Shown here: one piece after another, positions 1 to 64,000 of the stretch
Layout: every line of letters starts with the position of its first letter
How positions within the stretch are numbered: position 1 is the first letter of the stretch
Position numbers and translations under genes: made by a program
From: Neolewinella aurantiaca
Lineage (GTDB): Bacteria > Bacteroidota > Bacteroidia > Chitinophagales > Saprospiraceae
Reading direction: 5' to 3'
Length of the DNA stretch: 64,000 bases
Assembly (NCBI RefSeq): GCF_008014675.1
Contig: NZ_VOXD01000016.1
Location: 62,001 to 126,000 of the forward strand
Notes under the pieces: model-generated
Database searches by the model: none
Told to the model about the DNA's origin: nothing
The model's input: the letters and a program-made list of their open reading frames with translations, nothing else

Positions 1-3000
1 ATGCTGCAATTGTCCTCGGCCAGGGGCAGTGAGTAGTTCGCAAAGGCAGAGCACCAGGTGTCTGGGGCATCTACAATCACCGCCGGCTCGGGGCAGTTGA
101 TGAAGCGGGGCGGATCGTCGTCCGTTACGGTTACCTCGAAACTGCACTGAGAGAAGTTGCCGACGGCGTCTTCGGCGTAGTAAGTAACGGTTGAAGTTTT
201 CTGAGTAGGGCTTACGTGCTCGAAGTCGTAAGAGCCGTTGAACTGATCAGGCAGCGGGTTAGTAATGTCGGGGTTCAACAGAGCGGTAATGTCGAACGGG
301 CCGGCCACTGAACCATCAGGGTTGGTGATCGTGTAGGTGTACAGGATCACGTCGCAGTTATCGGTAGGCAAGGTATGTGCCCACAGGTACTGAGCTTCGC
401 AGGCGAGCGGCTCGGTAAAGAGAGCAACAGGCCCCAGGTTCTCGCAGAGAATCTCTGGTGTGCCGTTTTCGTCGTCGTTGTCACAGCTTCCGGAACGAAA
501 GATTTCACAACCCCGGGCGTCAATTACGGTAAACGACCAGGTAGGCTGTGTGTAGTCAACGAGCAGGTTGCCGAGGTCTTCGGTGAAGTCCTCGTTGTCG
601 TAGTTGATTACCGCTCCGTTAGAGCCGATGTAAGAGCCCTGGTAGGTGAAAGAGCCATTTACGTCATCAGCAATCTGGTCGTTGTCGACGTCTAAGTGAA
701 CGCCGGAAAACTGGATGGTGTAGGGCTCGAGACCACCGGTAACTTCTCCGAGGTTAACGACGCGGTCATTCTGAACGATACACTCACATTCCGGAGAGTC
801 CATGTCGAGTGGTTGCCGGAGCTCGAACGTAGCGTGGGCAATTTCAACACATCCGGTGAGGGCAACGTTGCCGTTTTGCATAACGGCTCCGGGAAGGGCC
901 AGTACATAAGACACCGTTACAAAGCCGGTACCGTCGCCTGGGGTGTAAACACCATCGGTAGAGATGCTTCCGGGGTTGGCCGAAGCTGAACCAGCGGCAG
1001 GAGCGAAAGCTGTAATGCCGAAGCCACCTACAGCGTCGCCGAGGTAAGTGTTGTTGGCTACTTCTGCGTGAGACAGTGTGGTTCCGTCAGGAAGCGTAAC
1101 TACGAGGTAGTTAGAGAAGTCGAGCTGAGAGGGGTTGTTGGCTTCCAGACAGATTTCCGGTGCATCGAGGTCAAAGGAAATGCCTTCGAAGAAATCATCG
1201 ACTTTAATCTGAGAAAGACAAGTTGTAACGTTACCGCTGTTGTCGGTCACGGATAAGGTTACGAGGTTGTAGCCGGTTTCCGTACAGTCGAACATGGTTG
1301 ATGCTGATGGCATCTCGTTTGGCTTGGCAATGAGAATGCTTTCGATTCCGCAGTTGTCGGTACTTCCTCCATTGATGAAAGCGGTGTCGTCCATCTGGTC
1401 TTCAGCGAAAACGGTTACGTTCCCGGTGTTGTCCAGGCGTACGTCGATGTCGACACAAACTGCTTCGGGACGTTGGACATCGACGATTTGGACGTCGAAA
1501 TCACAGGTTTGGGTCTCGGAGCCATCGTCGGCGATGATGTTATCACCGTTGATGTCAACGAGCATGGTGTAGGTCACGGTGCTGGTGCCGAAGGGGAATT
1601 CTATTCCGCTTACGTCGTTGTGGGTGCCACGGGTTGCCAGAGAGTAAGGTGTGGTGGTCTCGGCTGTGGTTCCGTCTGCAAAAGCAATGCTGTAGTTGAT
1701 TACCGTCGCACAGTTGAGGCCCTGCAACGGGGCGATTCCGGTCACAACGGTAGTACAGACATCGCCGTCTACTTTAAGAGCTACGTCGTCAGGACAAGCA
1801 AGAACGGGATCTCCGCTGGTGACCAGAACTTCGAAGGAACAAGTTCCAACGATTCCGGAACAAGAATAGGCGCTGTAAGCAACAGTATAGGTGCCTGGCT
1901 CCAGATCAGAACCGGGAAGGGGGCCGGCGGTTTGGTAAACGCCTGAAGAGGCAACCGCTACCGGAGTAGGTGTTGACGGGCCATTGTAGTACATCGTTGC
2001 CTCGGGGTAATCGGTGAAGCCTTTATACTGAAGGGCGTCTCCTCCGCAACCGTCGTAAGCAACAGGGACAGACCAGCTGACCTCGGTATCGCAAACGCCA
2101 TCCTCCGTGATCACATATCCGTTTTCCGGACAGTTCGCAAACTCGGGAACCGAGTTGTTGTAGACCGGAATTTCGATGGTCTCTTCGTCGGAAAAAACCA
2201 GGTCTACGTTACAGGACGCGGCTGCGAGCAGGTCTTCGATGATGATACCAACGAGAGGAATAGCACCGATGGGGAGCAATTCAAGAAGGTTGATAGACTC
2301 CGAAGTAACCTCTCCGCATACATCCGCAGCGTCAAAGGGCCAGGAGGTTACGTTTCTGATGGTTATGGTTCCGGTATTGCTCACGATGTTGTTGGGTACA
2401 GAGGCGGAACCGCTGGCGGGGAAGACATAATCTTCAACGATGTAATCGAAGTTACCATCACCGTCTGTATCGGCAACAACTATTCCCGATCCGCCGTCCC
2501 CTCCGATCAGGGCACCGAGGTTGGTGAAGATGATTTGTCCGATGGTTTGATCACAAGCGTCTTCGAAAGAGCCCAAAGGAATAGGGTCGATACAAATGTC
2601 ATCGACGATAGGCAGAGGGATACAAATTTCAAAAGTGATGATATCGCAGATTACACCAGCTGCCGGGTTCAGGTCTCCGAGCGTAGGTCCGCCGGTGGCA
2701 ATGTCACCAAAGCTGCCGGGGAGGCTGCCTTGCCAGTCGAAATCAATCGCAGGGTCCGAACACTGGATGAGCCCTGGGTAATTTTCAAGCTCGGCCTCGA
2801 TGAGTTGCGGACCGTTGAGTGTAAAGAAGCTACACGAGAGCGCGAGGTTGTTTTTTACGTCTACTTCGCAGACGTCAGTGGCGTCGGGATCTGGCTCGCA
2901 TTCGTTGGCGAACAGTGCATTAGGAGCGCATCCGTTTCCGTCGTTGTATATAACTACGGTACTACAGGTGGTCTCGGCGCAGGTGCTGATCTGGCTCTCG

Positions 3001-4454
3001 TCAGTATTCGGTGTACTTGCGTCATCGGAGGGGAAAGCACTGGCGCAGCTGGTGGGTGGGCTGTTCTCTTCGGTAAGGCAAATAGTATACGTATTGGAGC
3101 CTGATGCGGCAGGCCCCGATAAGCTTACTGAGCCAAATGCCACCGCTATGGCGTTTGTAGCAGGAGCACCGTTTACCGTGCCGGAGCTACTCAAAATAGT
3201 CAGCGACTGATTGGGGCCGTTGCTGATGTTGGACAAAGTGATGATTTCGTTTCCACCAGCGTTGCAAATAGGAGAAGTATAGCCTCCGACGGTGAACTCA
3301 GGGGACGGTTCCATCAGAATGAGCAGTTCGGCGGTATTGCTTGTTCTGGTAACGTTGTTGCAGGCAGCATCAACCACTGAGTATTGAATACCCAGGCAGC
3401 CACCACCGGGAGGAATCAACAGAAAGTTGTCGTTGATCGTTGCCGCAGGGCCGCTGACCACAGAGAAGGTGCCCCCTTCGAGGTTCGCTCCGTCAAACAT
3501 GACGGAGAGATTGATGGAATCCATCTCGGCTGCGCAGTTGATTAACGTAGGTTTTAAGGACGCAACCGCTTCGGCCAGCACGCTTACCTGAACAATATCT
3601 GAGCTGACCGAACAGAAGTTGTCATCGCTGGTAAAGGTGGCGTTTATACTATAAAGGCCCGCAGGGATTTCTGATACGTCCAGCAGTCCTGTATTCGTAT
3701 CGAAACCCGTTGCCGGAACAGGGTTGATCGTGAAAGATGCGCCGGGGAAAGAGGAGTCGAAATCAATGTCGGCATCGTCACTACAGCGAACCATTACACT
3801 CTCATCTTCTGAGGTCGTTGGGTCGTCGGTAGGGGCTGCTGGTGTAATGTCTACATCGAAGTTGTACTCGAAGTTGATGGTCACGATTTCAAAGCCGTAA
3901 TTATCGCTTCCATCTGAATTAGGATCTGGGGTCCACCCTCCGGTAGGTAGATACGGAGCAACAGTTATATCGATATCGCTATCTGCGAGATCGCTTTCAA
4001 CAGTAGATGCATAAAGCACAAAGTCTCTACAGTAGGAATTGAAAGAAATATTGTCGGGGATGTAGCCTAAATTCCCAATATAGAACGTCCTTCCGGAGAT
4101 GTCTACTTCAAGGTATTCTACGTCAATGTCTCCGGAAAAACATATGTTTATGACCATCGGAGAAGTGACCTCAGTGGCCGGGGGAAGGCCTGTAGTGATT
4201 GCTCGTGACAGGCTGGTCGTTCCGGGAGCGGGGTAAGTACAGCCAACGCCTACGACAAAATTACACGTACCGTCATAGTCTGCAAGACTTCGTTCCTCTC
4301 CTGAGAGAAAGGCTTCTTCAAAAGTACACTGAGCCTGAAGACCTCCTGTGGATGAACACATCACGTAAAGAAGAAGGCACAGGGCGAAACGTCTTGAACA
4401 GACAAGTCGGCCAACCTCCCGCTTGAGGGAAGTAAATAGTTGTTGGGTCGTCAT
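1..4454 (-). CDS. Giant secreted HYR-domain protein, 3' end outside the window
   Basis: An uninterrupted reading frame of about 1,484 codons starts at the ATG at 4454 and runs off the left edge. The N-terminus (MTTQQLFTSLKRE...) leads into a hydrophobic stretch ending in LQAQC, read as a signal peptide. Downstream are Asp/Thr/Ser-rich beta-sandwich segments with paired cysteines. At least two HYR-like modules are recognisable: one begins PEFANCPENGYVITEDGVC (encoded near 2150) and one begins FINCPEPAVIVDAPDTWC (near 80). HYR domains are extracellular Ig-like modules common in large Bacteroidota adhesins. A T9SS sorting domain at the missing C-terminus is likely but not visible. All short plus-strand frames here are antisense shadows. 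The exact ligand is unknown. Confidence in a real gene is high and in an adhesion role moderate. Confidence 0.88.
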   Translation of the reverse strand, partial: MTTQQLFTSLKREVGRLVCSRRFALCLLLYVMCSSTGGLQAQCTFEEAFLSGEERSLADYDGTCNFVVGVGCTYPAPGTTSLSRAITTGLPPATEVTSPMVINICFSGDIDVEYLEVDISGRTFYIGNLGYIPDNISFNSYCRDFVLYASTVESDLADSDIDITVAPYLPTGGWTPDPNSDGSDNYGFEIVTINFEYNFDVDITPAAPTDDPTTSEDESVMVRCSDDADIDFDSSFPGASFTINPVPATGFDTNTGLLDVSEIPAGLYSINATFTSDDNFCSVSSDIVQVSVLAEAVASLKPTLINCAAEMDSINLSVMFDGANLEGGTFSVVSGPAATINDNFLLIPPGGGCLGIQYSVVDAACNNVTRTSNTAELLILMEPSPEFTVGGYTSPICNAGGNEIITLSNISNGPNQSLTILSSSGTVNGAPATNAIAVAFGSVSLSGPAASGSNTYTICLTEENSPPTSCASAFPSDDASTPNTDESQISTCAETTCSTVVIYNDGNGCAPNALFANECEPDPDATDVCEVDVKNNLALSCSFFTLNGPQLIEAELENYPGLIQCSDPAIDFDWQGSLPGSFGDIATGGPTLGDLNPAAGVICDIITFEICIPLPIVDDICIDPIPLGSFEDACDQTIGQIIFTNLGALIGGDGGSGIVVADTDGDGNFDYIVEDYVFPASGSASVPNNIVSNTGTITIRNVTSWPFDAADVCGEVTSESINLLELLPIGAIPLVGIIIEDLLAAASCNVDLVFSDEETIEIPVYNNSVPEFANCPENGYVITEDGVCDTEVSWSVPVAYDGCGGDALQYKGFTDYPEATMYYNGPSTPTPVAVASSGVYQTAGPLPGSDLEPGTYTVAYSAYSCSGIVGTCSFEVLVTSGDPVLACPDDVALKVDGDVCTTVVTGIAPLQGLNCATVINYSIAFADGTTAETTTPYSLATRGTHNDVSGIEFPFGTSTVTYTMLVDINGDNIIADDGSETQTCDFDVQIVDVQRPEAVCVDIDVRLDNTGNVTVFAEDQMDDTAFINGGSTDNCGIESILIAKPNEMPSASTMFDCTETGYNLVTLSVTDNSGNVTTCLSQIKVDDFFEGISFDLDAPEICLEANNPSQLDFSNYLVVTLPDGTTLSHAEVANNTYLGDAVGGFGITAFAPAAGSASANPGSISTDGVYTPGDGTGFVTVSYVLALPGAVMQNGNVALTGCVEIAHATFELRQPLDMDSPECECIVQNDRVVNLGEVTGGLEPYTIQFSGVHLDVDNDQIADDVNGSFTYQGSYIGSNGAVINYDNEDFTEDLGNLLVDYTQPTWSFTVIDARGCEIFRSGSCDNDDENGTPEILCENLGPVALFTEPLACEAQYLWAHTLPTDNCDVILYTYTITNPDGSVAGPFDITALLNPDITNPLPDQFNGSYDFEHVSPTQKTSTVTYYAEDAVGNFSQCSFEVTVTDDDPPRFINCPEPAVIVDAPDTWCSAFANYSLPLAEDNCS

Positions 4455-4836
4455 AATATGCTTGTGTATGAGATTAGGTAAAATTCGTTTCCGCAATAGG
4501 GTCGAGGGAATAAAATCTGAAAAGGGCCAAAAGTGAGCAGGAACAGGATTCCGGTAAACTTCACGCCCACTCAATATTCTGCATTGCTCCCTGAGGACGT
4601 TTCTTTTGGTAAAGAAAAGCTGGCATGATTAAGGCGTGTCGTTTTGCAGAATCGAAACCGGAAGGGGAACAGCAATTGGTAGTCTAAGTGGCTGTGAAAT
4701 TATTAAATAGGATGATGAATGGCTAGTTGTATCGTGTAAATGTTGTTATTGATGGTGATAACAGGTATAAGTACCTATGACATTGCGGCAAATCAGAGGT
4801 TGTTTGGTGGAGAAAAGACAAATTCTTAAACGGAGT

Positions 4837-4856
4837 CTGCACCCGCGGCCGCGCCC
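4837..4856 (+). repeat. Dispersed 20-bp motif, copy 1
   Basis: This matches the window-wide consensus TTGCACCTGCGNNCGCGCCC (written as plus orientation) with two mismatches. It lies between two minus-strand genes, just beyond the 4911-4947 terminator. Confidence 0.6.
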
Positions 4857-4910
4857 GGAAATACCTGAGAGAGTGTACTGATGCCTTTGCTCAGTCCTTT
4901 TCCAGCACGC

Positions 4911-4947
4911 AAAAAAAAGCCCTGACCTGCACGATGCAGACCAGGGC
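4911..4947 (-). terminator. Rho-independent terminator of the barrel gene
   Basis: On the minus strand GCCCTG pairs with CAGGGC and CTGCA with TGCAG around a TCG loop, followed by eight U residues. It begins 28 bases after the stop codon of the gene at 4975-5478. Confidence 0.9.
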
Positions 4948-4974
4948 AATTTTGTGGGTTATGAGGTGTTTCGC

Positions 4975-5478
4975 TTATTTGCCACCGCTGTTCAGCACGT
5001 AGCGAACGGCAAGGTTGCCGTAGCCGCCGCCGAAGCCTCCGCTCCCGAAGCCATCGCCGAGGAAGAGGGTCGGAACCCAGTCGGCAGTGACGGAGATCGG
5101 CGCGTCAGCAAATGTGTACTGAAGGCCAAGGTAACCGGAAACGGTGAAGGTCGTTTCGCCGCCATCAAAGAATTCTGAGTTCCAGAGCTGAACACCGGCG
5201 CCGCCACCAAAGTACCACTGCAGGCCATCGACGGATTCGATGTCTTTGTGGATCTGGTACGCACCATTGATGGTGATCCAGCTGAAGCCGGAGTACCCCC
5301 GGTAGCCAACGTATGCCTCGAGGGCGCTGGATTCGGAGATGAAGGTTTTGTAGCTGGCTGCCCAGGGATAACCCAAACGAAGGCCAGCGGCGGATTTGTA
5401 ATCCTGCGCCTGCATGTCCGCAGAGGCGGCAAAACAGAGGCAGAGTGTGAGAGCAATGAGTGATAAGAGGTTTTTCAT
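4975..5478 (-). CDS. Secreted outer-membrane beta-barrel-like protein, 167 aa
   Basis: The start at 5478 (MKNLLSLIALTLCLCFAASADMQAQ) gives a clean signal peptide cut after QAQ. The frame stays open another 48 codons upstream, but that extension would hide the signal sequence. The mature part alternates aromatic and polar residues (AAGLRLGYPWAASYKTF, YVGYRGYSGFSWITINGAYQ, GYLGLQYTF) and is rich in Gly, Tyr and Trp, as in small eight-stranded outer-membrane barrels of Bacteroidota. The end is Gly-rich, closing with YGNLAVRYVLNSGGK. No substrate or partner can be named. It appears monocistronic and is closed by the strong terminator at 4911-4947. Confidence 0.8.
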   Translation of the reverse strand: MKNLLSLIALTLCLCFAASADMQAQDYKSAAGLRLGYPWAASYKTFISESSALEAYVGYRGYSGFSWITINGAYQIHKDIESVDGLQWYFGGGAGVQLWNSEFFDGGETTFTVSGYLGLQYTFADAPISVTADWVPTLFLGDGFGSGGFGGGYGNLAVRYVLNSGGK

Positions 5479-5705
5479 AGTAAAACGGGTCGGTTTAATC
5501 CGGTTCCAGGAAGTACCGGAAAGGGTGAATGTTTTAGTGAATGTGATGTTGTCTGGAGGGTTGATAGTTCTTAAGACGAAAGGAACTACTCCTTTCCATA
5601 ACCACACCACGATTTCAATCATTGATGCAGTTGGAAAAGTGAGCGTTACACCTAACAGAAGAATTTTTTCTGATCGTGTGAAACTCGCCTCCGGATCGAC
5701 ATAGC

Positions 5706-5719
5706 GTACACAAGTGTAC
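5706..5719. promoter_or_regulatory. Small perfect inverted repeat GTACACAAGTGTAC
   Basis: A 6-bp perfect inverted repeat with a 2-base spacer sits 228 bases upstream of the barrel gene and 30 bases downstream of the X-Pro peptidase stop. It could be an operator half-site pair, but no regulator is adjacent. Confidence 0.25.
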
Positions 5720-5748
5720 CCGTTATCGTTTTATAGCTACGGAGCCCC

Positions 5749-7587
5749 TTATTCTTTGTCTCCCTTAAACGCGCGTCCGAGCACCGACGCTCCCCCCACT
5801 ACCGGAAGAGTTACGGATGTCCCGGAAAGATCAACCGTTACCTGGGTTCCTGGCTTGGGCCAGAGCGTAAACTCCTTGTCGCTGGCGAAGATCAACAGTC
5901 CGATTTGCTGGCCGGTACGGATGATCTGATCGTCGGGCATCAGGTCGAAATTCACATCGACGAATTCGCCGAGCTTCACGTCCTCTTCTTTGCGGATATT
6001 TTTATAGTTGCGGAAATCGGCCCAGCCACGGGTGATCAGGTTGTCGGTGATCACGGTGCGGCGACCTTCCTCCCAGGGCAGGGAGACGAGGTAGACCGAG
6101 AGGTTGGCCCGGGCTTTGTCGGCAGCCATTCGTACCGTTACGCTTGGGGTGCCGGAAATATGAACGTCTTCCGTCAGGGTGGGGGAGACGTAAATCAGTC
6201 GATGCTCCGTGAACTCGGCCCCGGCAAGGGCTTCGGCCTTGAAGGAGTAGTTGTCGGTGAAGGTCTCTTGCTTCATCGTCTGGGTCTGAACGAGGCCAAG
6301 GCCGCCGTGACCGGGAGCACCGGCGGAAGGGTAGAGCGTTACGTCTGCGGCTTTCGGGTTGGGGTAGTCGTCGTAGGCGGTTGGTTGTTGCGGGTCGTCG
6401 CGTTCCCGTACGATCCAGGCTTCGGCGTCGTTCTCAACGTCGTTCTCGATGCCGTGCAGGTAGCGGGTAAACCACCGGTTCATCATCTTCATGGGGGGAG
6501 GGCCTCCGTGTCCGTTCTGGTGGTAGTAGATCTGGGTGGGCAGGCCCATCTCCTTGGCTTTAGCGTAGATGCGGTAACTGTGCTCGGGCATTACGTTCCA
6601 GTCGTTGAAGCCGTGGCTCATCAGCAGCGCCGCCTTCATCGGTGCCATCTGGTTGAGGTAGTCGCGGCCGGCCCAGAAGTCACTGTAATCTCCGGTAATC
6701 CGGTCGATACCGTTCTTCATCTCGGTATCGCGGACAACGCGGTTGTTGTGGGGCCGTTTGTTTTCGGCTCCGCTGTGGATGAAGTCATAAAGCACGTCGA
6801 GGTCTTCGCCCAGGTAGCCGCCAGGGCTGCGCACCAATCCGTTGGAGCGGTAGTAATGGTAGTAACTGGTGTTGGGGGCGATGGGAATGATTGCTTCCAG
6901 GCCTTCTACACCGGTGGTGGCTGCGGCCAGGGGCAGTGTGCCGTTGTACGAAGTCCCCGTCATACCGACTTTGCCGGTAGTCCAGTAAGCTTTCACTTCT
7001 TCCGTTCCGTAGGGTTCTGTGTAAGCTTTGGCGCGGCCGTTGAGCCAGTCGATGACGGCCTTCGGCGCCAGGCTCTCGTTGGGGCCACCGACGGTGGGCG
7101 AGCCCTGACTCAGGCCCGTACCGGGCGAACTGGAATGCACCACGATGTAACCGCGCGGCACCCAGGTTTTGATTTTTCCGTTCGAGATGATTGGTCGCTC
7201 GCCCCGGCGCTGAACTTCAGGGTGGACATGATCGGCCGGAGCTGCTTCGCCAAGTTCGTGTTTCACGTTCCAGAAGAGTTCGCTGCCACCGCGGGCAACG
7301 CCCGCGAAGTAGGGGCTGGTTTCATAGACAACGGGCAGTTTCAACCCTTCGGTTTCTGTTTGTTCCGGCCGGGTGACGGCTACGTGCATGCGGTCCATTT
7401 TTCCGTCGCCGTCGGTATCGAAGGTCGTTTCCACGAACAGGTCGTGGCGGATCCATTTACTGGCATCATCGAAGGCCGGAACGATTTGGGCTTCGCCGTC
7501 TTTGAAGACGGGTTGGGCTTTTTCGGTCTGGGCGGGTAGGGTCGCTACCGAGAAAATCAATAGCAAAAAGGAGAGCGTGTTCTTCAT
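5749..7587 (-). CDS. X-Pro dipeptidyl-peptidase, family S15 (CocE/NonD type), exported
   Basis: This 612-residue alpha/beta hydrolase should release X-Pro dipeptides from peptide N-termini outside the cytoplasm. The chosen start at 7587 (MKNTLSFLLLIFSVATLPAQ) gives a signal peptide. In-frame codons upstream would add a charged segment before it. The nucleophile elbow GTSYNG places the catalytic Ser near residue 213, followed by LPLAAATTGVEGLEAIIPIAP. The later stretch SHGFNDWNV carries the likely Asp, and YHQNGHGGPP the likely His. The C-terminal jelly-roll (HRLIYVSPTLTEDVHISGTP) is typical of PepX/CocE enzymes. Length fits the family. The dispersed motif at 7653 lies just upstream. Related cocaine-esterase or glutaryl-7-ACA acylase activities are alternatives. 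Confidence 0.9.
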   Translation of the reverse strand: MKNTLSFLLLIFSVATLPAQTEKAQPVFKDGEAQIVPAFDDASKWIRHDLFVETTFDTDGDGKMDRMHVAVTRPEQTETEGLKLPVVYETSPYFAGVARGGSELFWNVKHELGEAAPADHVHPEVQRRGERPIISNGKIKTWVPRGYIVVHSSSPGTGLSQGSPTVGGPNESLAPKAVIDWLNGRAKAYTEPYGTEEVKAYWTTGKVGMTGTSYNGTLPLAAATTGVEGLEAIIPIAPNTSYYHYYRSNGLVRSPGGYLGEDLDVLYDFIHSGAENKRPHNNRVVRDTEMKNGIDRITGDYSDFWAGRDYLNQMAPMKAALLMSHGFNDWNVMPEHSYRIYAKAKEMGLPTQIYYHQNGHGGPPPMKMMNRWFTRYLHGIENDVENDAEAWIVRERDDPQQPTAYDDYPNPKAADVTLYPSAGAPGHGGLGLVQTQTMKQETFTDNYSFKAEALAGAEFTEHRLIYVSPTLTEDVHISGTPSVTVRMAADKARANLSVYLVSLPWEEGRRTVITDNLITRGWADFRNYKNIRKEEDVKLGEFVDVNFDLMPDDQIIRTGQQIGLLIFASDKEFTLWPKPGTQVTVDLSGTSVTLPVVGGASVLGRAFKGDKE

Positions 7588-7652
7588 GGCCCTAAGATAA
7601 TCACGACCGGGCAACATTTGCGTCTTCTGCATGACGGTAACCGAATGTTTCG

Positions 7653-7672
7653 GGGCGCGCACGCAGGTGCAA
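7653..7672 (-). repeat. Dispersed 20-bp motif, copy 2 (exact match)
   Basis: All 18 fixed positions of the consensus match. It lies 66 bases upstream of the X-Pro peptidase start and is oriented with that gene. Confidence 0.75.
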
Positions 7673-7709
7673 AGGGTGGTTAAAGGGCTCCGGTTTTACC
7701 TGGTTTTCA

Positions 7710-8232
7710 GTAGCCCCGGCTTCAGCCGGTGGTTTGCTTGGTTCGACGCGAAGCTCAGCGTCTTTTTTTAAGCTTCCGGCTGAAGCCGGAGCTACTGTTA
7801 GAGCCGTGCTTCCCGTAGTAGCCCCGGCTTCAGCCGGTGGTTTGCTTGGTTCGACGCGAAGCTCAGCGTCCGTTTTTGAGCTTCCGGCTGAAGCCGGAGC
7901 TACTGTTAGAGCCGTGTTTCCCGCAGTAGCCCCGGCTTCAGCCGGTGGTTTGCTTGGTTCGACGTGAAGCTCAGCGTCTTTTTTTAAGCTTCCGGCTGAA
8001 GCCGGAGCTACTGTTAGAGCCGTGTTTCCCGCAGTAGCCCCGGCTTCAGCCGGTGGTTTACTTGGTTCGACGTGAAATTCAGCGTCCGTTTTTAAGCTTC
8101 CGGCTGAAGCCGGAGCTACTGTTAGAGCCGTGTTTCCCGCCGTAGCCCCGGCTTCAGCCGGTGGTTTGCTTGGTTCGACGTGAAGCTCAGCGTCTTTTTT
8201 TAAGCTTCCGGCTGAAGCCGGAGCTACTGTTC
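7710..8232. repeat. Tandem array: five 108-bp units, each a long hairpin
   Basis: The unit TAGCCCCGGCTTCAGCCGG recurs at 7711, 7819, 7927, 8035 and 8143, giving an exact 108-base period. In each unit a left arm GTAGCCCCGGCTTCAGCCGG pairs with a right arm (first copy 7776-7795) with 19 of 20 positions complementary across a loop of about 46 bases. Each arm contains its own small palindrome CCGGCTTCAGCCGG. Units differ by a few point changes (GCGAAGCTC versus GTGAAGCTC or GTGAAATTC). The last unit stops after the right arm. The type resembles REP/MITE-like hairpin repeats; mobility is inference. Confidence 0.92.
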
Positions 8233-8293
8233 ATGTACTTGGCAAAAGAGAGGTCCATTTTAAAAACCACCCCTGCTCCTTCAAACCAAAACC

Positions 8294-8313
8294 CGGCATC
8301 CTGCGTTCGCGCC
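8294..8313 (+). repeat. Dispersed motif, copy 3 (variant with one extra T)
   Basis: It reads GCATCCTGCGTTCGCGCC, the form with a T inserted after GCA. It ends 13 bases before the ATG of the next gene. Confidence 0.55.
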
Positions 8314-8326
8314 TGAAAAGGACCCC

Positions 8327-8842
8327 ATGAAAAGAGACTTCCTCCGCCTCCTGAAAGAACTAGACGAAGACGAGCTGCGTGAGGAGCTGAAAACGCTCTA
8401 CGAGCGCTTTCCCGCGCTCCGTGAATATTACAAACTGGAGCTGAGCGGCAGCACCAAAGCAGTGCTTGATAAGTATAAAAAGGATGTACGGAAAGCCTTT
8501 TTTACCGGACGCAGGCGCATGGGGAAACGGGGCCGCAGCAACTCGGCCAAGGTGATTAAAGACTTCAGGGAGGTCTCCATTCACGCCAAAGACCTGATTG
8601 AACTGAATTTTTACCGCGTAGCCGTGATGGTGGAGGCCATGGAATTCTACAACGTAGAGAGCGAGCCTTTCTACAACTCCATGCTGAAAAGCTTTGAACG
8701 GTCAGCAGAGATGGCAAAAAAAGAACTCATGCTCGACACCTTCCGGGAAACGGCGGACGAAATAGTCTCCAATTTCGAAGCCTATGACCGTTATGGCGAA
8801 GGCCGGGACCTCAGGCAGCGGTTTCAGACGTATTGGGGATGA
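8327..8842 (+). CDS. DUF6155-like cytoplasmic protein, 171 aa
   Basis: The protein starts at the ATG at 8327 and has no signal peptide. It is strongly charged and predicted mostly helical (LLKELDEDELREELKTLYERFPALREYYKLEL). The N-terminal pattern of a helix followed by lysine-rich segments (KYKKDVRKAFF, RRRMGKRGRSNSAKVIKDF) matches my memory of the DUF6155 family in Bacteroidota, whose function is unknown. The stop lies only 16 bases from the convergent stop of the M16 peptidase. The real-gene call is strong; the family call comes from pattern memory and no role is proposed. Confidence 0.75.
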   Translation: MKRDFLRLLKELDEDELREELKTLYERFPALREYYKLELSGSTKAVLDKYKKDVRKAFFTGRRRMGKRGRSNSAKVIKDFREVSIHAKDLIELNFYRVAVMVEAMEFYNVESEPFYNSMLKSFERSAEMAKKELMLDTFRETADEIVSNFEAYDRYGEGRDLRQRFQTYWG

Positions 8843-8858
8843 TGTCAGTTCTCCTCTC

Positions 8859-11678
8859 TTAATTCAATCTCACCGGTTCTCCGTATCCCAGTTCTTTCAT
8901 TCGCGGAAGCTGCGTTTTCGCATCGCCAACTATCAGCCAGATCATTTCACCTGGCTTCAGGTACTGTTCGGCGAGTTGCTTGATTTTCTTCTGGCTCATG
9001 CCGCGCACGATGGCTTCGCGGTCTTTCACATAGTTGGCGTCCCAGCCGTATTCGCTCATGTTGCCGAGCATGTTCAGTTTGGCTCCTGCGGTCTCGAAGG
9101 CGCGGGCATTGGATTTGGTCAGGAAGCTGCGGGTCGTTTCCAGGTCTTTTTCCGAGAAGGTTGCCGGGTAATCCTCAAGGATCTCCTTAACGGCCTGGGC
9201 AGATTCCAGCGTGACGTTGCTGCGCACGCCGCTACCGATCTGGAATTCTCCCACTTCCTTCGAGCCGGAGAACCCGGAGCGGATGCCGTAGGTGTAGCCT
9301 TTGCTTTCGCGGAGTTCCTGCGTCAGGCGGGAGGCGAAGCCGCCACCGCCCAGGATGTAATTCATCACGGTGGCGGGGTAGTAGTCGGCGTCGGCGACGG
9401 TCGGGGCCGGCTTACCAATACGGAGGACGGATTGTTTGGCACCTGGCACATCGTAGAAGTAAACTTTTGCCGTCGCCGGTGGGGCAGGAACGGGCCACTG
9501 CTTTACGGTTACTTCTTTGGCCGGCCAGGCCTCCACCAGCTTGTCCAGCGGAGCGGTGACAGCAGACTGGTCTAGTGCGCCCACAACGTTCATTTTTGCG
9601 ATGGAAGGAGAGAGGTAGTTGCTGTAGTAGCTCTTTAGGTCGTCCATCGTTATGGCGGGAATCGATGTTGGCGTGCCGAGCTCATTGTAAGCCCGGATGT
9701 TGTCATCGCCGTACAGTAGTTTGTTCCATTCCGCACTGGCAATCGCGTTGGGCGAAGCTGCTTCCTGCTCGAGGTCGCTCAGGGTTTCTCGGCGGATGGT
9801 TTCGAGCTCTTCGGCGTCCCAGCGGGGCTCCAGGAGAATTTCGGTGAGCAGCGCCATGGTAGCCGGGTAGTTGCGGGCAAGCGTGTTACCGTAAATCACG
9901 AAACTTTCAGTAGAAGAATAGACATTGATGCGCGCTCCCAGTTGCTGGATGGCGGCTTCCAGTTCGGCGGTCGTTTTATTTTTGGTGCCTTTGGTCATCA
10001 GTTCGGCCAGCATATTCGCTACGCCGGGTTTTTCCAGGCTTTCCTGCAGTTGCCCGCCAGGAATGGTGAGGTTGAAGTTTACCAGTGGTACTTCTCCGTT
10101 CTCGATGCCGTACACGCCAATGCCGTTGTCGAGCGTAGTTTGCCAAACGGTGGGCGGGGTAATTTCCGGTGCTTCGCCGTAAGGTGGTTCCGACGAGCGA
10201 TCGAATGTAGACGGAGTGGGTTCGTACTCTGCCGCTACAGAGGCATCGAACTCCTCTTCGGCTCCGGTTTCAATTTTTTCTTCCACCACTTCGGCTTTTT
10301 CTGAGCCGGAGAGCGCGAGGGCTTTTTCTCCCTTCGGCACGAAACTGGTGGCCACAAACGGCCGGCCTTTGATGTAGGTTTCGTACACCCGTTTTACGTC
10401 AGCAGCGCTTACGGAGAGGATGTTGTCGATGTCTTTTTCCACGTAACCGGGGTCTCCGGCAAACATATTGTACTGCGCGAGTTGGAATCCCTTGCCGAGT
10501 ACGCTGCTGAGCCCGTTGTAGAACCGGGTTTCCTGGCCGGCCTTGATGCGGTTCAGGTCTGTATCTGAGATGCCGTTGGTCTCGAAGCGGGCAAAAGCCG
10601 CTTCCACTCCTGCCATAACGGAGTCCAGCGAAGTACCGGGGAAGGCCCGGATAGTAAGCTGGGCTTCGCCCGCCAATTCGGAAGTGGAGTTGAACATCCT
10701 TACGTTGGGCGCAAGCTTTTTTTCGTCAACCAACACAGTGTTGAAGGGAGCTTCTTTACCGTAGGCCAGGAAGTCGGTCAGCACGTCCAGCGCATAAGCG
10801 TCTTCGGAGTACTGTTCTACCGTTGGCCAGACCATGGTGAGCTGCGGCAGCCGTGCAAAATTATCTTCGTGGTACAGCTTTACGGTTTCGCTCAGCTGGC
10901 CCCGGCGAACGGCCATGTTCTTTACCTCTTCTCCGGCGGAGATCTCGCCGAAGTACTTCTCGACCCACGTTCTGGCTTGCGCGGGGTCAAAGTCTCCGGC
11001 GATGGTGAGCGTTACGTTATTAGGTACGTACCAGCGGCGGAAAAACTCTTTAACGTCGGCCAGTGTAGCGTTGTCCAGGTCTTCCAACGAGCCGATTACC
11101 TGCCAGTTGTAAGGATGATCGTTGGGGTATAAGGCTTTGTCGATCACATAGGAGTTGTGGCCGTAAGGGCGGTTGTCGTAACTCTGGCGTTTTTCGTTTT
11201 TGACGACCTGTTTCTCTTTGGCCAGCACTGGTTCGGTGACGGTGTTGATGAACCAGCCCAGCTTGTCGGCTTCGGCCCAGATCATTTTTTCGAGGGCGTC
11301 TTTGGGGACGGTTTGGAAGTAGTTCGTCCGGTCCCGGTTGGTGGAGCCGTTGGCTCCCGAGCCACCGATGCGGGCGCTCATGGCGTCGAGCCCGCCTTTG
11401 CCCAGGTTCTCCGATTCCAGGAAGAGCAGGTGCTCAAATAAGTGGGCAAAGCCGGTGCGTCCTTCTTTCTCGCGGGCGGAGCCAACGTGGGCCGTTAACG
11501 CCACGGCTACCACGGGGTCCGATTTGTCTACGTGGAGCACTACGTCCAATCCGTTGTCGAGCTCAAATTTTTCGTAGGGGACGGAGAATTTGCCGGTAGT
11601 AGTACTGGTGTTGCTCTGGTCTGCGTTGCAAGCGAAAAGGGAAAACAGTAATAGCAGGGCGATGAATCTTGGAAGCAT
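8859..11678 (-). CDS. M16 family zinc metallopeptidase lipoprotein with two M16 modules
   Basis: This 939-residue protein begins MLPRFIALLLLFSLFAC, a lipoprotein signal with the lipidated Cys at about residue 17. The N-terminal M16 module carries the inverted zinc motif HLFEH (residues 79-83), and the third ligand is expected in the downstream KEKQVVKNEKRQSYD helix. After an acidic linker (ETGAEEEFDASVAAEYEP, about residue 470) comes a second M16 module without HxxEH, the usual partner half that closes the chamber. Fused active/inactive pairs are common in Bacteroidota, where they degrade peptides in the periplasm or at the envelope. Motif copy 4 lies 24 bases upstream of the start, oriented with the gene. 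Confidence 0.93.
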   Translation of the reverse strand: MLPRFIALLLLFSLFACNADQSNTSTTTGKFSVPYEKFELDNGLDVVLHVDKSDPVVAVALTAHVGSAREKEGRTGFAHLFEHLLFLESENLGKGGLDAMSARIGGSGANGSTNRDRTNYFQTVPKDALEKMIWAEADKLGWFINTVTEPVLAKEKQVVKNEKRQSYDNRPYGHNSYVIDKALYPNDHPYNWQVIGSLEDLDNATLADVKEFFRRWYVPNNVTLTIAGDFDPAQARTWVEKYFGEISAGEEVKNMAVRRGQLSETVKLYHEDNFARLPQLTMVWPTVEQYSEDAYALDVLTDFLAYGKEAPFNTVLVDEKKLAPNVRMFNSTSELAGEAQLTIRAFPGTSLDSVMAGVEAAFARFETNGISDTDLNRIKAGQETRFYNGLSSVLGKGFQLAQYNMFAGDPGYVEKDIDNILSVSAADVKRVYETYIKGRPFVATSFVPKGEKALALSGSEKAEVVEEKIETGAEEEFDASVAAEYEPTPSTFDRSSEPPYGEAPEITPPTVWQTTLDNGIGVYGIENGEVPLVNFNLTIPGGQLQESLEKPGVANMLAELMTKGTKNKTTAELEAAIQQLGARINVYSSTESFVIYGNTLARNYPATMALLTEILLEPRWDAEELETIRRETLSDLEQEAASPNAIASAEWNKLLYGDDNIRAYNELGTPTSIPAITMDDLKSYYSNYLSPSIAKMNVVGALDQSAVTAPLDKLVEAWPAKEVTVKQWPVPAPPATAKVYFYDVPGAKQSVLRIGKPAPTVADADYYPATVMNYILGGGGFASRLTQELRESKGYTYGIRSGFSGSKEVGEFQIGSGVRSNVTLESAQAVKEILEDYPATFSEKDLETTRSFLTKSNARAFETAGAKLNMLGNMSEYGWDANYVKDREAIVRGMSQKKIKQLAEQYLKPGEMIWLIVGDAKTQLPRMKELGYGEPVRLN

Positions 11679-11701
11679 AGGTGGTGGTTATTGGTCTGTT
11701 T

Positions 11702-11722
11702 GGGCGCGGACGCAGGATGCAA
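11702..11722 (-). repeat. Dispersed motif, copy 4 (extra-T variant)
   Basis: It reads TTGCATCCTGCG-TC-CGCGCCC on the minus strand. The identical 21-mer occurs again at 62652-62672, also upstream of a minus-strand gene. Confidence 0.75.
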
Positions 11723-11867
11723 GGTAAGGTTGGCGGAGCATTCGGTCCGAAAGCAAAGCACCGTTTGTAAACTGGACGCTCAACGTCCCCGACAAATTCT
11801 TTTTCTCTTGCTGTAACGGTTCGTGGATGTCTGGCCATAAAGAGGCAAACTAAAATACCCTTTAACT

Positions 11868-12410
11868 ATGACTTTTAAGTCCTTGCCTTTCTTCTTTGCC
11901 CTGTTTACTGTTGGTTTGTCTTCCTGCGGACTGGTGGATGATGTCGTTCCGGATATTACGGTTGATGTAGACGGATCTGAGATCGTTTTCACCCTGCCGG
12001 AGGCCGACGAAGCCGGAACCTTCGTACTCCCCGATCAGGAAATACCGAGCGAAGTTGTTGCTAAACTCAACGACGAGAACATTAGCGCCGACCGCGTGAA
12101 ATCGGTGAAACTCAATAGCGCTCTCTTCCGGGTCGCAACGGCCAACGCTGCGATTGATTTTACTGCGGTAGACCGCGTCAAACTCACCATCACCACCCCC
12201 GGGCTGGGCACCATCACCCTGGCTGAGAACGACTTCTCTGACCTGAGTGGCGGATCCGTCACCCTTGAGGTCAACGACACTGAATTGCTGGACCACCTCC
12301 TCTCCGCCACATCAGATTTTCAGCTGACCATAACCACCAATACTCCCGTTCCCGCAGATACTGATCTTGCGGTTAAGCCGGAGTTCAGGCTTACGGCTTC
12401 GCCGCTGTAA
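11868..12410 (+). CDS. Hypothetical lipoprotein, 180 aa
   Basis: The start at 11868 gives MTFKSLPFFFALFTVGLSSC, a short lipoprotein signal with Cys at residue 20. The mature part is acidic and beta-rich (VVPDITVDVDGSEIVFTLPEADEAGTF) with Thr/Asp repeats, and it ends with VKPEFRLTASPL. No catalytic motif is visible and no family was recognised. It is divergent from the M16 peptidase and closed by a 12-bp-stem terminator 28 bases downstream. Surface or periplasmic location is inferred from the lipobox. Confidence 0.78.
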   Translation: MTFKSLPFFFALFTVGLSSCGLVDDVVPDITVDVDGSEIVFTLPEADEAGTFVLPDQEIPSEVVAKLNDENISADRVKSVKLNSALFRVATANAAIDFTAVDRVKLTITTPGLGTITLAENDFSDLSGGSVTLEVNDTELLDHLLSATSDFQLTITTNTPVPADTDLAVKPEFRLTASPL

Positions 12411-12438
12411 GGTTAAATTATCGCAGATGCTGCAATCC

Positions 12439-12474
12439 AAAGCCCTACGGAATACCCGTAGGGCTTTGTGTTTT
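12439..12474. terminator. Bidirectional terminator with 12-bp stem
   Basis: AAAGCCCTACGG (12439-12450) pairs perfectly with CCGTAGGGCTTT (12456-12467), followed on the plus strand by a GTGTTTTG tract. The stop codon of the minus-strand flavin reductase lies inside the stem, so it can serve both convergent genes. Confidence 0.85.
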
Positions 12475-12936
12475 GTGTATCTGTGCCTTTCTGTCTATTC
12501 CCACCCACCCGTGCCAAGCCGGCCCGTATTCCATGCCCAGGTATTCGGCGGAAAGCCGAAACGCCTCGTAAAAGGATGCATTAATTTGTTCATCGTTGCT
12601 CACGGAAAGTACCGACATCCGCTTGCCGCGTAGTTGCCGGCCCAGGTCTTTTCGGCTCTTGAGCAGATCACTCAGACGGTCAAAAAAGATCTTCATCGGC
12701 CCCGACATGGCGTACCAGTACACCGGGCTGGCGAAGATGATCTGGTCGGAGAGTAAAACCTTTGTCTCGATCAGCCGCAGAAAGTCGTCATCCGCTGGGT
12801 ATTCCTGCTCGTAGCTGAAGGGATGAATCTTGTAATCGAGCAGGTCGAGGTGTTCCGCTTTGAGCTCGTTGGCGAGGCGTTGGGCGACGTGGAAGGTATC
12901 GCCGCCGGGGCGTGCGGAAGCTTGGAGGAGGAGCAT
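12445..12936 (-). CDS. NAD(P)H-dependent FMN reductase, flavodoxin-like fold, 163 aa
   Basis: Starting at 12936, the protein opens MLLLQASARPGGDTFHVAQRL, where the SARPGGDT loop binds the FMN phosphate. The second flavin contact ASPVYWYAMSGPMKIFFDRL is the classic motif of the NADPH-dependent FMN reductase/flavodoxin_2 group. An earlier ATG (12969) would overlap the upstream gene. The chosen start lies 4 bases after that gene's stop, which suggests translational coupling. Likely role: two-electron reduction of quinones or other acceptors in the cytoplasm; the substrate cannot be assigned. Confidence 0.85.
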   Translation of the reverse strand: MLLLQASARPGGDTFHVAQRLANELKAEHLDLLDYKIHPFSYEQEYPADDDFLRLIETKVLLSDQIIFASPVYWYAMSGPMKIFFDRLSDLLKSRKDLGRQLRGKRMSVLSVSNDEQINASFYEAFRLSAEYLGMEYGPAWHGWVGIDRKAQIHKTQSPTGIP

Positions 12937-12940
12937 TTCA

Positions 12941-13183
12941 TCAGGGCAGATTATTGAAGAGAACGGCAAGTAAAAACAAGAAAGAGCTACCCAGCAGCCA
13001 ATACAGCGGCCACCATCTCATTTTTCGGATTCCTTCTCTTGCTTCTTTCTCCTCAGCGGTTAACTTGTCAGGGTGTAAAGTATACCCTTTCCAGCTCAAC
13101 CATATCATTTTCAGGTTGTAGAATCCGCCCATTACAAAGGCGGAGAAAGAAAGATAAAGGAAGACTTTATATAGTATATCCAT
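12941..13183 (-). CDS. Small two-helix membrane protein, 80 aa
   Basis: The sequence has a hydrophobic N-terminal helix (LYKVFLYLSFSAFVMGGF), a charged middle (DKLTAEEKEAREGIRKMRWW) and a second hydrophobic helix (PLYWLLGSSFLFLLAVLF). It begins at the ATG at 13183 and ends 4 bases before the flavin reductase start, forming a two-gene unit. No family recognised. It lies 37 bases downstream of the ileS stop on the same strand, so read-through from ileS is possible. Confidence 0.7.
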   Translation of the reverse strand: MDILYKVFLYLSFSAFVMGGFYNLKMIWLSWKGYTLHPDKLTAEEKEAREGIRKMRWWPLYWLLGSSFLFLLAVLFNNLP

Positions 13184-13220
13184 GACCTGAGAATGTCTAC
13201 CGCTTTCGTTGAGAAGCTGT

Positions 13221-16200
13221 CTAAACCCGGCTCACCGCCAGCGTAGCCGTTTCTTCACCCGGCAACTCCAGTGCATCGCCATCAACATCGCCATCAAGTA
13301 CCAGGCTATCCGCCAGTACTTCGGAGGAGATGTAGTCACGGAAAGCCGTAGCGGCTTCCTCCACCGCGGGGGAACCCTGCAGGCGAACGCGGATGCGGTC
13401 GGTCACCTCGAAGTCGAGGTCTTTGCGCATGTTCTGGATGCGGTTGACGAGTTCGCGGGCAAGGCCTTCCTTCGCCAGTTCGGGCGTAACGGTAACGTCG
13501 AGCGCAACGCTGACTTCGCCGTCGGAGGCGACCTTCCATCCGGGGATGTCTTCAGTGGCAATCATCACGTCTTCCAGCGTGATGGCAACCTCCTCGTCAT
13601 TGACGGTGAGTACAAAGGCTCCGGATTTCTCCAGCAGTGTGATGTCGTCTCCGCTCATCTGGGTGATGGCCGCAGCAACGTCTTTCATCATCTTGCCGAC
13701 CTTCTTGCCGAGGACGCGGAAGTTGGCCTTGATGCTCTTTTTTAGGAAATCGCCGTCGGTCAGGAATTCAACTTCTTTGATGTTGGTCTCAGACTTGATG
13801 ATGTCGGCTACAGCCTCTACGTGAGCCTGGAACTCAGCGTCGGTCGCCGGTACGAGGATCTTCTGTAGCGGCTGGCGCACGCGGAGATTATCGGCCTTAC
13901 GCAGCGAAAGCGTCAGCGAGCTGATGCGCTGAGCGTAAGCCATCCGCGTTTCCAGGTCTTTGTCGATCTGGCGATCGTTGGCTTCAGGCAGGATGCTGAG
14001 GTGAACGCTGTCGGCCAATGCTCCTTCACGTCCTTCCAGTGCACCTGCGTCCGCGCCTCCGCGCAACAAATCACGGTAAAGATGATCGGCGTAGAAGGGC
14101 GCTACGGGAGACATAAGGTGAGCTACCTGCAACAGGCAACCATGCAGTGTCTGGTAAGCTGCACGCTTATCCTGGCTCATTTCTCCTTTCCAGAAACGGC
14201 GGCGACACTGACGCACGTACCAGTTGGAAAGCTCGGCGTTGACGAAGTTTTCGATGGCACGGCAGGCTGGTGTTGCGTCGTAAGCTGCGTAGAGCTCAGA
14301 AACTTCCCTGGTCAGGGAGTTGAGGCGACTGATGATCCAACGGTCAATTTCGGGCAGGTCTTTGTACGCCACCGGCTGAGCCGTCAGCGGATCGTACCCG
14401 TCAATGTTGGCGTAAAGCGCAAAGAAGTTGTAGGTGTTGTGCAGCGTGCCGAAGAAGACACGACGGACTTCCTGAATGCCTTCCTCGTTGAATTTTAGAT
14501 TGTCCCACGGGTTGGCGTTGCTGATCATGTACCAGCGCGTAGCGTCGGCGCCGTACTTGTCGATGGTAACGAAGGGATCTACCGCATTGCCGAGGCGCTT
14601 CGACATTTTCTTCCCCTCTTTGTCAAGAACGAGCCCGTTGGAGACTACGTTTTTGTAAGCAACAGAGTCGAAGACCATCGTGCCGATGGCGTGAAGGGTA
14701 TAGAACCAGCCACGGGTCTGGTCGACGCCTTCGGCGATAAAGTCGGCCGGGAAGGCCGCTCCCTGCCCCCTGGCCCCCAAAGGGGGAAGGGGAGCTGTGG
14801 AGTCCTGGCTTTGGGTCAGGAAGGGCGGGCGCAAGTGGAGGCCCTGGTCCAGCATATCTTTAGTGAACGTTGGGCGGGTGTTCAGTGCATAACGAATTTG
14901 TGCTAGAACCTCATCCGGGTTCTGCAGTACTTCATCGTTAGTAAACCGGATCACTCTGAACCCTTTGCTGTTGAGGATCTTAGTCCGCTCCTGATCAAGC
15001 TCTGCGGCTTCTTTTGAATTATGGATTGCTCCATCAACTTCAATGATGAGTCGTTTCTTCAGGTGAAGAAAATCAACGATGAAGTTGCCAATGATATGTT
15101 GGCGACGAAATTTATTTTCTTCGAACTGCTTATTTGACAACAAGGTCCAGAGAGCTTCTTCTGAAGGCGTCGCTTTCTCATTGCGCATTTCCCGTGCATA
15201 CTCTTTTAACTGAGCATAGGTCATGGGGTTCGCCGTCTGATATACTGGAGGCTCCTCGTCAGTAGTGGAGGGGGTCCCGGTTCCCCCTTTGGGGGTTAGG
15301 GGGCCAGGGAAACCCCACTGCGCGTAAGGCATGGAGCCGGAGTCGAACCAAACATCGATCAGGTCGAGCTCGCGGACAAGCTTCTTGCCGTTCTGGAAAA
15401 GAACCACTTCATCGATGTAGGGACGGTGGAGGTCTTTCGGCACGCTCTGATTAAGGCCCAGCTCTTTGTTGGCCACCTGGATGGCAGCGTCGAGCTCGGC
15501 GATGGAGCCGATGCAGACTTCCTCCGAACCATCATCACTGCGCCAGATGGGCAGCGGGATGCCCCAGTAGCGAGAACGACTGAGGTTCCAGTCATTCAGG
15601 TTTTCGAGCCACTTGCCGAAGCGACCGGTGCCGGTGCTTTCGGGCTGCCAGTTGATGGTGTCGTTGAGCTCGCTCATGCGCTCCTTGACGGCGCTGGCCT
15701 TGATGAACCAGCTGTCGAGGGGGTAGTAGAGTACGGGCTTGTCGGTCCGCCAGCAGTGGGGATAGCTGTGGTTGTACTTGGCTACGTTGAAGGCGAGGCC
15801 CACTGTTTTGAGGTGGATGGCGATGTCGACGTTAACGTCTTTGTATTCGGGGTCGTCTTTGTAGTCTTTGACGTAGCGGCCGGCAAACTGGCCGGCGTCG
15901 GCGGTGAATTTACCTTGCTTGTCCACCAGGGTCAGTGAGCCGATACCGTTGGCTTTGCCAACGGCCATATCGTCCTGGCCGAAACTGGGTGCGGTATGCA
16001 CGATACCGGTACCGGCATCGGTGGTTACGAAGTTGCCGGTGATGACGCGGAAGGCGTCGCCATCGGTAGGTACGGGACCTTTAAGGAGTTGCTCGTAGCG
16101 CAGCCCGGCCAGCTTGCTGCCGGGGAAGGGCGCACTCATGGCTTCCACTACCGGTTGATTGTGGCCACCAAACCATTTCGAAACGAGTTCCTTGGCCAAA

Positions 16201-17075
16201 ACGACGTCGTTGGGAGCTCCGGTATATTGGTTCTTGGTCCGCACTTTGACGTATTCGATATCGGGGCCTACGGTGAGGGCGGTGTTACTCGGCAGGGTCC
16301 AGGGCGTCGTCGTCCAGGCGATGATGTGCACATCGCTGCTGTCCTCAGAACCCATCACTGCACCTGCGTCTGCGCCCTCTTCTGTCTGAGGCATTACTGG
16401 CAGGCTCCAGAGCCACGCAAAATCTGCGTCGCGCTGCGCTTGAAACATCGCTACAACGGTGGTGTCGCTTACATCCTGATAAGCACCGGGCATGTTCAAT
16501 TCGTGCGAACTGAGGCCCGTACCCGCTGCGGGAGAGTAGGGCTGGATAGTGTAACCTTTGTACATCAGGCCTTTGTCGTAGATCTGCTTGAGCAGCCACC
16601 AGACCGACTCCATGTACTCTTTTTCGTAAGTTACGTAAGGCTTCTCCAGGTCGACCCAGTAGCCCATTTTTACGGTGATGTCGTCCCAGATGCCTTTAAA
16701 GCGCATCACGGTTTCCTTACAGGCTTTGTTGTAGTCGTCGACGGAGATCTTCGTGCCGATGTCTTCCTTGGTGATTCCGAGTTCAGATTCCACCTTCAGT
16801 TCGATGGGCAGGCCGTGGGTGTCCCATCCACCCTTGCGTTCTACCCGTTTGCCCGTCAGGGTTTGGTAGCGGCAGAAGATATCCTTGATGGTCCGTGCCA
16901 TTACGTGGTGGATGCCCGGCTTGCCGTTGGCTGAAGGAGGGCCTTCGTAAAAGACAAAGGAGTTTTCGATGTCCCGCTCCTCAATGCTGCGCTTGAACAC
17001 ATCGTTTTTCTCCCAGAATTCCAGGATTTGCTTGTCTACTTCGGGAAGGTCTAACTGATTGTAAGTGGAAAACAT
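13221..17075 (-). CDS. ileS: Isoleucine--tRNA ligase carrying an in-frame DUF559 insertion
   Basis: This class I synthetase charges tRNA-Ile. The protein is 1,284 aa, about 183 residues longer than expected. The ATP-binding signature appears as PPSANGKPGIHHVMAR near residue 50, the HIGH variant normal for this lineage. The editing-domain region includes AWTTTPWTLPSNTAL, and the second signature is GKKMSKRLGNAVDPF. Residues about 590-772, between DSGSMPYAQWGFPG and AAFPADFIAEGVDQTRGW, are foreign (see 14761-15309). Two copies of the dispersed 20-bp motif also lie inside the gene, encoding EEGADAGAVMG and RGGADAGALEG in surface-loop positions. Expression appears to be controlled by an Ile-codon leader and attenuator at 17105-17240. 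The catalytic motifs are intact, so the enzyme is expected to work. Confidence 0.97.
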   Translation of the reverse strand: MFSTYNQLDLPEVDKQILEFWEKNDVFKRSIEERDIENSFVFYEGPPSANGKPGIHHVMARTIKDIFCRYQTLTGKRVERKGGWDTHGLPIELKVESELGITKEDIGTKISVDDYNKACKETVMRFKGIWDDITVKMGYWVDLEKPYVTYEKEYMESVWWLLKQIYDKGLMYKGYTIQPYSPAAGTGLSSHELNMPGAYQDVSDTTVVAMFQAQRDADFAWLWSLPVMPQTEEGADAGAVMGSEDSSDVHIIAWTTTPWTLPSNTALTVGPDIEYVKVRTKNQYTGAPNDVVLAKELVSKWFGGHNQPVVEAMSAPFPGSKLAGLRYEQLLKGPVPTDGDAFRVITGNFVTTDAGTGIVHTAPSFGQDDMAVGKANGIGSLTLVDKQGKFTADAGQFAGRYVKDYKDDPEYKDVNVDIAIHLKTVGLAFNVAKYNHSYPHCWRTDKPVLYYPLDSWFIKASAVKERMSELNDTINWQPESTGTGRFGKWLENLNDWNLSRSRYWGIPLPIWRSDDGSEEVCIGSIAELDAAIQVANKELGLNQSVPKDLHRPYIDEVVLFQNGKKLVRELDLIDVWFDSGSMPYAQWGFPGPLTPKGGTGTPSTTDEEPPVYQTANPMTYAQLKEYAREMRNEKATPSEEALWTLLSNKQFEENKFRRQHIIGNFIVDFLHLKKRLIIEVDGAIHNSKEAAELDQERTKILNSKGFRVIRFTNDEVLQNPDEVLAQIRYALNTRPTFTKDMLDQGLHLRPPFLTQSQDSTAPLPPLGARGQGAAFPADFIAEGVDQTRGWFYTLHAIGTMVFDSVAYKNVVSNGLVLDKEGKKMSKRLGNAVDPFVTIDKYGADATRWYMISNANPWDNLKFNEEGIQEVRRVFFGTLHNTYNFFALYANIDGYDPLTAQPVAYKDLPEIDRWIISRLNSLTREVSELYAAYDATPACRAIENFVNAELSNWYVRQCRRRFWKGEMSQDKRAAYQTLHGCLLQVAHLMSPVAPFYADHLYRDLLRGGADAGALEGREGALADSVHLSILPEANDRQIDKDLETRMAYAQRISSLTLSLRKADNLRVRQPLQKILVPATDAEFQAHVEAVADIIKSETNIKEVEFLTDGDFLKKSIKANFRVLGKKVGKMMKDVAAAITQMSGDDITLLEKSGAFVLTVNDEEVAITLEDVMIATEDIPGWKVASDGEVSVALDVTVTPELAKEGLARELVNRIQNMRKDLDFEVTDRIRVRLQGSPAVEEAATAFRDYISSEVLADSLVLDGDVDGDALELPGEETATLAVSRV
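14039..14058 (+). repeat. Dispersed motif, copy 5, inside ileS
   Basis: It has two terminal mismatches to the consensus. On the coding strand it encodes the GGADAGA part of RGGADAGALEGREG near the IleRS C-terminal anticodon-binding region. Confidence 0.65.
14761..15309 (-). mobile_element. In-frame DUF559 nuclease element inserted in ileS, 549 bp
   Basis: The ends are imperfect terminal inverted repeats: CCCTGCCCCCTGGCCCCC at the left and its relative GGGGGTTAGGGGGCCAGGG at the right, each followed inward by a CCCCCAAAGGGGG palindrome. The length is exactly 183 codons and the frame is open in step with ileS. The encoded core is a DUF559 (Vsr-like, PD-(D/E)XK) nuclease domain: MRNEKATPSEEALWTLL, FRRQHIIGNFIVDF, then LIIEVDGAIHN with Asp and Glu-x-Asp active-site candidates, then FRVIRFTNDEVL. 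Low-complexity linkers (PLTPKGGTGTPS, PLPPLGARGQG) come from the inverted repeats. No intein splice-junction residues are seen. Autonomous mobility is inference. Confidence 0.82.
16358..16377 (+). repeat. Dispersed motif, copy 6, inside ileS
   Basis: It has two mismatches to the consensus. On the coding strand it encodes EGADAGA just before the conserved AWTTTPWTLP block, in a stretch that looks expanded relative to usual IleRS sequences. Confidence 0.6.
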
Positions 17076-17107
17076 CTGCGGGTGGATATATAATAAGGGG
17101 CAAAAAT

Positions 17108-17142
17108 AAAAAAAGCTCCGTCGGAAACGGGTCCGTCGGAGC
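17108..17142 (-). terminator. Attenuator terminator of the ileS leader
   Basis: On the minus strand GCTCCG-A-CGGA pairs with TCCG-A-CGGAGC (17115-17142) around a CCCGTT loop, followed by seven U residues. It sits between the leader peptide stop (17172) and the ileS ATG (17075), so it should stop transcription before ileS unless it is prevented from folding. Confidence 0.85.
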
Positions 17143-17179
17143 TTTCATGCTGTGCAAAATACAGCGGCAACCTACGGAC
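17131..17179 (-). promoter_or_regulatory. Candidate antiterminator pairing in the ileS leader
   Basis: GUCCGU at 17179-17174 (over the last leader codons CGU CCG UAG) can pair with ACGGAC at 17136-17131, which is the 5' arm of the terminator. The alternative partner of GUCCGU is the ACGG-CGC segment directly after the Ile codons. This gives the 1:2, 2:3, 3:4 arrangement of amino-acid attenuators. Folding energies were not computed. Confidence 0.65.
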
Positions 17180-17228
17180 GCGAAGCGCCGTCGATAATTA
17201 TGCCGCAAATAATTCGTGCTACTAACAT
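17172..17228 (-). CDS. ileS leader peptide, 18 aa with five Ile codons
   Basis: The frame reads MLVARIICGIIIDGASRP and stops at 17172. Ile codons ATT ATT and ATA ATT ATC fall within seven codons, all three Ile codons are used, and GAC GGC GCT follows. The ATG lies 4 bases after the -7 box TACCTTTG, so the mRNA is probably leaderless. Stalling of a ribosome short of Ile-tRNA would cover the segment after the Ile codons and release the antiterminator, raising ileS transcription. This is inferred from sequence only, but peptide content, promoter, terminator and gene identity all agree. Confidence 0.78.
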   Translation of the reverse strand: MLVARIICGIIIDGASRP

Positions 17229-17232
17229 ATTG

Positions 17233-17240
17233 CAAAGGTA
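17233..17240 (-). promoter_or_regulatory. -7 promoter box TACCTTTG of the ileS leader transcript
   Basis: It matches the Bacteroidota -7 consensus TAnnTTTG exactly. The predicted start of transcription falls at or next to the leader ATG at 17228. No clear -33 TTTG was found at the usual spacing. Confidence 0.65.
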
Positions 17241-17691
17241 ACACGCGAATTACAAATGGGTTGGGGCAGCATTATGAGGAAATCAAATAGAGTACCCCGG
17301 ATGACTAAAATGCAGGATCAGGGGGTGGAAAGTCTGATCTTCCGGGCTTGCGGTTCCTGTTTGTTAAACAGTAGATAGTATGGCTTAACGTCATTTTTAA
17401 GCAAACGAAATTTCGCTGGATGGTGAAAAAAAAGTTCAAAAATGCTTGTGGCTAAATTAAATTATCATACCTTGGATCTACAGTCGGGCGGTACTATATA
17501 TCGTTGCCGTTTGATTGATTTAGTTTTCATTTGGTTTTTTGGGGTTATTGGGAGGCAACTTGTTTGCCTCTTTTTTTTTGCGCTGTACTGAAGGTTTACC
17601 CTGACCGTTTGCGTGGTACAAGTTGGGCGCGATCGCGGGTGCAGGGGGAGGTTTGAAGAGCAAAGCAGGGTGATTTGGTCGCCAGTTGCTG
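17241..17691. other. Intergenic region upstream of the ileS leader
   Basis: This region is AT-rich with several long T and A runs, including TTTTTTTTTG near 17571. It contains one degenerate motif copy (17625-17644). No coding frame is supported. Confidence 0.5.
17625..17644 (-). repeat. Dispersed motif, copy 7
   Basis: It has two mismatches, with the centre reading GCGATCGC. It lies about 50 bases upstream of the -7 box of the DUF1493-like gene. Confidence 0.6.
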
Positions 17692-17699
17692 TATATTTG
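17692..17699 (+). promoter_or_regulatory. -7 promoter box TATATTTG of the DUF1493-like gene
   Basis: It matches TAnnTTTG exactly and lies 22 bases before the ATG at 17722. This excludes the in-frame TTG at 17686 as the translation start. Confidence 0.6.
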
Positions 17700-17721
17700 G
17701 TTGATAACCAGTACGATTACG

Positions 17722-18165
17722 ATGCGCTGTTCTTATTCTGAAGTCAAATTCGTTTATCTGGATACAATCGAATTGTCACAGATGAAGGGCGAGCCCCCGG
17801 CCCGGTTAAACGATAAAATTGCGGAAGACCTTGGCCACTGGGGCGATGATAACTACTTCTTCCTGCTCGACTTTGTTGAACGCTTTCAGCTTGGTCATAG
17901 CGGATACGTCCACGACGATCATTTTGAGAGTGAGGGTGAAATCATAACAATCCGGGACCAGTTGCTAGCCCCTTTGGCTATTCTAGTCTGGTTATCATGG
18001 AAAATTATTGAGCGCGCTTTCCCTGGATGTCCCACCCCTGGCTTATTGTGTCTGGAGTACGACCGGTCTAACCCCCGCAAGGACCTGACGGTCGGCGATC
18101 TTATCGCCTGGCGTTTGTCTGGCGATTTTTGCCTGCGTAAAGACGCAGATATCCGAACTTACTGA
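17722..18165 (+). CDS. DUF1493-like protein, 147 aa
   Basis: The start at 17722 (MRCSYSEVKFVYLDT) is placed just after the -7 box. The core LNDKIAEDLGHWGDDNYFFLLDFVERFQLG resembles DUF1493, a family with an acyl-carrier-like helical fold found in enterobacterial and Bacteroidota genomes: an acidic loop GDDxxFFL followed by a helix. A later segment (APLAILVWLSWKIIERAFPG) is hydrophobic. The C-terminus has LTVGDLIAWRLSGDF. The conserved Ser for phosphopantetheine of true ACPs is absent (Asp at that place). It is convergent with osmC, 5 bases apart. The function is unknown. Confidence 0.7.
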   Translation: MRCSYSEVKFVYLDTIELSQMKGEPPARLNDKIAEDLGHWGDDNYFFLLDFVERFQLGHSGYVHDDHFESEGEIITIRDQLLAPLAILVWLSWKIIERAFPGCPTPGLLCLEYDRSNPRKDLTVGDLIAWRLSGDFCLRKDADIRTY

Positions 18166-18170
18166 GCGCT

Positions 18171-18644
18171 TCAACCGGCCACGATCTCTCCTTCGTACTC
18201 GATTGCTACTTTGACGGAATTAGCAATGAAACACTTTCGGCCCGCCTCGTGATGGAGTTCTTTGGCGCGGAGCACCTTCTCTGCCTGAGCAATGACGATG
18301 TGCGGTTTAAGAACTACGGATGTAAAGCGCCCCGCTCCGTCAGCATCTTCGGCCATTGTACCCTCGGCGGTATCGATGTACTCCAGCACCGTGATGCCGT
18401 TGACGGAAGCTAAATGAAGGTACCATAGCATATGACAGGCTGAAAGGGAACTGAGAAACAGTTCTTCGGGATTGTAACGGGTGGAGTCGCCCCGGAAACC
18501 GGGATCGGAGGAGCCGGCAATGGTCGCCGACTTTTCTTTAGCAGAGATGATGTGGTCGCGCTTGTACGCACGGTAGTCTAAGGTGCCGGAACCGAGGTTG
18601 CCGGTCCACTCGGTTTGGATGTAATATTGGTGCTCTTTGGCCAT
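18171..18644 (-). CDS. OsmC family peroxiredoxin-like protein, 157 aa
   Basis: The OsmC/Ohr fold is recognisable from YNPEELFLSSLSACHMLWYLHLA, with the first catalytic Cys in SACH, and ITVLEYIDTAEGTM. The second Cys lies in HHEAGRKCFIANS near the C-terminus. Members reduce organic hydroperoxides with thiol donors in the cytoplasm. The sequence fits the OsmC-like subgroup better than Ohr. Start ATG at 18644. It is convergent with the DUF1493-like gene and probably monocistronic. Confidence 0.88.
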   Translation of the reverse strand: MAKEHQYYIQTEWTGNLGSGTLDYRAYKRDHIISAKEKSATIAGSSDPGFRGDSTRYNPEELFLSSLSACHMLWYLHLASVNGITVLEYIDTAEGTMAEDADGAGRFTSVVLKPHIVIAQAEKVLRAKELHHEAGRKCFIANSVKVAIEYEGEIVAG

Positions 18645-18728
18645 GACTTTAGCTTTTCATCCAAAGTACGTCGTTTTCCGGGGACTCCGGAGAAATAACT
18701 TTGCTCCATCCAGATCCGGCCGGAGGCT

Positions 18729-18770
18729 AAAATGAAAGCGTCCCGACCAGAATTGCTCTGATCGGGACGC
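18729..18770 (-). terminator. Rho-independent terminator of the small unit
   Basis: GCGTCCCGA (18738-18746) pairs with TCGGGACGC (18762-18770), with an inner CAG/CTG extension. On the minus strand it is followed by UUUCAUUUU. No annotated gene ends here, which supports a small gene just upstream. Confidence 0.8.
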
Positions 18771-18811
18771 CTTGCTGCTAACACTGATGGTCAGTACCTT
18801 GATCTAAGGCT

Positions 18812-18913
18812 CTACTGGCCATCCCAGAAGAAGGAACCACAATCAACCTGAGTACAGAAGGACCATAAAGTAAAAGCATAGGATTCTCCGATAACTTGCG
18901 GAAGGGAACTCAA
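18812..18913 (-). CDS. Candidate small Cys/Trp-rich peptide, 33 aa
   Basis: With a TTG start at 18913 the frame encodes MSSLPQVIGESYAFTLW and then ends TQVDCGSFFWDGQ, between a perfect -7 box and a terminator. The ATG at 18920 (ATGAAAATT) is in the neighbouring frame. Loss of one A, or slippage on AAAA, would fuse it to give MKLSSLPQ and a more natural start. Two Cys six residues apart plus Trp and Phe suggest a processed or structured peptide; no family was recognised. It could also be a non-coding RNA. Confidence 0.4.
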   Translation of the reverse strand: MSSLPQVIGESYAFTLWSFCTQVDCGSFFWDGQ

Positions 18914-19075
18914 TTTTCATGAAACTATGATTTTAAACAGAACCGATTCTAGCCTTGCTGATCAAGGTAGAACCAGGTTAAATGAACAATTATAGGTTTA
19001 TCATAAAAATATGAGGACAAGAAAGCTGAAGATACAACGTGGCACTATACGATCAATGGACTAGCGGTGCTCTTA

Positions 19076-19083
19076 CAAAGGTA
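19076..19083 (-). promoter_or_regulatory. -7 promoter box TACCTTTG of the small unit
   Basis: It is an exact TAnnTTTG match. The predicted transcript runs from about 19069 to the terminator at 18729, roughly 340 nt. Confidence 0.5.
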
Positions 19084-19277
19084 CATTGAAATTAAATAGT
19101 GGAAAGAAAGCAAGGCGTAAGTGTGTAAGTTGCTCATTTTCAGTATGTAAAATGGTTTAATTTGGTGCTCAAAGTGGAGCTGCTCTGTTCTTTTTGCCGA
19201 TATGTTTAAATGTTGGGTGAACTAAACATTTACTTGCGCTTTATTACTCTACCTTCGGTTCAATTTATTTCTCCCTT

Positions 19278-20252
19278 ATGCAGCAAGGTACTGTTACAAA
19301 ATCTACTGGTTCGTGGTACAATGTCCGGCTCGATGAAAAAAGCCCCGAAGGTGCGCTCGAGCTACGCTGCCGCGTAGCTGGTCGTTTCCGCTTAGAAGAC
19401 AAAGCACTTACCAATCCGATTGCCGTAGGCGATCGGGTTTCGGTCGTAATCGAAGGAACAGGAGACGAAGAGACCGGTGCTATCCGCAAAATTGAGGACC
19501 GTAAGAACTATGTGGTCCGGCAAAGCCCCCGCAAGAAACACGAATTGCACCTGCTTGCGAGCAATATCGATCAGGCTGTTCTCATCGTGACTTTGATCTA
19601 TCCTGATGTGAAATTGGGCTTTATCGATCGCTTTTTGCTGATGACTGAACCCTTTGGTATCCCAACCACTATCGTGTTCAATAAGGCCGATTTGCTCGAC
19701 GAAGACGATCTACTGACGTACGAGGCGATAGCATCGATTTATCAGGACATCGGCTACAGCGTCCTGCTCGTTTCCGCCGAAAAGGGAACCAATCTTGCAG
19801 AATTCAAAAGCCTGTTAAAAGACAAACGCAGCCTCCTGAGTGGCCAGAGTGGAGTGGGGAAGAGTACTCTCGTCAACGCAATAGCGCCTGAGTTGGACTT
19901 ACGGACAGGTGAAATATCTGACTACACAGGAAAGGGAACACACACCACGACTTTTGCCGAGTTATTCGACTTGCCCTTCGGCGGTGAAATTATTGATCCG
20001 CCCGGTATAAAGAATCTGACTTTCAATTACCTCAGACCGATTGATATCGCATACTATTATCGCGAAATATTCGCAATGAGTCCGGAATGCAAGTTTGGAG
20101 GATCATGCCTTCATAAAAATGAACCCGGCTGTGCTGTTATTGCTTCGGTGGAAGCGGAAGATGATCGCGTTACCGATGTCCGGTACAATTCTTACCTGAC
20201 GCTTCTCGCTGAAACAGAAGACCAGAATTATTGGGAGCGTAAGAAGGTTTAA
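19278..20252 (+). CDS. rsgA: Ribosome small-subunit-dependent GTPase A
   Basis: This 324-residue circularly permuted GTPase assists late 30S maturation. The N-terminal OB fold spans about residues 1-75 (QQGTVTKSTGSWYNVRL). The permuted G motifs follow in order: G4 FNKADL (about residue 139), G5 SAEKG, G1 SGQSGVGKSTLVNAI (about 193), G2 TGKGTHTTT and G3 DPPGIK. The C-terminal zinc knuckle is CKFGGSCLHKNEPGC. The start ATG at 19278 lies 20 bases after the -7-like box TACCTTCG. A strong terminator follows immediately. Confidence 0.96.
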   Translation: MQQGTVTKSTGSWYNVRLDEKSPEGALELRCRVAGRFRLEDKALTNPIAVGDRVSVVIEGTGDEETGAIRKIEDRKNYVVRQSPRKKHELHLLASNIDQAVLIVTLIYPDVKLGFIDRFLLMTEPFGIPTTIVFNKADLLDEDDLLTYEAIASIYQDIGYSVLLVSAEKGTNLAEFKSLLKDKRSLLSGQSGVGKSTLVNAIAPELDLRTGEISDYTGKGTHTTTFAELFDLPFGGEIIDPPGIKNLTFNYLRPIDIAYYYREIFAMSPECKFGGSCLHKNEPGCAVIASVEAEDDRVTDVRYNSYLTLLAETEDQNYWERKKV

Positions 20253-20261
20253 CAAAGAAAA

Positions 20262-20301
20262 ACGGGGTACGAACCAGATGGTCCGTACCCCGTTTTTTTT
20301 T
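20262..20301. terminator. Bidirectional terminator between rsgA and the coiled-coil gene
   Basis: ACGGGGTACG pairs with CGTACCCCGT over a 12-base loop and is followed by TTTTTTTTT on the plus strand. On the minus strand the flank reads TTTTTCTTTG, so both convergent genes can use it. Confidence 0.93.
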
Positions 20302-20318
20302 GGTTGTCGGGAATTGAA

Positions 20319-21350
20319 TTACTTAAATGTAACCGTTCCCTCGCCTACAAAGTAGCCTTTGTTGTAGAGTTCAGCGGTGTAAGTACCTTCGGTGTATTGC
20401 TGGCTCTCTACCGACCAATCGGTACAGTGGCTGGCAGCAGCACCGTCGAATTCAAAATTAACGGCTTTAGTGTATGGTATCTGTTCGCCGGAGTCGGCCA
20501 TAGTGAATACACCACTTCCTTCGGCGTCAATCTGGATTGTCTCTCCTGCAGGATTGATAATGCGGAGTTGGAATGTTTCTTCGCCCATCTTCGCTACTGC
20601 GTTGTCGAGGCTGTTGAAGCAAACGTACAAGCGATCAACGTAATTGGCGTTTTTGCGCTCGGCAAATTTGCCGTTGCTGCGAGCTTTCTGACCAACGATA
20701 GTGATATTATTAGCCTTAAGTACGCTGGCGATGCCCACTTTACGGTTCAGTTCCTGATTGGTACTGGTTAGTTGTTCACGCTCGCTTACCAGTACGGCGC
20801 GTTCGCTGTTGAGGCTTTCGTTTTGCTGGCGGCTCACCTGAAGGTCGCTGCTGAGCATATCGCGCTCGGTGGAAAGGCGCTGGTTGTTTTCGGTCAGTTC
20901 GGCATTGGCAAGGCGCATTTCCTCGAGTTGAACGAGGTAGCCGTCGGTCTGGGAACGGAGCTCGGCCAGTTCACGGCGGGCAGCAACCAGGTTACGGCTG
21001 TCGCGGGTGAGGCTGGAAATTTTCTCTTTTTGGGTGCGGAGATCTTCTTTCTGCTGATCAATCAGGGCATTCAGTTCTTCATTGCTGCCCCGCATTTCTT
21101 CCAACTCTGCGAGCGATTCGTAATACTGCTTTTCGGCAGTAGCCTTGAATTGCTCCATCTCCACAAGGTCAGTAGACAGCTGTGCGTTCTCGCTTCCGCG
21201 GTTAGCGTAACCGATACCCAGGCCCGCAAGGGCCAGCAAGAGAACGGCAATGATGCCAGCAAGCAGGGGCGTGCGGCTCTTTTTCGGCTCCGGAGTCGGG
21301 GTGAATTTAGGAGAAGGTGATGGATTCGGGTTGTTTTGAATAGTAGCCAT
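20319..21350 (-). CDS. Membrane-anchored coiled-coil protein, 343 aa
   Basis: The N-terminus is a Pro/Asn/Ser-rich cytoplasmic tail (NNPNPSPSPKFTPTPEPKK), followed by one membrane segment (TPLLAGIIAVLLLALAGLGIGYA, about residues 28-50). A long coiled coil covers about residues 55-215, rich in Glu, Leu and Gln heptads (LAELEEMRGSNEELNALID). The C-terminal globular part (NITIVGQKARSNGKFAERKNANYVDRLYVCFN) is beta-rich and ends EGTYTAELYNKGYFVGEGTVTFK. The architecture resembles Bacteroidota proteins of unknown function with periplasmic coiled coils. A role in envelope organisation is inference. Confidence 0.8.
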   Translation of the reverse strand: MATIQNNPNPSPSPKFTPTPEPKKSRTPLLAGIIAVLLLALAGLGIGYANRGSENAQLSTDLVEMEQFKATAEKQYYESLAELEEMRGSNEELNALIDQQKEDLRTQKEKISSLTRDSRNLVAARRELAELRSQTDGYLVQLEEMRLANAELTENNQRLSTERDMLSSDLQVSRQQNESLNSERAVLVSEREQLTSTNQELNRKVGIASVLKANNITIVGQKARSNGKFAERKNANYVDRLYVCFNSLDNAVAKMGEETFQLRIINPAGETIQIDAEGSGVFTMADSGEQIPYTKAVNFEFDGAAASHCTDWSVESQQYTEGTYTAELYNKGYFVGEGTVTFK

Positions 21351-21572
21351 ATGGCGTTGGTTTAGTTAAAGAGAACCGCCCACTTTGGCCGGTGCAACGG
21401 CCAGGAGTAGCTCCCTAAGAATAAGAATCGTCCCTATAATGCAGAACGTATGCCTGATGTTCGGAACGCGCTATAAACGTGTTTCTTCCCTCCTGTATTA
21501 CGATAAAACGTTAAATTTTGGAAGCACCTACTGCCCGCAAGGCTTTTCGTCCCCCGAAAAATGCATTTTCCA

Positions 21573-21592
21573 GGGCGCGAACGCAGGTGCAA
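21573..21592 (-). repeat. Dispersed motif, copy 8 (exact match)
   Basis: All fixed positions match, with TT at the variable centre. It lies about 220 bases upstream of the coiled-coil gene and is oriented with it. A related fragment GCGTTTGCCCCTGCATC follows at 21606. Confidence 0.75.
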
Positions 21593-21684
21593 GGGGCGTT
21601 AATCAGCGTTTGCCCCTGCATCAGGTACTTTCTCTATGCTCCGATATAACATGGTGGAAATACTTCTGAGTGTCACAAACCAGA

Positions 21685-21720
21685 CAGCCCGACCAACCTC
21701 CGGTGAGATTGATCGGGCTG
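21685..21720 (-). terminator. Hairpin downstream of rplS, possible terminator
   Basis: CAGCCCGA (21685-21692) pairs with TCGGGCTG (21713-21720). It lies 126 bases past the rplS stop. The U tract is weak (TCTGGTTTG), so confidence is limited. The CCCGACCA...TGATCGGG core is shared with the terminator at 18738-18770. Confidence 0.45.
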
Positions 21721-21845
21721 GGCCGTAAAGGGAGCGCAAACAGGATGCTGTCACCCTGCTGCACATAATCCGGCTTATCGAATGTTCCCTTACTCGCACC
21801 TGATAACAGAAAAGGCAGGGGAAACCGAAATGCCGGAAGAGTACC

Positions 21846-22196
21846 TTACTTAGTACGACGCTCTTTGATGCGGGCTTTCTTACCAACGCGATCACGCAGG
21901 TAGAAAAGGCGGCTGCGACGAACCTTACCGTGCTTAACGATGGTCAGGCCATCGATAGCAGGAGAGGAGAGGGGGAAAATACGCTCAACACCAACACCGT
22001 TGGACATCTTGCGAACGGTAAAGGTCTTGGTAAGGCCTTCACCTTTAATCTGGATTACGTCGCCACGGAACTGCTGGATCCGTGACTTGTCGCCTTCCGT
22101 AATGCGGTAGTCTACAACTACGGTATCACCAGCACGGAAAGCTGGAAGGTTGGTCTCTTTGGTGACCTGCTCGTGAATGAAGGAAATAGCGTCCAT
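21846..22196 (-). CDS. rplS: 50S ribosomal protein L19
   Basis: The 116-residue protein matches bL19 throughout: LPAFRAGDTVVVDYRITEG, RIQQFRGDVIQIKG, TFTVRKMSNGVGVERIFPL and the basic C-terminal VRRSRLFYLRDRVGKKARI. It sits at the interface of the 30S and 50S subunits. Here rplS stands alone rather than with rpsP-rimM-trmD as in many bacteria. An exact -7 box at 22234-22241 gives a short leader of about 30 nt. Confidence 0.98.
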   Translation of the reverse strand: MDAISFIHEQVTKETNLPAFRAGDTVVVDYRITEGDKSRIQQFRGDVIQIKGEGLTKTFTVRKMSNGVGVERIFPLSSPAIDGLTIVKHGKVRRSRLFYLRDRVGKKARIKERRTK

Positions 22197-22233
22197 GGCG
22201 GATAAAATTTTTAAACTCGCTTCTTGCGGCCCG

Positions 22234-22241
22234 CAAAGGTA
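22234..22241 (-). promoter_or_regulatory. -7 promoter box TACCTTTG of rplS
   Basis: It is an exact match to TAnnTTTG, 38 bases before the rplS ATG. It is followed by a GC-rich GCGGGCCGC segment in the leader. Confidence 0.65.
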
Positions 22242-22415
22242 CGTCTTTGTTTCTTGTTGAGCAAGTGCTTGGTGAAAATAGTTGTAAGTCTTTGATCCAT
22301 GAATTCATAGAGAAAAACGAAACCCCTTTTTTCATGCATTTTTCTTACCGGTAAAGTCGTAAATTTTGGACTTCTTAGCGCCCTGTTTTACGGGCCGAGG
22401 CATCTATCCATTACC

Positions 22416-24389
22416 ATGCGTCATTACCTGGTCGTCCCGTTTGTTACCCTTGTTCTGTTTGCAACCACTTCCGGTTTGCGGGCACAAACAGATAGTCTGC
22501 TCTCCGAGGTTGCCCGCCCCGGGAATGATACTTCAGACCTGAATGCTCTTTATGAGCTCGTGAAACTGATGATGATCGAGGACACGCCCCGGGCAAAGAA
22601 CTATGCGCTGACAATGGGCCGGTTAGCAGACCGCCGCGAATTACCCACGTGGTCAGCTTTGGGCTACCGAACCTTAGGTTCGCTGCATTACCTCACTTCG
22701 GATATCGATTCGTTTAGTTATTACAATGCTTTGGCGTTGTCGCGCATTGGCGATCCTGCCGTAGCTCCGAAAATCGGGGTAGGTATTTTGGTGAACAAAG
22801 GAGTGGTGGCCATCATTCAGTACCGGTTTGATGATGCTGTGGGAGATTACGCGGCTGCTTATGATCTCGCAATGAGCAGCGGGTACACTAAAGATCTCCC
22901 CAAAATCCTGAACAACCTGGGGGTTTTGTACCGCCGCCTGAACCGTCCGCGCTCAGCCGAAAGAACCTATAAGCTGTCGCTGGAGATGAAGGAAGAAGTG
23001 AATGACTCTTTGGGGATGGCAGCAACATTGCATAACCTGGGGCGTGTGGAGATTGAGTTGAATAAAGTAAAGGAAGGGCTGGAGACGCTCGATCGTTCCG
23101 CGGGATTGTACGTCGCGCTCGGCCACCCCGAAGAATTGCCTGCGGTCGAGATTAGCCGGGGTATCGGGTTTTATGATCTGGGCGAACTGGACAAAGCTGA
23201 ATCCCTGATCAAAAAAGCACTTGAAGCCCCAAATCTGAAGCTGGATGCCTTTACCATGGCCAACGCTTTACTGGGGCTGGGGGAAATGGCAAGAAAAGAC
23301 GGCCGTTACGTCGAAGCACGGGAGCACCTCGAAGAGGGGCTCGCCTACGCAAAGAAAACAAATGTGCTCGCGCTGGTTACTAATTTCAACCGGTCGCTCG
23401 GCCAAACATACCAACAACTCGAGGACCAGGAAATGGCATTCAGCCATTTTGCTTTTTATGTGGATACCATCGAGCACGTCTTTGAACAGGAACGATTGGA
23501 TGTTTACGGCGAAGCCGCCGAAAAATTTCAGGCCCAACTGAGGGAGGCTGAAATTGAACGACAGCAGCTCATCATCGGTCAGCAGCGGCAACGATCCCAG
23601 ATGCTGTGGCTGGGCCTTGGCCTCTTCGCTCTGCTGTCAGCGGGCACTTTTTTGCTCCTGCGTTCGCGCCTGAAATTTCAGAAGAGTGAAGCTCTGCGTA
23701 AAGAATCGGAACGGAAAGCTGAGGTCAGAGCCCTGAAACAGGAAGCTGAGGTGAACGGCCTGCGGTCTATGATCGAAGGGCAGGAGGTAGAACGAAAACG
23801 GGTGGCTAAAGACCTCCACGATGGCCTGGGTGGCTTGCTGGCTACGGTGAAATCACGGCTGGCCAACGAGGCCCCGACCGCCGTTGCGGCAAGTCAGTTG
23901 CTCGACCGGGCCTGTACCGAAGTACGACGTATCGCCCACAATATGATGCCACAAACGCTTGCGCTGTCGGGCCTCTCCGGTTCCGTACGGGATATGGTGG
24001 ATCAGCTCAACCTGCGTGGCTTAGAGACCGAACTCGAAATAGTCGGACAACCCGATCTGCGCCTCAATGAAGACGGACAGGCGATGATTCTGCGCATTCT
24101 GCAGGAACTCACTCATAATGTCATGAAGCACGCTCAGGCGAATAAACTGTTCCTCCAGCTTATCGATCAACCCAACCAACTGATGCTTACCGTAGAGGAT
24201 GACGGGATAGGGTTCGATGCGACCCGCGAATCAGCTGGGGGCGGCATCGGACTGGAGAATATTGAAAGCCGGGTTCACTACCTGAACGGCGAAATTCAAT
24301 ACGACAGTAGCCCCGGTCACGGTACGACGGTAACGCTTACCGTACCCCTGGACAAGCCCACAACCTTTTCAAATGCTGCCATACCCTAA
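22416..24389 (+). CDS. TPR-containing sensor histidine kinase, HisKA_3 type
   Basis: This 657-residue protein has a signal peptide (FVTLVLFATTSGLRAQ), a periplasmic tetratricopeptide region (about residues 50-350, e.g. KILNNLGVLYRRLNRPRSAERTYKLSL) and one membrane helix (QMLWLGLGLFALLSAGTFLLL, about residue 395). A short coiled coil leads to the HisKA_3 dimerisation helix with the phospho-accepting His468 in KDLHDGLGG. The HATPase_c domain follows, with LTHNVMKHAQ (N box), VEDDGIGFD (G1) and GGGIGLENIESRV (G2). It is the NarX/DesK-like Bacteroidota design, and its LuxR-type regulator lies 10 bases downstream. The signal sensed is unknown. Confidence 0.95.
   Translation: MRHYLVVPFVTLVLFATTSGLRAQTDSLLSEVARPGNDTSDLNALYELVKLMMIEDTPRAKNYALTMGRLADRRELPTWSALGYRTLGSLHYLTSDIDSFSYYNALALSRIGDPAVAPKIGVGILVNKGVVAIIQYRFDDAVGDYAAAYDLAMSSGYTKDLPKILNNLGVLYRRLNRPRSAERTYKLSLEMKEEVNDSLGMAATLHNLGRVEIELNKVKEGLETLDRSAGLYVALGHPEELPAVEISRGIGFYDLGELDKAESLIKKALEAPNLKLDAFTMANALLGLGEMARKDGRYVEAREHLEEGLAYAKKTNVLALVTNFNRSLGQTYQQLEDQEMAFSHFAFYVDTIEHVFEQERLDVYGEAAEKFQAQLREAEIERQQLIIGQQRQRSQMLWLGLGLFALLSAGTFLLLRSRLKFQKSEALRKESERKAEVRALKQEAEVNGLRSMIEGQEVERKRVAKDLHDGLGGLLATVKSRLANEAPTAVAASQLLDRACTEVRRIAHNMMPQTLALSGLSGSVRDMVDQLNLRGLETELEIVGQPDLRLNEDGQAMILRILQELTHNVMKHAQANKLFLQLIDQPNQLMLTVEDDGIGFDATRESAGGGIGLENIESRVHYLNGEIQYDSSPGHGTTVTLTVPLDKPTTFSNAAIP
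23652..23671 (+). repeat. Dispersed motif, copy 9, inside the histidine kinase gene
   Basis: It has two mismatches. It encodes LLRSRLK just after the membrane helix, in a different frame from the GADAGA copies. Confidence 0.4.
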
Positions 24390-24399
24390 CAGATAAATT

Positions 24400-25047
24400 A
24401 TGACTAACCTTGCCATCGTGGATGACCACGCCATAGTTCTTCAGGGGCTTGAACTGATGTTGGGAAACGTGCCCGGTGTTACCCTCACGGGGCTGTACCA
24501 AAACGGTGCACAGCTGTTAGCTGCCCTGCGGCAGGGCGAGCCGATCAATACTATTTTGATGGACATCCATATGCCGGAGCTCAACGGCGTGGAACTCTGC
24601 AAAATGGTCAAAAAGGAATTCCCGGACGTTGCCGTTGTCGGCTTGTCTATGGTTAGTGAGATGAGTTTGGTTCGGCTGATGATCAGGAACGGAGCGAGTG
24701 GCTATTTGCATAAGAATGCTGGCAAGGATGAAGTGTTGATCGCCCTCGACCGGGTGAAAAGAGGGCGTAAATATTTCAGCGAAGAAATCAACGATATGTT
24801 GATCGAAGGAACCAGCAGGGGAGAAAAAACACGCAACAGAAGTCCTTTCCCGCGGCTCAGCCGCCGGGAAAAAGAAGTACTGACCCTGATCGTGGACGAG
24901 TACACCACCCAGGAAATTGCCGATAAACTATTCATCAGTTTTGGTACGGTAGAGACGCACCGGCGCAACATCCTGGCAAAACTGGGCGCCCGGAACACCG
25001 CCGGATTGGTGCGGGTAGCGCTGGAATACCGCTTGCTGGAGGATTAG
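24400..25047 (+). CDS. NarL/FixJ-type response regulator, 215 aa
   Basis: The receiver domain (residues 1-120) has the acidic pair DD at positions 8-9, the phospho-acceptor Asp55 in ILMDIHMPE, Ser in GLSMVS and Lys in LHKNAGKDE. The LuxR-type helix-turn-helix (about residues 148-210) reads LSRREKEVLTLIVDEYTTQEIAD and FGTVETHRRNILAKLGARN. It is co-transcribed with the TPR kinase upstream (10-base gap) and is its expected partner. Target genes are unknown. Confidence 0.95.
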   Translation: MTNLAIVDDHAIVLQGLELMLGNVPGVTLTGLYQNGAQLLAALRQGEPINTILMDIHMPELNGVELCKMVKKEFPDVAVVGLSMVSEMSLVRLMIRNGASGYLHKNAGKDEVLIALDRVKRGRKYFSEEINDMLIEGTSRGEKTRNRSPFPRLSRREKEVLTLIVDEYTTQEIADKLFISFGTVETHRRNILAKLGARNTAGLVRVALEYRLLED

Positions 25048-25061
25048 TACGCGGGTTCAGC

Positions 25062-25081
25062 GGGCGCGGCCGCAGGTGCAG
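25062..25081 (-). repeat. Dispersed motif, copy 10
   Basis: It has one mismatch (first base). It lies in the 93-base gap between the convergent response regulator and DUF92 genes. Confidence 0.7.
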
Positions 25082-25140
25082 AGAAGGGATGAAGGACACA
25101 GCCTCTTCATCTGGAGTGGTGTCGCCGAACCTGCGTAAGC

Positions 25141-26613
25141 TCAGGTTAACCTGAATGAGTGCATGATCACCCATATCACAAGTAAAATCGCCAGGAAATT
25201 AACCAGGTCGTTCGTCATCCATTTTGTGCCCCCAACCAGCTCCCGGCCATCTCCCGGGGTGTCGCTCATGGCTCCGGTAGCAACGTCTTTATACTTCGCC
25301 TGAAAGAGTGATCCCAATGCACTGTCCAGCAGCATCCCGAAAAAACCGATCAGGATGATTTTGATGACCATCGCGAAACTCATGTAGGGGACCATCCAGA
25401 AGCAGGCTCCTGCCAGAAAGGTGGCCCCGCCCAGGCCGGCCAGTGTGCCGGCAATACTCACCCCGCCGCTCAGCCCCGCCGGCACCTTGCGCCATTTCAC
25501 CAGGTCGTACGTCGGCTGCCGGAAATACTGCCCGATTTCGGAAGACCAGGTGTCGGCGGTAGCGATGGCCATGGCGGCGAGGAGCCAGATTTCCGTTTCG
25601 GGATGAATCAGATAAAGGAATCCGTCCTTCGGCCATTCAAAGGCTGCCAGGTAGCCATACACGGCCCCGTTGGCCAGAACCTGCGTTGCGTCCCGGGGCT
25701 GCTTCTGCTTAGCGTCTCCGGCGACTGTTGTTACCGGAAAAAGTCTACCGATGAGACTGCTGCTCAGCAGAAAAAGAAAAAGGGGAAGGAGCCATAGTGT
25801 GGTCTTACTACCAATAACTACAACAATACCCAGCAAAGACGCGGTCAGGGCTCCTCCGGGAGTCAGGCTTCTGCGGCGAACCAATACCCAGCAAAAGGGG
25901 AGCGCCGCGATTACCAGGTATAAAGCATAGTTCTGCGCCGGAAAAATCTCCTCCATCCCAACGAAGAACCAGGCGGCAAATAGCGGGATGATCAGGTTGT
26001 CAAGTCCGCGTGAGCCGAGGGCTTCCGCAGCGGTCAGCATCAGCCCGAGCGCCAACAGGTTTCCCCAGCCCAGCCACGCTCCGAAGGGCAAATGAAGCCA
26101 GACAAGCAAACCGAAGGACGTAAGAAAGGCCAGGCTCCCCACTAAAGACTTCGGGTCGCCCGTGAGCTGGTAATCCTTCTTCGCCCACAACTTTCCCGCA
26201 ATCGTTGCCGCCGGGTCGCAAACGGCCAGAATAAGCATGCAGAATGCAATCAGGCGGTCGTCCTGAACCCAGAGGAGCAAAATCAGAAGAGCGAGTGGAA
26301 ACCAGACAATCCCCCAGGCCCTCCGCCCTGATTCTTCCCGCAGCAACTGGTTGGACAGAATCAGCCCGAGCAGAATAACCTCTGCGCCGGCAACTATCCA
26401 GATAAAAAGTTCGCGTTCCAACTCAACCGTCGCCACAGCGCAGGCACCGACCGCAACGAAATGAAGGATCTTTCGGGTAACCCAGTACGGCAGCCATTTT
26501 TTGCGGGCTGCTGTTTCGCAGAGTACAGTGGCAATCAGAACGGTTATGGCCAGGGGCAAGAGCATGAGGTAAAGGTAAACTGTTCGTGCCGCTTGAGTAT
26601 CTTGCGGTTTCAA
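25141..26613 (-). CDS. Fusion of a phytol/dolichol-kinase-like domain with DUF92
   Basis: This 490-residue polytopic membrane protein has two recognisable halves. The N-terminal half (about 1-230) has KILHFVAVGACAVA and the CDP-binding-like DPAATIAGKLWAKK, typical of the CTP-dependent prenol kinase group (VTE5, SEC59). The C-terminal half (about 235-490) is DUF92: MAIATADTWSSEIGQ, VSIAGTLAGLGGA, DSALGSLFQAKY and GGTKWMTNDLVNFLAI, as in plant VTE6 phytyl-phosphate kinase. A fusion would convert an isoprenoid alcohol to its monophosphate and then its diphosphate. The substrate in this organism is not known; salvage of a prenol such as phytol or geranylgeraniol is inference. Confidence 0.8.
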   Translation of the reverse strand: MKPQDTQAARTVYLYLMLLPLAITVLIATVLCETAARKKWLPYWVTRKILHFVAVGACAVATVELERELFIWIVAGAEVILLGLILSNQLLREESGRRAWGIVWFPLALLILLLWVQDDRLIAFCMLILAVCDPAATIAGKLWAKKDYQLTGDPKSLVGSLAFLTSFGLLVWLHLPFGAWLGWGNLLALGLMLTAAEALGSRGLDNLIIPLFAAWFFVGMEEIFPAQNYALYLVIAALPFCWVLVRRRSLTPGGALTASLLGIVVVIGSKTTLWLLPLFLFLLSSSLIGRLFPVTTVAGDAKQKQPRDATQVLANGAVYGYLAAFEWPKDGFLYLIHPETEIWLLAAMAIATADTWSSEIGQYFRQPTYDLVKWRKVPAGLSGGVSIAGTLAGLGGATFLAGACFWMVPYMSFAMVIKIILIGFFGMLLDSALGSLFQAKYKDVATGAMSDTPGDGRELVGGTKWMTNDLVNFLAILLVIWVIMHSFRLT

Positions 26614-26677
26614 TCCCCGGCCGCCTCTCCGCTCTCCGGAAGAGAAAGAACATCATCCCCTAAAATATTGCAGTCCC

Positions 26678-28126
26678 TTGCCCCAATTACTTCTAATCCT
26701 CCTTTTTTCAATCCTCAACCTGAGCCTCGCCGCTCAGGTCTCCGTTCAGGACCATATCCGGAACTTCGCGCAGGATCCCGACCTTGCCGGTGCGGTCATT
26801 TCCATCAGCGTAATCGATACCGAAACCGGCAGGATGGTTGGTGGTCACCAGAGTCAGCTGACGTGCATCCCCGCTTCCACCCAAAAGCTGCTGACTACCG
26901 CTGTGGCAATGGATGTTCTGGGTGAAGACCACCGCTTTACGACAAAACTATTGGTAGTGGGAACGATAGAAGACGGCACACTCAACGGCGATATCCACAT
27001 CGTTGGCGGCGGTGATCCCAGCCTGGGAAGCCCGTACCTCGACGGCGTCCCCGGCCTGAACAAAATGATGGATCGCTGGCGCTCCGCAATTACTTCCGCT
27101 GGCATCCGGAAGGTGAACGGTCGCGTAATCGGAGACGGTAGCTACTTCGGTACCGACGGGCCAGCCGGCGGCTGGCCGTGGAGCGATATCGGTAACTACT
27201 ACGGAGCCGGTGCCTATGGCCTGAATATTCACGAGAATTTCTACTTCCTCGATTTCCTGCAGCGGGGCAGGGTGGGGGACATCCCGCCGATCCAGCGAAC
27301 CCGGCCGGAGGTGCCGGGCCTGAAACTGACCAATGAATTGCGCAGCGGCCCGCGCGGCAGTGGCGACCAGGCGTACATCTTCGGTGCACCCTTCGGCTAC
27401 GATAATTTTATCCGCGGAACGATCCCCGTAGGGACTGGGCGGTTCACGATCAAAGGAGCAATTCCCGATCCGGCTTTGTTTACCGCACAACTGTTGTGCC
27501 GCGAGCTGAAAGAAGCGGGTGTTTCCGTGAGCCTTCCCGCCGAAAGTAACCGTACCATCGGCGACACGGATTTAGCCAAAGGCCAGGTGATCGATACCTA
27601 CATATCTCCTCCACTCAGCGAAATTGTGGACAGAACTAACCTGCGCAGCAACAATCTTTATGCCGAAGTCCTCCTGCGTGAAATAAGTAAAGCCCGGGGA
27701 GTTGAAACCCATGAATTGTCCTCCACCAAAGTGGTAAAAGACTGGCTTGCTGCCGCCGGGCTCCCGGTCGGAGCAGTCAGGCTCGAAGACGGATCTGGCC
27801 TGGCAACCCGTAACTTCTTTTCTGCGGAATTCATGACGTCCTTTCTGCGCCACCGGCGCGGAGAACTGCGCTGGCGGGCAAGCATCCCCCTGGCGGGACG
27901 AACCGGAAGCATGCGGGGCTACCTGAAAGGGACGGTCGCCGAAGGGCGCCTGCGGGCAAAAAGTGGTTCCCTGGGAGCCGTACGCGCCTATGCCGGTTAT
28001 GCCGACCGCAAAGATGGTTCGCAGCTGGCTTTCGCTATTATGGTCAATAACTTCACGATCGAGAGTAGGGATTTGCGGAATAAGATGCATTTGCTGATGC
28101 TCGAGATTTGTCGGGCGCAACTTTAA
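26678..28126 (+). CDS. dacB: D-alanyl-D-alanine carboxypeptidase/endopeptidase (PBP4 type)
   Basis: This 482-residue class C low-molecular-mass PBP trims or cleaves peptidoglycan cross-bridges in the periplasm. A signal peptide (LLLILLFSILNLSLAAQ) precedes the catalytic SxxK in ASTQKLL (about residue 69), the SxN triad in LRSNNLYAEV and the KSG box in RAKSGSLGAVRAYAGY. KSG in place of KTG is a common variant. The large inserted domain between the first two motifs (about residues 90-290) is typical of PBP4. No ATG is available in frame; TTG at 26678 is the best start. Length agrees with E. coli DacB (477). Confidence 0.93.
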   Translation: MPQLLLILLFSILNLSLAAQVSVQDHIRNFAQDPDLAGAVISISVIDTETGRMVGGHQSQLTCIPASTQKLLTTAVAMDVLGEDHRFTTKLLVVGTIEDGTLNGDIHIVGGGDPSLGSPYLDGVPGLNKMMDRWRSAITSAGIRKVNGRVIGDGSYFGTDGPAGGWPWSDIGNYYGAGAYGLNIHENFYFLDFLQRGRVGDIPPIQRTRPEVPGLKLTNELRSGPRGSGDQAYIFGAPFGYDNFIRGTIPVGTGRFTIKGAIPDPALFTAQLLCRELKEAGVSVSLPAESNRTIGDTDLAKGQVIDTYISPPLSEIVDRTNLRSNNLYAEVLLREISKARGVETHELSSTKVVKDWLAAAGLPVGAVRLEDGSGLATRNFFSAEFMTSFLRHRRGELRWRASIPLAGRTGSMRGYLKGTVAEGRLRAKSGSLGAVRAYAGYADRKDGSQLAFAIMVNNFTIESRDLRNKMHLLMLEICRAQL

Positions 28127-28195
28127 TCGACCTCATGCTCTTTCATCTTTGCTATATCGGATTACATATCTTCGACCCAAGTTAAACCCTGTCTA

Positions 28196-28858
28196 ATGCG
28201 TTACCTCTTCTTTTTCGCTCCGCTTCTACTGCTCATTGCCGCTTGCGAAGACAAGCCGGAACCTACGATCGATGAGTCTATTTACGCCAAGGTGGATCCG
28301 GAAGACGACGCACGGTCTCGTATGATTTGGCAAAACCCCGGGGCCGTCATGGATGCCATGGGGGATATCCGCGAGCGCGTCATCGCTGACATCGGCGCAG
28401 GTGAGGGCTTTTTTGCCGAAAAACTGGCGCCAATCGCCGACCGGGTAATCGCGGTAGAGATCGACCAGAAGTACATCAATTACCTCGATACCCTGCGTAA
28501 TTTCAGCTTGCCCAAAGAGTTTCGTCCCCGCCTCGAACCCCGCCTCGCTAAGCCCGACGACCCGATGCTGGAAAAAAGCGAGGTCGACATCGTACTGATC
28601 GTAAACACCTTTATGCTCATCGAGAATAAGGTAGACTACCTCAAAAAGCTATACCCCGCCCTCCGCTCGGATGGCCGTATCGTGATCGTGGACTGGAAGA
28701 AGAAAACGACGCCCATCGGCCCGGCCAAGAACGACCGCCTTGCCATCGGGGAGCTGCAGGACCTCCTGAAAGAGGCTGGTTTTCACGAGGTTTCCAGCGA
28801 CGACGCCACCCTCGAATATCAGTACATCGTGGTGGCAGACAAGAAAAAACCTGAATAG
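28196..28858 (+). CDS. Class I SAM-dependent methyltransferase with a lipoprotein signal
   Basis: The protein is 220 aa. It starts MRYLFFFAPLLLLIAAC, a lipoprotein signal with Cys17. The rest is a Rossmann methyltransferase: motif I VIADIGAGEGFFAEKLA (about residue 64), the acidic end of strand beta-2 in RVIAVEIDQKYI, motif IV VDIVLIVNTFMLI, and RIVIVDWKKKTTPIG. Such proteins occur across Bacteroidota. The combination is odd because SAM is not expected outside the cytoplasm. Substrate unknown. The gene is monocistronic and preceded by TATCTTCG, a likely -7 box (near 28167). Confidence 0.85.
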   Translation: MRYLFFFAPLLLLIAACEDKPEPTIDESIYAKVDPEDDARSRMIWQNPGAVMDAMGDIRERVIADIGAGEGFFAEKLAPIADRVIAVEIDQKYINYLDTLRNFSLPKEFRPRLEPRLAKPDDPMLEKSEVDIVLIVNTFMLIENKVDYLKKLYPALRSDGRIVIVDWKKKTTPIGPAKNDRLAIGELQDLLKEAGFHEVSSDDATLEYQYIVVADKKKPE

Positions 28859-29492
28859 AAAGAACGTAGCTCATAGAATACAACGGGTATTGCACGCCAG
28901 GAACGCACGCAGAAAAGCATCAGGCGCGGCCGCCGGTGCCTGGAACGGTATACGGCAAAGACCCACGCTATCCCCCGATCCCGGAGGGATCAAACCGCTT
29001 TAACCCCGGATGCAGGGAAGAAGTGGCAGCCTCGAACGGAATCCCGGGGGAGTCCTCCACGAGAAGCCCCTCTCCTGAAATCTCCCCCCGCACCTGCGGC
29101 CGCGCCCCGAAACTACTCCAACGTGCAGGAGCCACTACCCACTACCTTCTACCCACTACCTACTACGCCTCCAACGTGCGGCAGTCACTACCCACTACCT
29201 TCTACGCTCTACCTTCTAGGCTCCTCCAATGTGCGGCAGCCACTACCCGCTACATTCTACGCTCTACCCACTAGACTCCTCCAACGTGCGGCAGCCACTA
29301 CCCACTACCTTCTACGCTTTACCCACTAGGCTCCTCCAACGTGCGGCAGCCACTACCCACTACCTTCTACGCTCTACCCACTAGACTCCTCCAATGTTCG
29401 GCAGCCACTACCCACTACCTTCTACGCTCTACCTACTACGCCTCCAACGTGCGGTAGCCACTACCCACTACCTTCTACGCTCTACCTACTAC
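28859..29492. other. Intergenic region with motif copies and a tandem repeat array
   Basis: This 634-base gap lies between the convergent methyltransferase and RND transporter genes. It has a degenerate motif copy (28921-28940), a better one (29088-29107) and the 53-55-bp pyrimidine-rich array (29112-29495). The array period is not a multiple of three, so the short frames across it are not genes. Confidence 0.7.
29088..29107 (+). repeat. Dispersed motif, copy 11
   Basis: It has two mismatches at the first two bases and abuts the first unit of the tandem array. A weaker relative, GGCGCGGCCGCCGGTGCC, lies at 28923-28940. Confidence 0.6.
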
Positions 29493-29495
29493 CTA
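29112..29495. repeat. Tandem array of about seven 53-55-bp units
   Basis: The landmark CCAACGTGCGGCAGCCAC (with small changes) recurs at 29118, 29171, 29226, 29281, 29336, 29391 and 29444. Spacings are 53, 55, 55, 55, 55 and 53. Between landmarks the sequence is a run of CTAC and CTACCC-like blocks (CACTACCCACTACCTTCTAC). The array touches the stop codon of the RND transporter gene. It is not CRISPR-like, since there are no distinct spacers. Confidence 0.9.
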
Positions 29496-31760
29496 ATCCT
29501 TATCCAACCACCGCAACATAAGCGGAATAAGCATCAGGTCAGAAACCACGGCACTAGCAAGGGTCAGACTGATCAGCAAGCCAATCGTCACGCTCGGCGG
29601 ATGGATGCTGAATAGCATCACCAGAAAACCGAAAAACAGTACAATAGACGTTAGAACAATAGCCTTTCCTGCTTCGCGGAAGGTGAGGTGAATTGCTTCT
29701 TCGACGCTGAGCCCTTTGCCCCGTGCCAACCGGTATTTGGCAAGGAAGTGAATGGTGTCATCCACCGCAATACCGAAGATGATAGCGAAAACGATGCTGA
29801 CGCCAGCTTCGAGCTCAATGCCCGTAAAGCCAAGAACGGCCCCGGCAAAAAGCAACGGTAAAACATTGGGGACAAGGCTTACGAGCAGCATTTTCCAACT
29901 CTTGAAAAGGACTCCCATCAGTACGCAAACAATCAGGATTGCCAGTCCTAAACCCTGCAGGAGATTCTCCCGGATATACTCCGAGTTTTTATCTATGATG
30001 ACACCAGTACCCGTACTGCGGACCTCCACCAAAGAGGTGTCGATGTTCGCATTGATCCAGGCATCGGTACGGGAAAGGAAGGCCTGGGTACTGTCTGCGC
30101 CCAGGTCGTTCAGCCGGCTGGTGATGCGGGCCTTTTTTTCGTCTTTGCTCATCAGGATGTTCAGGTTTACTGCCGGTACCTGACGGGCAAGGCGCTGGTA
30201 CTGAGCGTATTTCCGTTCGTCGTCGGGCAGTACGTAAGCGTCCGGGCGGTTGTTGTTGAACATCTGGTTGATGCTCCGGTACACAGCAGTAATACTCGCA
30301 GTACTCCGTACTGCATCGAATTGCTTTACGTAATCTTCGATCTTCCCGATCTCCAGCATCACGGTGAAGTCGGTGATCTTTGCGGAATCCTTCGCGGTAA
30401 CGGCCATCTCAAAGGGGCGGAACCCTGCCAGTTCCTGCTCGAAGAAGAGGAAGTCTGCGGTGATTTTCTTTCCTCGTGGCAGGGCGGAAGTGATACGGTT
30501 GTTGGTGGTGACCATACTGATGCCGACCGCACAGAGAACCGCTGCGATGGCTGCGCCGATCTTAATTTTTCCCGGACTCAGACGGGTGAATTTATACGCC
30601 CGTTCCAGCAATCGGTCCCAAAACGCCTGCTGGCGGCCGATCTTGACGATCTGATCTACGCTCAGGTAAGAGAGCAGAGCGGTCGTGAAAAAGATTACAG
30701 TAACGAAGGCGATCATTACCCCTAGTGCAGCGTTGATGCCAAAGTCGCGGATGGGGTTGATGCGGCTGGTGAGCAAAGTCGCAAAACCTACCGCGGTAGT
30801 CAGTGAGGTGAGCAGGGTCGCCATCCCTATTTCCCGGATGGTGATCCGGATGGCTGTTTCCTTGTCTTTACCGGCCCGCAACTCATCGATGTACTTCGAC
30901 ATGATGTGAATGACGTCCGATGTGCCGACAATGATCATTAGCACCGGATACAGTGCGGCGATGGCGTTGAGCTCTCTGCCCATCAGTCCGAGCGTACCCA
31001 GAAAGAGAAGTAGCCCAAGACCGATACTTACCAAAGAAACGATGATGCCCAGGGGGCGTCGGAAGAGCAGGAACATGATTAGAAACACAAGAAAACCAGA
31101 GACGATGGCAGAGACAGCGACTTCCCGGACCTGCATGTCAACCATCTCTCTCTGGAAGAATGCAGAGCCGAGGTAATGATGGTCCTCAAAGTTATAGGTA
31201 GCCATCAGTTCCTCAACTCCGTCCATCAGCTCCCGGCTCTTGTCTATGCTGGAAGGACCTTCGCCTTCGCCGGTGAGGTTGATGAGGCTTTCCGTTTTGA
31301 GCAGTACCACCAGGGTTGTTCCCGCTTCGTTAACCAGGGTGTTGACGAAGCGTTCATCCTGCATTATTCGTAAACTATCTTGAGCATACAAGCTGGGGTC
31401 GTTTCGGTGGATGGCAGGAATGGTGGTAACGGCAAAGGGCGTCTTCAGCGGATAGGAAAATGTAGTTAGCGACTGAACTCCTTCTATGTACTTAACGTCT
31501 CGTGCTTTCAGGGCAAAATCATGGGCTTCGGCCAGAAAAGTAGAGTCGAAAACGCCCTCTTCGCGGTCCAGTGCCACGAGGAGAAAGTTGTCGTCGCCCT
31601 CAAACTCTTCGATGAATTCCAGGAAAAAGGCGAGGTCGTCGTCTCCCCGCGGAAAGAACTGGCTGAAATCAAAACTAAACTTCAGGTTGAAACAGCCATA
31701 TACTGCTGCTGCGGCGAACAGGGAGAAGGCAATAATGACTGGTAGGCGGTACTTACGCAT
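29493..31760 (-). CDS. RND/MMPL superfamily transporter, 755 aa
   Basis: This protein has the RND layout: an N-terminal helix (LPVIIAFSLFAAAAVYGCF), a large periplasmic loop with FSQFFPRGDDDLAFF, then a five- to six-helix sterol-sensing-like bundle, and the whole repeated in the second half. The conserved charged residues of helix 4 appear in GTSDVIHIMSKYIDELR (first half) and GIAVDDTIHFLAKYRLARG (second half). At 755 residues it belongs to the shorter MMPL/YdfJ-like group that moves lipids or hydrophobic compounds across the inner membrane. No periplasmic adaptor or outer-membrane channel gene is adjacent. The substrate is unknown. Confidence 0.9.
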   Translation of the reverse strand: MRKYRLPVIIAFSLFAAAAVYGCFNLKFSFDFSQFFPRGDDDLAFFLEFIEEFEGDDNFLLVALDREEGVFDSTFLAEAHDFALKARDVKYIEGVQSLTTFSYPLKTPFAVTTIPAIHRNDPSLYAQDSLRIMQDERFVNTLVNEAGTTLVVLLKTESLINLTGEGEGPSSIDKSRELMDGVEELMATYNFEDHHYLGSAFFQREMVDMQVREVAVSAIVSGFLVFLIMFLLFRRPLGIIVSLVSIGLGLLLFLGTLGLMGRELNAIAALYPVLMIIVGTSDVIHIMSKYIDELRAGKDKETAIRITIREIGMATLLTSLTTAVGFATLLTSRINPIRDFGINAALGVMIAFVTVIFFTTALLSYLSVDQIVKIGRQQAFWDRLLERAYKFTRLSPGKIKIGAAIAAVLCAVGISMVTTNNRITSALPRGKKITADFLFFEQELAGFRPFEMAVTAKDSAKITDFTVMLEIGKIEDYVKQFDAVRSTASITAVYRSINQMFNNNRPDAYVLPDDERKYAQYQRLARQVPAVNLNILMSKDEKKARITSRLNDLGADSTQAFLSRTDAWINANIDTSLVEVRSTGTGVIIDKNSEYIRENLLQGLGLAILIVCVLMGVLFKSWKMLLVSLVPNVLPLLFAGAVLGFTGIELEAGVSIVFAIIFGIAVDDTIHFLAKYRLARGKGLSVEEAIHLTFREAGKAIVLTSIVLFFGFLVMLFSIHPPSVTIGLLISLTLASAVVSDLMLIPLMLRWLDKD

Positions 31761-31895
31761 AGGGAAATTGATCAGGCAATCACACAGTTGATCAGGCAGA
31801 GAGGAGTCAAACGACTCCCTTTCTGCTCAGTATGTGTTGCTCTTATTCTAAGAAGCTAAGCCCGAAAAAGTTGGCGTGTTTCTGCCTTTACTGAC

Positions 31896-33017
31896 TTACT
31901 TTTTACGTGAGCCTCCCTTGCGCGGTCCTCCGCCGGGTTTACCACCTCCTTTTCCGCCTTTGGGCTTGCGTTTGTACACAAGGTGCATCCTGCTGGTAAG
32001 TGGGTTGGCGCTGTCTTCGGTATGGCGCTCACGGTTAAGGAAAGCCTGGCGCGCTACAAACATGGCCGAAATGAAAGATGCCGGATCAGCCTCGTCTTTG
32101 CCGACAATGTCATAAGCCGTACCGTGGTCGGGGCTGGTACGAATGCCGGGCAGCCCGGCGGTAAAATTGACACCTTTGCCGAAGCTGAGTGCTTTGAATG
32201 GAATCAATCCCTGATCGTGGTACATGGCCAGAACTGCATCGTAAGTGTTCTGCTTGCCAGAACCGAAAAAGCCATCGGCGGGGAAAGGGCCCATCGCAAG
32301 GATGCCCTTCTTTTTGGCTTCTTCCACGGCTGGCCGGACAACTTCGATGTCCTCTTTCCCGATGCGCCCCTGGTCTCCGCCGTGTGGGTTGAGGGAGAGC
32401 ACAGCGATGACGGGCCGGTTGATCCCGAAATCTGCCCGCAGGCTTTCGTCCATAATTTTCAGCTTCTTAAGGATGGCCGTCTTGGTAACGGCTTTGGCCA
32501 CCTCGGCAACGGGAATGTGGTTGGTGACTACTCCAACCCGCAGATCATCAGTAACCAAAAACATGAGGCTTTCGTCGGCGCCCAGTTCCTTGGTCAGCAT
32601 TTCGGTGTGGCCGGGGTAGGGGAATGCATCCGCGGGCATCACCGATTTATTGATCGGAGCTGTAATCAGGGCGTCTAACTGCCCGTCTTTGAGCTCGGCT
32701 ACGGCCCTGGCCAGCGAAGCGGCCGCTGCGCGGCCGCCAGACTCGGTTGCCTCGCCAGGAGTGAACTCCAGGCCGGCCGGTAAACATTCCACGAGGTTGA
32801 TGAAGCCGTCTTCGGCATCTTCTGCTTTGTCTATCGTTTCGTAAGCAAACTCAGGAGCGTCATCTGCTGGTTCGTACTGGCGCATAGCAGCAGCCGAAGC
32901 ATAAATCACGGGCGTGAATACCTCAAGGATACCCTCTCTGGTAAGTGATTTTATGACAACTTCCGGTCCGACTCCGTTCACGTCACCGATTGAAATTCCT
33001 ATGCGTAGTGGTTCCAT
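31896..33017 (-). CDS. pdxA: 4-hydroxythreonine-4-phosphate dehydrogenase with a basic C-terminal tail
   Basis: This NAD-dependent enzyme of pyridoxal-phosphate synthesis is recognised by MEPLRIGISIGDVNGVGPEVVIK at the start, DALITAPINKS, PYPGHTEMLTKELG, LSLNPHGGDQGRIGKED, AMYHDQGLIPFK and RTSPDHGTAYDIVGK. The start at 33017 follows a TATCTTCG -7-like box (33022-33029) by 4 bases. The core ends near residue 345. An extra tail KRKPKGGKGGGKPGGGPRKG of about 28 Lys/Gly residues is added, which may bind nucleic acid or membranes, or be neutral. Length with tail is 373 aa. Confidence 0.95.
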   Translation of the reverse strand: MEPLRIGISIGDVNGVGPEVVIKSLTREGILEVFTPVIYASAAAMRQYEPADDAPEFAYETIDKAEDAEDGFINLVECLPAGLEFTPGEATESGGRAAAASLARAVAELKDGQLDALITAPINKSVMPADAFPYPGHTEMLTKELGADESLMFLVTDDLRVGVVTNHIPVAEVAKAVTKTAILKKLKIMDESLRADFGINRPVIAVLSLNPHGGDQGRIGKEDIEVVRPAVEEAKKKGILAMGPFPADGFFGSGKQNTYDAVLAMYHDQGLIPFKALSFGKGVNFTAGLPGIRTSPDHGTAYDIVGKDEADPASFISAMFVARQAFLNRERHTEDSANPLTSRMHLVYKRKPKGGKGGGKPGGGPRKGGSRKK

Positions 33018-33179
33018 GGCGCGAAGATAACACACCCAAAATAAGCACGTTTGAGAAAGCGCCTTCCGGTACCTGCATGAAGCCAGTTTCATAGCACCCG
33101 GCTGCGCCCTCAATCTCACTTAGGTATAGTCGTTACAGCTACCGTCGGTGGTAGGTTATCTGCTTGTTTCGGGTTGTAT

Positions 33180-33187
33180 TACCTTTG
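33180..33187 (+). promoter_or_regulatory. -7 promoter box TACCTTTG of the small lipoprotein operon
   Basis: It is an exact TAnnTTTG match ending 4 bases before the ATG at 33192, so the mRNA is probably leaderless. Confidence 0.6.
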
Positions 33188-33191
33188 CCGA

Positions 33192-33467
33192 ATGCGATTA
33201 GTAATCTTATTTCTGGCAAGTCTTTCGCTGGCATTGGCAGCTTGTTCCTCGGATAGTAAAGAGAACGTCAATATCCGCCTGACGATGGATGAGCGCGAAC
33301 GAATTGATGACCTTGTTGGTGAAGCAATGGATAGCATCCGACCGCTTTATGACAGCCTCTGTAAGGCAGACTTTTCTGATCGCGTAGCTGTAGCTACCGA
33401 TAGTATTGTACAACGTATGCTGGAAGAAGAGGCCCGTCTGCGTGCACGTATCCCCCAAAACCAGTAA
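33192..33467 (+). CDS. Small lipoprotein, 91 aa
   Basis: The start ATG at 33192 gives MRLVILFLASLSLALAAC, a lipoprotein signal. The mature part is a short acidic helix-rich peptide (MDERERIDDLVGEAMDSIRPLYDSLC) ending VQRMLEEEARLRARIPQNQ. No family recognised. It is followed 2 bases later by a second lipoprotein gene, making a two-gene unit of envelope proteins. Confidence 0.75.
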   Translation: MRLVILFLASLSLALAACSSDSKENVNIRLTMDERERIDDLVGEAMDSIRPLYDSLCKADFSDRVAVATDSIVQRMLEEEARLRARIPQNQ

Positions 33468-33469
33468 CG

Positions 33470-33907
33470 ATGAACCTGAAGTACCACCACCTCAGCCTGC
33501 TGCTCGTCTTATTCGTTATGGGAACAGGGTGTATGCCGGACGATCTGGATTCCGACGCCCACGTAATGGAAAAATTTCGTGAGCGGATAGCTGATCTGAC
33601 CCGTAACCTTGAACGCGATTGTAACGGAGACGTTCTGGAGGAAGCTATGCGCAGGGCCGATTCATTGCTCCTCGACCGGGCCAAAAGAATCCGCCGGATT
33701 GAAGGCCGCCCGCCACGTCCTGGTCGCCCCGGAGCCCCTCCGGTCAAAGAACTTTCGTCTCCTCTCCCTTTACGTCCGCTTTTTCCCTTCGAGATCCGGT
33801 TCGATACGCTTCTGCGGGACAGCTTGCTGCTGGACTCATTGCACCTCGACAGCATAGACCGGGGGCTTCTGCCTGAGGTTGAAATCGATCTGGAAGACGA
33901 GAATTAG
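33470..33907 (+). CDS. Lipoprotein, 145 aa
   Basis: The signal MNLKYHHLSLLLVLFVMGTGC has a lipobox Cys at residue 21. The mature region starts with charged helices (KFRERIADLTRNLERDC), has a Pro/Arg-rich stretch (EGRPPRPGRPGAPPVKE) and ends with short Asp/Leu repeats (RDSLLLDSLHLDSIDRG). Its N-terminal helix and position suggest it works with the preceding lipoprotein. Function unknown. The stop is 1 base from the convergent stop of aat. Confidence 0.75.
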   Translation: MNLKYHHLSLLLVLFVMGTGCMPDDLDSDAHVMEKFRERIADLTRNLERDCNGDVLEEAMRRADSLLLDRAKRIRRIEGRPPRPGRPGAPPVKELSSPLPLRPLFPFEIRFDTLLRDSLLLDSLHLDSIDRGLLPEVEIDLEDEN

Positions 33908-33908
33908 T

Positions 33909-34592
33909 TTACTGCCATTTCCCTCTGACCGAGGCTTCCTCCCGGATGGGGCCCAGCAGTTCGAGAAAGTCTGGCCGGGAGATCGGTTCTCCGCCAAGCG
34001 ACTTCAGGTGGCTTGTTTCCTGCTGGCAATCAATCACACGGTAGCCCTCACTCTTCAGTCTGCGTACCAGGCTGATGAAGGCAAATTTGCTGGCGTTAGG
34101 CCGGAGGTGAAACATGCTTTCACCGAAGAAGACCTTACCGAGGGCGAGCCCGTAAAGCCCACCCACCAGCTCGTCTCCGTCGTAAACTTCCACACTGTGC
34201 GCAAGGCCCATTTCGTGCAGGCCTACATAGCCCTTGATCAAATCATCGGTGATCCAGCTTCCCCATTGTCCGGGGCGGTAGGTTTCCCGGCAGTGGTTCA
34301 TCACGGTCCGGAACTGAGTGTCGTACCGGACGGTAAACTTTTGCTGGTTAAAGTAAGGTCGCATGCTTTTGCTCACTTTGAGCTTGTCGGGGTAGAGCAC
34401 GAACCTCGGATCGGGATGCCACCAAAAGATGGGCTCGTTGTCGCTAAACCAAGGGAAATACCCCAGGTGGTAAGCATTAAACAACCATTCGGGGGTCAGG
34501 TCTCCACCAAAACAAGCGGGTGCGTCGCCGTTGGTAAGGAGAGGGTCTGGGAAGAGTTCGGGAAAACGGGGGTCGAGGCGAAAAATTGCCAT
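33909..34592 (-). CDS. aat: Leucyl/phenylalanyl-tRNA--protein transferase
   Basis: This enzyme adds Leu or Phe to proteins with N-terminal Lys or Arg, making them N-degron substrates. The conserved blocks are FGGDLTPEWLFNAYHLGYFPWF, IFWWHPDPRFVLYPD, YRPGQWGSWITDDLIKGYVGLHEMG, GLYGLALGKVFFGESMF and YRVIDCQQETSHLKSLGG. The start at 34592 (MAIFRLDPRFPELFPDP) matches the family. In-frame sequence upstream has no ATG. clpS, whose product delivers such substrates to ClpAP, lies directly upstream on the same strand, so both steps of the N-degron route are adjacent. Length 227 aa. Confidence 0.96.
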   Translation of the reverse strand: MAIFRLDPRFPELFPDPLLTNGDAPACFGGDLTPEWLFNAYHLGYFPWFSDNEPIFWWHPDPRFVLYPDKLKVSKSMRPYFNQQKFTVRYDTQFRTVMNHCRETYRPGQWGSWITDDLIKGYVGLHEMGLAHSVEVYDGDELVGGLYGLALGKVFFGESMFHLRPNASKFAFISLVRRLKSEGYRVIDCQQETSHLKSLGGEPISRPDFLELLGPIREEASVRGKWQ

Positions 34593-34700
34593 ATCGGGAA
34601 TCAAGTAATCAGAGTAGTTAAACAGTCGTGTAGCCAGATAGCCTGAGCCAAACCTGATTGTTTGGTCGGCCACAAAGTAACTGCCTGACGACAAAACTGT

Positions 34701-34994
34701 TTATCTTCCTTCGATTACTGCCGAGAGGCCCCGGTCTACCAGGGCTTCACGTTTGGGCCGCAACTCTGCCATCGCTGCAGATTTTACGGTGGCCTTGCCT
34801 TTAAAATGAATCAACATCGCTAGTTGCTCGCTCTGTTGAGAGGAATGGCCGAGGATTTCCTCGAAGCTTTTCATTACCCAATCAAAGGTATTGTGATCGT
34901 CGTTGTACACGATCAGGTCAGCTGGTTCGCCGGAACCAACTTCAATTTCTTCTTCGAGTAAGACATCTTCCTGGGGGGCGTGTGCGTATAACAT
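34701..34994 (-). CDS. clpS: ATP-dependent Clp protease adaptor ClpS
   Basis: ClpS binds N-degron residues and hands proteins to ClpA. The family core is clear: PADLIVYNDDHNTFDWVMKSFEEILGHSSQQSEQLAMLIHFKGKATV, with the substrate pocket NDDHNTFD. The ATG at 34994 (MLYAHAPQEDV) is chosen; a TTG at 35006 would add four residues. It precedes aat by 108 bases and follows the peroxiredoxin gene on the same strand. Length 97 aa. Confidence 0.93.
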   Translation of the reverse strand: MLYAHAPQEDVLLEEEIEVGSGEPADLIVYNDDHNTFDWVMKSFEEILGHSSQQSEQLAMLIHFKGKATVKSAAMAELRPKREALVDRGLSAVIEGR

Positions 34995-35024
34995 ACTGGT
35001 TGGCAATCTTTTGGACGAAAACGA

Positions 35025-35492
35025 TCAGAGTGTACTCAAAGTTTCCTTTACCGCGGCAAAGTTAGGCAAATCACCGGCAGATTCAAGAACTTCGGCGTAA
35101 CGGATTACACCGGCGGCATCTACAACAAAGGCAGAGCGCTTTGATACGCCTTCCATCGCAAAGACAAAAGTATCGTAGAGGGAACCGTACTGACGGCTGA
35201 CTTCTTTGTTGAAATCACTTAGCAGCGGGAAGTTCAGGTTTTCTGATTCCTTGAATTTTGCCAGAGTGAACGGGCTGTCTACACTGATGGCCACTACGTC
35301 GGTATTCATACCGTTAAATTCGGTCAGGGCATCGCGCATGGTACACAATTCTTCCGTGCAGGTGCCGGTAAAGGCGAGCGGGAAAAAGAGAACGACAACG
35401 TTTTTTCCGGAGTAGTCGCTCAGGCTTACCTCGCTGGTATCGCTGGCGTGAAGGGTAAACAGTGGGGCTTTGTCTCCTACTTTGAGTGCCAT
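35025..35492 (-). CDS. Peroxiredoxin, Bcp/AhpE-like, 155 aa
   Basis: The thioredoxin fold begins [23 protein letters not shown]. The peroxidatic Cys45 lies in [11 protein letters not shown], with a further Cys50 that may resolve the disulfide. The conserved Arg is in [16 protein letters not shown]. It reduces hydroperoxides using thiol donors. It heads a minus-strand group with clpS and aat (30-base gap to clpS). A motif copy (35568-35587) lies 75 bases upstream. Confidence 0.9.
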
Positions 35493-35567
35493 AGTGGTGT
35501 TGATTTAGTTTATGGTGTTGAATACATAATTGGACGGATTTTGTTCTGTACCTGCTTCCCTTTTAAG

Positions 35568-35587
35568 CGGCGCGGTCGCAGGTGCAA
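35568..35587 (-). repeat. Dispersed motif, copy 12
   Basis: It has one mismatch (last base). It lies upstream of the peroxiredoxin gene and is oriented with it. Confidence 0.7.
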
Positions 35588-35792
35588 TGGAAAGGATTGA
35601 AGAGCGGGAGACCTCTCGTTTAAGCTGGTTTAGGAGAGCAAATACAAACTTTATGCCCCGAAAAGGCCCACGGCGCTCGTTAATTTTAAGTTAAACACCA
35701 TATTCTGATCAGGCGCACGTTTGGGTTTAGTTGTCTGTTTTACAGTAGTTTGCGTTGTTTTTTGAACTCTTAAAACTATCGCAATGGCGTAA

Positions 35793-35826
35793 CTTCAGCT
35801 CCCCTGAAGCGTCTATTAGGTAGACG
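35793..35826. promoter_or_regulatory. Two adjacent 6-bp hairpins upstream of the first OmpH promoter
   Basis: CTTCAG/CTGAAG (35793-35809) and CGTCTA/TAGACG (35810-35826) abut with no spacer and end 17 bases before the -7 box. They occupy the place of an upstream operator. Confidence 0.4.
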
Positions 35827-35843
35827 GTCCGAAGCGGCCAACT

Positions 35844-35851
35844 TACTTTTG
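35844..35851 (+). promoter_or_regulatory. -7 promoter box TACTTTTG of the first OmpH gene
   Basis: It is an exact TAnnTTTG match, 21 bases before the ATG at 35873. Confidence 0.6.
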
Positions 35852-35872
35852 AACCCTCAAATAAGCTTACTT

Positions 35873-36391
35873 ATGCGTATCCGTACCTTTCTCCTCATAG
35901 CCGTATTTGCCATAGCAGGCTTCGGCAGCTCACTCTCCGCTCAGAAAATTGCCTCCGTTGATATGGAGAAAATTCTCGGCAGCATCACTGAATACCAGGA
36001 CGCCCAGGAGCAGTTAGATCAACTCGCCGCCAAGTGGCAGCAGGATATCAGTCAGCAGTACGACGCCATCAAGGGCATGTACAGCAAGTACCAGGCCGAG
36101 CAGGTATTGCTGAGCGAAGACCAGCGCACCAAGCGCGAAGACGAAATCATTGCCAAAGAGCAGTCAGTTCAGAAGATGCAGCGCGAGCGCTTCGGCCCCG
36201 AAGGAGCCCTCTTCCAGCGCCGTCAGGAACTCGTTAAGCCCATTCAGGATGCCGTCTATGAAGCTATCGAAAACTACGCATCCACGCGTGGCTACGACTT
36301 CATCTTCGATCGTGCAGGATCTGCTGGCATCATCTTCGCTAACGATACGTACGATAAGACCGACGACATCCTGCGTGCACTCAAGAACTAA
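35873..36391 (+). CDS. OmpH/Skp family periplasmic chaperone, paralogue 1
   Basis: This 172-residue protein has a signal peptide (MRIRTFLLIAVFAIAGFGSSLSAQ) and the Skp pattern: KIASVDMEKILGSITEYQDAQEQLDQLA, a long charged coiled-coil tentacle (about residues 40-120) and a closing strand YDFIFDRAGSAGIIF. Skp-like trimers hold unfolded outer-membrane proteins in the periplasm. The start at 35873 is supported by the -7 box. A second paralogue follows with its own promoter. Confidence 0.9.
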   Translation: MRIRTFLLIAVFAIAGFGSSLSAQKIASVDMEKILGSITEYQDAQEQLDQLAAKWQQDISQQYDAIKGMYSKYQAEQVLLSEDQRTKREDEIIAKEQSVQKMQRERFGPEGALFQRRQELVKPIQDAVYEAIENYASTRGYDFIFDRAGSAGIIFANDTYDKTDDILRALKN

Positions 36392-36401
36392 GCACCAGAA
36401 G

Positions 36402-36487
36402 TCAGCAGCCAGGAACCAGATATCAAGAGTCAGGAGTTAGGAGACAGCGTACTAACTCCCTGTTCCTTGCTGCTGGTTCCTGACCTC
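36402..36487. repeat. Long imperfect inverted repeat after the first OmpH gene
   Basis: CCAGAAGTCAGCAGCCAGGAACCAG pairs imperfectly with CTGGTTCCTGACCTCTGG, with AGTTAG/CTAACT inside. It lies between the two OmpH genes and could terminate or protect the first transcript. Confidence 0.5.
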
Positions 36488-36580
36488 TGGCTTCCCGCCC
36501 TTAAAGTTATTCCCTTTGTCCCAAAACCAACCAACCGGGGCATACTCTAAACATGTCTTTTACCGGATGCAGGTTTTTCG

Positions 36581-36588
36581 TACCTTTG
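36581..36588 (+). promoter_or_regulatory. -7 promoter box TACCTTTG of the second OmpH gene
   Basis: It is an exact match. It gives a leader of only about 7 bases before the ATG at 36602. Confidence 0.6.
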
Positions 36589-36601
36589 CGCCCGCTAAAA
36601 A

Positions 36602-37132
36602 ATGGCAACTACTCAACTAATTCAAATGCAAAAGTTTTTCCAATTGGCCGTTGTGGCCCTGCTGCTCCTCGCCGCTACCACCACTGCCTCCGCCCAGAAA
36701 TTCGGTTACGTAAACTCTCAGGCTATCCTCGCCGAGATGCCGGAAATGAAAGCTGCTGAGTCTAACCTCGAAGGCCTTCAGAAACAACTCCAGAAAAAAG
36801 GCCAGGCGATGGTCACTAGTTTCCAGACCGACGTGCAGGCCCTCCAGGCCAAAGCACAAGCCGGTGAGCTCACTCCCAAGCAGCAGAACGATGAGTCTGC
36901 CAAGCTGGAGAAGCGCCAGGCCGAAATTGGCAAGTTCGAGCAGGACATGGTAAGTGACCTGCAGAAGAAGCGTACTGAACTGCTCGAGCCTATCTACGAA
37001 AAGGTAAACGACGCCATCAAAGCCGTTGCCGAAGAAGGAGGCTACCAGTTCATCTTCGATCAGCAGGTACTGCTTTACGGTCAGGAAACTTCTGACGTAA
37101 GCACGGCTGTTAAAGCCAAGCTCGGTATGTAA
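36602..37132 (+). CDS. OmpH/Skp family periplasmic chaperone, paralogue 2
   Basis: This 176-residue protein has a signal peptide (FFQLAVVALLLLAATTTASAQ), then KFGYVNSQAILAEMPEMKAAESNLEGLQ, a coiled coil rich in Lys and Gln (KQLQKKGQAMVTSFQTDVQALQ) and the terminal strand YQFIFDQQVLLYG. It is divergent in sequence from paralogue 1 but has the same architecture. The first ATG (36602) fits the promoter spacing; a second Met eight codons later is possible. A strong terminator follows at 37189-37227. Confidence 0.9.
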   Translation: MATTQLIQMQKFFQLAVVALLLLAATTTASAQKFGYVNSQAILAEMPEMKAAESNLEGLQKQLQKKGQAMVTSFQTDVQALQAKAQAGELTPKQQNDESAKLEKRQAEIGKFEQDMVSDLQKKRTELLEPIYEKVNDAIKAVAEEGGYQFIFDQQVLLYGQETSDVSTAVKAKLGM

Positions 37133-37144
37133 TTACCCGGGTTG

Positions 37145-37160
37145 CAGGTTTGCAAACCTG
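37145..37160. repeat. Perfect 16-bp palindrome CAGGTTTGCAAACCTG
   Basis: It lies 13 bases after the second OmpH stop. The fragment GGTTTGCA recurs at 37164. It could be an operator or a small hairpin. Confidence 0.4.
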
Positions 37161-37188
37161 AATGGTTTGCAGCATCCGGTAACCACCT

Positions 37189-37227
37189 GGCCCGCGAATT
37201 CCTTAACCGGAGTTCGCGGGCCTTTTT
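37189..37227 (+). terminator. Terminator of the second OmpH gene
   Basis: GGCCCGCGAA pairs perfectly with TTCGCGGGCC (10 bp) and is followed by TTTTT. The -7 box of murI begins only 6 bases later, so terminator and promoter are packed together. Confidence 0.93.
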
Positions 37228-37232
37228 GTGTA

Positions 37233-37240
37233 TAACTTTG
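37233..37240 (+). promoter_or_regulatory. -7 promoter box TAACTTTG of murI
   Basis: It is an exact TAnnTTTG match, 40 bases before the murI ATG. Its -33 region would fall inside the preceding terminator. Confidence 0.6.
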
Positions 37241-37279
37241 TACCCCCGGCAAGCACATTCAGGTGCTGCCTCCCGAACC

Positions 37280-38095
37280 ATGACCAACTCCCCCATCGGC
37301 ATATTCGACTCCGGTATTGGCGGGCTGTCCGTAGCGACAGCAATGGCAGAGCTGTTGCCCGAAGAATCGTTGCTGTACGTTGCCGACAATGCCTACGCTC
37401 CCTACGGCCCGCGGTCCGCAGAGAGTATTCTGGAGCGAAGCAGGAAGATCACAGGTTTCCTGCTGGCGGAAGGGGCAAAGATGATCGTAGTCGCCTGTAA
37501 TACGGCCACAAGCATCGCCATTGATGCCCTACGGGAAGAATTCCCCGAGGTCCCGTTTGTGGGGATGGAGCCGGCCGTGAAGCCCGCAGCTAAAGCAGGC
37601 AGGGTAGGGGTGCTGGCAACAGCCGCAACCCTGGGCAGTTCCCGTTACCTTACGCTACGCGATAAGCACCTGAAGGGGAAAGAAGTCTACGAAAACGCCT
37701 GCGTAGGGTTGGTTCCGCTGATCGAAGAAGGGCCTGCGGTGGAGGTAGCTCTCAGCGCAAAGCTGGCGTCAATTCTTGATCCGATGCTGGCGGAAGGGGT
37801 AGATGCGATAGTGCTTGGCTGTACCCATTATCCGTTGATCAAGGATGAAATTCAGGCTGTTTGCGGCGTAGGAGTAAACATAATTGATCCGTCACCGGCA
37901 GCGGCACGTCAGGTTGAACGCTTATTGCTACAACACAACCTTTTTACTTTGCCTTCAGAAACCCCACCCGGCACCTGCGGCCCCGCCCATATTTTTATGA
38001 CGACCGGCCGGAGTATTTCTTTGCAGCGGGTACTGCTTCAACTCGCCAACCTTAACGGCAAACGGAAACTGGTGGTGCCGCGTGTTTCCTTTTAA
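37280..38095 (+). CDS. murI: Glutamate racemase
   Basis: This 271-residue enzyme makes D-glutamate for peptidoglycan. It has the first conserved block GIFDSGIGGLSV with Asp10, catalytic Cys73 in VVACNTATS and catalytic Cys181 in LGCTHYPLIK. The start at 37280 (MTNSPIGIFDSG) is typical; an open frame upstream runs through the terminator and is not used. Near the C-terminus a degenerate copy of the dispersed motif (37969-37988) encodes PPGTCGPAH, in a tail beyond the usual end of the catalytic core. Confidence 0.96.
   Translation: MTNSPIGIFDSGIGGLSVATAMAELLPEESLLYVADNAYAPYGPRSAESILERSRKITGFLLAEGAKMIVVACNTATSIAIDALREEFPEVPFVGMEPAVKPAAKAGRVGVLATAATLGSSRYLTLRDKHLKGKEVYENACVGLVPLIEEGPAVEVALSAKLASILDPMLAEGVDAIVLGCTHYPLIKDEIQAVCGVGVNIIDPSPAAARQVERLLLQHNLFTLPSETPPGTCGPAHIFMTTGRSISLQRVLLQLANLNGKRKLVVPRVSF
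37969..37988 (+). repeat. Dispersed motif, copy 13, in the 3' part of murI
   Basis: It has three mismatches to the consensus. It encodes GTCGPA in the C-terminal extension of the racemase. Confidence 0.45.
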
Positions 38096-38141
38096 TCCGG
38101 CTTGATGGCGATTATATTTCAGTGCTGACTATCTTGCGCGA

Positions 38142-38612
38142 ATGAGCAAGCAACCCGAACATAAACTGGCCTATTTACTGGCCGCCCGCAAAAACATACT
38201 CCGCATTTTTGAGGCGCATGACCTTGAGCAGCTGAACGAAATTCCACCCGGGTTTAACAACAATCTCGTCTGGAATGCCGGCCACGTAGTGGCGACGATG
38301 GAACTTTTGCTGTACGCTTTGTCGGGGCAGAAGACACCCTCCGGCCGCGATTTTATCGACCGTTACCGGAAAGGCACCCGCCCCGAAGCTCCCGCAAGCC
38401 AGGAAGAATGTGACCTGATTGCAAAGCAGCTGATCGCGGGCGTGGAACAATTAAGCAAAGACCTTGAGGTTGAGGATTTCAGCAACTTCAAAGAGTACAC
38501 GACCAGTTTTGGCGCTACGCTCAAAAACGTGGGCGAAGCAATGGATTTCAACAACATGCACGAAGCGATGCACCTTGGTACGATGATTTCGTTGCGAAAT
38601 CAGCTGAAGTAA
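38142..38612 (+). CDS. DinB superfamily protein, 156 aa
   Basis: The four-helix DinB/YfiT fold is indicated by NNNLVWNAGHVVATMELLLYAL, with the first metal-ligand His in GHVV, and by FNNMHEAMHLGTMISLRNQL, with the other His pair near the C-terminus. Family members bind a divalent metal and some act as thiol transferases or dehydratases. The substrate is unknown here. The start follows a TATCTTGC -7-like box (38130-38137) by only 4 bases. Confidence 0.85.
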   Translation: MSKQPEHKLAYLLAARKNILRIFEAHDLEQLNEIPPGFNNNLVWNAGHVVATMELLLYALSGQKTPSGRDFIDRYRKGTRPEAPASQEECDLIAKQLIAGVEQLSKDLEVEDFSNFKEYTTSFGATLKNVGEAMDFNNMHEAMHLGTMISLRNQLK

Positions 38613-38648
38613 AACAGTTAAACCTGAGAGGAATTCACTCAGGTCGCT

Positions 38649-39074
38649 CTAAAAGTAATCGGGGAAATGTTTGCTGATGATGGCCATCAGCTTCTCCTCG
38701 GTGAGTGGCTTTTCGGTGAAATCGGCCAAGTGAGGATATTTGCGTGCTTTTTCCTGATCGCGCGGCGCGGTAGAGGTGGTGAGCATCGTCAGGACCATCC
38801 GTGCTTTGCGGTCCTCGATCAGTTTTTCGTATTCATCCAGGAATTCCCAACCGTTCATGACGGGCATATTGATATCCAGAAAAATAAGGTCTGGTTTAGG
38901 GTAGGTTTCGTCAGCAAGAACAGTGTTGAGATAATCAAGGCCTTCCTGGCCATTCTCCTTGACAACGATGTCTTCCGTTACGTCTGCTTTCTTTATACGT
39001 CGTTGATGGATAAAGTTGTCGGCTGCTGAGTCGTCAATTAGTAGAATTCGGTTTAATTTTTTTTTCATTGTCAT
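38649..39074 (-). CDS. Single-domain response regulator, 141 aa
   Basis: The protein is a receiver domain only: RILLIDDSAADNFIHQRRI with the acidic pair, the phospho-acceptor Asp in DLIFLDINMPVMNGWEFLDEY, Thr in LTTSTAPRD and Lys in FTEKPLTEEKL. The ATG at 39074 overlaps the kinase stop as ATGA, so translation is probably coupled. It lacks an output domain and resembles Rcp1-like receivers that signal by protein contact or phosphotransfer. Confidence 0.93.
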   Translation of the reverse strand: MTMKKKLNRILLIDDSAADNFIHQRRIKKADVTEDIVVKENGQEGLDYLNTVLADETYPKPDLIFLDINMPVMNGWEFLDEYEKLIEDRKARMVLTMLTTSTAPRDQEKARKYPHLADFTEKPLTEEKLMAIISKHFPDYF

Positions 39075-40513
39075 TTTGGAGGGGTTAAATTCTTGGGCAG
39101 TGTCAGGTAAAATGTGGTGCCCTGACCGGGGCTTGAAATGACGGAAATTTTGCCGCCGTGCCTTTCGAGGATTTTGCGACAAAATGCAAGGCCTATTCCG
39201 TGCCCGCTGTAGCTGCCGGCTTCGTTCACCCTGGAGAACATCTGGAAAATTTTACCCAGGGCGGCTTCGTTCATGCCGATGCCTTTATCCTTAACACCGA
39301 TCTTCAGCAGAGATGTTTCATTCGGAACCTGAAAAATTTCAATATGTGGTGATTCTCCTTTTTTGACAAACTTCAGAGCGTTGCTGATCAGGTTCTGGAA
39401 AACCTGGGTTATCTCGATAGGATAGGCGTTTAGAACAGGCAGGTCGTGCACTATTATCTTTGCCTTTGTTTCGCTGATTTTGGCATCGAGCTGTTGAAGT
39501 ACGTTGGCCACGATGTTGTTCAGGTCTACCTTTGTGAGAGCACTGCCTCTGCCCAGTTGACTGTAACGCAGGAGTGTTTCGATCATGATCCGCATCCTGT
39601 CTGTCGCTTCATGAATGAAGCCAAAGTAAATTTTACCGTCTTCTCCGATAACCTCGCCGTGGTCCTCTTCAATGATGTCAATGAAATTGGTAACCGTTCT
39701 GAGCGGTTCCTGCAAATCATGAGAGGCGATGTAAGCGAAGTGGTCGAGGTCTTCGTTTTTGTCCTTAAGGTCTGCAATCAGGTTGTTTTTGTCTTTCTCG
39801 GCCTGGCGGCGGATGGCAATCTCTGATTCTTTCTCTCCGAGGGTGTTTTCGAGGTGAGTAATGAGGGGGCGCAGGCGGGAGTAAAGGAAATAGAGGATGA
39901 CAAACATCCCCACAAAAATGATGATCCGGAGAACCATGTCGAGGTTGAACAAGCTCTGAACTACGGCGATTTTGGCGTCTACTTCGGCCTGTTCGGATTG
40001 CTTGAGTACTTCGATTTCCTGCCGGATAGAATCCATTATGGCCTTTCCGTTGTCGAGGGCTACAATTGACACTGCGCCGAGGGAGTCTCCGGCTCGTCGC
40101 ATCCCGATGGTAGCGGTGAGCTCTTCGTATCTTCTCCGGATGAGCAGGGTGAGGAGGTGGAAGCGGTTCTGGTCTTTGCCCGCTTCAATGAATTTGCTCA
40201 GTTGAGCGAGGGCTTCGGGGGTGGCCTCCAGGGAAGAGATGTAAGGTTCAAGGTATTGTTCATCTCCGGTGAGGAGGTAGCCACGCTGTCCGGTTTCGGC
40301 ATCCTGAACGGAAGAAAGCAAAGAATGAAGGGACCGCTCCAGATTCATTGCTTTTATTACTGCCTGGCGCGAGCGGCCGGTTGCGGCCTGAGTTGCCAGA
40401 GCTGCAGCAAGAACTACTACGAGCAACAGTGTAGCAATAATTACGCTCCGGAAAACCCGGGAGCGTTCTTTGGCTGGACTGATTCTGAAACTTTGAAGGC
40501 CGGATAGGGGCAT
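39071..40513 (-). CDS. CHASE3-domain sensor histidine kinase, 480 aa
   Basis: The N-terminal membrane helix (VIIATLLLVVVLAAALATQAA) is followed by an extracytoplasmic CHASE3 domain (about residues 45-190; MNLERSLHSLLSSVQDAETGQRGYLLTGDEQYLEPY) and a second helix (IIIFVGMFVILYFLYSRL). A coiled coil leads to HisKA with His in HFAYIASHDLQEPLRTVTNF, then HATPase_c with FQNLISNALKF, VKDKGIGM and YSGHGIGLAFCRKILERHGG. It forms an ATGA-overlapped operon with a single-domain receiver. The ligand of CHASE3 is not known. Confidence 0.94.
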   Translation of the reverse strand: MPLSGLQSFRISPAKERSRVFRSVIIATLLLVVVLAAALATQAATGRSRQAVIKAMNLERSLHSLLSSVQDAETGQRGYLLTGDEQYLEPYISSLEATPEALAQLSKFIEAGKDQNRFHLLTLLIRRRYEELTATIGMRRAGDSLGAVSIVALDNGKAIMDSIRQEIEVLKQSEQAEVDAKIAVVQSLFNLDMVLRIIIFVGMFVILYFLYSRLRPLITHLENTLGEKESEIAIRRQAEKDKNNLIADLKDKNEDLDHFAYIASHDLQEPLRTVTNFIDIIEEDHGEVIGEDGKIYFGFIHEATDRMRIMIETLLRYSQLGRGSALTKVDLNNIVANVLQQLDAKISETKAKIIVHDLPVLNAYPIEITQVFQNLISNALKFVKKGESPHIEIFQVPNETSLLKIGVKDKGIGMNEAALGKIFQMFSRVNEAGSYSGHGIGLAFCRKILERHGGKISVISSPGQGTTFYLTLPKNLTPPK

Positions 40514-40956
40514 TGTGAAAATGTATAGTTAGCAATTACGTCATGTCAAGTTAAGGGAGTAGGTTCGGTCAGTAGTGTAAAATCAGTTAATAATTTTATA
40601 CCGATAATTCCTTATCTTCGCGGCGAAATAAATTGACCAAAAGATTGAGGCCACAAACGTGTGGCTGCCGCCGGTTCATAAAGCGGACCACCGGCGGGAT
40701 GCAGACTATGACGCGTGTACACGCGATAAACGCAATCAGGCGTTCCTTCTCCCTCCCCCTTCCAAGGCTGTTTATTGTTGAGTTAGTGAGCTACAGCTTT
40801 ACTGAGTTGCTGCCGCGTACCCCTTTCGCGACGTCATGTTTGTCTGTTCGGGGCAAACAAATCCGGCGCTGTGAATAGTAATAGCGGAACCAGCTCCCGG
40901 GCTGGATGGTTCACTAATTCACTAATTTGAATAACTAACCAAGTCATATATATACC
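40514..40956. promoter_or_regulatory. Divergent region and long pnp leader
   Basis: A -7-like box TATCTTCG lies at 40613-40620, giving a pnp leader of about 330 nt. In it are two hairpins: GCCACA/TGTGGC (40650-40665) and CCGCCGGT/ACCGGCGG (40668-40697). Long structured pnp leaders that are cleaved and degraded by PNPase itself are known in enterobacteria; the same control here is inference. No rpsO lies upstream. Confidence 0.5.
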
Positions 40957-43215
40957 ATGGGTAATAAGACCCCAATGACGGTAAACTTCGCCCTGCCCAA
41001 CGGCCGCGACGTTACCATCGAAACCGGAAAGCTGGCCACTCAGGCCGATGGTTCCGTCGTCGTAAAGTGTGGAAAGACCATGCTTTTCTGTTCCGTAGTC
41101 TCTTCTACTTCCGTACGCGAGGGCCAGTCGTTTTTCCCCCTCAGCGTTGACTACCAGGAGAAATTCGCTGCAGCAGGTCGTATCCCCGGCAACTTCTTCC
41201 GCCGGGAGACGCGCCTGAACGATTACGAAATCCTCATCAGCCGTATCGTTGACCGGGCCATCCGTCCGCTCTTCCCGAAGGGCTACATGTTCGACACACA
41301 GGTTATCATCAATCTGATCAGCCTCGACCCCGAGGTGATGCCGGACGCCCTTGCCGGCCTTGCGGCATCTGCGGCACTGATGGTCTCCAATATCCCATTC
41401 GCTGGCCCGATCTCCGAGTGCCGTGTGGCACGCATCGACGGTGAGTACGTTGTCAACCCTGATCGTTCTGCACTTAGCGAGGCAGACCTCGACCTCATCG
41501 TCGCAGCCGATGCCGACAACATCATGATGGTGGAGGGCGAAGGCAAAGAAGTGGATGAAAAAGCAATCATCGAAGCCCTCAAAGTTGGACACGAAGCCAT
41601 CAAGGTACAGTGTAAAGCTCAGCTCGAACTGCGCGAACTGGTAGGCGACAAAGCCATCACCCGCGACGTCGAGATCCACGAGATCCCCGAAGATATCCTC
41701 ACCTACGTAGAAGGGAAAGTGAAGGAAGCAGTACAGGGTGTTGCTCGTGGCGCCCTCAACAAGCAACAACGTAAAGACGCCTTCAAGCAGGTAAAAGCCG
41801 ACTACAAAGAGGCTGTACTTGAAGAAAAAGGCGAAGAATGGTACGCTGAAAACAAAGAAGACCTTTCGGCTGCCTACGACAAAATCCAGAAGAAGACCAT
41901 CCGTGATCTGATGCTGAACGAGAGCCTCCGTCTCGACGGTCGTAAGTTCGATCAGGTGCGTGATATCTGGACCGAGATCGACTACCTGCCGGCAGCTCAC
42001 GGATCCGCCATCTTCAACCGTGGCGAAACTCAGGCCCTGACCAGTCTTACCCTCGGTACGAAGACCGATAAGCAGATGGTCGACATCGCTTACGAAAACA
42101 GCTTTGCTGACTTCATCCTTCATTACAACTTCCCCGCTTACTCTGTAGGTGAGACCAAGCCGATGCGTGGTCCGGGACGTCGTGAAGTTGGTCACGCCAA
42201 CCTCGCTCAGCGCTCTATCCGTCAGGTACTGCCCGACGAGATGACCCACACTATCCGTATCGTTTCCGACATCATGGAGTCTAACGGTTCCAGTTCTATG
42301 GCAACGGTTTGTGCGGGCTCTATGGCCCTCATGGACGGCGGCGTTCAACTCAAGCGCCCCGTAGCCGGTATCGCGATGGGTATGGTTGCCGAAGGCGGCA
42401 AGATTGCTATCCTTTCCGACATCCTCGGCGACGAAGATGCCCTCGGAGATATGGACTTCAAACTGACCGGTACCGAGAAAGGTATCACGGCCTGCCAGAT
42501 GGACATCAAGATCGACGGTCTTCCGTACGAGCAACTCGAACAAGCCCTCGATCAGGCCCGCGAAGGCCGCCTCCACATCCTCGGCGAAATGGCGAAGACC
42601 ATTTCTGCTCCGGCTGAAGATCTCAAGCCGCACGCTCCACGTATCGTGAAGCTGATCATCGAGAAGTCTTACATCGGTGCCGTGATCGGACCTGGCGGTA
42701 AGATCATCCAGGAACTGCAGGAAATGACCGGTACCAACATCAACATCGATGAGATCGATGGTAAGGGCCACATCTCCATTGCTTCCAATGACAAAGCTGC
42801 GATTGATGACGCCGTTGCGCGGATCAAGAAGATCACCTTCACCCCTGAAGTTGGTGGCGTTTACACCGGTACGGTCAAGACGATCATGCCTTACGGTGTA
42901 TTTGTTGGCTTCGAAGGCGGTAAGGACGGCCTGCTCCACGTATCGGAGATGAGCCACACCCGCATCGACAACGTTGAAGACGCCTTCAGCGAAGGCGATG
43001 AAGTTACCTTCAAGATCGTTGACATCGACGAGCGTACCGGTAAGCTTCGCCTTAGCCGCAAAGCCATCATGCCCCGCGCCGACGGAACCATCCCGACCGA
43101 TGAAGAGCTCGAAGCTGAGCGTAAAGCCGCCAAGGACCGCCCACGCCGCGACCGCGGTGACCGCGGTGACCGCCGTGGTGGACGCGACCGTCGTGACCGC
43201 CCGCGCCGCGACTAG
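40957..43215 (+). CDS. pnp: Polyribonucleotide nucleotidyltransferase
   Basis: This 752-residue phosphorolytic 3'-5' exoribonuclease has the standard order: RNase PH-like 1 (about residues 10-145; GRDVTIETGKLATQADGSVVV), a helical linker, RNase PH-like 2 (about 310-545; RLDGRKFDQVRDI and GSSSMATVCAGSMALMDGGV), KH (about 555-620; IGAVIGPGGKIIQELQ) and S1 (about 630-700; GGVYTGTVKTIMPYGVFVGF). The extra C-terminus is a tail of Arg/Asp/Gly repeats (RDRGDRGDRRGGRDRRD), common in Bacteroidota RNA-binding proteins. Codon use is strongly biased, as expected for high expression. A strong terminator follows. Confidence 0.98.
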   Translation: MGNKTPMTVNFALPNGRDVTIETGKLATQADGSVVVKCGKTMLFCSVVSSTSVREGQSFFPLSVDYQEKFAAAGRIPGNFFRRETRLNDYEILISRIVDRAIRPLFPKGYMFDTQVIINLISLDPEVMPDALAGLAASAALMVSNIPFAGPISECRVARIDGEYVVNPDRSALSEADLDLIVAADADNIMMVEGEGKEVDEKAIIEALKVGHEAIKVQCKAQLELRELVGDKAITRDVEIHEIPEDILTYVEGKVKEAVQGVARGALNKQQRKDAFKQVKADYKEAVLEEKGEEWYAENKEDLSAAYDKIQKKTIRDLMLNESLRLDGRKFDQVRDIWTEIDYLPAAHGSAIFNRGETQALTSLTLGTKTDKQMVDIAYENSFADFILHYNFPAYSVGETKPMRGPGRREVGHANLAQRSIRQVLPDEMTHTIRIVSDIMESNGSSSMATVCAGSMALMDGGVQLKRPVAGIAMGMVAEGGKIAILSDILGDEDALGDMDFKLTGTEKGITACQMDIKIDGLPYEQLEQALDQAREGRLHILGEMAKTISAPAEDLKPHAPRIVKLIIEKSYIGAVIGPGGKIIQELQEMTGTNINIDEIDGKGHISIASNDKAAIDDAVARIKKITFTPEVGGVYTGTVKTIMPYGVFVGFEGGKDGLLHVSEMSHTRIDNVEDAFSEGDEVTFKIVDIDERTGKLRLSRKAIMPRADGTIPTDEELEAERKAAKDRPRRDRGDRGDRRGGRDRRDRPRRD

Positions 43216-43280
43216 ACGATCGACTGATTCAGCAGTCGCTACGAGTTGAGCAACTGTTTGATCGGGTGATTGCCTGACAT

Positions 43281-43321
43281 AAAAAACGCCGCTTCTTCCT
43301 TCGGGAAGAAGCGGCGTTTTT
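43281..43321 (+). terminator. Terminator of pnp
   Basis: CGCCGCTTCTTCC pairs perfectly with GGAAGAAGCGGCG around a TTCG tetraloop and is followed by TTTTTG. The A run on the left makes it usable on both strands. Confidence 0.95.
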
Positions 43322-43454
43322 GTTTGGGTATAATACTATTGAGAGTTACCGGTAGAGGCCTAATTGAAACACAGGAATGAGGGTAAATACGGTCTTTATT
43401 GATTGTGAATATTTGGAGATAAGAGAAAACAAGTTGTGATTTATTTGCACCTCC

Positions 43455-43463
43455 CCCCCCCTT
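43455..43463. repeat. Homopolymeric C9 tract
   Basis: Nine consecutive C residues occur in an AT-rich setting, 68 bases upstream of the lipoprotein start. Such tracts can vary in length by slippage. Confidence 0.6.
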
Positions 43464-43530
43464 TCCTGCCCTATATTTATGTTGTTGATCGCCCAAATAT
43501 TCTTTTTGTGGTGTTTTTTTCATTCTTTAA

Positions 43531-43986
43531 ATGATAAACCTATGCGAATTTTGTTTATTCGTTTGCTCTCTATTGGTGTCTTGCACAACAGATAGTGATA
43601 AAACGATGCTGACCAGCGACCTATTAGAGCAAAAGATATTGGCGGATGACGAGTTTAAATCCGTTATTGTCGCACACTATGATTTCATCAATCTTGAGCG
43701 GGCAGATCGTTTTGGACATGGCGTTTCTTTGCCTGGCACTGACTGGGCGCTTATTGAGCAAAGTCCGGAGCGTGCATCAGAAAGATTCGAGGCCGCCGGG
43801 TATCCAAACGCTAAACTTATTGGTAACGCTTATCAAAAGGTCAAAGAATTCGGTCCGGTAGTAAGCGAACGTTACGGTGATTTCATCGCCGAATTCACAC
43901 CGGATCAATTAGAGGCCGCAGTGGCCGCAGTTGAAGAAAAAATGAATGTTGGTGAGCAGCGTATTACTAAACCTGAAAACGAATAG
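43531..43986 (+). CDS. Hypothetical lipoprotein, 151 aa, in an AT-rich islet
   Basis: The start gives MINLCEFCLFVCSLLVSC, a lipoprotein-type signal with Cys18. The mature part (DKTMLTSDLLEQKILADDEFKSV, YDFINLERADRFGHGVSLPG) is mixed alpha/beta with no recognised motif and ends in an acidic helix (TPDQLEAAVAAVEEKMNVGE). Base composition is clearly lower in GC than its neighbours, which suggests transfer. It is followed 3 bases later by a gene for a small Cys-rich secreted protein. Confidence 0.7.
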   Translation: MINLCEFCLFVCSLLVSCTTDSDKTMLTSDLLEQKILADDEFKSVIVAHYDFINLERADRFGHGVSLPGTDWALIEQSPERASERFEAAGYPNAKLIGNAYQKVKEFGPVVSERYGDFIAEFTPDQLEAAVAAVEEKMNVGEQRITKPENE

Positions 43987-43989
43987 ACT

Positions 43990-44244
43990 ATGAAAACTTT
44001 AATAACGATTGTAATATTTTGCTTGTGCTTTGCACTACCTGCGCTTGCCGATGCGAAGGCTAACTGTGCGGGAGAGTTCTCAATAGGATTTGGGGAATGC
44101 CAGGATTTATACGGTGAAACTGTTTTGCAAAGCATGGGGATTACTCCGGGCAACCCCAATTGTTCAGGTAGTTGTGCTGATGAACGTGTTTCGTGTGAAG
44201 GTTCGGTTGACCGCACCTACGAAAGATGTATTGCGGAACTGTGA
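43990..44244 (+). CDS. Small secreted Cys-rich protein, 84 aa
   Basis: The protein has a signal peptide (LITIVIFCLCFALPALADA) and a mature chain of about 62 residues with six Cys (NCAG, ECQD, NCSG, SCAD, SCEG, RCIA), enough for three disulfides. It is co-transcribed with the preceding lipoprotein (3-base gap), which may anchor or escort it. No family recognised. A secreted toxin, inhibitor or binding peptide is possible but not shown. Confidence 0.7.
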   Translation: MKTLITIVIFCLCFALPALADAKANCAGEFSIGFGECQDLYGETVLQSMGITPGNPNCSGSCADERVSCEGSVDRTYERCIAEL

Positions 44245-44308
44245 TGTTAGGTACTTCCCAGATGTTACTATATTCTACTCTTCTTTAAAGAGATACTATT
44301 AGAATAAT

Positions 44309-44344
44309 GAAAGTCGCCTTTCCACCTTGGGGAGGCGGCTTTCG
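44309..44344 (+). terminator. Terminator of the two-gene AT-rich islet
   Basis: AAAGTCGCCT pairs with AGGCGGCTTT (one G-U pair) with further TCC/GGG pairs inside, followed by TTCGTTGTT. It lies 65 bases after the stop. Confidence 0.7.
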
Positions 44345-44565
44345 TTGTTCGGTAGGTCTTCAGGCTGCTGCTCGGTGTGTTTCTCCTCTCCCGGGGGCAT
44401 CCGCAGGAAGCCGCGCAGTTAAAATGGCGGGGAAAGGGTATTTGTGGAATTCGTGAGACACCGTGACCGACGAAAAGATGATTCGTCCTATTCTACGTAA
44501 ATTCACGTTGGTTGCGGTACTGCACGTATTCCCGTTTCCGCTTCTTATCTCCAGTTCTCTGTTTT

Positions 44566-47220
44566 ATGAATCGCTTCCTCACCACCCTGCTCTTTATCAG
44601 CTTTCTTTGCACCTGCGTCAGCGCCCAGGTCGGCTTCAATACGACGCTGCGCGACCAGATTGACTACAGCCCTCCGGGGATGACCCAAACGGCAAACGAC
44701 CTGAACGATGTTTGGGGTTACGTGGCGCCCGATGGGACTGAGTACGCTCTGGTGGGCCTGCGGAACCGCATCTCCATCGTCAGTCTCGCCGATCCGGATA
44801 ATATCGTGGAGGTTGCATCCGTAGCGGGGGCGACTTCCATCTGGCGAGACATCAAAACTTACGGCGACCATGCTTATGTAGTTGCGGATCAGGGGGCGGA
44901 TGGCATTCTTTCGATTGACCTCTCGAACCTTCCCGCCAGTGTAAGCTCGGTGAACTATAATACGGCCAATACGAGCGGTGCCGACCTGACCCGGGCACAC
45001 AATATTTATATCGACGAGCCGAACGGTCTGGCTTATATCGCCGGCGCTAACGTCAACAGCGGCGGAATGGTGATTTACGACGTGGCGACCACGCCGGGCG
45101 TGCCGGCCTTCGTAGCTTTTGCCCCCGCCGTGTACGCCCACGATGTGTACGTGCAAGACGACGTTATGTACGCCAGTGAAATCAACGGCGGGGAACTGAC
45201 CCTCTACGACGTCAGTAACCCGCAAAACATCACCGAAATCGGGGCTACTAACACCCCCTTCAACTTTACGCACAACGCCTGGGCCGACGCGAGCGGCAAC
45301 TATGTATTCACCACCGACGAGCGCGCGAACGCTCCGGTAGCCGCCTACGATATCAGCGACCTCAATGATATTATGCTCATCGATGAGTTCCGGCCCGCCC
45401 GCAGCCTCGGGAGCGGTATGATCCCCCACAACGTTCACGTGCAGGATGACTACCTCGTCATTAGCAGCTACACTGACGGCATCGAGGTGGTGGATGCATC
45501 GATACCCGATAACCTGGTCGAAGTGGCTTACTTCGATCACTGGACCGGCAGCGACGGGGGCTTCAACGGTAGTTGGGGTGCCTATCCTTTCCTGCCTTCC
45601 GGCCTCATACTGTCTACCGACATCAGCAACGGCCTTTTCGTAATCGAAGCCGACTACCAGCGCGCGGCGAGGCTGCGCGGAGTGGTTACCGATGCGGACA
45701 ACGGCAGTAACCTCAACGGAGTGAACATCACTATCGCCAGCGCACAAAACGTAGCGGCCGGCTCCGATGCCCTGGGGCGCTACAAGACAGGAATCGGTTC
45801 CACCGGCACCTTCACGGTCACCTATTCCCTGGCGGGATACAACAGCGAGTCGTTTGAGCTCTCTTTCGCGCCCGGTACGGAACTTATTCAGGACGTACAG
45901 CTGACGCGAAAAGTACAGGTGGCCGTTACCGGCAACGTTACGTCTACAGAAGACGGGGGCACGGTCGCAGGTGCAGAGGTGAGGATGACTGGCGAAGACG
46001 GTACAACAGAAGACGTCTCTGACGGCGCCGGACTGGTCGATTTCGGACTGCTGTTCACCGGCCAGTACGAGACTTTCGCGGGAGCCTGGGGTTTTCGCGA
46101 TGTTGGTCAGAGCGTGAGCGTTACGGGCAATGAGGCCCTCAGTTTCCAGCTGGAGCCGGGTTACCACGACGGCTTTGCCGTCGACCAGGGCTGGACGGTC
46201 AGCGGTGACGCTACCACCGGTGCCTGGGAGCGGGGTGTTCCCGTAGGCACCTCCTTCGGCGGAGTGCCAGCCAACCCTGGCGTAGACGCGGAGGGGGATG
46301 TCGGTAACCTGGCCTACGTCACCGGAAACGGTGGTGGTGGCGCGGGCAGCGACGACATTGACGGTGGCAACACCGTCCTGACCTCCCCCGTATTTGATCC
46401 GGCCGACATCAGTAACCAGGATATCCTCCTCACCTACGATTACTGGTTTTTCAACGATGGCGGCAGCACGGACCCCGACGATCAAATGACCGTTGCCATC
46501 ACCAACGGCATCGCCACGGAAGTAATCAGGACCTACGACAATTCCACGGCCGTCAGCGCCGCGTGGACGACGGACAACTTCGCCTTTAGCGACCTCGGAA
46601 TCGCCCTGACCGACAAAATGCGGATCATCTTCAACATCGGGGATACCGGCAACGGCCACCTGGTCGAGGGCGGGCTGGACAACTTTAGCCTCACGGCCCT
46701 GGCGAGGCTGCCGGTGACTTTGAGCAGTTTCACGGCTACGGCGGTCGCCAAGCAAACCGCCCGCCTCGAGTGGGTGACCGAGGAGGAGGACAATGCCAGT
46801 CACTTCGCGGTTCAGCGAAGTGCTGACGGGATCAACTTCGCGACCATCGGTGAGGTCGTTGCCGTTGGGGAGAGCTCCGTGTCCCAAACTTACTCCTTCG
46901 TGGACGCTGATGCTGCCGTTGGTGCGAATTTTTACCGCTTGGAGCAGGTGGACCGGGATGGGAGCAGCACGCTAAGTGAGGTGCGGTTGGTGAGCTTTGC
47001 GGGAAGTGAGGAGCTGGTGGTTTACCCTAATCCGGTGCAAGATCAGTTATGGATTTTGGGCGCGGACGCAGGTGCCGTGGAGGTTTATGAGAGCAGCGGA
47101 CGGTTGGTGCGGCGGTTCCCCGCCGCGGAAGGCCAGGAAACCATCAACCTTGCTGACTTAGCCCCGGGCGTTTATTTAGTATCGGTGAATGGAAAAAGTA
47201 CGCGGGTGGTCAAACGGTAG
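44566..47220 (+). CDS. Choice-of-anchor B family secreted protein with T9SS sorting domain
   Basis: The start at 44566 (MNRFLTTLLFISFLCTCVSAQ) gives a signal peptide. Residues about 25-365 form a beta-propeller-like choice-of-anchor B region (LNDVWGYVAPDGTEYALVG, SIWRDIKTYGDHAYVVAD, AHNIYIDEPNGLAYIAGA). A carboxypeptidase-regulatory-like fold follows (LRGVVTDADNGSNLNGVNITI), then a jelly-roll-like region (GFAVDQGWTVSGDATTGAWE), and the end is a type A T9SS sorting domain (VVYPNPVQDQLWIL...APGVYLVSVNGKSTRVVKR). Length 884 aa. Three copies of the dispersed 20-bp motif lie inside this one gene, at the signal peptide, mid-gene and in the sorting domain (GADAGAVEV). The ligand is unknown. Confidence 0.92.
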   Translation: MNRFLTTLLFISFLCTCVSAQVGFNTTLRDQIDYSPPGMTQTANDLNDVWGYVAPDGTEYALVGLRNRISIVSLADPDNIVEVASVAGATSIWRDIKTYGDHAYVVADQGADGILSIDLSNLPASVSSVNYNTANTSGADLTRAHNIYIDEPNGLAYIAGANVNSGGMVIYDVATTPGVPAFVAFAPAVYAHDVYVQDDVMYASEINGGELTLYDVSNPQNITEIGATNTPFNFTHNAWADASGNYVFTTDERANAPVAAYDISDLNDIMLIDEFRPARSLGSGMIPHNVHVQDDYLVISSYTDGIEVVDASIPDNLVEVAYFDHWTGSDGGFNGSWGAYPFLPSGLILSTDISNGLFVIEADYQRAARLRGVVTDADNGSNLNGVNITIASAQNVAAGSDALGRYKTGIGSTGTFTVTYSLAGYNSESFELSFAPGTELIQDVQLTRKVQVAVTGNVTSTEDGGTVAGAEVRMTGEDGTTEDVSDGAGLVDFGLLFTGQYETFAGAWGFRDVGQSVSVTGNEALSFQLEPGYHDGFAVDQGWTVSGDATTGAWERGVPVGTSFGGVPANPGVDAEGDVGNLAYVTGNGGGGAGSDDIDGGNTVLTSPVFDPADISNQDILLTYDYWFFNDGGSTDPDDQMTVAITNGIATEVIRTYDNSTAVSAAWTTDNFAFSDLGIALTDKMRIIFNIGDTGNGHLVEGGLDNFSLTALARLPVTLSSFTATAVAKQTARLEWVTEEEDNASHFAVQRSADGINFATIGEVVAVGESSVSQTYSFVDADAAVGANFYRLEQVDRDGSSTLSEVRLVSFAGSEELVVYPNPVQDQLWILGADAGAVEVYESSGRLVRRFPAAEGQETINLADLAPGVYLVSVNGKSTRVVKR
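44607..44626 (+). repeat. Dispersed motif, copy 14, in a signal-peptide coding region
   Basis: It has one mismatch. It encodes CTCVSAQ at the signal cleavage site. The identical 20-mer is at the same place in the S9 peptidase gene (57658-57677). Confidence 0.75.
45957..45976 (-). repeat. Dispersed motif, copy 15, mid-gene
   Basis: It has two mismatches. It encodes GTVAGAE in the regulatory-like domain of the T9SS protein. Confidence 0.6.
47058..47077 (-). repeat. Dispersed motif, copy 16, in the T9SS sorting domain
   Basis: It has two mismatches. It encodes GADAGA between WIL and VEVYESSG, where ordinary sorting domains have a short beta turn. Confidence 0.65.
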
Positions 47221-47235
47221 GCGTTCGCCATCACT

Positions 47236-47256
47236 TTGCATCCTGCGGCCGCGCCT
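47236..47256 (+). repeat. Dispersed motif, copy 17 (extra-T variant)
   Basis: It has one mismatch at the last base. It lies 58 bases upstream of the CurA-like gene and is oriented with it. Confidence 0.7.
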
Positions 47257-47313
47257 GGTGAATAACGTTTTCTCCTCTCCCCGCCTTACCTTGCGCCTCT
47301 AAAATCAACGATC

Positions 47314-48321
47314 ATGACCAACAAACAGCAAATCCTCGCCAAACGCCCCGTCGGCATGCCTGATGCCGAAACCTGGACTTTGACCACCACCGAAGTCCCC
47401 GAACTGAAAGAAGGCGAAGTCATCATTAAAAACCACTTTGTTTCCCTCGACCCCGCCATGCGCGGCTGGATGAACGACGCCAAGTCATACATTCCCCCGG
47501 TACAAATCGGGGAGGTGATGCGCGCCGGCACCATCGGCACCGTCGTTAAGGCCAACAAGCACCCTAAATACAAGAAAGGAGACGTACTTACCGGCTGGGG
47601 CGGCGTGCAGCAGTACACCATCACCGATGGTACAAACTATTACCCCGTAGACACCAACCTTGCTCCCATGCCTACCTACATCGGCACGCTCGGCATGCCG
47701 GGGATGACGGCTTACTTTGGTATTCTGGAAGTTGGTAAGATCAAGGAGGGCGACGTGGTGTTGGTCTCCGGCGCGGCGGGAGCAGTCGGTAGCGTTGTAG
47801 GCCAGATCGCCAAGATCAAGGGCTGTACCGTAGTCGGCATCGCCGGCGGCCCCGACAAGTGCCGGTATGTTGTTGAGGAACTGGGGTTCGACGCCTGTAT
47901 CGACTACAAAAACGAAAACGTTCCCGCCGGCATCAAACAACATTGTCCTAAGGGTATTGACGTATACTTCGACAATGTCGGCGGCGAAATTCTCGACGCC
48001 GCCCTTGGCCGCCTGCGGATGCACGCCCGGGTAGTTATCTGTGGCGCCATCAGCCAATACAACAATAAGGAAAACGTCAAAGGCCCCAGCAACTACCTCT
48101 CCCTGCTTGTGAACCGCGCCACCATGCAGGGCATGGTCGTGATGGACTACGCCAAGGACTACCAGACCGCAGCTCAGGAAATGGGGCAGTGGATGATGGA
48201 AGGAAAGCTCAAGAGCAAAGAGGACATTTACGAAGGTATCGAGAACTTTCACGAAACGTTTCAACGGCTGTTTACCGGCGAGAAGAAAGGTAAGCTGGTG
48301 TTGAAGGTGATTGAGGAGTAG
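47314..48321 (+). CDS. NADP-dependent oxidoreductase, CurA/leukotriene B4 dehydrogenase-like
   Basis: This 335-residue zinc-free medium-chain reductase/dehydrogenase likely reduces alpha,beta-unsaturated carbonyl compounds with NADPH. The N-terminal GroES-like part has SLDPAMRGWMNDAKSYIPPV, diagnostic for this subgroup. The nucleotide-binding motif is VLVSGAAGAVGSVVGQIAKI, followed by GIAGGPDKCRYVVEELGFDACIDYKN and IDVYFDNVGGEILDAAL. The start ATG at 47314 lies about 22 bases after a TTACCTTGCG promoter-like box. The physiological substrate is unknown. Confidence 0.93.
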   Translation: MTNKQQILAKRPVGMPDAETWTLTTTEVPELKEGEVIIKNHFVSLDPAMRGWMNDAKSYIPPVQIGEVMRAGTIGTVVKANKHPKYKKGDVLTGWGGVQQYTITDGTNYYPVDTNLAPMPTYIGTLGMPGMTAYFGILEVGKIKEGDVVLVSGAAGAVGSVVGQIAKIKGCTVVGIAGGPDKCRYVVEELGFDACIDYKNENVPAGIKQHCPKGIDVYFDNVGGEILDAALGRLRMHARVVICGAISQYNNKENVKGPSNYLSLLVNRATMQGMVVMDYAKDYQTAAQEMGQWMMEGKLKSKEDIYEGIENFHETFQRLFTGEKKGKLVLKVIEE

Positions 48322-48636
48322 GTCAAAGTTTCGTTTGCAAAGACCGATTAAGGTTACCTGAGCTTTGTATACGCGTGTTGCCGGCGGCTTGAAGGCCGCC
48401 GGCAACACGCATTTAAGAATAGGGAGTTCCGTTTGTTGGCGTTGCTCCACTACGAATTCCGGACGGTTTAGCTTGCTGTCGCTCGTGGCTCCTCTTGCTG
48501 CGCGGTTTTGCCCGCAAACGGGAAAACCTATGTTTAAGGGGAAATGTAAGGCCTGAAGCACTCGCGTTTTTTATCTTTCTCCCACAAGCCCTTCCTTATT
48601 AACTATTTCGATATCCGCCTGCCCTATTTCTACAAT
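48322..48636. other. Intergenic region with a 16-bp perfect hairpin and a possible repeat element
   Basis: This 315-base gap holds the hairpin at 48373-48410, then about 150 bases (48421-48560) whose short frames on both strands look like repeat-derived pseudo-peptides. A promoter-like TATCTTTC occurs near 48572. No gene is supported. Confidence 0.5.
48373..48410. terminator. Perfect 16-bp inverted repeat after the CurA-like gene
   Basis: GCGTGTTGCCGGCGGC (48373-48388) and its exact complement (48395-48410) flank a TTGAAG loop. There is no U tract, so it is either a weak terminator or the end of a repeat element. Confidence 0.5.
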
Positions 48637-48879
48637 ATGCCTCCAGCTGTTTTGCTGGGCATTTATGTAGCCGGTAAAATTGAAGCGCTGGGCTCGCTGC
48701 CGGTAGATGATCCGATGCTTTTCCTCCGTACGGTCTTTATGATCCTGCCGGCCGCAGCGGGTGGTGTCTATTTCTTTCGTCAGTTCCGGGCGAAGAACGA
48801 CCTCTGTTTACGGGAGGGCGTATTTATCCTCGGGATGATTCAGTTTCTGACGTATCTGCTTCCTTCGTTTCTACGCTAA
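48637..48879 (+). CDS. Small membrane protein, 80 aa
   Basis: Two hydrophobic segments are visible: PMLFLRTVFMILPAAAGGVYFF and EGVFILGMIQFLTYLLPSFL, separated by a charged loop RQFRAKNDLCLR. The frame stays open upstream without an ATG (NYFDIRLPYFYN precedes the Met), so a slightly longer product from a non-ATG start is possible. It overlaps the convergent argH stop by 4 bases. No family recognised. Confidence 0.6.
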   Translation: MPPAVLLGIYVAGKIEALGSLPVDDPMLFLRTVFMILPAAAGGVYFFRQFRAKNDLCLREGVFILGMIQFLTYLLPSFLR

Positions 48880-50219
48880 AGGCCCGCCAGTGTTGTGAGC
48901 GCATCGTCGGCCCGGCTGAAGTTGAAGCCCGCGAGTGCGTCGGATAGTTTCGTGCGGATCCGCTCATTCCCCAGGTTGCCCAAACTCCCCAGGTGAGTAT
49001 GCTTCAAATCCGTCGGTGGAACAAAAGTTCCGTTTTCGATGTCGCGCCCAACCTGCATATAGGCGTCACGGAAGGGTACGCCTTCAAGCACGAGGTTATT
49101 GACGGCCTCGACGGAGTACAGGTAAGTATAGCGTGGATCGGTAGGTAGTTCCTGGGCGCGGACGCTGGTGCGGGGCAAGGCATAAAGAGCAATGTCCAGT
49201 CCGTCCTCCAGCTGGTCCAGGGCGGGGAAGATGGCTTCCTTCAGGAGTTGGAAGTCGCGGTGATAGCCCGAAGGAAGGTTGGTTGTAAGCTGGGCGATCT
49301 GGGCGGGGAGGCTCTGAAGGAGGTTGCACCGTCCGCGCAGCAGTTCGAACACGTCCGGGTTTTTCTTATGGGGCATGATGCTGGAGCCGGTGGTCAGTTC
49401 CCCGGGCAGTTGCAGGAAACCGAAGTTCTGGCTGGAGTACAGGCAGACGTCCATGGCCATTTTCCCGATCGTCTGGGCCAGCGAAGCAATGGCCATCGCC
49501 ATCAGCAGCTCCGTTTTGCCGCGCCCCATCTGCGCGGCCACTACATTGACGACCGGTGCCCGGAAGCCGAGCAGTTCCGTCGTCCGGTCCCGGTTCAGCG
49601 GGAAGCTGGAACCATAGCCCGCGGCGGAGCCCAGCGGGTTCTGGTCCGTCACTTCGTAGACGCCCTGCCACATCCGGAGGTCATCCACCAGGGCTTCGGC
49701 GTAAGCGCCGAACCACAGGCCGAAGCTCGATACCATGGCGACCTGCAGGTGGGTGTAACCGGGGATGAGTTTGTCTTTATGTTCTTCGCTCAGGTTCGTC
49801 AGCGTCCGGCTGAGTTCGGCGGTGCGTTCCACGATACCCCGGATGCGGTGGCGGAAGTAGAGCCGCAGGTCGACCAGCACCTGGTCGTTGCGGCTGCGGC
49901 CGGAGTGGATTTTTTTACCGTCGTCTCCCAGTTCCCGAGTGAGTAGCAGCTCTACCTGGCTGTGGACGTCCTCGACACCATCCTCGATCACGAAGTTTCC
50001 GGCGACGGCCTCCTGGTACAGCGCCTTCATCTTTTCTTTGCACCTGCGTGCCGCGCCCGCATCGATCAGGCCTACTTCCTCCAGCATCGTTACGTGCGCC
50101 AGCGACCCCAGAATATCGAACGGGGCCAGTTCCAGGTCCAGCTCGCGGTCGCGCCCAACGGTGAAGTCAGCAATTTTTTGATCGAGGTCGTAGTCTTTTT
50201 CCCAGAGTTTGGTCGGCAT
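48876..50219 (-). CDS. argH: Argininosuccinate lyase
   Basis: This 447-residue lyase of the fumarase/aspartase superfamily splits argininosuccinate to arginine and fumarate, the last step of arginine synthesis. Conserved parts are MPTKLWEKDYDLDQKIADFTVGRD, EDVHSQVELLLTRELGDDGKKIHSGRSRNDQVLVDLRLY, IPGYTHLQVAMVSSFG and the signature GSSIMPHKKNPDVFELLRGR with the catalytic Ser. Two copies of the dispersed motif lie inside: one encodes DAGAARRC (residues 53-60) between two helices, and the other encodes TSVRAQ near residue 350. No other arg gene is adjacent, so it is not in an arginine operon here. Confidence 0.97.
   Translation of the reverse strand: MPTKLWEKDYDLDQKIADFTVGRDRELDLELAPFDILGSLAHVTMLEEVGLIDAGAARRCKEKMKALYQEAVAGNFVIEDGVEDVHSQVELLLTRELGDDGKKIHSGRSRNDQVLVDLRLYFRHRIRGIVERTAELSRTLTNLSEEHKDKLIPGYTHLQVAMVSSFGLWFGAYAEALVDDLRMWQGVYEVTDQNPLGSAAGYGSSFPLNRDRTTELLGFRAPVVNVVAAQMGRGKTELLMAMAIASLAQTIGKMAMDVCLYSSQNFGFLQLPGELTTGSSIMPHKKNPDVFELLRGRCNLLQSLPAQIAQLTTNLPSGYHRDFQLLKEAIFPALDQLEDGLDIALYALPRTSVRAQELPTDPRYTYLYSVEAVNNLVLEGVPFRDAYMQVGRDIENGTFVPPTDLKHTHLGSLGNLGNERIRTKLSDALAGFNFSRADDALTTLAGL
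49154..49173 (-). repeat. Dispersed motif, copy 18, inside argH
   Basis: It has three mismatches. Its reading frame differs from the GADAGA copies, giving RTSVRAQ. Confidence 0.5.
50038..50058 (+). repeat. Dispersed motif, copy 19, inside argH
   Basis: It matches all fixed positions but has one extra base at the centre. It encodes DAGAARRC. Confidence 0.65.
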
Positions 50220-50319
50220 GGCAGGAGGCTGTTATTAATGCAGTGCAATAGTTGCAGCGCGAAACTAAGATAATCGCCGCAACCGGTAAGCTCGCTTTCG
50301 TAATTTTCTACAATCGCTC

Positions 50320-50994
50320 CTATTCGTACCAGGCACTCATTTCTCCTAATTCCTTCCGTGAGATTACCGGTACCTGAGCGTCTTCAGCCGGGTATCCGAC
50401 CGGAAGCAGAAGGAATGGCCGCTCATTATCCGGCCGCTCGAGCACTTTTTGCAGGAAGTTCATCGGGCTGGGCGTATGCGTCACCGTTACCAGTCCTGCG
50501 TTATGGATGGCGGAGATTAGCATGCCGCAGGCCAGGCCGACGGATTCGTTGACGTAGTAGTTTTTTTCTTTGTTCCCCTCCTCATCGAGATCGTATGCTT
50601 TCTTGAACGCAACGATGATGTAAGGGGCAGTCGTAAGAAAGTCTTTGTGCCAGTCGGTGCCGAATTTTTTCAGGTCTTCAAGCCAGTCGTCAGACATCCT
50701 GCCGTGGTAGTTTTCGTACTCTTCTTTTTCGGCTGCTTCGCGAATCTTAGCTTTTACGTCCGGATTGGTGACGACGCAGAAGTTCCAGGGCTGCTTATTT
50801 GCGCCACTGGGCGCAGTAGAGGCCGTTTTAATGATGAGTTCAATGACTTCCCGGTTTACCGGCCGATTACTGAACATCCGTACGGTGCGGCGGTCTTCGT
50901 GTTGTTCGTGAAATTCTTTAGCCCGGGCAAGCATTTCTGCGGGCGTGTATTCGGTATGGCGGAGGGGCTGAAAGCCCTGGTCGTGGTGAGGCAT
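50320..50994 (-). CDS. Nitroreductase-fold flavoprotein, iodotyrosine deiodinase-like
   Basis: This 224-residue FMN protein has DRRTVRMFSNRPVN and TAPSGANKQPWNFCVV (FMN binding), and YVNESVGLACGMLISAIHNAGLVTVTHTPSPMNFL typical of the IYD branch. The three lid residues that hold the zwitterion of iodotyrosine in IYD (Glu, Tyr, Lys) have counterparts in EEYENYHG (Glu four before the last Tyr) and in TDWHKDFL. An active bacterial IYD has been reported from the related genus Haliscomenobacter, as I recall. Reductive dehalogenation of halotyrosines, plausible in a marine organism, is therefore more likely than nitro reduction. Confidence 0.82.
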   Translation of the reverse strand: MPHHDQGFQPLRHTEYTPAEMLARAKEFHEQHEDRRTVRMFSNRPVNREVIELIIKTASTAPSGANKQPWNFCVVTNPDVKAKIREAAEKEEYENYHGRMSDDWLEDLKKFGTDWHKDFLTTAPYIIVAFKKAYDLDEEGNKEKNYYVNESVGLACGMLISAIHNAGLVTVTHTPSPMNFLQKVLERPDNERPFLLLPVGYPAEDAQVPVISRKELGEMSAWYE

Positions 50995-51102
50995 GGCGTA
51001 AAGATATTCGTTACAGCTAAGAAGTCATAGGAGTAAGAGCCTGTCTGAAATCAGCTTTTGAGGCGCAGGTAGTCCGTGCGCTGAATTTTGATGTACCACA
51101 AC

Positions 51103-51137
51103 AAAAAACGGCCGTCAGGAGTAATTCCCAACGGCCG
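51103..51137 (-). terminator. Terminator of ftsH
   Basis: On the minus strand CGGCCGT pairs with ACGGCCG over a 15-base loop and is followed by UUUUUUG. It is 27 bases past the ftsH stop. Confidence 0.85.
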
Positions 51138-51163
51138 GTTCTGACAATCTGAAAACAGGAAAA

Positions 51164-53152
51164 CTAATTCCCGCTGCCGTTAGGCGAAAGGTTATTGTCG
51201 ATCACCCCGGGCATCTCTACCGGCGGAAGCTTATCTGCATCCGATGGGCGGGGACCGATGAGCCGGACGAGATCCTTGCTGCTGAGCACCTCTTTGTCGA
51301 GCAGTTCCTTTGCGAGTAACTCTACCTCGGCACGCTTCTCGGTCAGCAGGGCTTGTGCACGCTGGTACTGGATTTCGAGCATGTTTCGTACCCGGTTATC
51401 TATCAGGGTAGATGTCTCATCGGAGTAAGGGCGCTGGTAAGCGTCGCGTCCCATGCTGTAGAAGCTAACCTGGCCGACTTCCTCATCCATACCGTAAACG
51501 GTGATCATGTCGTAAGCCTGCTTGGTTACTTTGTCGAGATCGTTTTGGGCTCCGGTACTGATTTTTCCGAAGAATACCTGTTCGGCCGCGCGGCCACCAA
51601 AAGTCATACACATCATGTCGAGCATTTGCTCGGTACGAGTGATATACTGCTCTTTGGGGAGATACTGAGCGTAGCCGAGCGCCGCAACACCACGGGGAAC
51701 GATGGTAACCTTCACCAGCGGGCTGGCGTGCTCCAGGAACCAACCACAGATAGCGTGGCCGGCTTCGTGGTAGGCAATGATCTCCTTTTCATCGGGGTTG
51801 ATGAGCTTGTTCTTCTTCTCGAGTCCACCGATCACTTTGTCGAGGGCATAATTGAAGTCTTCGAGCGTTACACTGTCCTGATTGCGGCGTGCAGCAATAA
51901 GAGCAGCTTCGTTACAGATGTTGGCAATCTCCGCCCCGGCGAAGCCGGGGGTCATTTCCGCGAGGGTAAATGCATCTACCGTCACACCATCGGTCTTGAT
52001 GGTTTTCAGGTGAACCTTGAAGATAGCCTCCCGTCCTTTCAGGTCAGGGCGATCGATACCGATCTGGCGGTCGAAACGTCCCGGACGAAGCAGGGCACTA
52101 TCCAGAACATCAGGGCGGTTCGTCGCTGCCATCAGGATCACTCCTTTATCTGTGCTGAAACCATCCATCTCCACGAGGAGTTGGTTGAGGGTGTTCTCAC
52201 GTTCGTCGTTACCCCCCTGCATGCCACCGCGGCCACGGGCGCGGCCGATGGCGTCGATCTCATCGATGAAGATGATACAAGGAGCCTTTTCGCGGGCCTG
52301 CTTGAAGAGGTCACGTACCCGGCTGGCACCAACTCCGACAAACATCTCTACAAAGTCCGATCCGGACATTGTAAAGAAAGGCACGCCAGCTTCGCCGGCT
52401 ACCGCTTTTGCCAGGAGGGTCTTACCCGTTCCGGGAGGGCCTACCAGGAGTACACCTTTGGGGATTTTACCACCAAGAGCGGTGTATTTCTTCGGGTTTT
52501 TGAGGAAGTCAACGACTTCCATCACTTCTTCCTTGGCTTCGTCGAGACCAGCAACGTCGGCAAAGGTGATGTTCACCTTGCTGTTCTGATCGAAGAGCGT
52601 AGCCTTCGATTTCCCGATGTTGAAAAGCTGGCCGCCAGGCCCTCCTGCTCCTCCGCCCATACGGCGCATGAGGAAAACCCAGATCAAAATGATCAGACCG
52701 AAAGAAATGAGGTAAGGCATTGCTTCAGCCAGGATGTTGGTCCGACGAACTGAATTGACTTTAACCCGCTTTTCGAAGGGTATTTCGAGGTTGTCCTGAG
52801 CTTCTTTCAGGTAATCGCTGAAAACAGCTGGGTCGAGGACCGGTAGGATGTAGTCGTAACTGCCCCCCCCGAAGCCTCCGCTGGAGGCATCCTGGTAAGG
52901 GCCGGTTTCTCCCTTCTTGTCTTCAGCTATGTAAATCTCTGCCGAGCGGCCGTTGACGAGGTCAATTTTAGTAATTGCTCCTTCATCGTTCAGCATCTTA
53001 TAAAGCCGCTCTTTGTCAATCTCGTGGCTGGTTCCGCTTCCAAGACTGGAAATCAGGAGCACCAGCAGCACCAGAGACATGAGGGCGTACATCCAGTAGC
53101 TTTGGAACTTAGGTCCACCGTCGGGCTTATTGTCTTTATTGTTATTACTCAT
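51164..53152 (-). CDS. ftsH: ATP-dependent zinc metalloprotease FtsH
   Basis: This 662-residue membrane AAA+ protease degrades misassembled membrane proteins and regulators. The N-terminal helix is [20 protein letters not shown], and a second helix ([19 protein letters not shown]) follows the periplasmic domain. AAA motifs are Walker [14 protein letters not shown] (about residue 237), Walker [13 protein letters not shown] and the second region of homology [20 protein letters not shown]. The zinc site HEAGH is near residue 464. The C-terminus is Pro/Asn/Ser-rich. rsfS lies directly upstream on the same strand. Confidence 0.98.
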
Positions 53153-53244
53153 GGTAAAAGGCTAACGCACAATTGCCCAATTCGTTGGGTCAATTAGTGC
53201 TGATTTCGCGTTGCGACTGCTATAGGCTGGGTAAGAAGATGGTC

Positions 53245-53634
53245 TCAGGCGTCGTAAGCCGTCACTTCGGCATCACTCCAGAGGTCTTCCAGCTCGTAGA
53301 AGGCGCGGGTTTCGGGGTAAAAAATATGTACTACCACATCGAAGTAATCGAGGCAGATCCAGTTGGCATGACGACCGCCGGTGGCGGTTTTAGGCAATTC
53401 GCCTTGCTCCTGCTTCAAACGTTTCTGAACGTTGTTGGCGATAGAGGAAACCTGGGTGGTAGACTCGCCTTCACAGACGAAAAAGAAGTCTGCCGGACGA
53501 TCATGCAGTTTGCGTAGATCAAGGCGAACAATTTTTTTACCCTTGATGTCCCGGATGCTGTCCAGGATAAGCTCCAGCCGATCCTGAATCTCAGGAGAGA
53601 TCGCAGCGGGAGCATTTGTTACGGAAGTATTCAG
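53245..53634 (-). CDS. rsfS: Ribosome silencing factor RsfS without a canonical start codon
   Basis: The frame encodes LELILDSIRDIKGKKIVRLDLRKL, DFFFVCEGESTTQVSSIANNVQ, LPKTATGGRHANWICLDYFDV and VVVHIFYPETRAFYELEDLW, a complete RsfS (Iojap) domain that blocks subunit joining by binding ribosomal protein L14. No ATG, GTG or TTG precedes the domain: an in-frame TAA lies just upstream, and only CTG at 53634 or ATT at 53637 is available. A TACCTTTA promoter-like box at 53654-53661 supports a start here. CTG is taken, giving 129 aa. The neighbours birA and ftsH match the usual Bacteroidota order. Confidence 0.85.
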   Translation of the reverse strand: MNTSVTNAPAAISPEIQDRLELILDSIRDIKGKKIVRLDLRKLHDRPADFFFVCEGESTTQVSSIANNVQKRLKQEQGELPKTATGGRHANWICLDYFDVVVHIFYPETRAFYELEDLWSDAEVTAYDA

Positions 53635-53760
53635 AATGGTATAGTTTTATTACTAAAGGTAGCAAATGTTGTACCCTTTTTCAACGGTTATAGTTGCGAA
53701 TATGATCGAAAATGGCGAGGATTATCGACAAATTCCGACATTCGCCCGACATTGCTCCCT

Positions 53761-54534
53761 GTGAACACTAAGCTAATACCTAAAGTTGCCCGCCACTTCG
53801 AAGAGCTGGAAAGTACCAATAATGCGGTCATCAGGGCGCTGAACGCAGGTGAAGAGATCGTTAACGGCGCCGTTTTTATCTCTGATGCACAAACCGCCGG
53901 CAGGGGCCAGGGGACCAACCACTGGTTCGCCTCGCCGGGTGCCAATCTGACGCTGAGCATGGCTGCGTATCCTGACCATTTGTCGGTCAGCAGGTTGTTT
54001 GCCCTTAATCAACTGTCCGGTTTGGCGGTTGCGGATACGGTGAAAAAGTTTCTCCCGGAGGGGCTTGCGGCCGGCGTCCGGCTAAAGTGGCCGAACGATG
54101 TTTACGTCGGCCAGCAAAAAATTGCCGGCATTCTGGTTCAGAACGGGCTGCGCGGGAGCTCCGTCTCCTGGTCGGTTATTGGCATTGGCCTGAACGTGAA
54201 CGAAAATAGTTTTCCGGAAAGCCTGCAGCAATCCGCTACGTCGCTTGCGCTGTTGACCGGGCACAATTTTAACCTGCAGGAAGTATTAGCCTTTTTGTTG
54301 GAGCGTCTTGCTGCTAACTACCAGCTCATCAGTCCTGACCTCCTGCGCGAGCTGAACGAACGCTACCACCAAGAACTCTACCGCCTCAACGTCCCTGCCC
54401 GCTACCAACTCACGGAGGGCGGAGAGAATTTCTTCGCCGTACTCCGTGGTGTGAACGAAGCTGGCCAGCTCCGGTTGGAGCTGGCGGAAGGCGGAGAGCG
54501 GGTGTTCTCGTTGCGGGAAGTCCGGTTCGTCTGA
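53761..54534 (+). CDS. birA: Biotin--[acetyl-CoA-carboxylase] ligase, monofunctional
   Basis: This 257-residue enzyme attaches biotin to carrier proteins. The signature blocks are ELESTNNAVIRAL, TAGRGQGTNHWFASPGANLTLS (biotinyl-AMP loop), LKWPNDVYVGQQKIAGILVQ and VIGIGLNVNE. There is no DNA-binding N-terminus, so it is not a repressor. The GTG at 53761 (MNTKLIPKVARHFEE) is preferred; a TTG at 53752 is an alternative and no ATG exists. A degenerate motif-like stretch (GGGCGCTGAACGCAGGTGAA, 53834-53853) encodes RALNAGE. It is divergent from rsfS-ftsH. Confidence 0.95.
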   Translation: MNTKLIPKVARHFEELESTNNAVIRALNAGEEIVNGAVFISDAQTAGRGQGTNHWFASPGANLTLSMAAYPDHLSVSRLFALNQLSGLAVADTVKKFLPEGLAAGVRLKWPNDVYVGQQKIAGILVQNGLRGSSVSWSVIGIGLNVNENSFPESLQQSATSLALLTGHNFNLQEVLAFLLERLAANYQLISPDLLRELNERYHQELYRLNVPARYQLTEGGENFFAVLRGVNEAGQLRLELAEGGERVFSLREVRFV

Positions 54535-54548
54535 TCGTCAGGCAAAGG

Positions 54549-54881
54549 CTACGTGGCGCGTTTGATCAGTGCGTAGTCGTCGTCCGTGTAAGGCCCGAAT
54601 GTTGCTTCGTAGCGCTTGCGGACATCCAGATAGTAGCCAAACATACGCTGGTCTCCTTTCAGGGCGCTTTGGGTTATCGTTTGTCCGCGGGCTGGATCAT
54701 GAATAGAATACTGTATCACACATTCGTCTTCTGGTTCAAGTTTTGGGAAACCGACCATGCGCAATTTTGTATTCAGGGAGACTATGACTTCCGAACCATC
54801 GAAGACGTCTCTTGCCAGATATAGCCCGTTTCCTGCAGGTTCACTTATGCGAACGATTGTTAAGATGTTTTTTTGCTCCAT
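54549..54881 (-). CDS. Hypothetical protein, 110 aa
   Basis: This small soluble protein has an OB-like opening (NILTIVRISEPAGNGLYLARDVFDGSEVIVSLNTKLRMVGF), an acidic turn (KLEPEDECVIQYSIHDP) and a charged C-terminal part (MFGYYLDVRKRYEATFGPYTDDDYALIKRAT). No family recognised; the first part recalls translation-factor-type beta barrels only loosely. It is downstream of the S9 peptidase on the same strand (53-base gap), with an exact copy of the 20-bp motif in between. Confidence 0.65.
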   Translation of the reverse strand: MEQKNILTIVRISEPAGNGLYLARDVFDGSEVIVSLNTKLRMVGFPKLEPEDECVIQYSIHDPARGQTITQSALKGDQRMFGYYLDVRKRYEATFGPYTDDDYALIKRAT

Positions 54882-54908
54882 CCTTGATGCCTTTTTTTGA
54901 AACTTTCA

Positions 54909-54928
54909 TTGCACCTGCGGCCGCGCCC
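54909..54928 (+). repeat. Dispersed motif, copy 20 (exact match)
   Basis: All fixed positions match, with GC at the centre. It fills most of the 53-base gap between two co-oriented minus-strand genes and is reversed relative to both. Confidence 0.78.
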
Positions 54929-54934
54929 TTCGTA

Positions 54935-57718
54935 TTACTCCCGGAGCATTTTACCCCGCTGGATCGGAGGAACTCCATCCGCCATCCACGACGGCATCGG
55001 TTTTTTCATCAGGTAATGGTCGAAGAACTGAGCCATCCGGGTTTGGAAGTCGAAGCGGTTGGCGGTTTTGACCGGCCAGTGCGGCTCGCCCCGATAGTTG
55101 AGCATCCATGCGGGTTTGCCGAGGCGGCGCAGAGCGGTGAACCACTCGATGCCTTGTTCCCACGGTACCGCTCCGTCATTGTCGTTGTGGAGGATCAGCA
55201 GGGGGGTGTTGATCTTGTCGGTAGTGAAGATCGGGCTGTTTTCGTAGTAGCGCTGGAAGTGACTCCATGGCGTGCCGCCGATGCGGCTCTGGGTGTGCTC
55301 ATACTGAAACTGCCGGCTGCGACCCGAGCCCCAGCGGATGCCGCCGTAGGCAGAGAACATATTGACTACCGGCGCGCCGGCCTCGATGGCGGCGAACAGA
55401 TCGGTCTTCGTTGCCAGGTACGCAGCCTGGTAACCTCCCCAGCTGTGCCCCTGCATCCCGATGCGCTTTTTGTCGATAAAGCCTTCACTAAGCAAGCTCA
55501 GTACACCACTCATCACGCAATCGTAAGCGCTTTCGCCGGGGTAGCCAACACGATATATCACGTCCGGATTGAAGATCACGTAGCCCTTGCTGGCGTAGTG
55601 GCTGTAGTTGATACTGCTGCGTCCGGGCACCGGGGTGCGGTGGCGGTAGAGCCCCTCGCTGCTGCGCTCGTAGTAGTTGACGAGCAGGGCGTGTTCCATG
55701 CTTGGGTCAAACCCTTCGGGTTTGATCAGTATACCGCTCAGGCTGCGACCCTGAGGGTCGACCCAGTTGTATCGTTCAGCGGTGCCCCAGTAGAAATCTG
55801 CCTGCTGCGGGTTGGCGGTGGATAGCTGGGTGCCTTTGTCTTTCAGGTCGCTGGTGAGCCAGAGGTCGGGGAACTGCCGGAAGTCCGCTTCGCTGTAAAC
55901 AAAGACATCCTTGTTGCGCGCTTTCATAAAGTCGCCGTAAGTTTTCGGGCCGTTACGGAGACTTGTGAAAGTGCCCGTTTGCAGATCGAGGAGGCCGTAG
56001 CCACCTTCGTAGGAGAGCTGGTTGAACGTACCGGCCAGTTGTACTTCAGCGGGGTCGATGAAACGGTTTTCCGGCTCAAGGTCTATCAGGGAATAACGGA
56101 TGTTTTGTTCGCGGCCTTTCGTTAGCCTTTTCGCGGGTGTTTTGCCGGTGGGGTCGAGCTGCCAGAGGTCGTAGCGGTCGGCTACGAAAAATTTGTTGCC
56201 GCCCGTAAGCGTGCCTTCATAGCCGTAGCTGCGTGGGTGCATCGGCCGGTCGTTGATCTCGTCGTAGAAGGTGCCGGTTTCGTTGGTGGTCAGTACGTGG
56301 TGCCGGGCGGTAGCGGGGTCGAAGCTGTTCCAGGTTGTATCCGTCGGGTTGTACCAAATGAGGAAGTCGCCACCGTCTAGCCAGCGTGCGGGGGTGATTT
56401 CGCCATCGAGCATTGAGGTGCGTTTACCCGTTCGGAGGTCGATAATGGTGGTGTTGCGGGCACCGGGGCCGCCTTCCCACATGGTTTGTTTGGAGTAGGG
56501 GCGGTCGTCGTAAACCATCACGTAGTGGCCGGCACGGTCGTTGGCCTGGTAATCGTAGGGCAGATCGGGGGTGCCAAGCTGCAGGAAGTCACCCTTTTGG
56601 GTGCGATAAGCAGCAAGGTAGGTGCGTTTCTCTTCACGGCTGAGGCGGAGGTTTTCTTCGGTGTACATCCGGGCATCTTCGGTGGTCCAGATTTCTACAT
56701 CGGCGATTTCTTCGTCGAGCAGGGTAGTGTCGCGATCGGGGCGGCGGGGTGTGGTGCCGAAGAAGAGGTATTCTCCGGATTCGCTGAAGCTCAGGTCGCG
56801 GTCGTCGGAGATGCGGTAGCTCTTGTCCAGCCACGCTTCGGGGTCGTCGGAGATGCGTTCTGCGGTTTTATCGTCGTCAGCCCAGTGATACAGAAAGAAA
56901 GGCTTCTGCTTGTCTTTGGCTTCTTTTTTAGAGGAGAGGAAGGCAACCTGTGTACCGTCATTACTGAGACTGATGTTGGTGTAGTCGCCTTCGTTTTTGC
57001 TTAGAGCGTCCCACACGAGTTCATCGGGGGATAGCCGGAGGATACCCGCTTCCCAGCTACTATCCTTTGCGGTTTGGTGAGCAACGATCACTGGTGCGTC
57101 GCGGGCAAACTCGTATGCTTTGACTCCTTCGAGATAAAAGCTGTCCTGATTGAAAAAGTCCCGGACGACAAGACGGTGAGCGTCCTTTTCTATGCCCTTC
57201 TGGAGGCTGTCAGGAAGTGCAGAAGCAGTAGTGTAGGCGTAGCGCCCACTCCAGCGTTCGCCGGTTTTGAAGCTGTAGACATTCGGGATGAGTAACGGCT
57301 CCGTATCTTCCAGGTTCCAGACCAGCAGGGTGTCCATGGCTTTTAGTTTGTCTTTCGCTTTCTTTTTTTCCGAAAGTTTGATGGCCTTTACGGCCTCCAT
57401 TCCTGGTTTCAGCAGGCCGATGAGGTGCTTTCCGTCGTAACTGAGCCTGGCGCGGTGCAGGCGCTCAAAGCGACGTTCGGTCTTTGCCCGGGCATCATAA
57501 ACTACCGCAGTTGGGTCGCCAAGGTCTTTTTCGAGGGTGTAAAGAACATGAGTGCCATCGGCGCTGATCTGTTCACTGCGAATTTGGTTCCACTGCTGCA
57601 TGTCTTTTACCGTGATGGGCCTTTTCTGCCCTCCGGGAGATCGCTGCGCATGGAACTGGGCGCTGACGCAGGTGCAAAGAAGAAACAAAATGAGCAGGGT
57701 GGGGAGGGTACGTTGCAT
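54935..57718 (-). CDS. S9 family peptidase (prolyl oligopeptidase type), exported
   Basis: This 927-residue serine peptidase has a signal peptide (TLPTLLILFLLCTCVSAQ), a beta-propeller of about 600 residues with repeats such as WNLEDTEPLLIPNV and ISLSNDGTQVAFLSSKKEA, and a C-terminal alpha/beta hydrolase domain. The nucleophile is Ser759 in GMQGHSWGGYQAAYL. The acid is in LILHNDNDGAVPW and the His in RGEPHWPVKTANR. It should cleave short peptides in the periplasm, complementing the X-Pro and M16 peptidases in this window. No C-terminal T9SS domain is seen. A motif copy overlaps the signal-peptide codons. Confidence 0.93.
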   Translation of the reverse strand: MQRTLPTLLILFLLCTCVSAQFHAQRSPGGQKRPITVKDMQQWNQIRSEQISADGTHVLYTLEKDLGDPTAVVYDARAKTERRFERLHRARLSYDGKHLIGLLKPGMEAVKAIKLSEKKKAKDKLKAMDTLLVWNLEDTEPLLIPNVYSFKTGERWSGRYAYTTASALPDSLQKGIEKDAHRLVVRDFFNQDSFYLEGVKAYEFARDAPVIVAHQTAKDSSWEAGILRLSPDELVWDALSKNEGDYTNISLSNDGTQVAFLSSKKEAKDKQKPFFLYHWADDDKTAERISDDPEAWLDKSYRISDDRDLSFSESGEYLFFGTTPRRPDRDTTLLDEEIADVEIWTTEDARMYTEENLRLSREEKRTYLAAYRTQKGDFLQLGTPDLPYDYQANDRAGHYVMVYDDRPYSKQTMWEGGPGARNTTIIDLRTGKRTSMLDGEITPARWLDGGDFLIWYNPTDTTWNSFDPATARHHVLTTNETGTFYDEINDRPMHPRSYGYEGTLTGGNKFFVADRYDLWQLDPTGKTPAKRLTKGREQNIRYSLIDLEPENRFIDPAEVQLAGTFNQLSYEGGYGLLDLQTGTFTSLRNGPKTYGDFMKARNKDVFVYSEADFRQFPDLWLTSDLKDKGTQLSTANPQQADFYWGTAERYNWVDPQGRSLSGILIKPEGFDPSMEHALLVNYYERSSEGLYRHRTPVPGRSSINYSHYASKGYVIFNPDVIYRVGYPGESAYDCVMSGVLSLLSEGFIDKKRIGMQGHSWGGYQAAYLATKTDLFAAIEAGAPVVNMFSAYGGIRWGSGRSRQFQYEHTQSRIGGTPWSHFQRYYENSPIFTTDKINTPLLILHNDNDGAVPWEQGIEWFTALRRLGKPAWMLNYRGEPHWPVKTANRFDFQTRMAQFFDHYLMKKPMPSWMADGVPPIQRGKMLRE
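57658..57677 (-). repeat. Dispersed motif, copy 21, in the S9 peptidase signal peptide
   Basis: It is identical to the copy at 44607-44626, including the single mismatch, and also encodes CTCVSAQ. Confidence 0.75.
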
Positions 57719-58191
57719 AGTAAGGTTATTGCATCGTAAACCTACGAAATGAATAAGAACTCACCGGAAGCCTTCATCCGTCAGGCGATTTCTTTTTGCT
57801 TCATGACTTGCCCCCACTCGCCAGTCGAATTCTTTTTTGCTTCATGTTCTCCTTGGGCAGTCTTCGTCTCATCGTGAGATTGTGGTCTTCTGGTTAAGAT
57901 GCTACTGTTGTGGGCAAAAAAGTTCGCCTGTCGAGTTGGGTTGTCCTAATCTGTTGACTGAATCGCCTGATGGCTTTTGGTTCTGCCTGTCGAATGAGGT
58001 GAGGACTAAGCTCAGGCTCCGCCCATCTGGTTTTGCTGGTTGCGCTGATTTGCCCCCACTCGCCAGGCGAACTTTTTCGCTTTACGCTTATTAGGATTTC
58101 TGAGTGGCCAACCTTCGATTGCTACGGAGGGACTTATCCGGGCAGTTACCCTTACTGCCAAACTCAATCCAGTAAATATTACTTGTCCATT
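57719..58191. other. Intergenic region with three copies of a 30-bp repeat
   Basis: This 473-base gap contains two direct copies of TTGCCCCCACTCGCCAG-type sequence followed by CGAA and a T run (57808-57840 and 58050-58080). An inverted copy lies at 57911-57940. The open frames here have repeat-like composition and no recognisable domain. Confidence 0.55.
57911..58080. repeat. Inverted-repeat-bounded segment, about 170 bp
   Basis: TGGGCAAAAAAGTTCGCC at the left is nearly the complement of GGCGAACTTTTTCGC at the right, with TCGAGTTGGG opposite CCCACTCG. The layout resembles a small non-autonomous element. Confidence 0.5.
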
Positions 58192-58710
58192 ATGCTAAAA
58201 TACCTTCCCCTTTTGTTGATATTCACGTTATTCTCAGCCTGCGAAGGCAATACCGCCGCCCGCAAGGCGGCACGGGGCGAAAATTTTGTGTCGGACCCGG
58301 ATCATTTATACTTCAAAAACATTCGTGCCCGGCATTATGCCGGAGAGGAAGTTGCTCAGCGAGCTACGATTTTTCGCCACGATGCTCTCTTTATTTCTGA
58401 CGCCAACCTCCGGCCGGTCCTGATTGACAACTGGCTGCAGGACCGGGCAATAATTCGTTTTGAATTGGCAAAAACCGATTCCGAATGGCAGTTGCAATCT
58501 GTGGTGGAGGGAGAAGGATCAGACGTGGAACTTTCCGTTCCTCCAACGAACGAAGAACTTAACGTACTTCGTGAATTGCTCCTTGGCAAGGGAGATCTCC
58601 TGCTTGTTTTACCTGGAGATACTCTGTCTGCTTTCCCCGAAGCTTCCGGCAGACAGGCTGCAAGGGAGGTGCTTAACGATTATTTGAGGATGGTAGGTTT
58701 TGAAGGTTAG
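58192..58710 (+). CDS. Hypothetical lipoprotein, 172 aa
   Basis: The ATG at 58192 gives MLKYLPLLLIFTLFSAC, a lipoprotein signal; upstream in-frame codons belong to the repeat region. The mature part (HLYFKNIRARHYAGEEVAQRATIFRHDALF) is mixed alpha/beta. Short hydrophobic strands are separated by acidic loops (WQLQSVVEGEGSDVEL), and it ends REVLNDYLRMVGFEG. No family recognised. A hairpin with a T run follows the stop. Confidence 0.72.
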   Translation: MLKYLPLLLIFTLFSACEGNTAARKAARGENFVSDPDHLYFKNIRARHYAGEEVAQRATIFRHDALFISDANLRPVLIDNWLQDRAIIRFELAKTDSEWQLQSVVEGEGSDVELSVPPTNEELNVLRELLLGKGDLLLVLPGDTLSAFPEASGRQAAREVLNDYLRMVGFEG

Positions 58711-58763
58711 CGGAAGTGGAGACACGAACAAACGATCTTTTACAGCGTATGGCCCGGTATGGG

Positions 58764-58795
58764 GTCAGACTTACAAAATCTGACTTCTTTTTTTC
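58764..58795 (+). terminator. Terminator of the lipoprotein gene
   Basis: GTCAGA pairs with TCTGAC over a 9-base loop and is followed by TTCTTTTTTT. A TACTTTTA promoter-like box for the next gene begins directly after. Confidence 0.75.
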
Positions 58796-58826
58796 CTACT
58801 TTTAGCCTGTAATAAAAATCAAGCCC

Positions 58827-59948
58827 ATGCCCACCGCAGCTTCTTCCACCGCACCACCCGCCACCGCCTCCTGGATCGCGGGGATGGAACCCGATCAATA
58901 CGATGCCAACCTCGCTTCCGGCGTCCGGCTCGCACTGGATGGCCTGACGGGTGAGAACGGCAGTGCCCGTACCACAAGTTGGGATTTTGGGGCTTACGTC
59001 GGAACGGGAGAAAACGATGAAGTAAATACCTATGCCCGCGAGGAAGTAGCCAGCGGGGCTGAGGCCCTTCTCTTTCGACTCTACCAGCAACCCGGGATAG
59101 AAGACATCAGGCAGGTCCTGAAGGGCATTGATCTCAAGGCTGTTTCACTGCACTGTACCCTTCGCTACCCGGGGCAAGACCCCGCCGAGCTCTTTCGTGA
59201 CCTCGTGCGCTACCTCCGTCAGGAAGGGATGGATCTGACGAGCATCTCCGGATCGGTAGATTTTGACCCGCTGCTGGATTGGTCCGAACCACCTTTCCCT
59301 CCGCTGATCCGCCTGCTGTTTTTCGTTTCGCGTTGGATGCCTGAGTTCTCCGTTCTTCAGGTCAATGCTGCAGGCTTCAACAACGGTGTTTCCGAGGCCG
59401 ATACCGAACTTGCGCTTACTATGGCAAAAGGCGCCGAATACCTGCGGCAAATAAATGAACACAATTACCCGGTAGCTCTCGCCAATAAGCACCTGCAGTT
59501 TGCCTTTACCCTGGGAACCTCTTTCTACGGCGATGTGGCCAAGCTGCGCGCTTTCCGCGCGCTGTGGTCTCAGGTCCTCGAGGAGTTGGGGCTTGAAGAT
59601 GCCCCACTGGCACAAATCGCAGCGCACACGGACATCACGATCATGACGGGAGACGCAGGGGAAAATAAGCTCGCGCTTCACCTCCAGGCCCTGGCTGCCG
59701 ATCTCGGGGGCGCAGATATCTTCTTCCCCGCACCAGCTGAAGGGCCACAAAGAGAAGCCACTCCGGAAGGACGCGCTCAGGCCCGCGCTATCCCCAATGC
59801 TTTCGAACCCGAAGATAGCCTCTCCGATGCAGCATACGTTGATCATACTTACCTCGATGACCTCACCATTGCGCTGGTCAAGTCGGCCTGGACACGCTAT
59901 AAGACCATCCAGGACCAGGGCGGGTTTGCCGAAGCCTCCGACTTTTAA
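58827..59948 (+). CDS. Short methylmalonyl-CoA mutase-like protein, 373 aa
   Basis: The segment EYLRQINEHNYPVALANKHLQFAFTLGTSFYGDVAKLRAFRALWSQVLEELG is characteristic of the TIM-barrel part of methylmalonyl-CoA mutases, and ALHLQALAADLGGADIFFPAP continues it. Known small subunits are about 600 residues and have a degenerate B12 domain; here the whole protein is 373 residues and the cobalamin domain (DxHxxG) is absent. mutB is not adjacent. It may be a non-catalytic MutA-like partner acting with a distant large subunit, or a divergent relative. The start ATG at 58827 follows the promoter-like box. Confidence 0.78.
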   Translation: MPTAASSTAPPATASWIAGMEPDQYDANLASGVRLALDGLTGENGSARTTSWDFGAYVGTGENDEVNTYAREEVASGAEALLFRLYQQPGIEDIRQVLKGIDLKAVSLHCTLRYPGQDPAELFRDLVRYLRQEGMDLTSISGSVDFDPLLDWSEPPFPPLIRLLFFVSRWMPEFSVLQVNAAGFNNGVSEADTELALTMAKGAEYLRQINEHNYPVALANKHLQFAFTLGTSFYGDVAKLRAFRALWSQVLEELGLEDAPLAQIAAHTDITIMTGDAGENKLALHLQALAADLGGADIFFPAPAEGPQREATPEGRAQARAIPNAFEPEDSLSDAAYVDHTYLDDLTIALVKSAWTRYKTIQDQGGFAEASDF

Positions 59949-60136
59949 TTCTTCCTTTTATCCGTTGTCGCAGGAATTTTACGCTAGATGTCATTAGCGG
60001 TAAATCCGCCACGTCGGTAACCTGACGACTTTAACCCGGACGGAAGAAATCAGGACTTCAATCCTGTGTAAACACCCGCTGTGATCAGGTGTCCTACGAG
60101 CCACTGCACGTTAAATCTGCACCGAATAAGCAAAAT

Positions 60137-61156
60137 ATGCCTACAATTTCCGACAAAGCCTGGAGCCACCAGGCCAAACAATTTACGCTCACCAACGCCC
60201 GGGGAAATACCGTAAAGCTTACGGATTATGGCGCTACTGTAACCTCCATTGTTATCGATGGCAAAGAAATGGTTTTGGGCTTCGATGACATACAGGGCTA
60301 CCTCGGCGAACAACCCTACTTCGGAGCCACCATAGGGCGGTACGGAAACCGGATCGCTAAAGGGCAATTCACACTGGATGGAGAAACCTTTCAACTTCCC
60401 GTCAATAATGGCCCTAATTGTTTGCATGGAGGAATAGTTGCTTTCGATAAAAAAATCTGGAAAAGTGAGTTCTCCACCAACGACAACGAAGCTTCAGTTG
60501 CTTTTTCGTTAGAGAGCGAAGACGGGGACGAGGGCTTTCCCGGCAAACTGAGTACCGAAGTCGTTTTCGTCTGGACGAACAACAATGAACTGAAAATCCA
60601 ATACCAGGCGGTTACGACGAAACCTACCGTCGTTAACCTCACCAATCACTCCTATTTCAACATTAGTGATGCCCCTACGATAGAAGGGCTGGAACTGGAA
60701 CTGAAAGCAGCGCAGTACGTCCCGGTCGACGACGCGTCTATTCCCCTCGGACACCTCGAACCGGTAACGGGTTCACCGTTCGATTTTACCACCGCGAAGC
60801 CGGTGGGCCAGGACCTCCGGGCCAATCATCCGCAAATAGAGATCGCCAACGGCTACGACCATACCTGGGTGATCGACGGACATTCGGGAGAACTCCGGGA
60901 GTTCGCGCTGCTAACCGATCCGGTAAGCGGACGTAAACTGCGCGCTTTTACGACCGAACCAGGGGTTCAGGTTTTTACCGCAAACTTCGCTGAAGGGCAG
61001 TTCAAAGAAAGAAACGGCAGGCCGGTCCTGCCCTACGGTGCCATTTGCATGGAGACGCAGCATTTCCCCGACTCTCCCAACCAGCCAAACTTTCCTTCAA
61101 CGGTGCTGCGGCCGGGCGAGGTATACTCCAGTGCTACTGTCTACCGCTTTGAATAG
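60137..61156 (+). CDS. galM: Aldose 1-epimerase (galactose mutarotase)
   Basis: This 339-residue enzyme interconverts the anomers of galactose and other aldoses. Family blocks are LTNARGNTVKLTDYGATVTSIVI, YFGATIGRYGNRIAKGQFTLDGE, NGPNCLHGGIVAFDKKIW, VVNLTNHSYFNI (catalytic His), GYDHTWVID and the catalytic Glu in YGAICMETQHFPDSPNQPNFPS. The start at 60137 (MPTISDKAWSHQ) has no signal peptide. An open frame upstream lacks family similarity. The next gene begins inside its last codons. Confidence 0.96.
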   Translation: MPTISDKAWSHQAKQFTLTNARGNTVKLTDYGATVTSIVIDGKEMVLGFDDIQGYLGEQPYFGATIGRYGNRIAKGQFTLDGETFQLPVNNGPNCLHGGIVAFDKKIWKSEFSTNDNEASVAFSLESEDGDEGFPGKLSTEVVFVWTNNNELKIQYQAVTTKPTVVNLTNHSYFNISDAPTIEGLELELKAAQYVPVDDASIPLGHLEPVTGSPFDFTTAKPVGQDLRANHPQIEIANGYDHTWVIDGHSGELREFALLTDPVSGRKLRAFTTEPGVQVFTANFAEGQFKERNGRPVLPYGAICMETQHFPDSPNQPNFPSTVLRPGEVYSSATVYRFE

Positions 61157-61832
61157 TTGGTGTTCGGTCATAATCCCGACACTGAACGAGGAGCGACACC
61201 TGCCCGATACGCTACGTCGTTTGCCGCTCGAGGAGGTTGAGGTGGTGATTTCCGACGGGGGGAGTTCCGATAATACGCGGCAGATCGCCCGCTCCTTCGG
61301 AGCGATTGTGGTTGTCTCCCCACCGGGGAGAGCCCGGCAACTTAATACCGGTGCAAGAGCAGCTTCCGGGCAATGGTTCTACTTTTTGCACGCAGATACA
61401 ACGCCACCCCAAAACCTTTCACTGCACCTGCGCGCCGCCGCCCAAATCGGTTTGCCTGCCCGTTTTGCGGTTCGTTTTGATCGTGAAGATGAAAACAGGT
61501 GGCTGGCTTTGTTCGGGCGTATGAGCAAGTATGATGTCAGCGTCTTTCGCTTCGGAGACCAATCCCTTTTTTTGAGCCGTGAGCAGTTTCAATCGAGTGG
61601 AGGTTACCGGGAAGACCATGAGTTGATGGAAGGACATGAACTGGCGCGACGAATCGAAAAATCCGCAGGAGGATTTCGGGTAATGAACGGGGCCGTAACG
61701 ACCTCTTCCCGGCGCTATCTCAGGTACGGAGTGGTGTTCACACAGTTGGTTTTTGTCCTGATCGTGGCACTCTATTACAGCGGTATTCCCCAGCGCAGGC
61801 TGGTGGAGATCTATAAGTGGGCGTTTTCATAG
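61149..61832 (+). CDS. Family 2 glycosyltransferase, TIGR04283-like
   Basis: The N-terminus CSVIIPTLNEERHLPDTLRRL and the DGGSSDNTRQIA block are GT2 signatures. GRARQLNTGARAASGQWFYFLHADTTPP carries the metal-binding DxD-like ADT and matches the TIGR04283 group (selenodomain/arsenosugar-associated transferases). The end contains one hydrophobic helix (YGVVFTQLVFVLIVALYYSGI). No ATG is in reach; TTG at 61149 overlaps the galM stop by 8 bases, so translation is probably coupled. Length 227 aa. A degenerate motif-like segment (61422-61443) encodes HLRAAAQ. The acceptor is unknown. Confidence 0.88.
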   Translation: MNSWCSVIIPTLNEERHLPDTLRRLPLEEVEVVISDGGSSDNTRQIARSFGAIVVVSPPGRARQLNTGARAASGQWFYFLHADTTPPQNLSLHLRAAAQIGLPARFAVRFDREDENRWLALFGRMSKYDVSVFRFGDQSLFLSREQFQSSGGYREDHELMEGHELARRIEKSAGGFRVMNGAVTTSSRRYLRYGVVFTQLVFVLIVALYYSGIPQRRLVEIYKWAFS

Positions 61833-61837
61833 CAAGC

Positions 61838-62572
61838 TTATACAACGTAGCTTGGTGTTGACCGAAACGAGCCATCTTCCATCCACTCGAGCATCAGATA
61901 AGCGGGGGGGAGCATCTCCTGCTGAAAAGCGGTGTTGTCGGGATTAATAAAGAAACTGGTTGGCGGGCAAAGATGAACCTCCAGGTTTTTCCACCTCACG
62001 GTACGCCCGGAGTGGAAATGGCCGCAAAAAACCTTGCGTGGCCGACGATCAGTGGTTAAAAGCTTAATCAGGTCATTAGTTTGCTTTAGTGGGTAGGTGT
62101 TGTCCATAAAGGTTACTCCCATCGGAACCGGAGGGTGGTGAAGAACTACACTGGCGTCGGGAGAGTTCTGAAGGGCGCGGCCAAGCCATTCGATCTGATT
62201 ACTATCGACTTTTCCCATAGATGAATCCAGGAAAAGGAAATCCTGGTCTTTGACCCGAACCAGCCCCCGGATCGGGTCCTGATTATGGCCTCCGAGGAAA
62301 AAAGCGTTGCGCAGCATCACCCGATCATCGTGGTTGCCGGGAGTAAGGTAATAGGGAACGCCCAGGGGGTCCAGCCGGGCTCGAAGCATATGAAATATTT
62401 CCTGTTTGGGCTCAGCCGCGCAGAAGTCACCAGTAAGGAAAATCGCGTCAGGTTCGCGCTTCATTAGGTGCGCAAGCACCTTGTCTAACCGGGCGTTGAC
62501 ATCCAGCCCCATCAGCAGTTCGCCGATAGGTAGCAGGTGCAGGTCCGTGATTTGAGCTATTTTTACGTGCAC
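61838..62572 (-). CDS. Metallophosphoesterase, CpdA/Icc-like, 244 aa
   Basis: The calcineurin-like fold is complete: KIAQITDLHLLP (first metal ligands Asp, His), AIFLTGDFCAAEP (Asp), LTPGNHDDRVML (Asn-His), VVLHHPPVPMG (His) and VFCGHFHSGR (His-x-His). CpdA-type members hydrolyse 3',5'-cAMP; other phosphodiesters are possible. No ATG is present: GTG at 62572 (MHVKIAQITD) or TTG at 62578 must serve. A TACCTTTA promoter-like box at 62594-62601 fits either. Motif copy 22 lies 80 bases upstream. Confidence 0.9.
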   Translation of the reverse strand: MHVKIAQITDLHLLPIGELLMGLDVNARLDKVLAHLMKREPDAIFLTGDFCAAEPKQEIFHMLRARLDPLGVPYYLTPGNHDDRVMLRNAFFLGGHNQDPIRGLVRVKDQDFLFLDSSMGKVDSNQIEWLGRALQNSPDASVVLHHPPVPMGVTFMDNTYPLKQTNDLIKLLTTDRRPRKVFCGHFHSGRTVRWKNLEVHLCPPTSFFINPDNTAFQQEMLPPAYLMLEWMEDGSFRSTPSYVV

Positions 62573-62651
62573 GATCAAGGGGGTATCGAACGCTAAAGGT
62601 AGGGGTTAAGAAACTTAATCCAAACCACTTGCAATCAGATAAATTGTTTTT

Positions 62652-62672
62652 GGGCGCGGACGCAGGATGCAA
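62652..62672 (-). repeat. Dispersed motif, copy 22 (extra-T variant)
   Basis: It is identical to the copy at 11702-11722 over all 21 bases. It lies between the divergent phosphoesterase and HMG-CoA reductase genes, oriented with the former. Confidence 0.78.
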
Positions 62673-62760
62673 TGAATTAGGATTAAAGAGCATGGTTGGT
62701 TCATATGCTCAACACCGTAGCCCTTAACGTCGTTTCATCATTTACATTATTCTTTTATTC

Positions 62761-63906
62761 ATGCCATTACCTCCTACCGCTTTGTCTTTACTTAAAGGTG
62801 ACACTTCCCTTCACAACTTAGACCTCCCTGAACTCGAAGGGCGCACCGCTCTCCCTACCGGGGAAGACCTGCGGGGGAACATCGAGAACTACATCGGCAT
62901 GGCCCGTGTCCCCGTCGGGCTGGCAGGCCCGCTGTTGATCAGCGGCGAGGAAGCCTGCGGTGAAGTGATGGTGCCCCTTGCCACCACCGAAGGAGCGCTG
63001 GTTGCTTCTTACTCCAGAGGCATGAAAGCAATCACCAGCGCGGGTGGTGCCGTAGTACGGGTATTAGAAACAGGAGTTCAGCGCGCTCCTTACTTCAAGC
63101 TGGAGGACCTGCCAGCGGCCGGCAGATTTGTTGCCTGGGTACTGGCTCACCTCGAGGATTTTGCTGATATCACTTCGAAGACTTCCCGCTACGCCAGGTT
63201 CAAAAAGGTTAAGCCAATTCTGGAAGGTAACAGTGTTACTCTCGTTTTCGAGTTTTTTACCGGAGATGCTGCCGGGCAAAACATGGTGACGATCTGCACG
63301 GATCAAATCTGTCGTCATGTCATCGATGCATGTGGAGAAGTCATACAGGAATTCTACATCGAATCGAATGCATCGGGAGATAAAAAGGCCAATCACCAGA
63401 GCTTCCAAAGCGTCCGTGGCCGTAAGGTCTCCATCGAAGTGACCTTGCCCCGCTCCGTGGTAGGAAAGGTGCTCAAGTCAACTCCGGAGAACATGGAGCG
63501 CTTCGGTCGGGCCGCGGCTTACGGATCTTTGAAGACCGGCACACTGGGGGTTCAGGCGCACTGCGCCAACGGCCTGGCTGCACTGTTCATTGCTTGCGGA
63601 CAAGACGCTGCTTGCGTTGCCGAAGCCGCTGTGGGCATCGTCCGGATGGAGGTAGACACAAACGGAGACCTCTACGTAGCGGGTACGTTTCCTAACCTCA
63701 TCGTCGGTTCGGTCGGTGGCGGTACCCGGCTGGGTACCCAGCGCGAATGTCTCGAGATAATAGGTTGCTACGGTGCCGGCAAGGCTAACCGGCTTGCAGA
63801 AATCACCGCCGGCGTTTGCCTGGCGGGCGAGCTCTCTATCCTTGCGGCACTCGCCGAAGGACACTTCGTGCAGGCGCACGCCTCGCTGGGCAGACGTAAG
63901 GACTAA
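62761..63906 (+). CDS. Hydroxymethylglutaryl-CoA reductase
   Basis: This 381-residue enzyme reduces HMG-CoA to mevalonate, committing carbon to the mevalonate route of isoprenoid synthesis. Recognised blocks are IENYIGMARVPVGLAGPLLI (substrate binding), PLATTEGALVASYSRG with the catalytic Glu, FFTGDAAGQNMVTICTD with the catalytic Asp, and the NAD(P)-binding GSVGGGTRLGTQREC. A catalytic Lys lies in ASGDKKANHQSF. The His usually found near the end is likely in EGHFVQAH. It is a short soluble class I-like form without a membrane anchor. It is convergent with an acyl-CoA synthetase gene 16 bases away. Confidence 0.95.
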   Translation: MPLPPTALSLLKGDTSLHNLDLPELEGRTALPTGEDLRGNIENYIGMARVPVGLAGPLLISGEEACGEVMVPLATTEGALVASYSRGMKAITSAGGAVVRVLETGVQRAPYFKLEDLPAAGRFVAWVLAHLEDFADITSKTSRYARFKKVKPILEGNSVTLVFEFFTGDAAGQNMVTICTDQICRHVIDACGEVIQEFYIESNASGDKKANHQSFQSVRGRKVSIEVTLPRSVVGKVLKSTPENMERFGRAAAYGSLKTGTLGVQAHCANGLAALFIACGQDAACVAEAAVGIVRMEVDTNGDLYVAGTFPNLIVGSVGGGTRLGTQRECLEIIGCYGAGKANRLAEITAGVCLAGELSILAALAEGHFVQAHASLGRRKD

Positions 63907-63922
63907 ACCGTTGCCGACAGTT

Positions 63923-64000
63923 TTACATCTTCCGGAGCTCTTTCTTGAGAATTTTTCCCGTTGCACTCTGAGGCAATTCGGTCAGGAATTCTACCACGCG
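63923..64000 (-). CDS. AMP-dependent acyl-CoA synthetase/ligase, C-terminal end only
   Basis: Only the last 25 codons are inside the window: RVVEFLTELPQSATGKILKK followed by ELRKM and TAA at 63923. The pattern LPxxxTGKILKKELR with the catalytic Lys is the A10 motif of adenylate-forming enzymes. The rest of the gene, and thus its substrate, lies beyond the right edge. Confidence 0.88.
   Translation of the reverse strand, partial: RVVEFLTELPQSATGKILKKELRKM

Follow-up and report, generated by a model that had tools for sequence, protein, structure and literature searches.

A strand-balanced, genus-restricted motif in Neolewinella, proposed as a DNA-uptake tag

Why is one asymmetric sequence scattered, in both orientations, through the DNA of the marine bacterium Neolewinella aurantiaca? 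We analysed a 64-kb stretch of this genome (the window), in which a first-pass annotation had described a 20-bp motif in about 25 copies and had listed DNA uptake, chromosome organisation and a small proliferating element among the candidate explanations. It also stated that no explanation has been established in these bacteria, and our searches of an open-access library bear this out.

Motif abundance and structure

The window contains 17 motif copies with up to three mismatches, well beyond chance as judged from 100 dinucleotide shuffles (mean 0.12 copies, maximum 2). Adding inserted-T variants (11702, 47236, 62652 and, in weaker form, 8294) and spacing variants (50038 and 61422) brings the total to about 23, close to the original count. 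The three copies reported as exact (7653, 21573 and 54909) are so, the extra-T variant recurs at the sites described, and copies do lie inside ileS, argH, the gene for a type IX secretion system (T9SS) protein and that for an S9 peptidase. Neither Rfam at the gathering threshold nor ARAGORN gave a match in the window.

Motif copies and variants in the window (coordinates, strand, description)
4837..4856, forward: copy, 2 mismatches
7653..7672, reverse: copy, exact
8294..8314, forward: weak inserted-T variant (GGCATCCTGCG...)
11702..11722, reverse: inserted-T variant (TTGCATCCTGCG...)
14039..14058, forward: copy, 2 mismatches, antisense inside ileS
16358..16377, forward: copy, 2 mismatches, antisense inside ileS
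17625..17644, reverse: copy, 2 mismatches
21573..21592, reverse: copy, exact
23652..23671, forward: copy, 2 mismatches, within a histidine-kinase-like gene
25062..25081, reverse: copy, 1 mismatch
29088..29107, forward: copy, 2 mismatches
35568..35587, reverse: copy, 1 mismatch
37969..37988, forward: copy, 3 mismatches
44607..44626, forward: copy, 1 mismatch, encoding FLCTCVSAQ, the end of the T9SS protein's signal peptide
45957..45976, reverse: copy, 2 mismatches, antisense, T9SS protein gene
47058..47077, reverse: copy, 2 mismatches, antisense, T9SS protein gene
47236..47256, forward: inserted-T variant
49154..49173, reverse: copy, 3 mismatches, sense in argH, at a site common to several species
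50038..50058, forward: variant with a 3-base spacer
54909..54928, forward: copy, exact
57658..57677, reverse: copy, 1 mismatch, S9 peptidase signal peptide, same site occupied in several other species
61422..61443, forward: longer-spaced variant (CTGCACCTGCGCGCCGCC...)
62652..62672, reverse: inserted-T variant, its 20-mer identical to that at 11703

Copies are neither confined to the window nor at background level outside it. The 6.0-Mb N. aurantiaca genome (G000) carries 1,572 of them (787 forward and 785 reverse), or one per 3.8 kb, compared with five matches (two forward and three reverse) to the reversed pattern used as a control. Among 135 copies in 464 kb of this genome, 16 match the 20-mer exactly, and 38, 52 and 29 have one, two and three mismatches, respectively.

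The element is longer than the 20 bp first proposed, because weaker conserved positions reach to about -15 upstream and +24 downstream; beyond the motif and these weak flanking positions, copies have no common sequence. The core is GCACCTGCGNNCGCGCC, 17 bases long and asymmetric. The segment GCGNNCGC is palindromic between non-palindromic flanks, as had been noted, but the palindrome is incidental and the motif as a whole is asymmetric.

Distribution and dialects

The motif is confined to the genus Neolewinella/Lewinella, with 9-1,747 copies in each of 20 other genus genomes and 0-17 in 39 genomes from outside. Several genomes differ in dialect: ACCTGCGCTCCGCCGCC occurs 691 times in G001 and 398 times in G007, and in G014 an A replaces a C at 22 of 32 sites. 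Dialects in G017, G020, G009, G013, G016 and G015 are tentative because each rests on few sites. One genome, G011, has an unrelated motif, TGCTACTTTGNTAGYC, with 1,102 copies compared with 2-29 in 35 other genomes; in a separate tally of the G011 10-mer, 44 copies are exact and 14 have one mismatch. Seven genomes from other genera of the family, sampled shallowly at 40-80 kb each so that rarer motifs may be missed, yielded only local or tandem repeats and no motif of like kind.

A scan of named genomes for FtsH returned outgroups and no evident genus member, and the FtsH tree gave no firm placement of G011.

Turnover, placement and spacing

Turnover between species was followed in 266 aligned orthologous pairs, which represent alignable, mostly coding DNA, intergenic copies not being alignable between species. 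The motif was absent from the partner without a core gap in 31 pairs and as a whole block in one, and small core gaps occurred in 76. In alignable DNA, copies are thus gained and lost by point substitution, without element-sized gaps. Conservation of the motif above its flanks is only suggestive (p 0.057 by independent site), and the pooled contrast of 0.90 versus 0.77 over 70 pairs is dominated by argH, which contributes 30 of them, a bias that the independent-site analysis corrects.

Intergenic DNA and tolerant positions within genes are preferred, in line with the enrichment originally reported. Gene calls cover ~82% of the 464 kb, and 77 of the 135 copies lie in the ~18% left uncovered, an upper bound since the starts of some genes were placed too far downstream; the copy at 57658, for example, falls within an open reading frame (54935-57718) where it reads as a signal peptide. 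Strands are balanced in 50-kb bins. On the 4.17-Mb contig of a relative (G014), which holds 85 of the 97 G014 sites and on which the replication origin was not located, there was neither strand skew (p 0.52) nor a regional pattern, and a strand- or region-dependent segregation signal was rejected on these grounds.

Spacing in the window's genome is more even than chance would give (coefficient of variation (CV) 0.71 versus 1.04, reached in 0 of 3,000 simulations). Copies that share an orientation rarely lie close together: over five sets, two such pairs fall within 800 bp where 29.7 are expected, and none of 600 control words lacked close same-orientation pairs. The exclusion zone spans ~1-2.5 kb, and opposite-orientation copies show none. 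Both the unrelated G011 motif and a smaller fresh sample (one same-orientation pair versus 5.0 expected) agree with the exclusion, although G011 shows no same-orientation deficit at 800 to 1,500 bp (5 versus 5.0) and its 20 sites overall are no more even than chance (CV 0.92 versus 0.93), being even within each strand. Such exclusion, seen among copies of the same but not of opposite orientation, makes one-way action of the motif probable; part of the effect could come from unstable direct repeats lying close together. An excess of (-,+) over (+,-) close pairs (20 versus 5 within 400 bp) did not recur in the fresh sample (5 versus 6 within 800 bp) and is given no weight.

Comparison with known uptake sequences

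Uptake sequences have so far been described in Neisseriaceae and Pasteurellaceae only, according to the accessible part of one account (PMC12616744). Like the motif described here, the DNA uptake sequence (DUS) of Neisseriaceae, whose receptor is ComP, is asymmetric, occurs on both strands roughly a thousand times or more and forms dialects between related species, eight of them in Neisseriaceae in the sections available (PMC3630211). DUS are 10-12 bases long and are recognised by a minor pilin of the type IV pilus, whereas the Neolewinella core has 17 bases, its density is lower and no type IV pilin signature was found in the genus. The uptake signal sequence (USS) of Pasteurellaceae shares further features, as far as the accessible text goes: weaker segments on either side of a short core, even spacing, a non-coding preference, no orientation bias and growth by point mutation (PMC1939737, PMC7811141). 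It also accumulates in resident phages, according to the available portion of PMC6776037, and phage contigs carry the Neolewinella motif too. The USS differs in its 9-base core, its AT-rich flanks and its density, which in H. influenzae is close to one per kb (PMC7811141, in part).

ComEC is present in all 21 genus genomes but is so common (33 of 36 overall) that it does not discriminate between readings. The type IV pilin signature PF07963, the only pilus gene marker searched, was found in none of the 21, compared with 8 of 14 control genomes. Natural transformation is known from the same phylum, Bacteroidota, in Riemerella, for which the essential gene set, as given in the consulted part of PMC8459023, has no pilus gene and includes a barrel and DUF5689 surface pair; R. 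columbina is reported to prefer its own DNA (PMC7965970, in part). Riemerella has no established uptake motif, and its barrel and DUF5689 pair was found in G011 alone among the 21 genus genomes. When the genes next to the G011 pair were compared with the 20 kb that surround ComEC in G000, G011, G014 and G001, no replacement receptor stood out.

A proposed self-recognition tag for DNA uptake

The best explanation, in our judgement a moderately probable one though not yet proven, is that the motif is a self-recognition tag for natural DNA uptake that functions like DUS and USS. Of the options in the first-pass annotation, this is the best supported, by dialects, turnover by substitution, even spacing, absence of strand bias and use of tolerant coding positions, and it agrees with published hallmarks of uptake sequences as far as the consulted sections describe them (PMC1939737, PMC3630211); motif-bearing phage contigs recall the USS in resident phages (PMC6776037, in part). 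A sequence-specific DNA receptor would bind the long asymmetric core, with weaker contacts on either side, and motif-bearing DNA would be favoured for import and recombination. Preferred import would spread matches that arise by point mutation and restore those that are lost, so that they would come to fill intergenic DNA, signal peptides and linkers; as the receptor's taste drifted, the genome would follow and dialects would form. Going by the same-orientation exclusion, the reader probably acts one way and reaches a few kilobases beyond the site, so that each stretch would need a copy facing each way. Abundance, genus restriction, dialects, turnover without element-sized gaps, even spacing in the window's genome and same-orientation exclusion are computed results; we infer the identity of the reader as an uptake receptor, its directional action on incoming DNA and its independence of a type IV pilus.

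Several observations sit less easily with an uptake tag. Known DUS and USS systems use a type IV pilin, the signature of which was not found in the 21 genus genomes, and the Riemerella-type pair was found in just one of them. Copies with two mismatches outnumber exact ones in the window's genome (52 versus 16), unlike in H. influenzae. The overall spacing in G011, its lack of a deficit at 800 to 1,500 bp and the only suggestive conservation above flanks also count against it.

Alternative readings

Chi, KOPS and HIP1 are likewise abundant, dispersed, lineage-specific oligonucleotides. They are 5-8 bases long, Chi and KOPS show a replication-linked skew and HIP1 is a palindrome, whereas the Neolewinella motif is long, asymmetric and evenly divided between strands. 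On one rival reading, the motif is a polar self-tag recognised within the cell by Chi-like logic: an enzyme engaged in processing or degrading DNA ends would, on encountering the motif in one orientation, go on to spare or repair the DNA, and dialects would follow changes in the enzyme. This would account for the probable one-way action and for copies on phage contigs, which are expected of any DNA profiting from the tag; the motif's length, far beyond that of known Chi sites, and the strand balance in 50-kb bins and along the 4.17-Mb contig make it unlikely.

Less probable still is a binding site for a nucleoid architectural or segregation protein, regularly spaced to organise the chromosome. 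Even spacing on both strands would suit such a site and a drifting protein could give dialects, but the 4.17-Mb contig lacks a regional or strand pattern, phage contigs carry the motif, and exclusion for the same but not the opposite orientation is hard to explain; the earlier chromosome-organisation option thus keeps a small share of probability.

A regulatory RNA or DNA element (part of a promoter, a terminator or a signal-peptide element) is very improbable. Ten of 58 in-gene copies lie in sense at 5' ends, nine of which read CTC within a stretch resembling a signal peptide, and 28 of 45 copies between co-directional genes point with the genes; yet 32 of the 58 are antisense and Rfam gives nothing in the window. 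A terminator role was rejected because copy density is lowest in convergent regions, which is where terminators lie (0.53 per kb versus 0.93 and 1.09). A small mobile or proliferating repeat, such as a REP, a MITE or a Rickettsia palindromic element, would fit many copies within one genus but is scarcely credible, being disfavoured in alignable, mostly coding DNA by the single block absence among 266 pairs and the 31 gap-free ones, and by the lack of common sequence past the motif and weak flanks. Mobile-repeat, Chi, segregation and terminator readings all fit worse than an uptake tag.

What an uptake tag would imply

More tentatively, the uptake-tag reading may be extended to a pilus-free form of self-DNA recognition in Bacteroidota: an envelope receptor might read the ~17-bp asymmetric motif and its flanks one way and import or process a few kilobases on one side, while whole genomes would track its shifting preference, and one species would even have jumped to an unrelated motif. 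If so, a third group, belonging to a different phylum and seemingly lacking type IV pilins, would use motif-based self-recognition, and such recognition would have arisen more than once with a different machine. The same-orientation exclusion zone would be the genomic footprint of that machine's direction and reach, offering a way to read both from sequence alone that can be checked in Haemophilus and Neisseria. Co-change of motif and receptor would become testable inside one genus with several dialects, and the recurrent CTC-bearing signal peptides of these bacteria would be by-products of the motif.

Abundance and range of the motif

Allowing up to three mismatches, the window contains 17 copies of the motif TTGCACCTGCGNNCGCGCCC, compared with a mean of 0.12 and a maximum of 2 in 100 dinucleotide shuffles. 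About six more copies are variants that carry an extra T or have a longer spacer. Across the 6.0-Mb genome of Neolewinella aurantiaca (G000), we counted 787 forward and 785 reverse copies, or one per 3.8 kb; the reversed pattern gave 2 and 3. Over 464 kb, the class with zero to three mismatches held 135 motif copies and a single reversed-control match, with counts becoming alike at five or more mismatches. The sequence logo has GCACCTGCGNNCGCGCC as its core and weaker positions upstream (-2, -9 to -6 and -15 to -13) and downstream (+22 to +24), and we infer a putative protein-binding site rather than a repeat unit.

Our search took in 60 genomes: G000, 20 other Neolewinella/Lewinella genomes with 9 to 1,747 copies each, and 39 genomes from outside the genus with 0 to 17, near the reversed-control counts. 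The window itself falls in this genus, its FtsH sharing 87% identity with the Neolewinella persica protein. No dispersed motif of comparable kind was found in 40-80 kb from each of seven family genomes of other genera (G021, G022, G023, G025, G033, G034 and G035). In a sister genus, G021 has palindromic repeats clustered locally around TTCGCGGGCCACAGGCCCGCG (L214:10815-17620).

Dialects

Species of the genus with few copies of the main motif carry a different motif instead. In G011 this is TGCTACTTTGNTAGYC, discovered de novo (its 10-mer occurs 44 times in 160 kb, with 0.6 expected). With as many as two mismatches allowed it has 1,102 copies (reversed control, 55); 35 other genomes have 2-29 copies. 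ACCTGCGCTCCGCCGCC reaches 691 copies in G001 and 398 in G007, and 4-241 in the remaining genus members, in part through resemblance to their own motif. Smaller spelling differences also separate species. In 100 kb of G014, 22 of 32 sites have A in place of the C of the main dialect, while G019, its sister in the FtsH tree, retains C at 18 of 29; an argH site common to several species is spelled in G014 in that genome's own dialect. CCCGCC stands in place of CGCGCC in G012 (12 of 26 sites, versus 3) and is also used by G004 (5 of 17), and the dialects of G009, G013, G016, G017 and G020 are tentatively mixed. G019 also holds about 126 copies of ACTTGAATTGATCCTTCGGGAATTGAAAG, in L199-L202 (G019:C2:100001-180000) and L138, which are probably a CRISPR array.

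Spacing and same-orientation exclusion

Copies in G000 are spaced more evenly than chance (coefficient of variation (CV) 0.71 versus 1.04 +/- 0.09 in simulations matched for intergenic preference; 0 of 3,000 were as low), with no gap above 12 kb where 4.3 were expected. Even spacing was absent among 20 G011 sites in one 80-kb stretch (CV 0.92 versus 0.93). Strands are balanced in 50-kb bins, and no strand skew was found on the 4.17-Mb G014 contig (85 sites, permutation p 0.52).

Neighbouring copies avoid the same orientation. The shortest distance between same-strand copies in G000 is 1,069 bp; no same-orientation pair falls within 800 bp, where 14.8 were expected, and opposite pairs there total 18 versus 15.4. 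Between 800 and 2,500 bp there are 10 same-orientation pairs versus 32. Pooling five sets (G000, other d1 genomes, G014, G011 and the CCCGCC group) gave 2 same-orientation pairs versus 29.7 within 800 bp and 22 versus 63.4 at 800-2,500 bp, approaching expectation past 4 kb. The unrelated motif of G011 behaves alike within 800 bp (0 versus 5.7; nearest same-strand copies 979 bp apart), with 5 versus 5.0 at 800-1,500 bp and 0 versus 7.0 at 1,500-2,500 bp. As a control, we examined 600 7-mers that are about as frequent in this DNA; all of them have same-orientation pairs this close, the largest minimum gap being 395 bp.

A fresh sample, 100 kb each from G005 and G011, yielded 1 same-orientation pair versus 5.0 within 800 bp and 2 versus 10.9 from there to 2,500 bp, with opposite pairs at 11 versus 5.4 and 7 versus 11.8. 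Its sole close same-orientation pair, 133 bp apart, lies in G011, in a set whose reversed control has 9 matches. We read the exclusion as a one-way action reaching one to a few kilobases, to which recombinational loss of nearby direct repeats possibly adds.

Placement in genes and turnover

Of the 135 copies in 464 kb, 77 fall outside the gene calls, whose starts are approximate; the 58 within genes divide into 26 sense and 32 antisense copies. Ten of the sense copies lie at gene 5' ends, and nine of these translate as CTC within stretches that resemble signal peptides (FFCTCVRAQ, for example); other in-gene copies code for linkers such as APAAAP, GADAGA and ARTQVQ.

In 266 aligned orthologous pairs between species, each with the motif in its first member, the motif was common to both in 131 and weak in 27; 31 partners had neither motif nor core gap and 76 had small core gaps. 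Just one partner lacked at least 15 of the 20 bases, which argues against spread by unit insertion in alignable, mostly coding DNA, intergenic DNA being too diverged to align between these species. In the alignable part, copies thus arise and disappear through substitutions and short indels. Gap-free examples are a site with 2 mismatches in G003 but 8 in both G008 and G000, and a site of G000, G003 and G008 that has 9 mismatches in G006 and 11 in G015. Conservation of the motif above its flanks is suggestive only (higher at 9 of 13 independent gap-free sites, 0.83 versus 0.74, p 0.057).

Phage copies and a possible role in DNA uptake

An exact motif copy occurs in 20 IMG/VR stretches from 19 contigs (L284-L303), one of them clearly phage, encoding a tape-measure protein. 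Beyond the selecting copy, they carry about 0.11 copies per kb versus 0.29 in the host; several have additional copies at alike positions. This suggests a related group of phages infecting these hosts. Resident phages are described as slowly accumulating uptake sequences (PMC6776037).

Uptake sequences are reported to be evenly spaced, without orientation bias and preferentially non-coding, to increase in number through point mutations that biased uptake favours (PMC1939737) and to have dialects (PMC3630211). On these published traits and the phage copies, we lean towards the motif being a DNA-uptake-like self tag. It would work like DUS and USS, the uptake sequences of Neisseriaceae and Pasteurellaceae, but we do not class it as one, because the type IV pilin signature, a feature of those systems, was found in none of the 21 genus genomes searched, and a role in uptake is here a prediction. 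We found no prior report of the motif in the open-access literature on Bacteroidota uptake sequences, Lewinella transformation or Lewinella repeats; Riemerella columbina is reported to favour DNA of its own kind, with no motif established for it (PMC7965970).

The uptake-like reading is weakest where the machinery is concerned. Transformation in Riemerella, of the same phylum, is reported to need ComEC, DprA, ComF, RecA and an HHH protein, as well as a DUF1343 protein, a barrel and a DUF5689 surface protein (PMC8459023). ComEC is present in all 21 genus genomes and in 33 of 36 overall. Outside the genus, 30 of 39 genomes have DUF5689; neither it nor the barrel (E 1e-20) was found in the 20 genus genomes other than G011. 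The two genes adjoin in G011, G021 and G022:

L305:5673-10601 (G011), L306 and L307: TonB-receptor-like barrel with adjoining DUF5689 protein, an arrangement shared with the Riemerella transformation operon

In two genomes the neighbour of ComEC is a large secreted protein that has a carboxypeptidase-regulatory-like domain. The two proteins are 33% alike, and no relative was found in 20-kb stretches of G014 and G001:

L308:12212-16192 (G000): ComEC-adjacent secreted protein
L309:1671-8429 (G011): ComEC-adjacent secreted protein

Other features

Stretches L111-L130 of G000 and the window contain further words in multiple copies, among them GGAGTCGGGAGT (24 occurrences) and TAGTGGGTAGTG (11); these probably represent local repeats. 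One gene of the window carries an insertion that separates the halves of its product and in which residues 622-734 give a DUF559-like match (E 2e-19, under the model's curated cut-off):

13221-17075, minus strand: IleS, 1,284 aa
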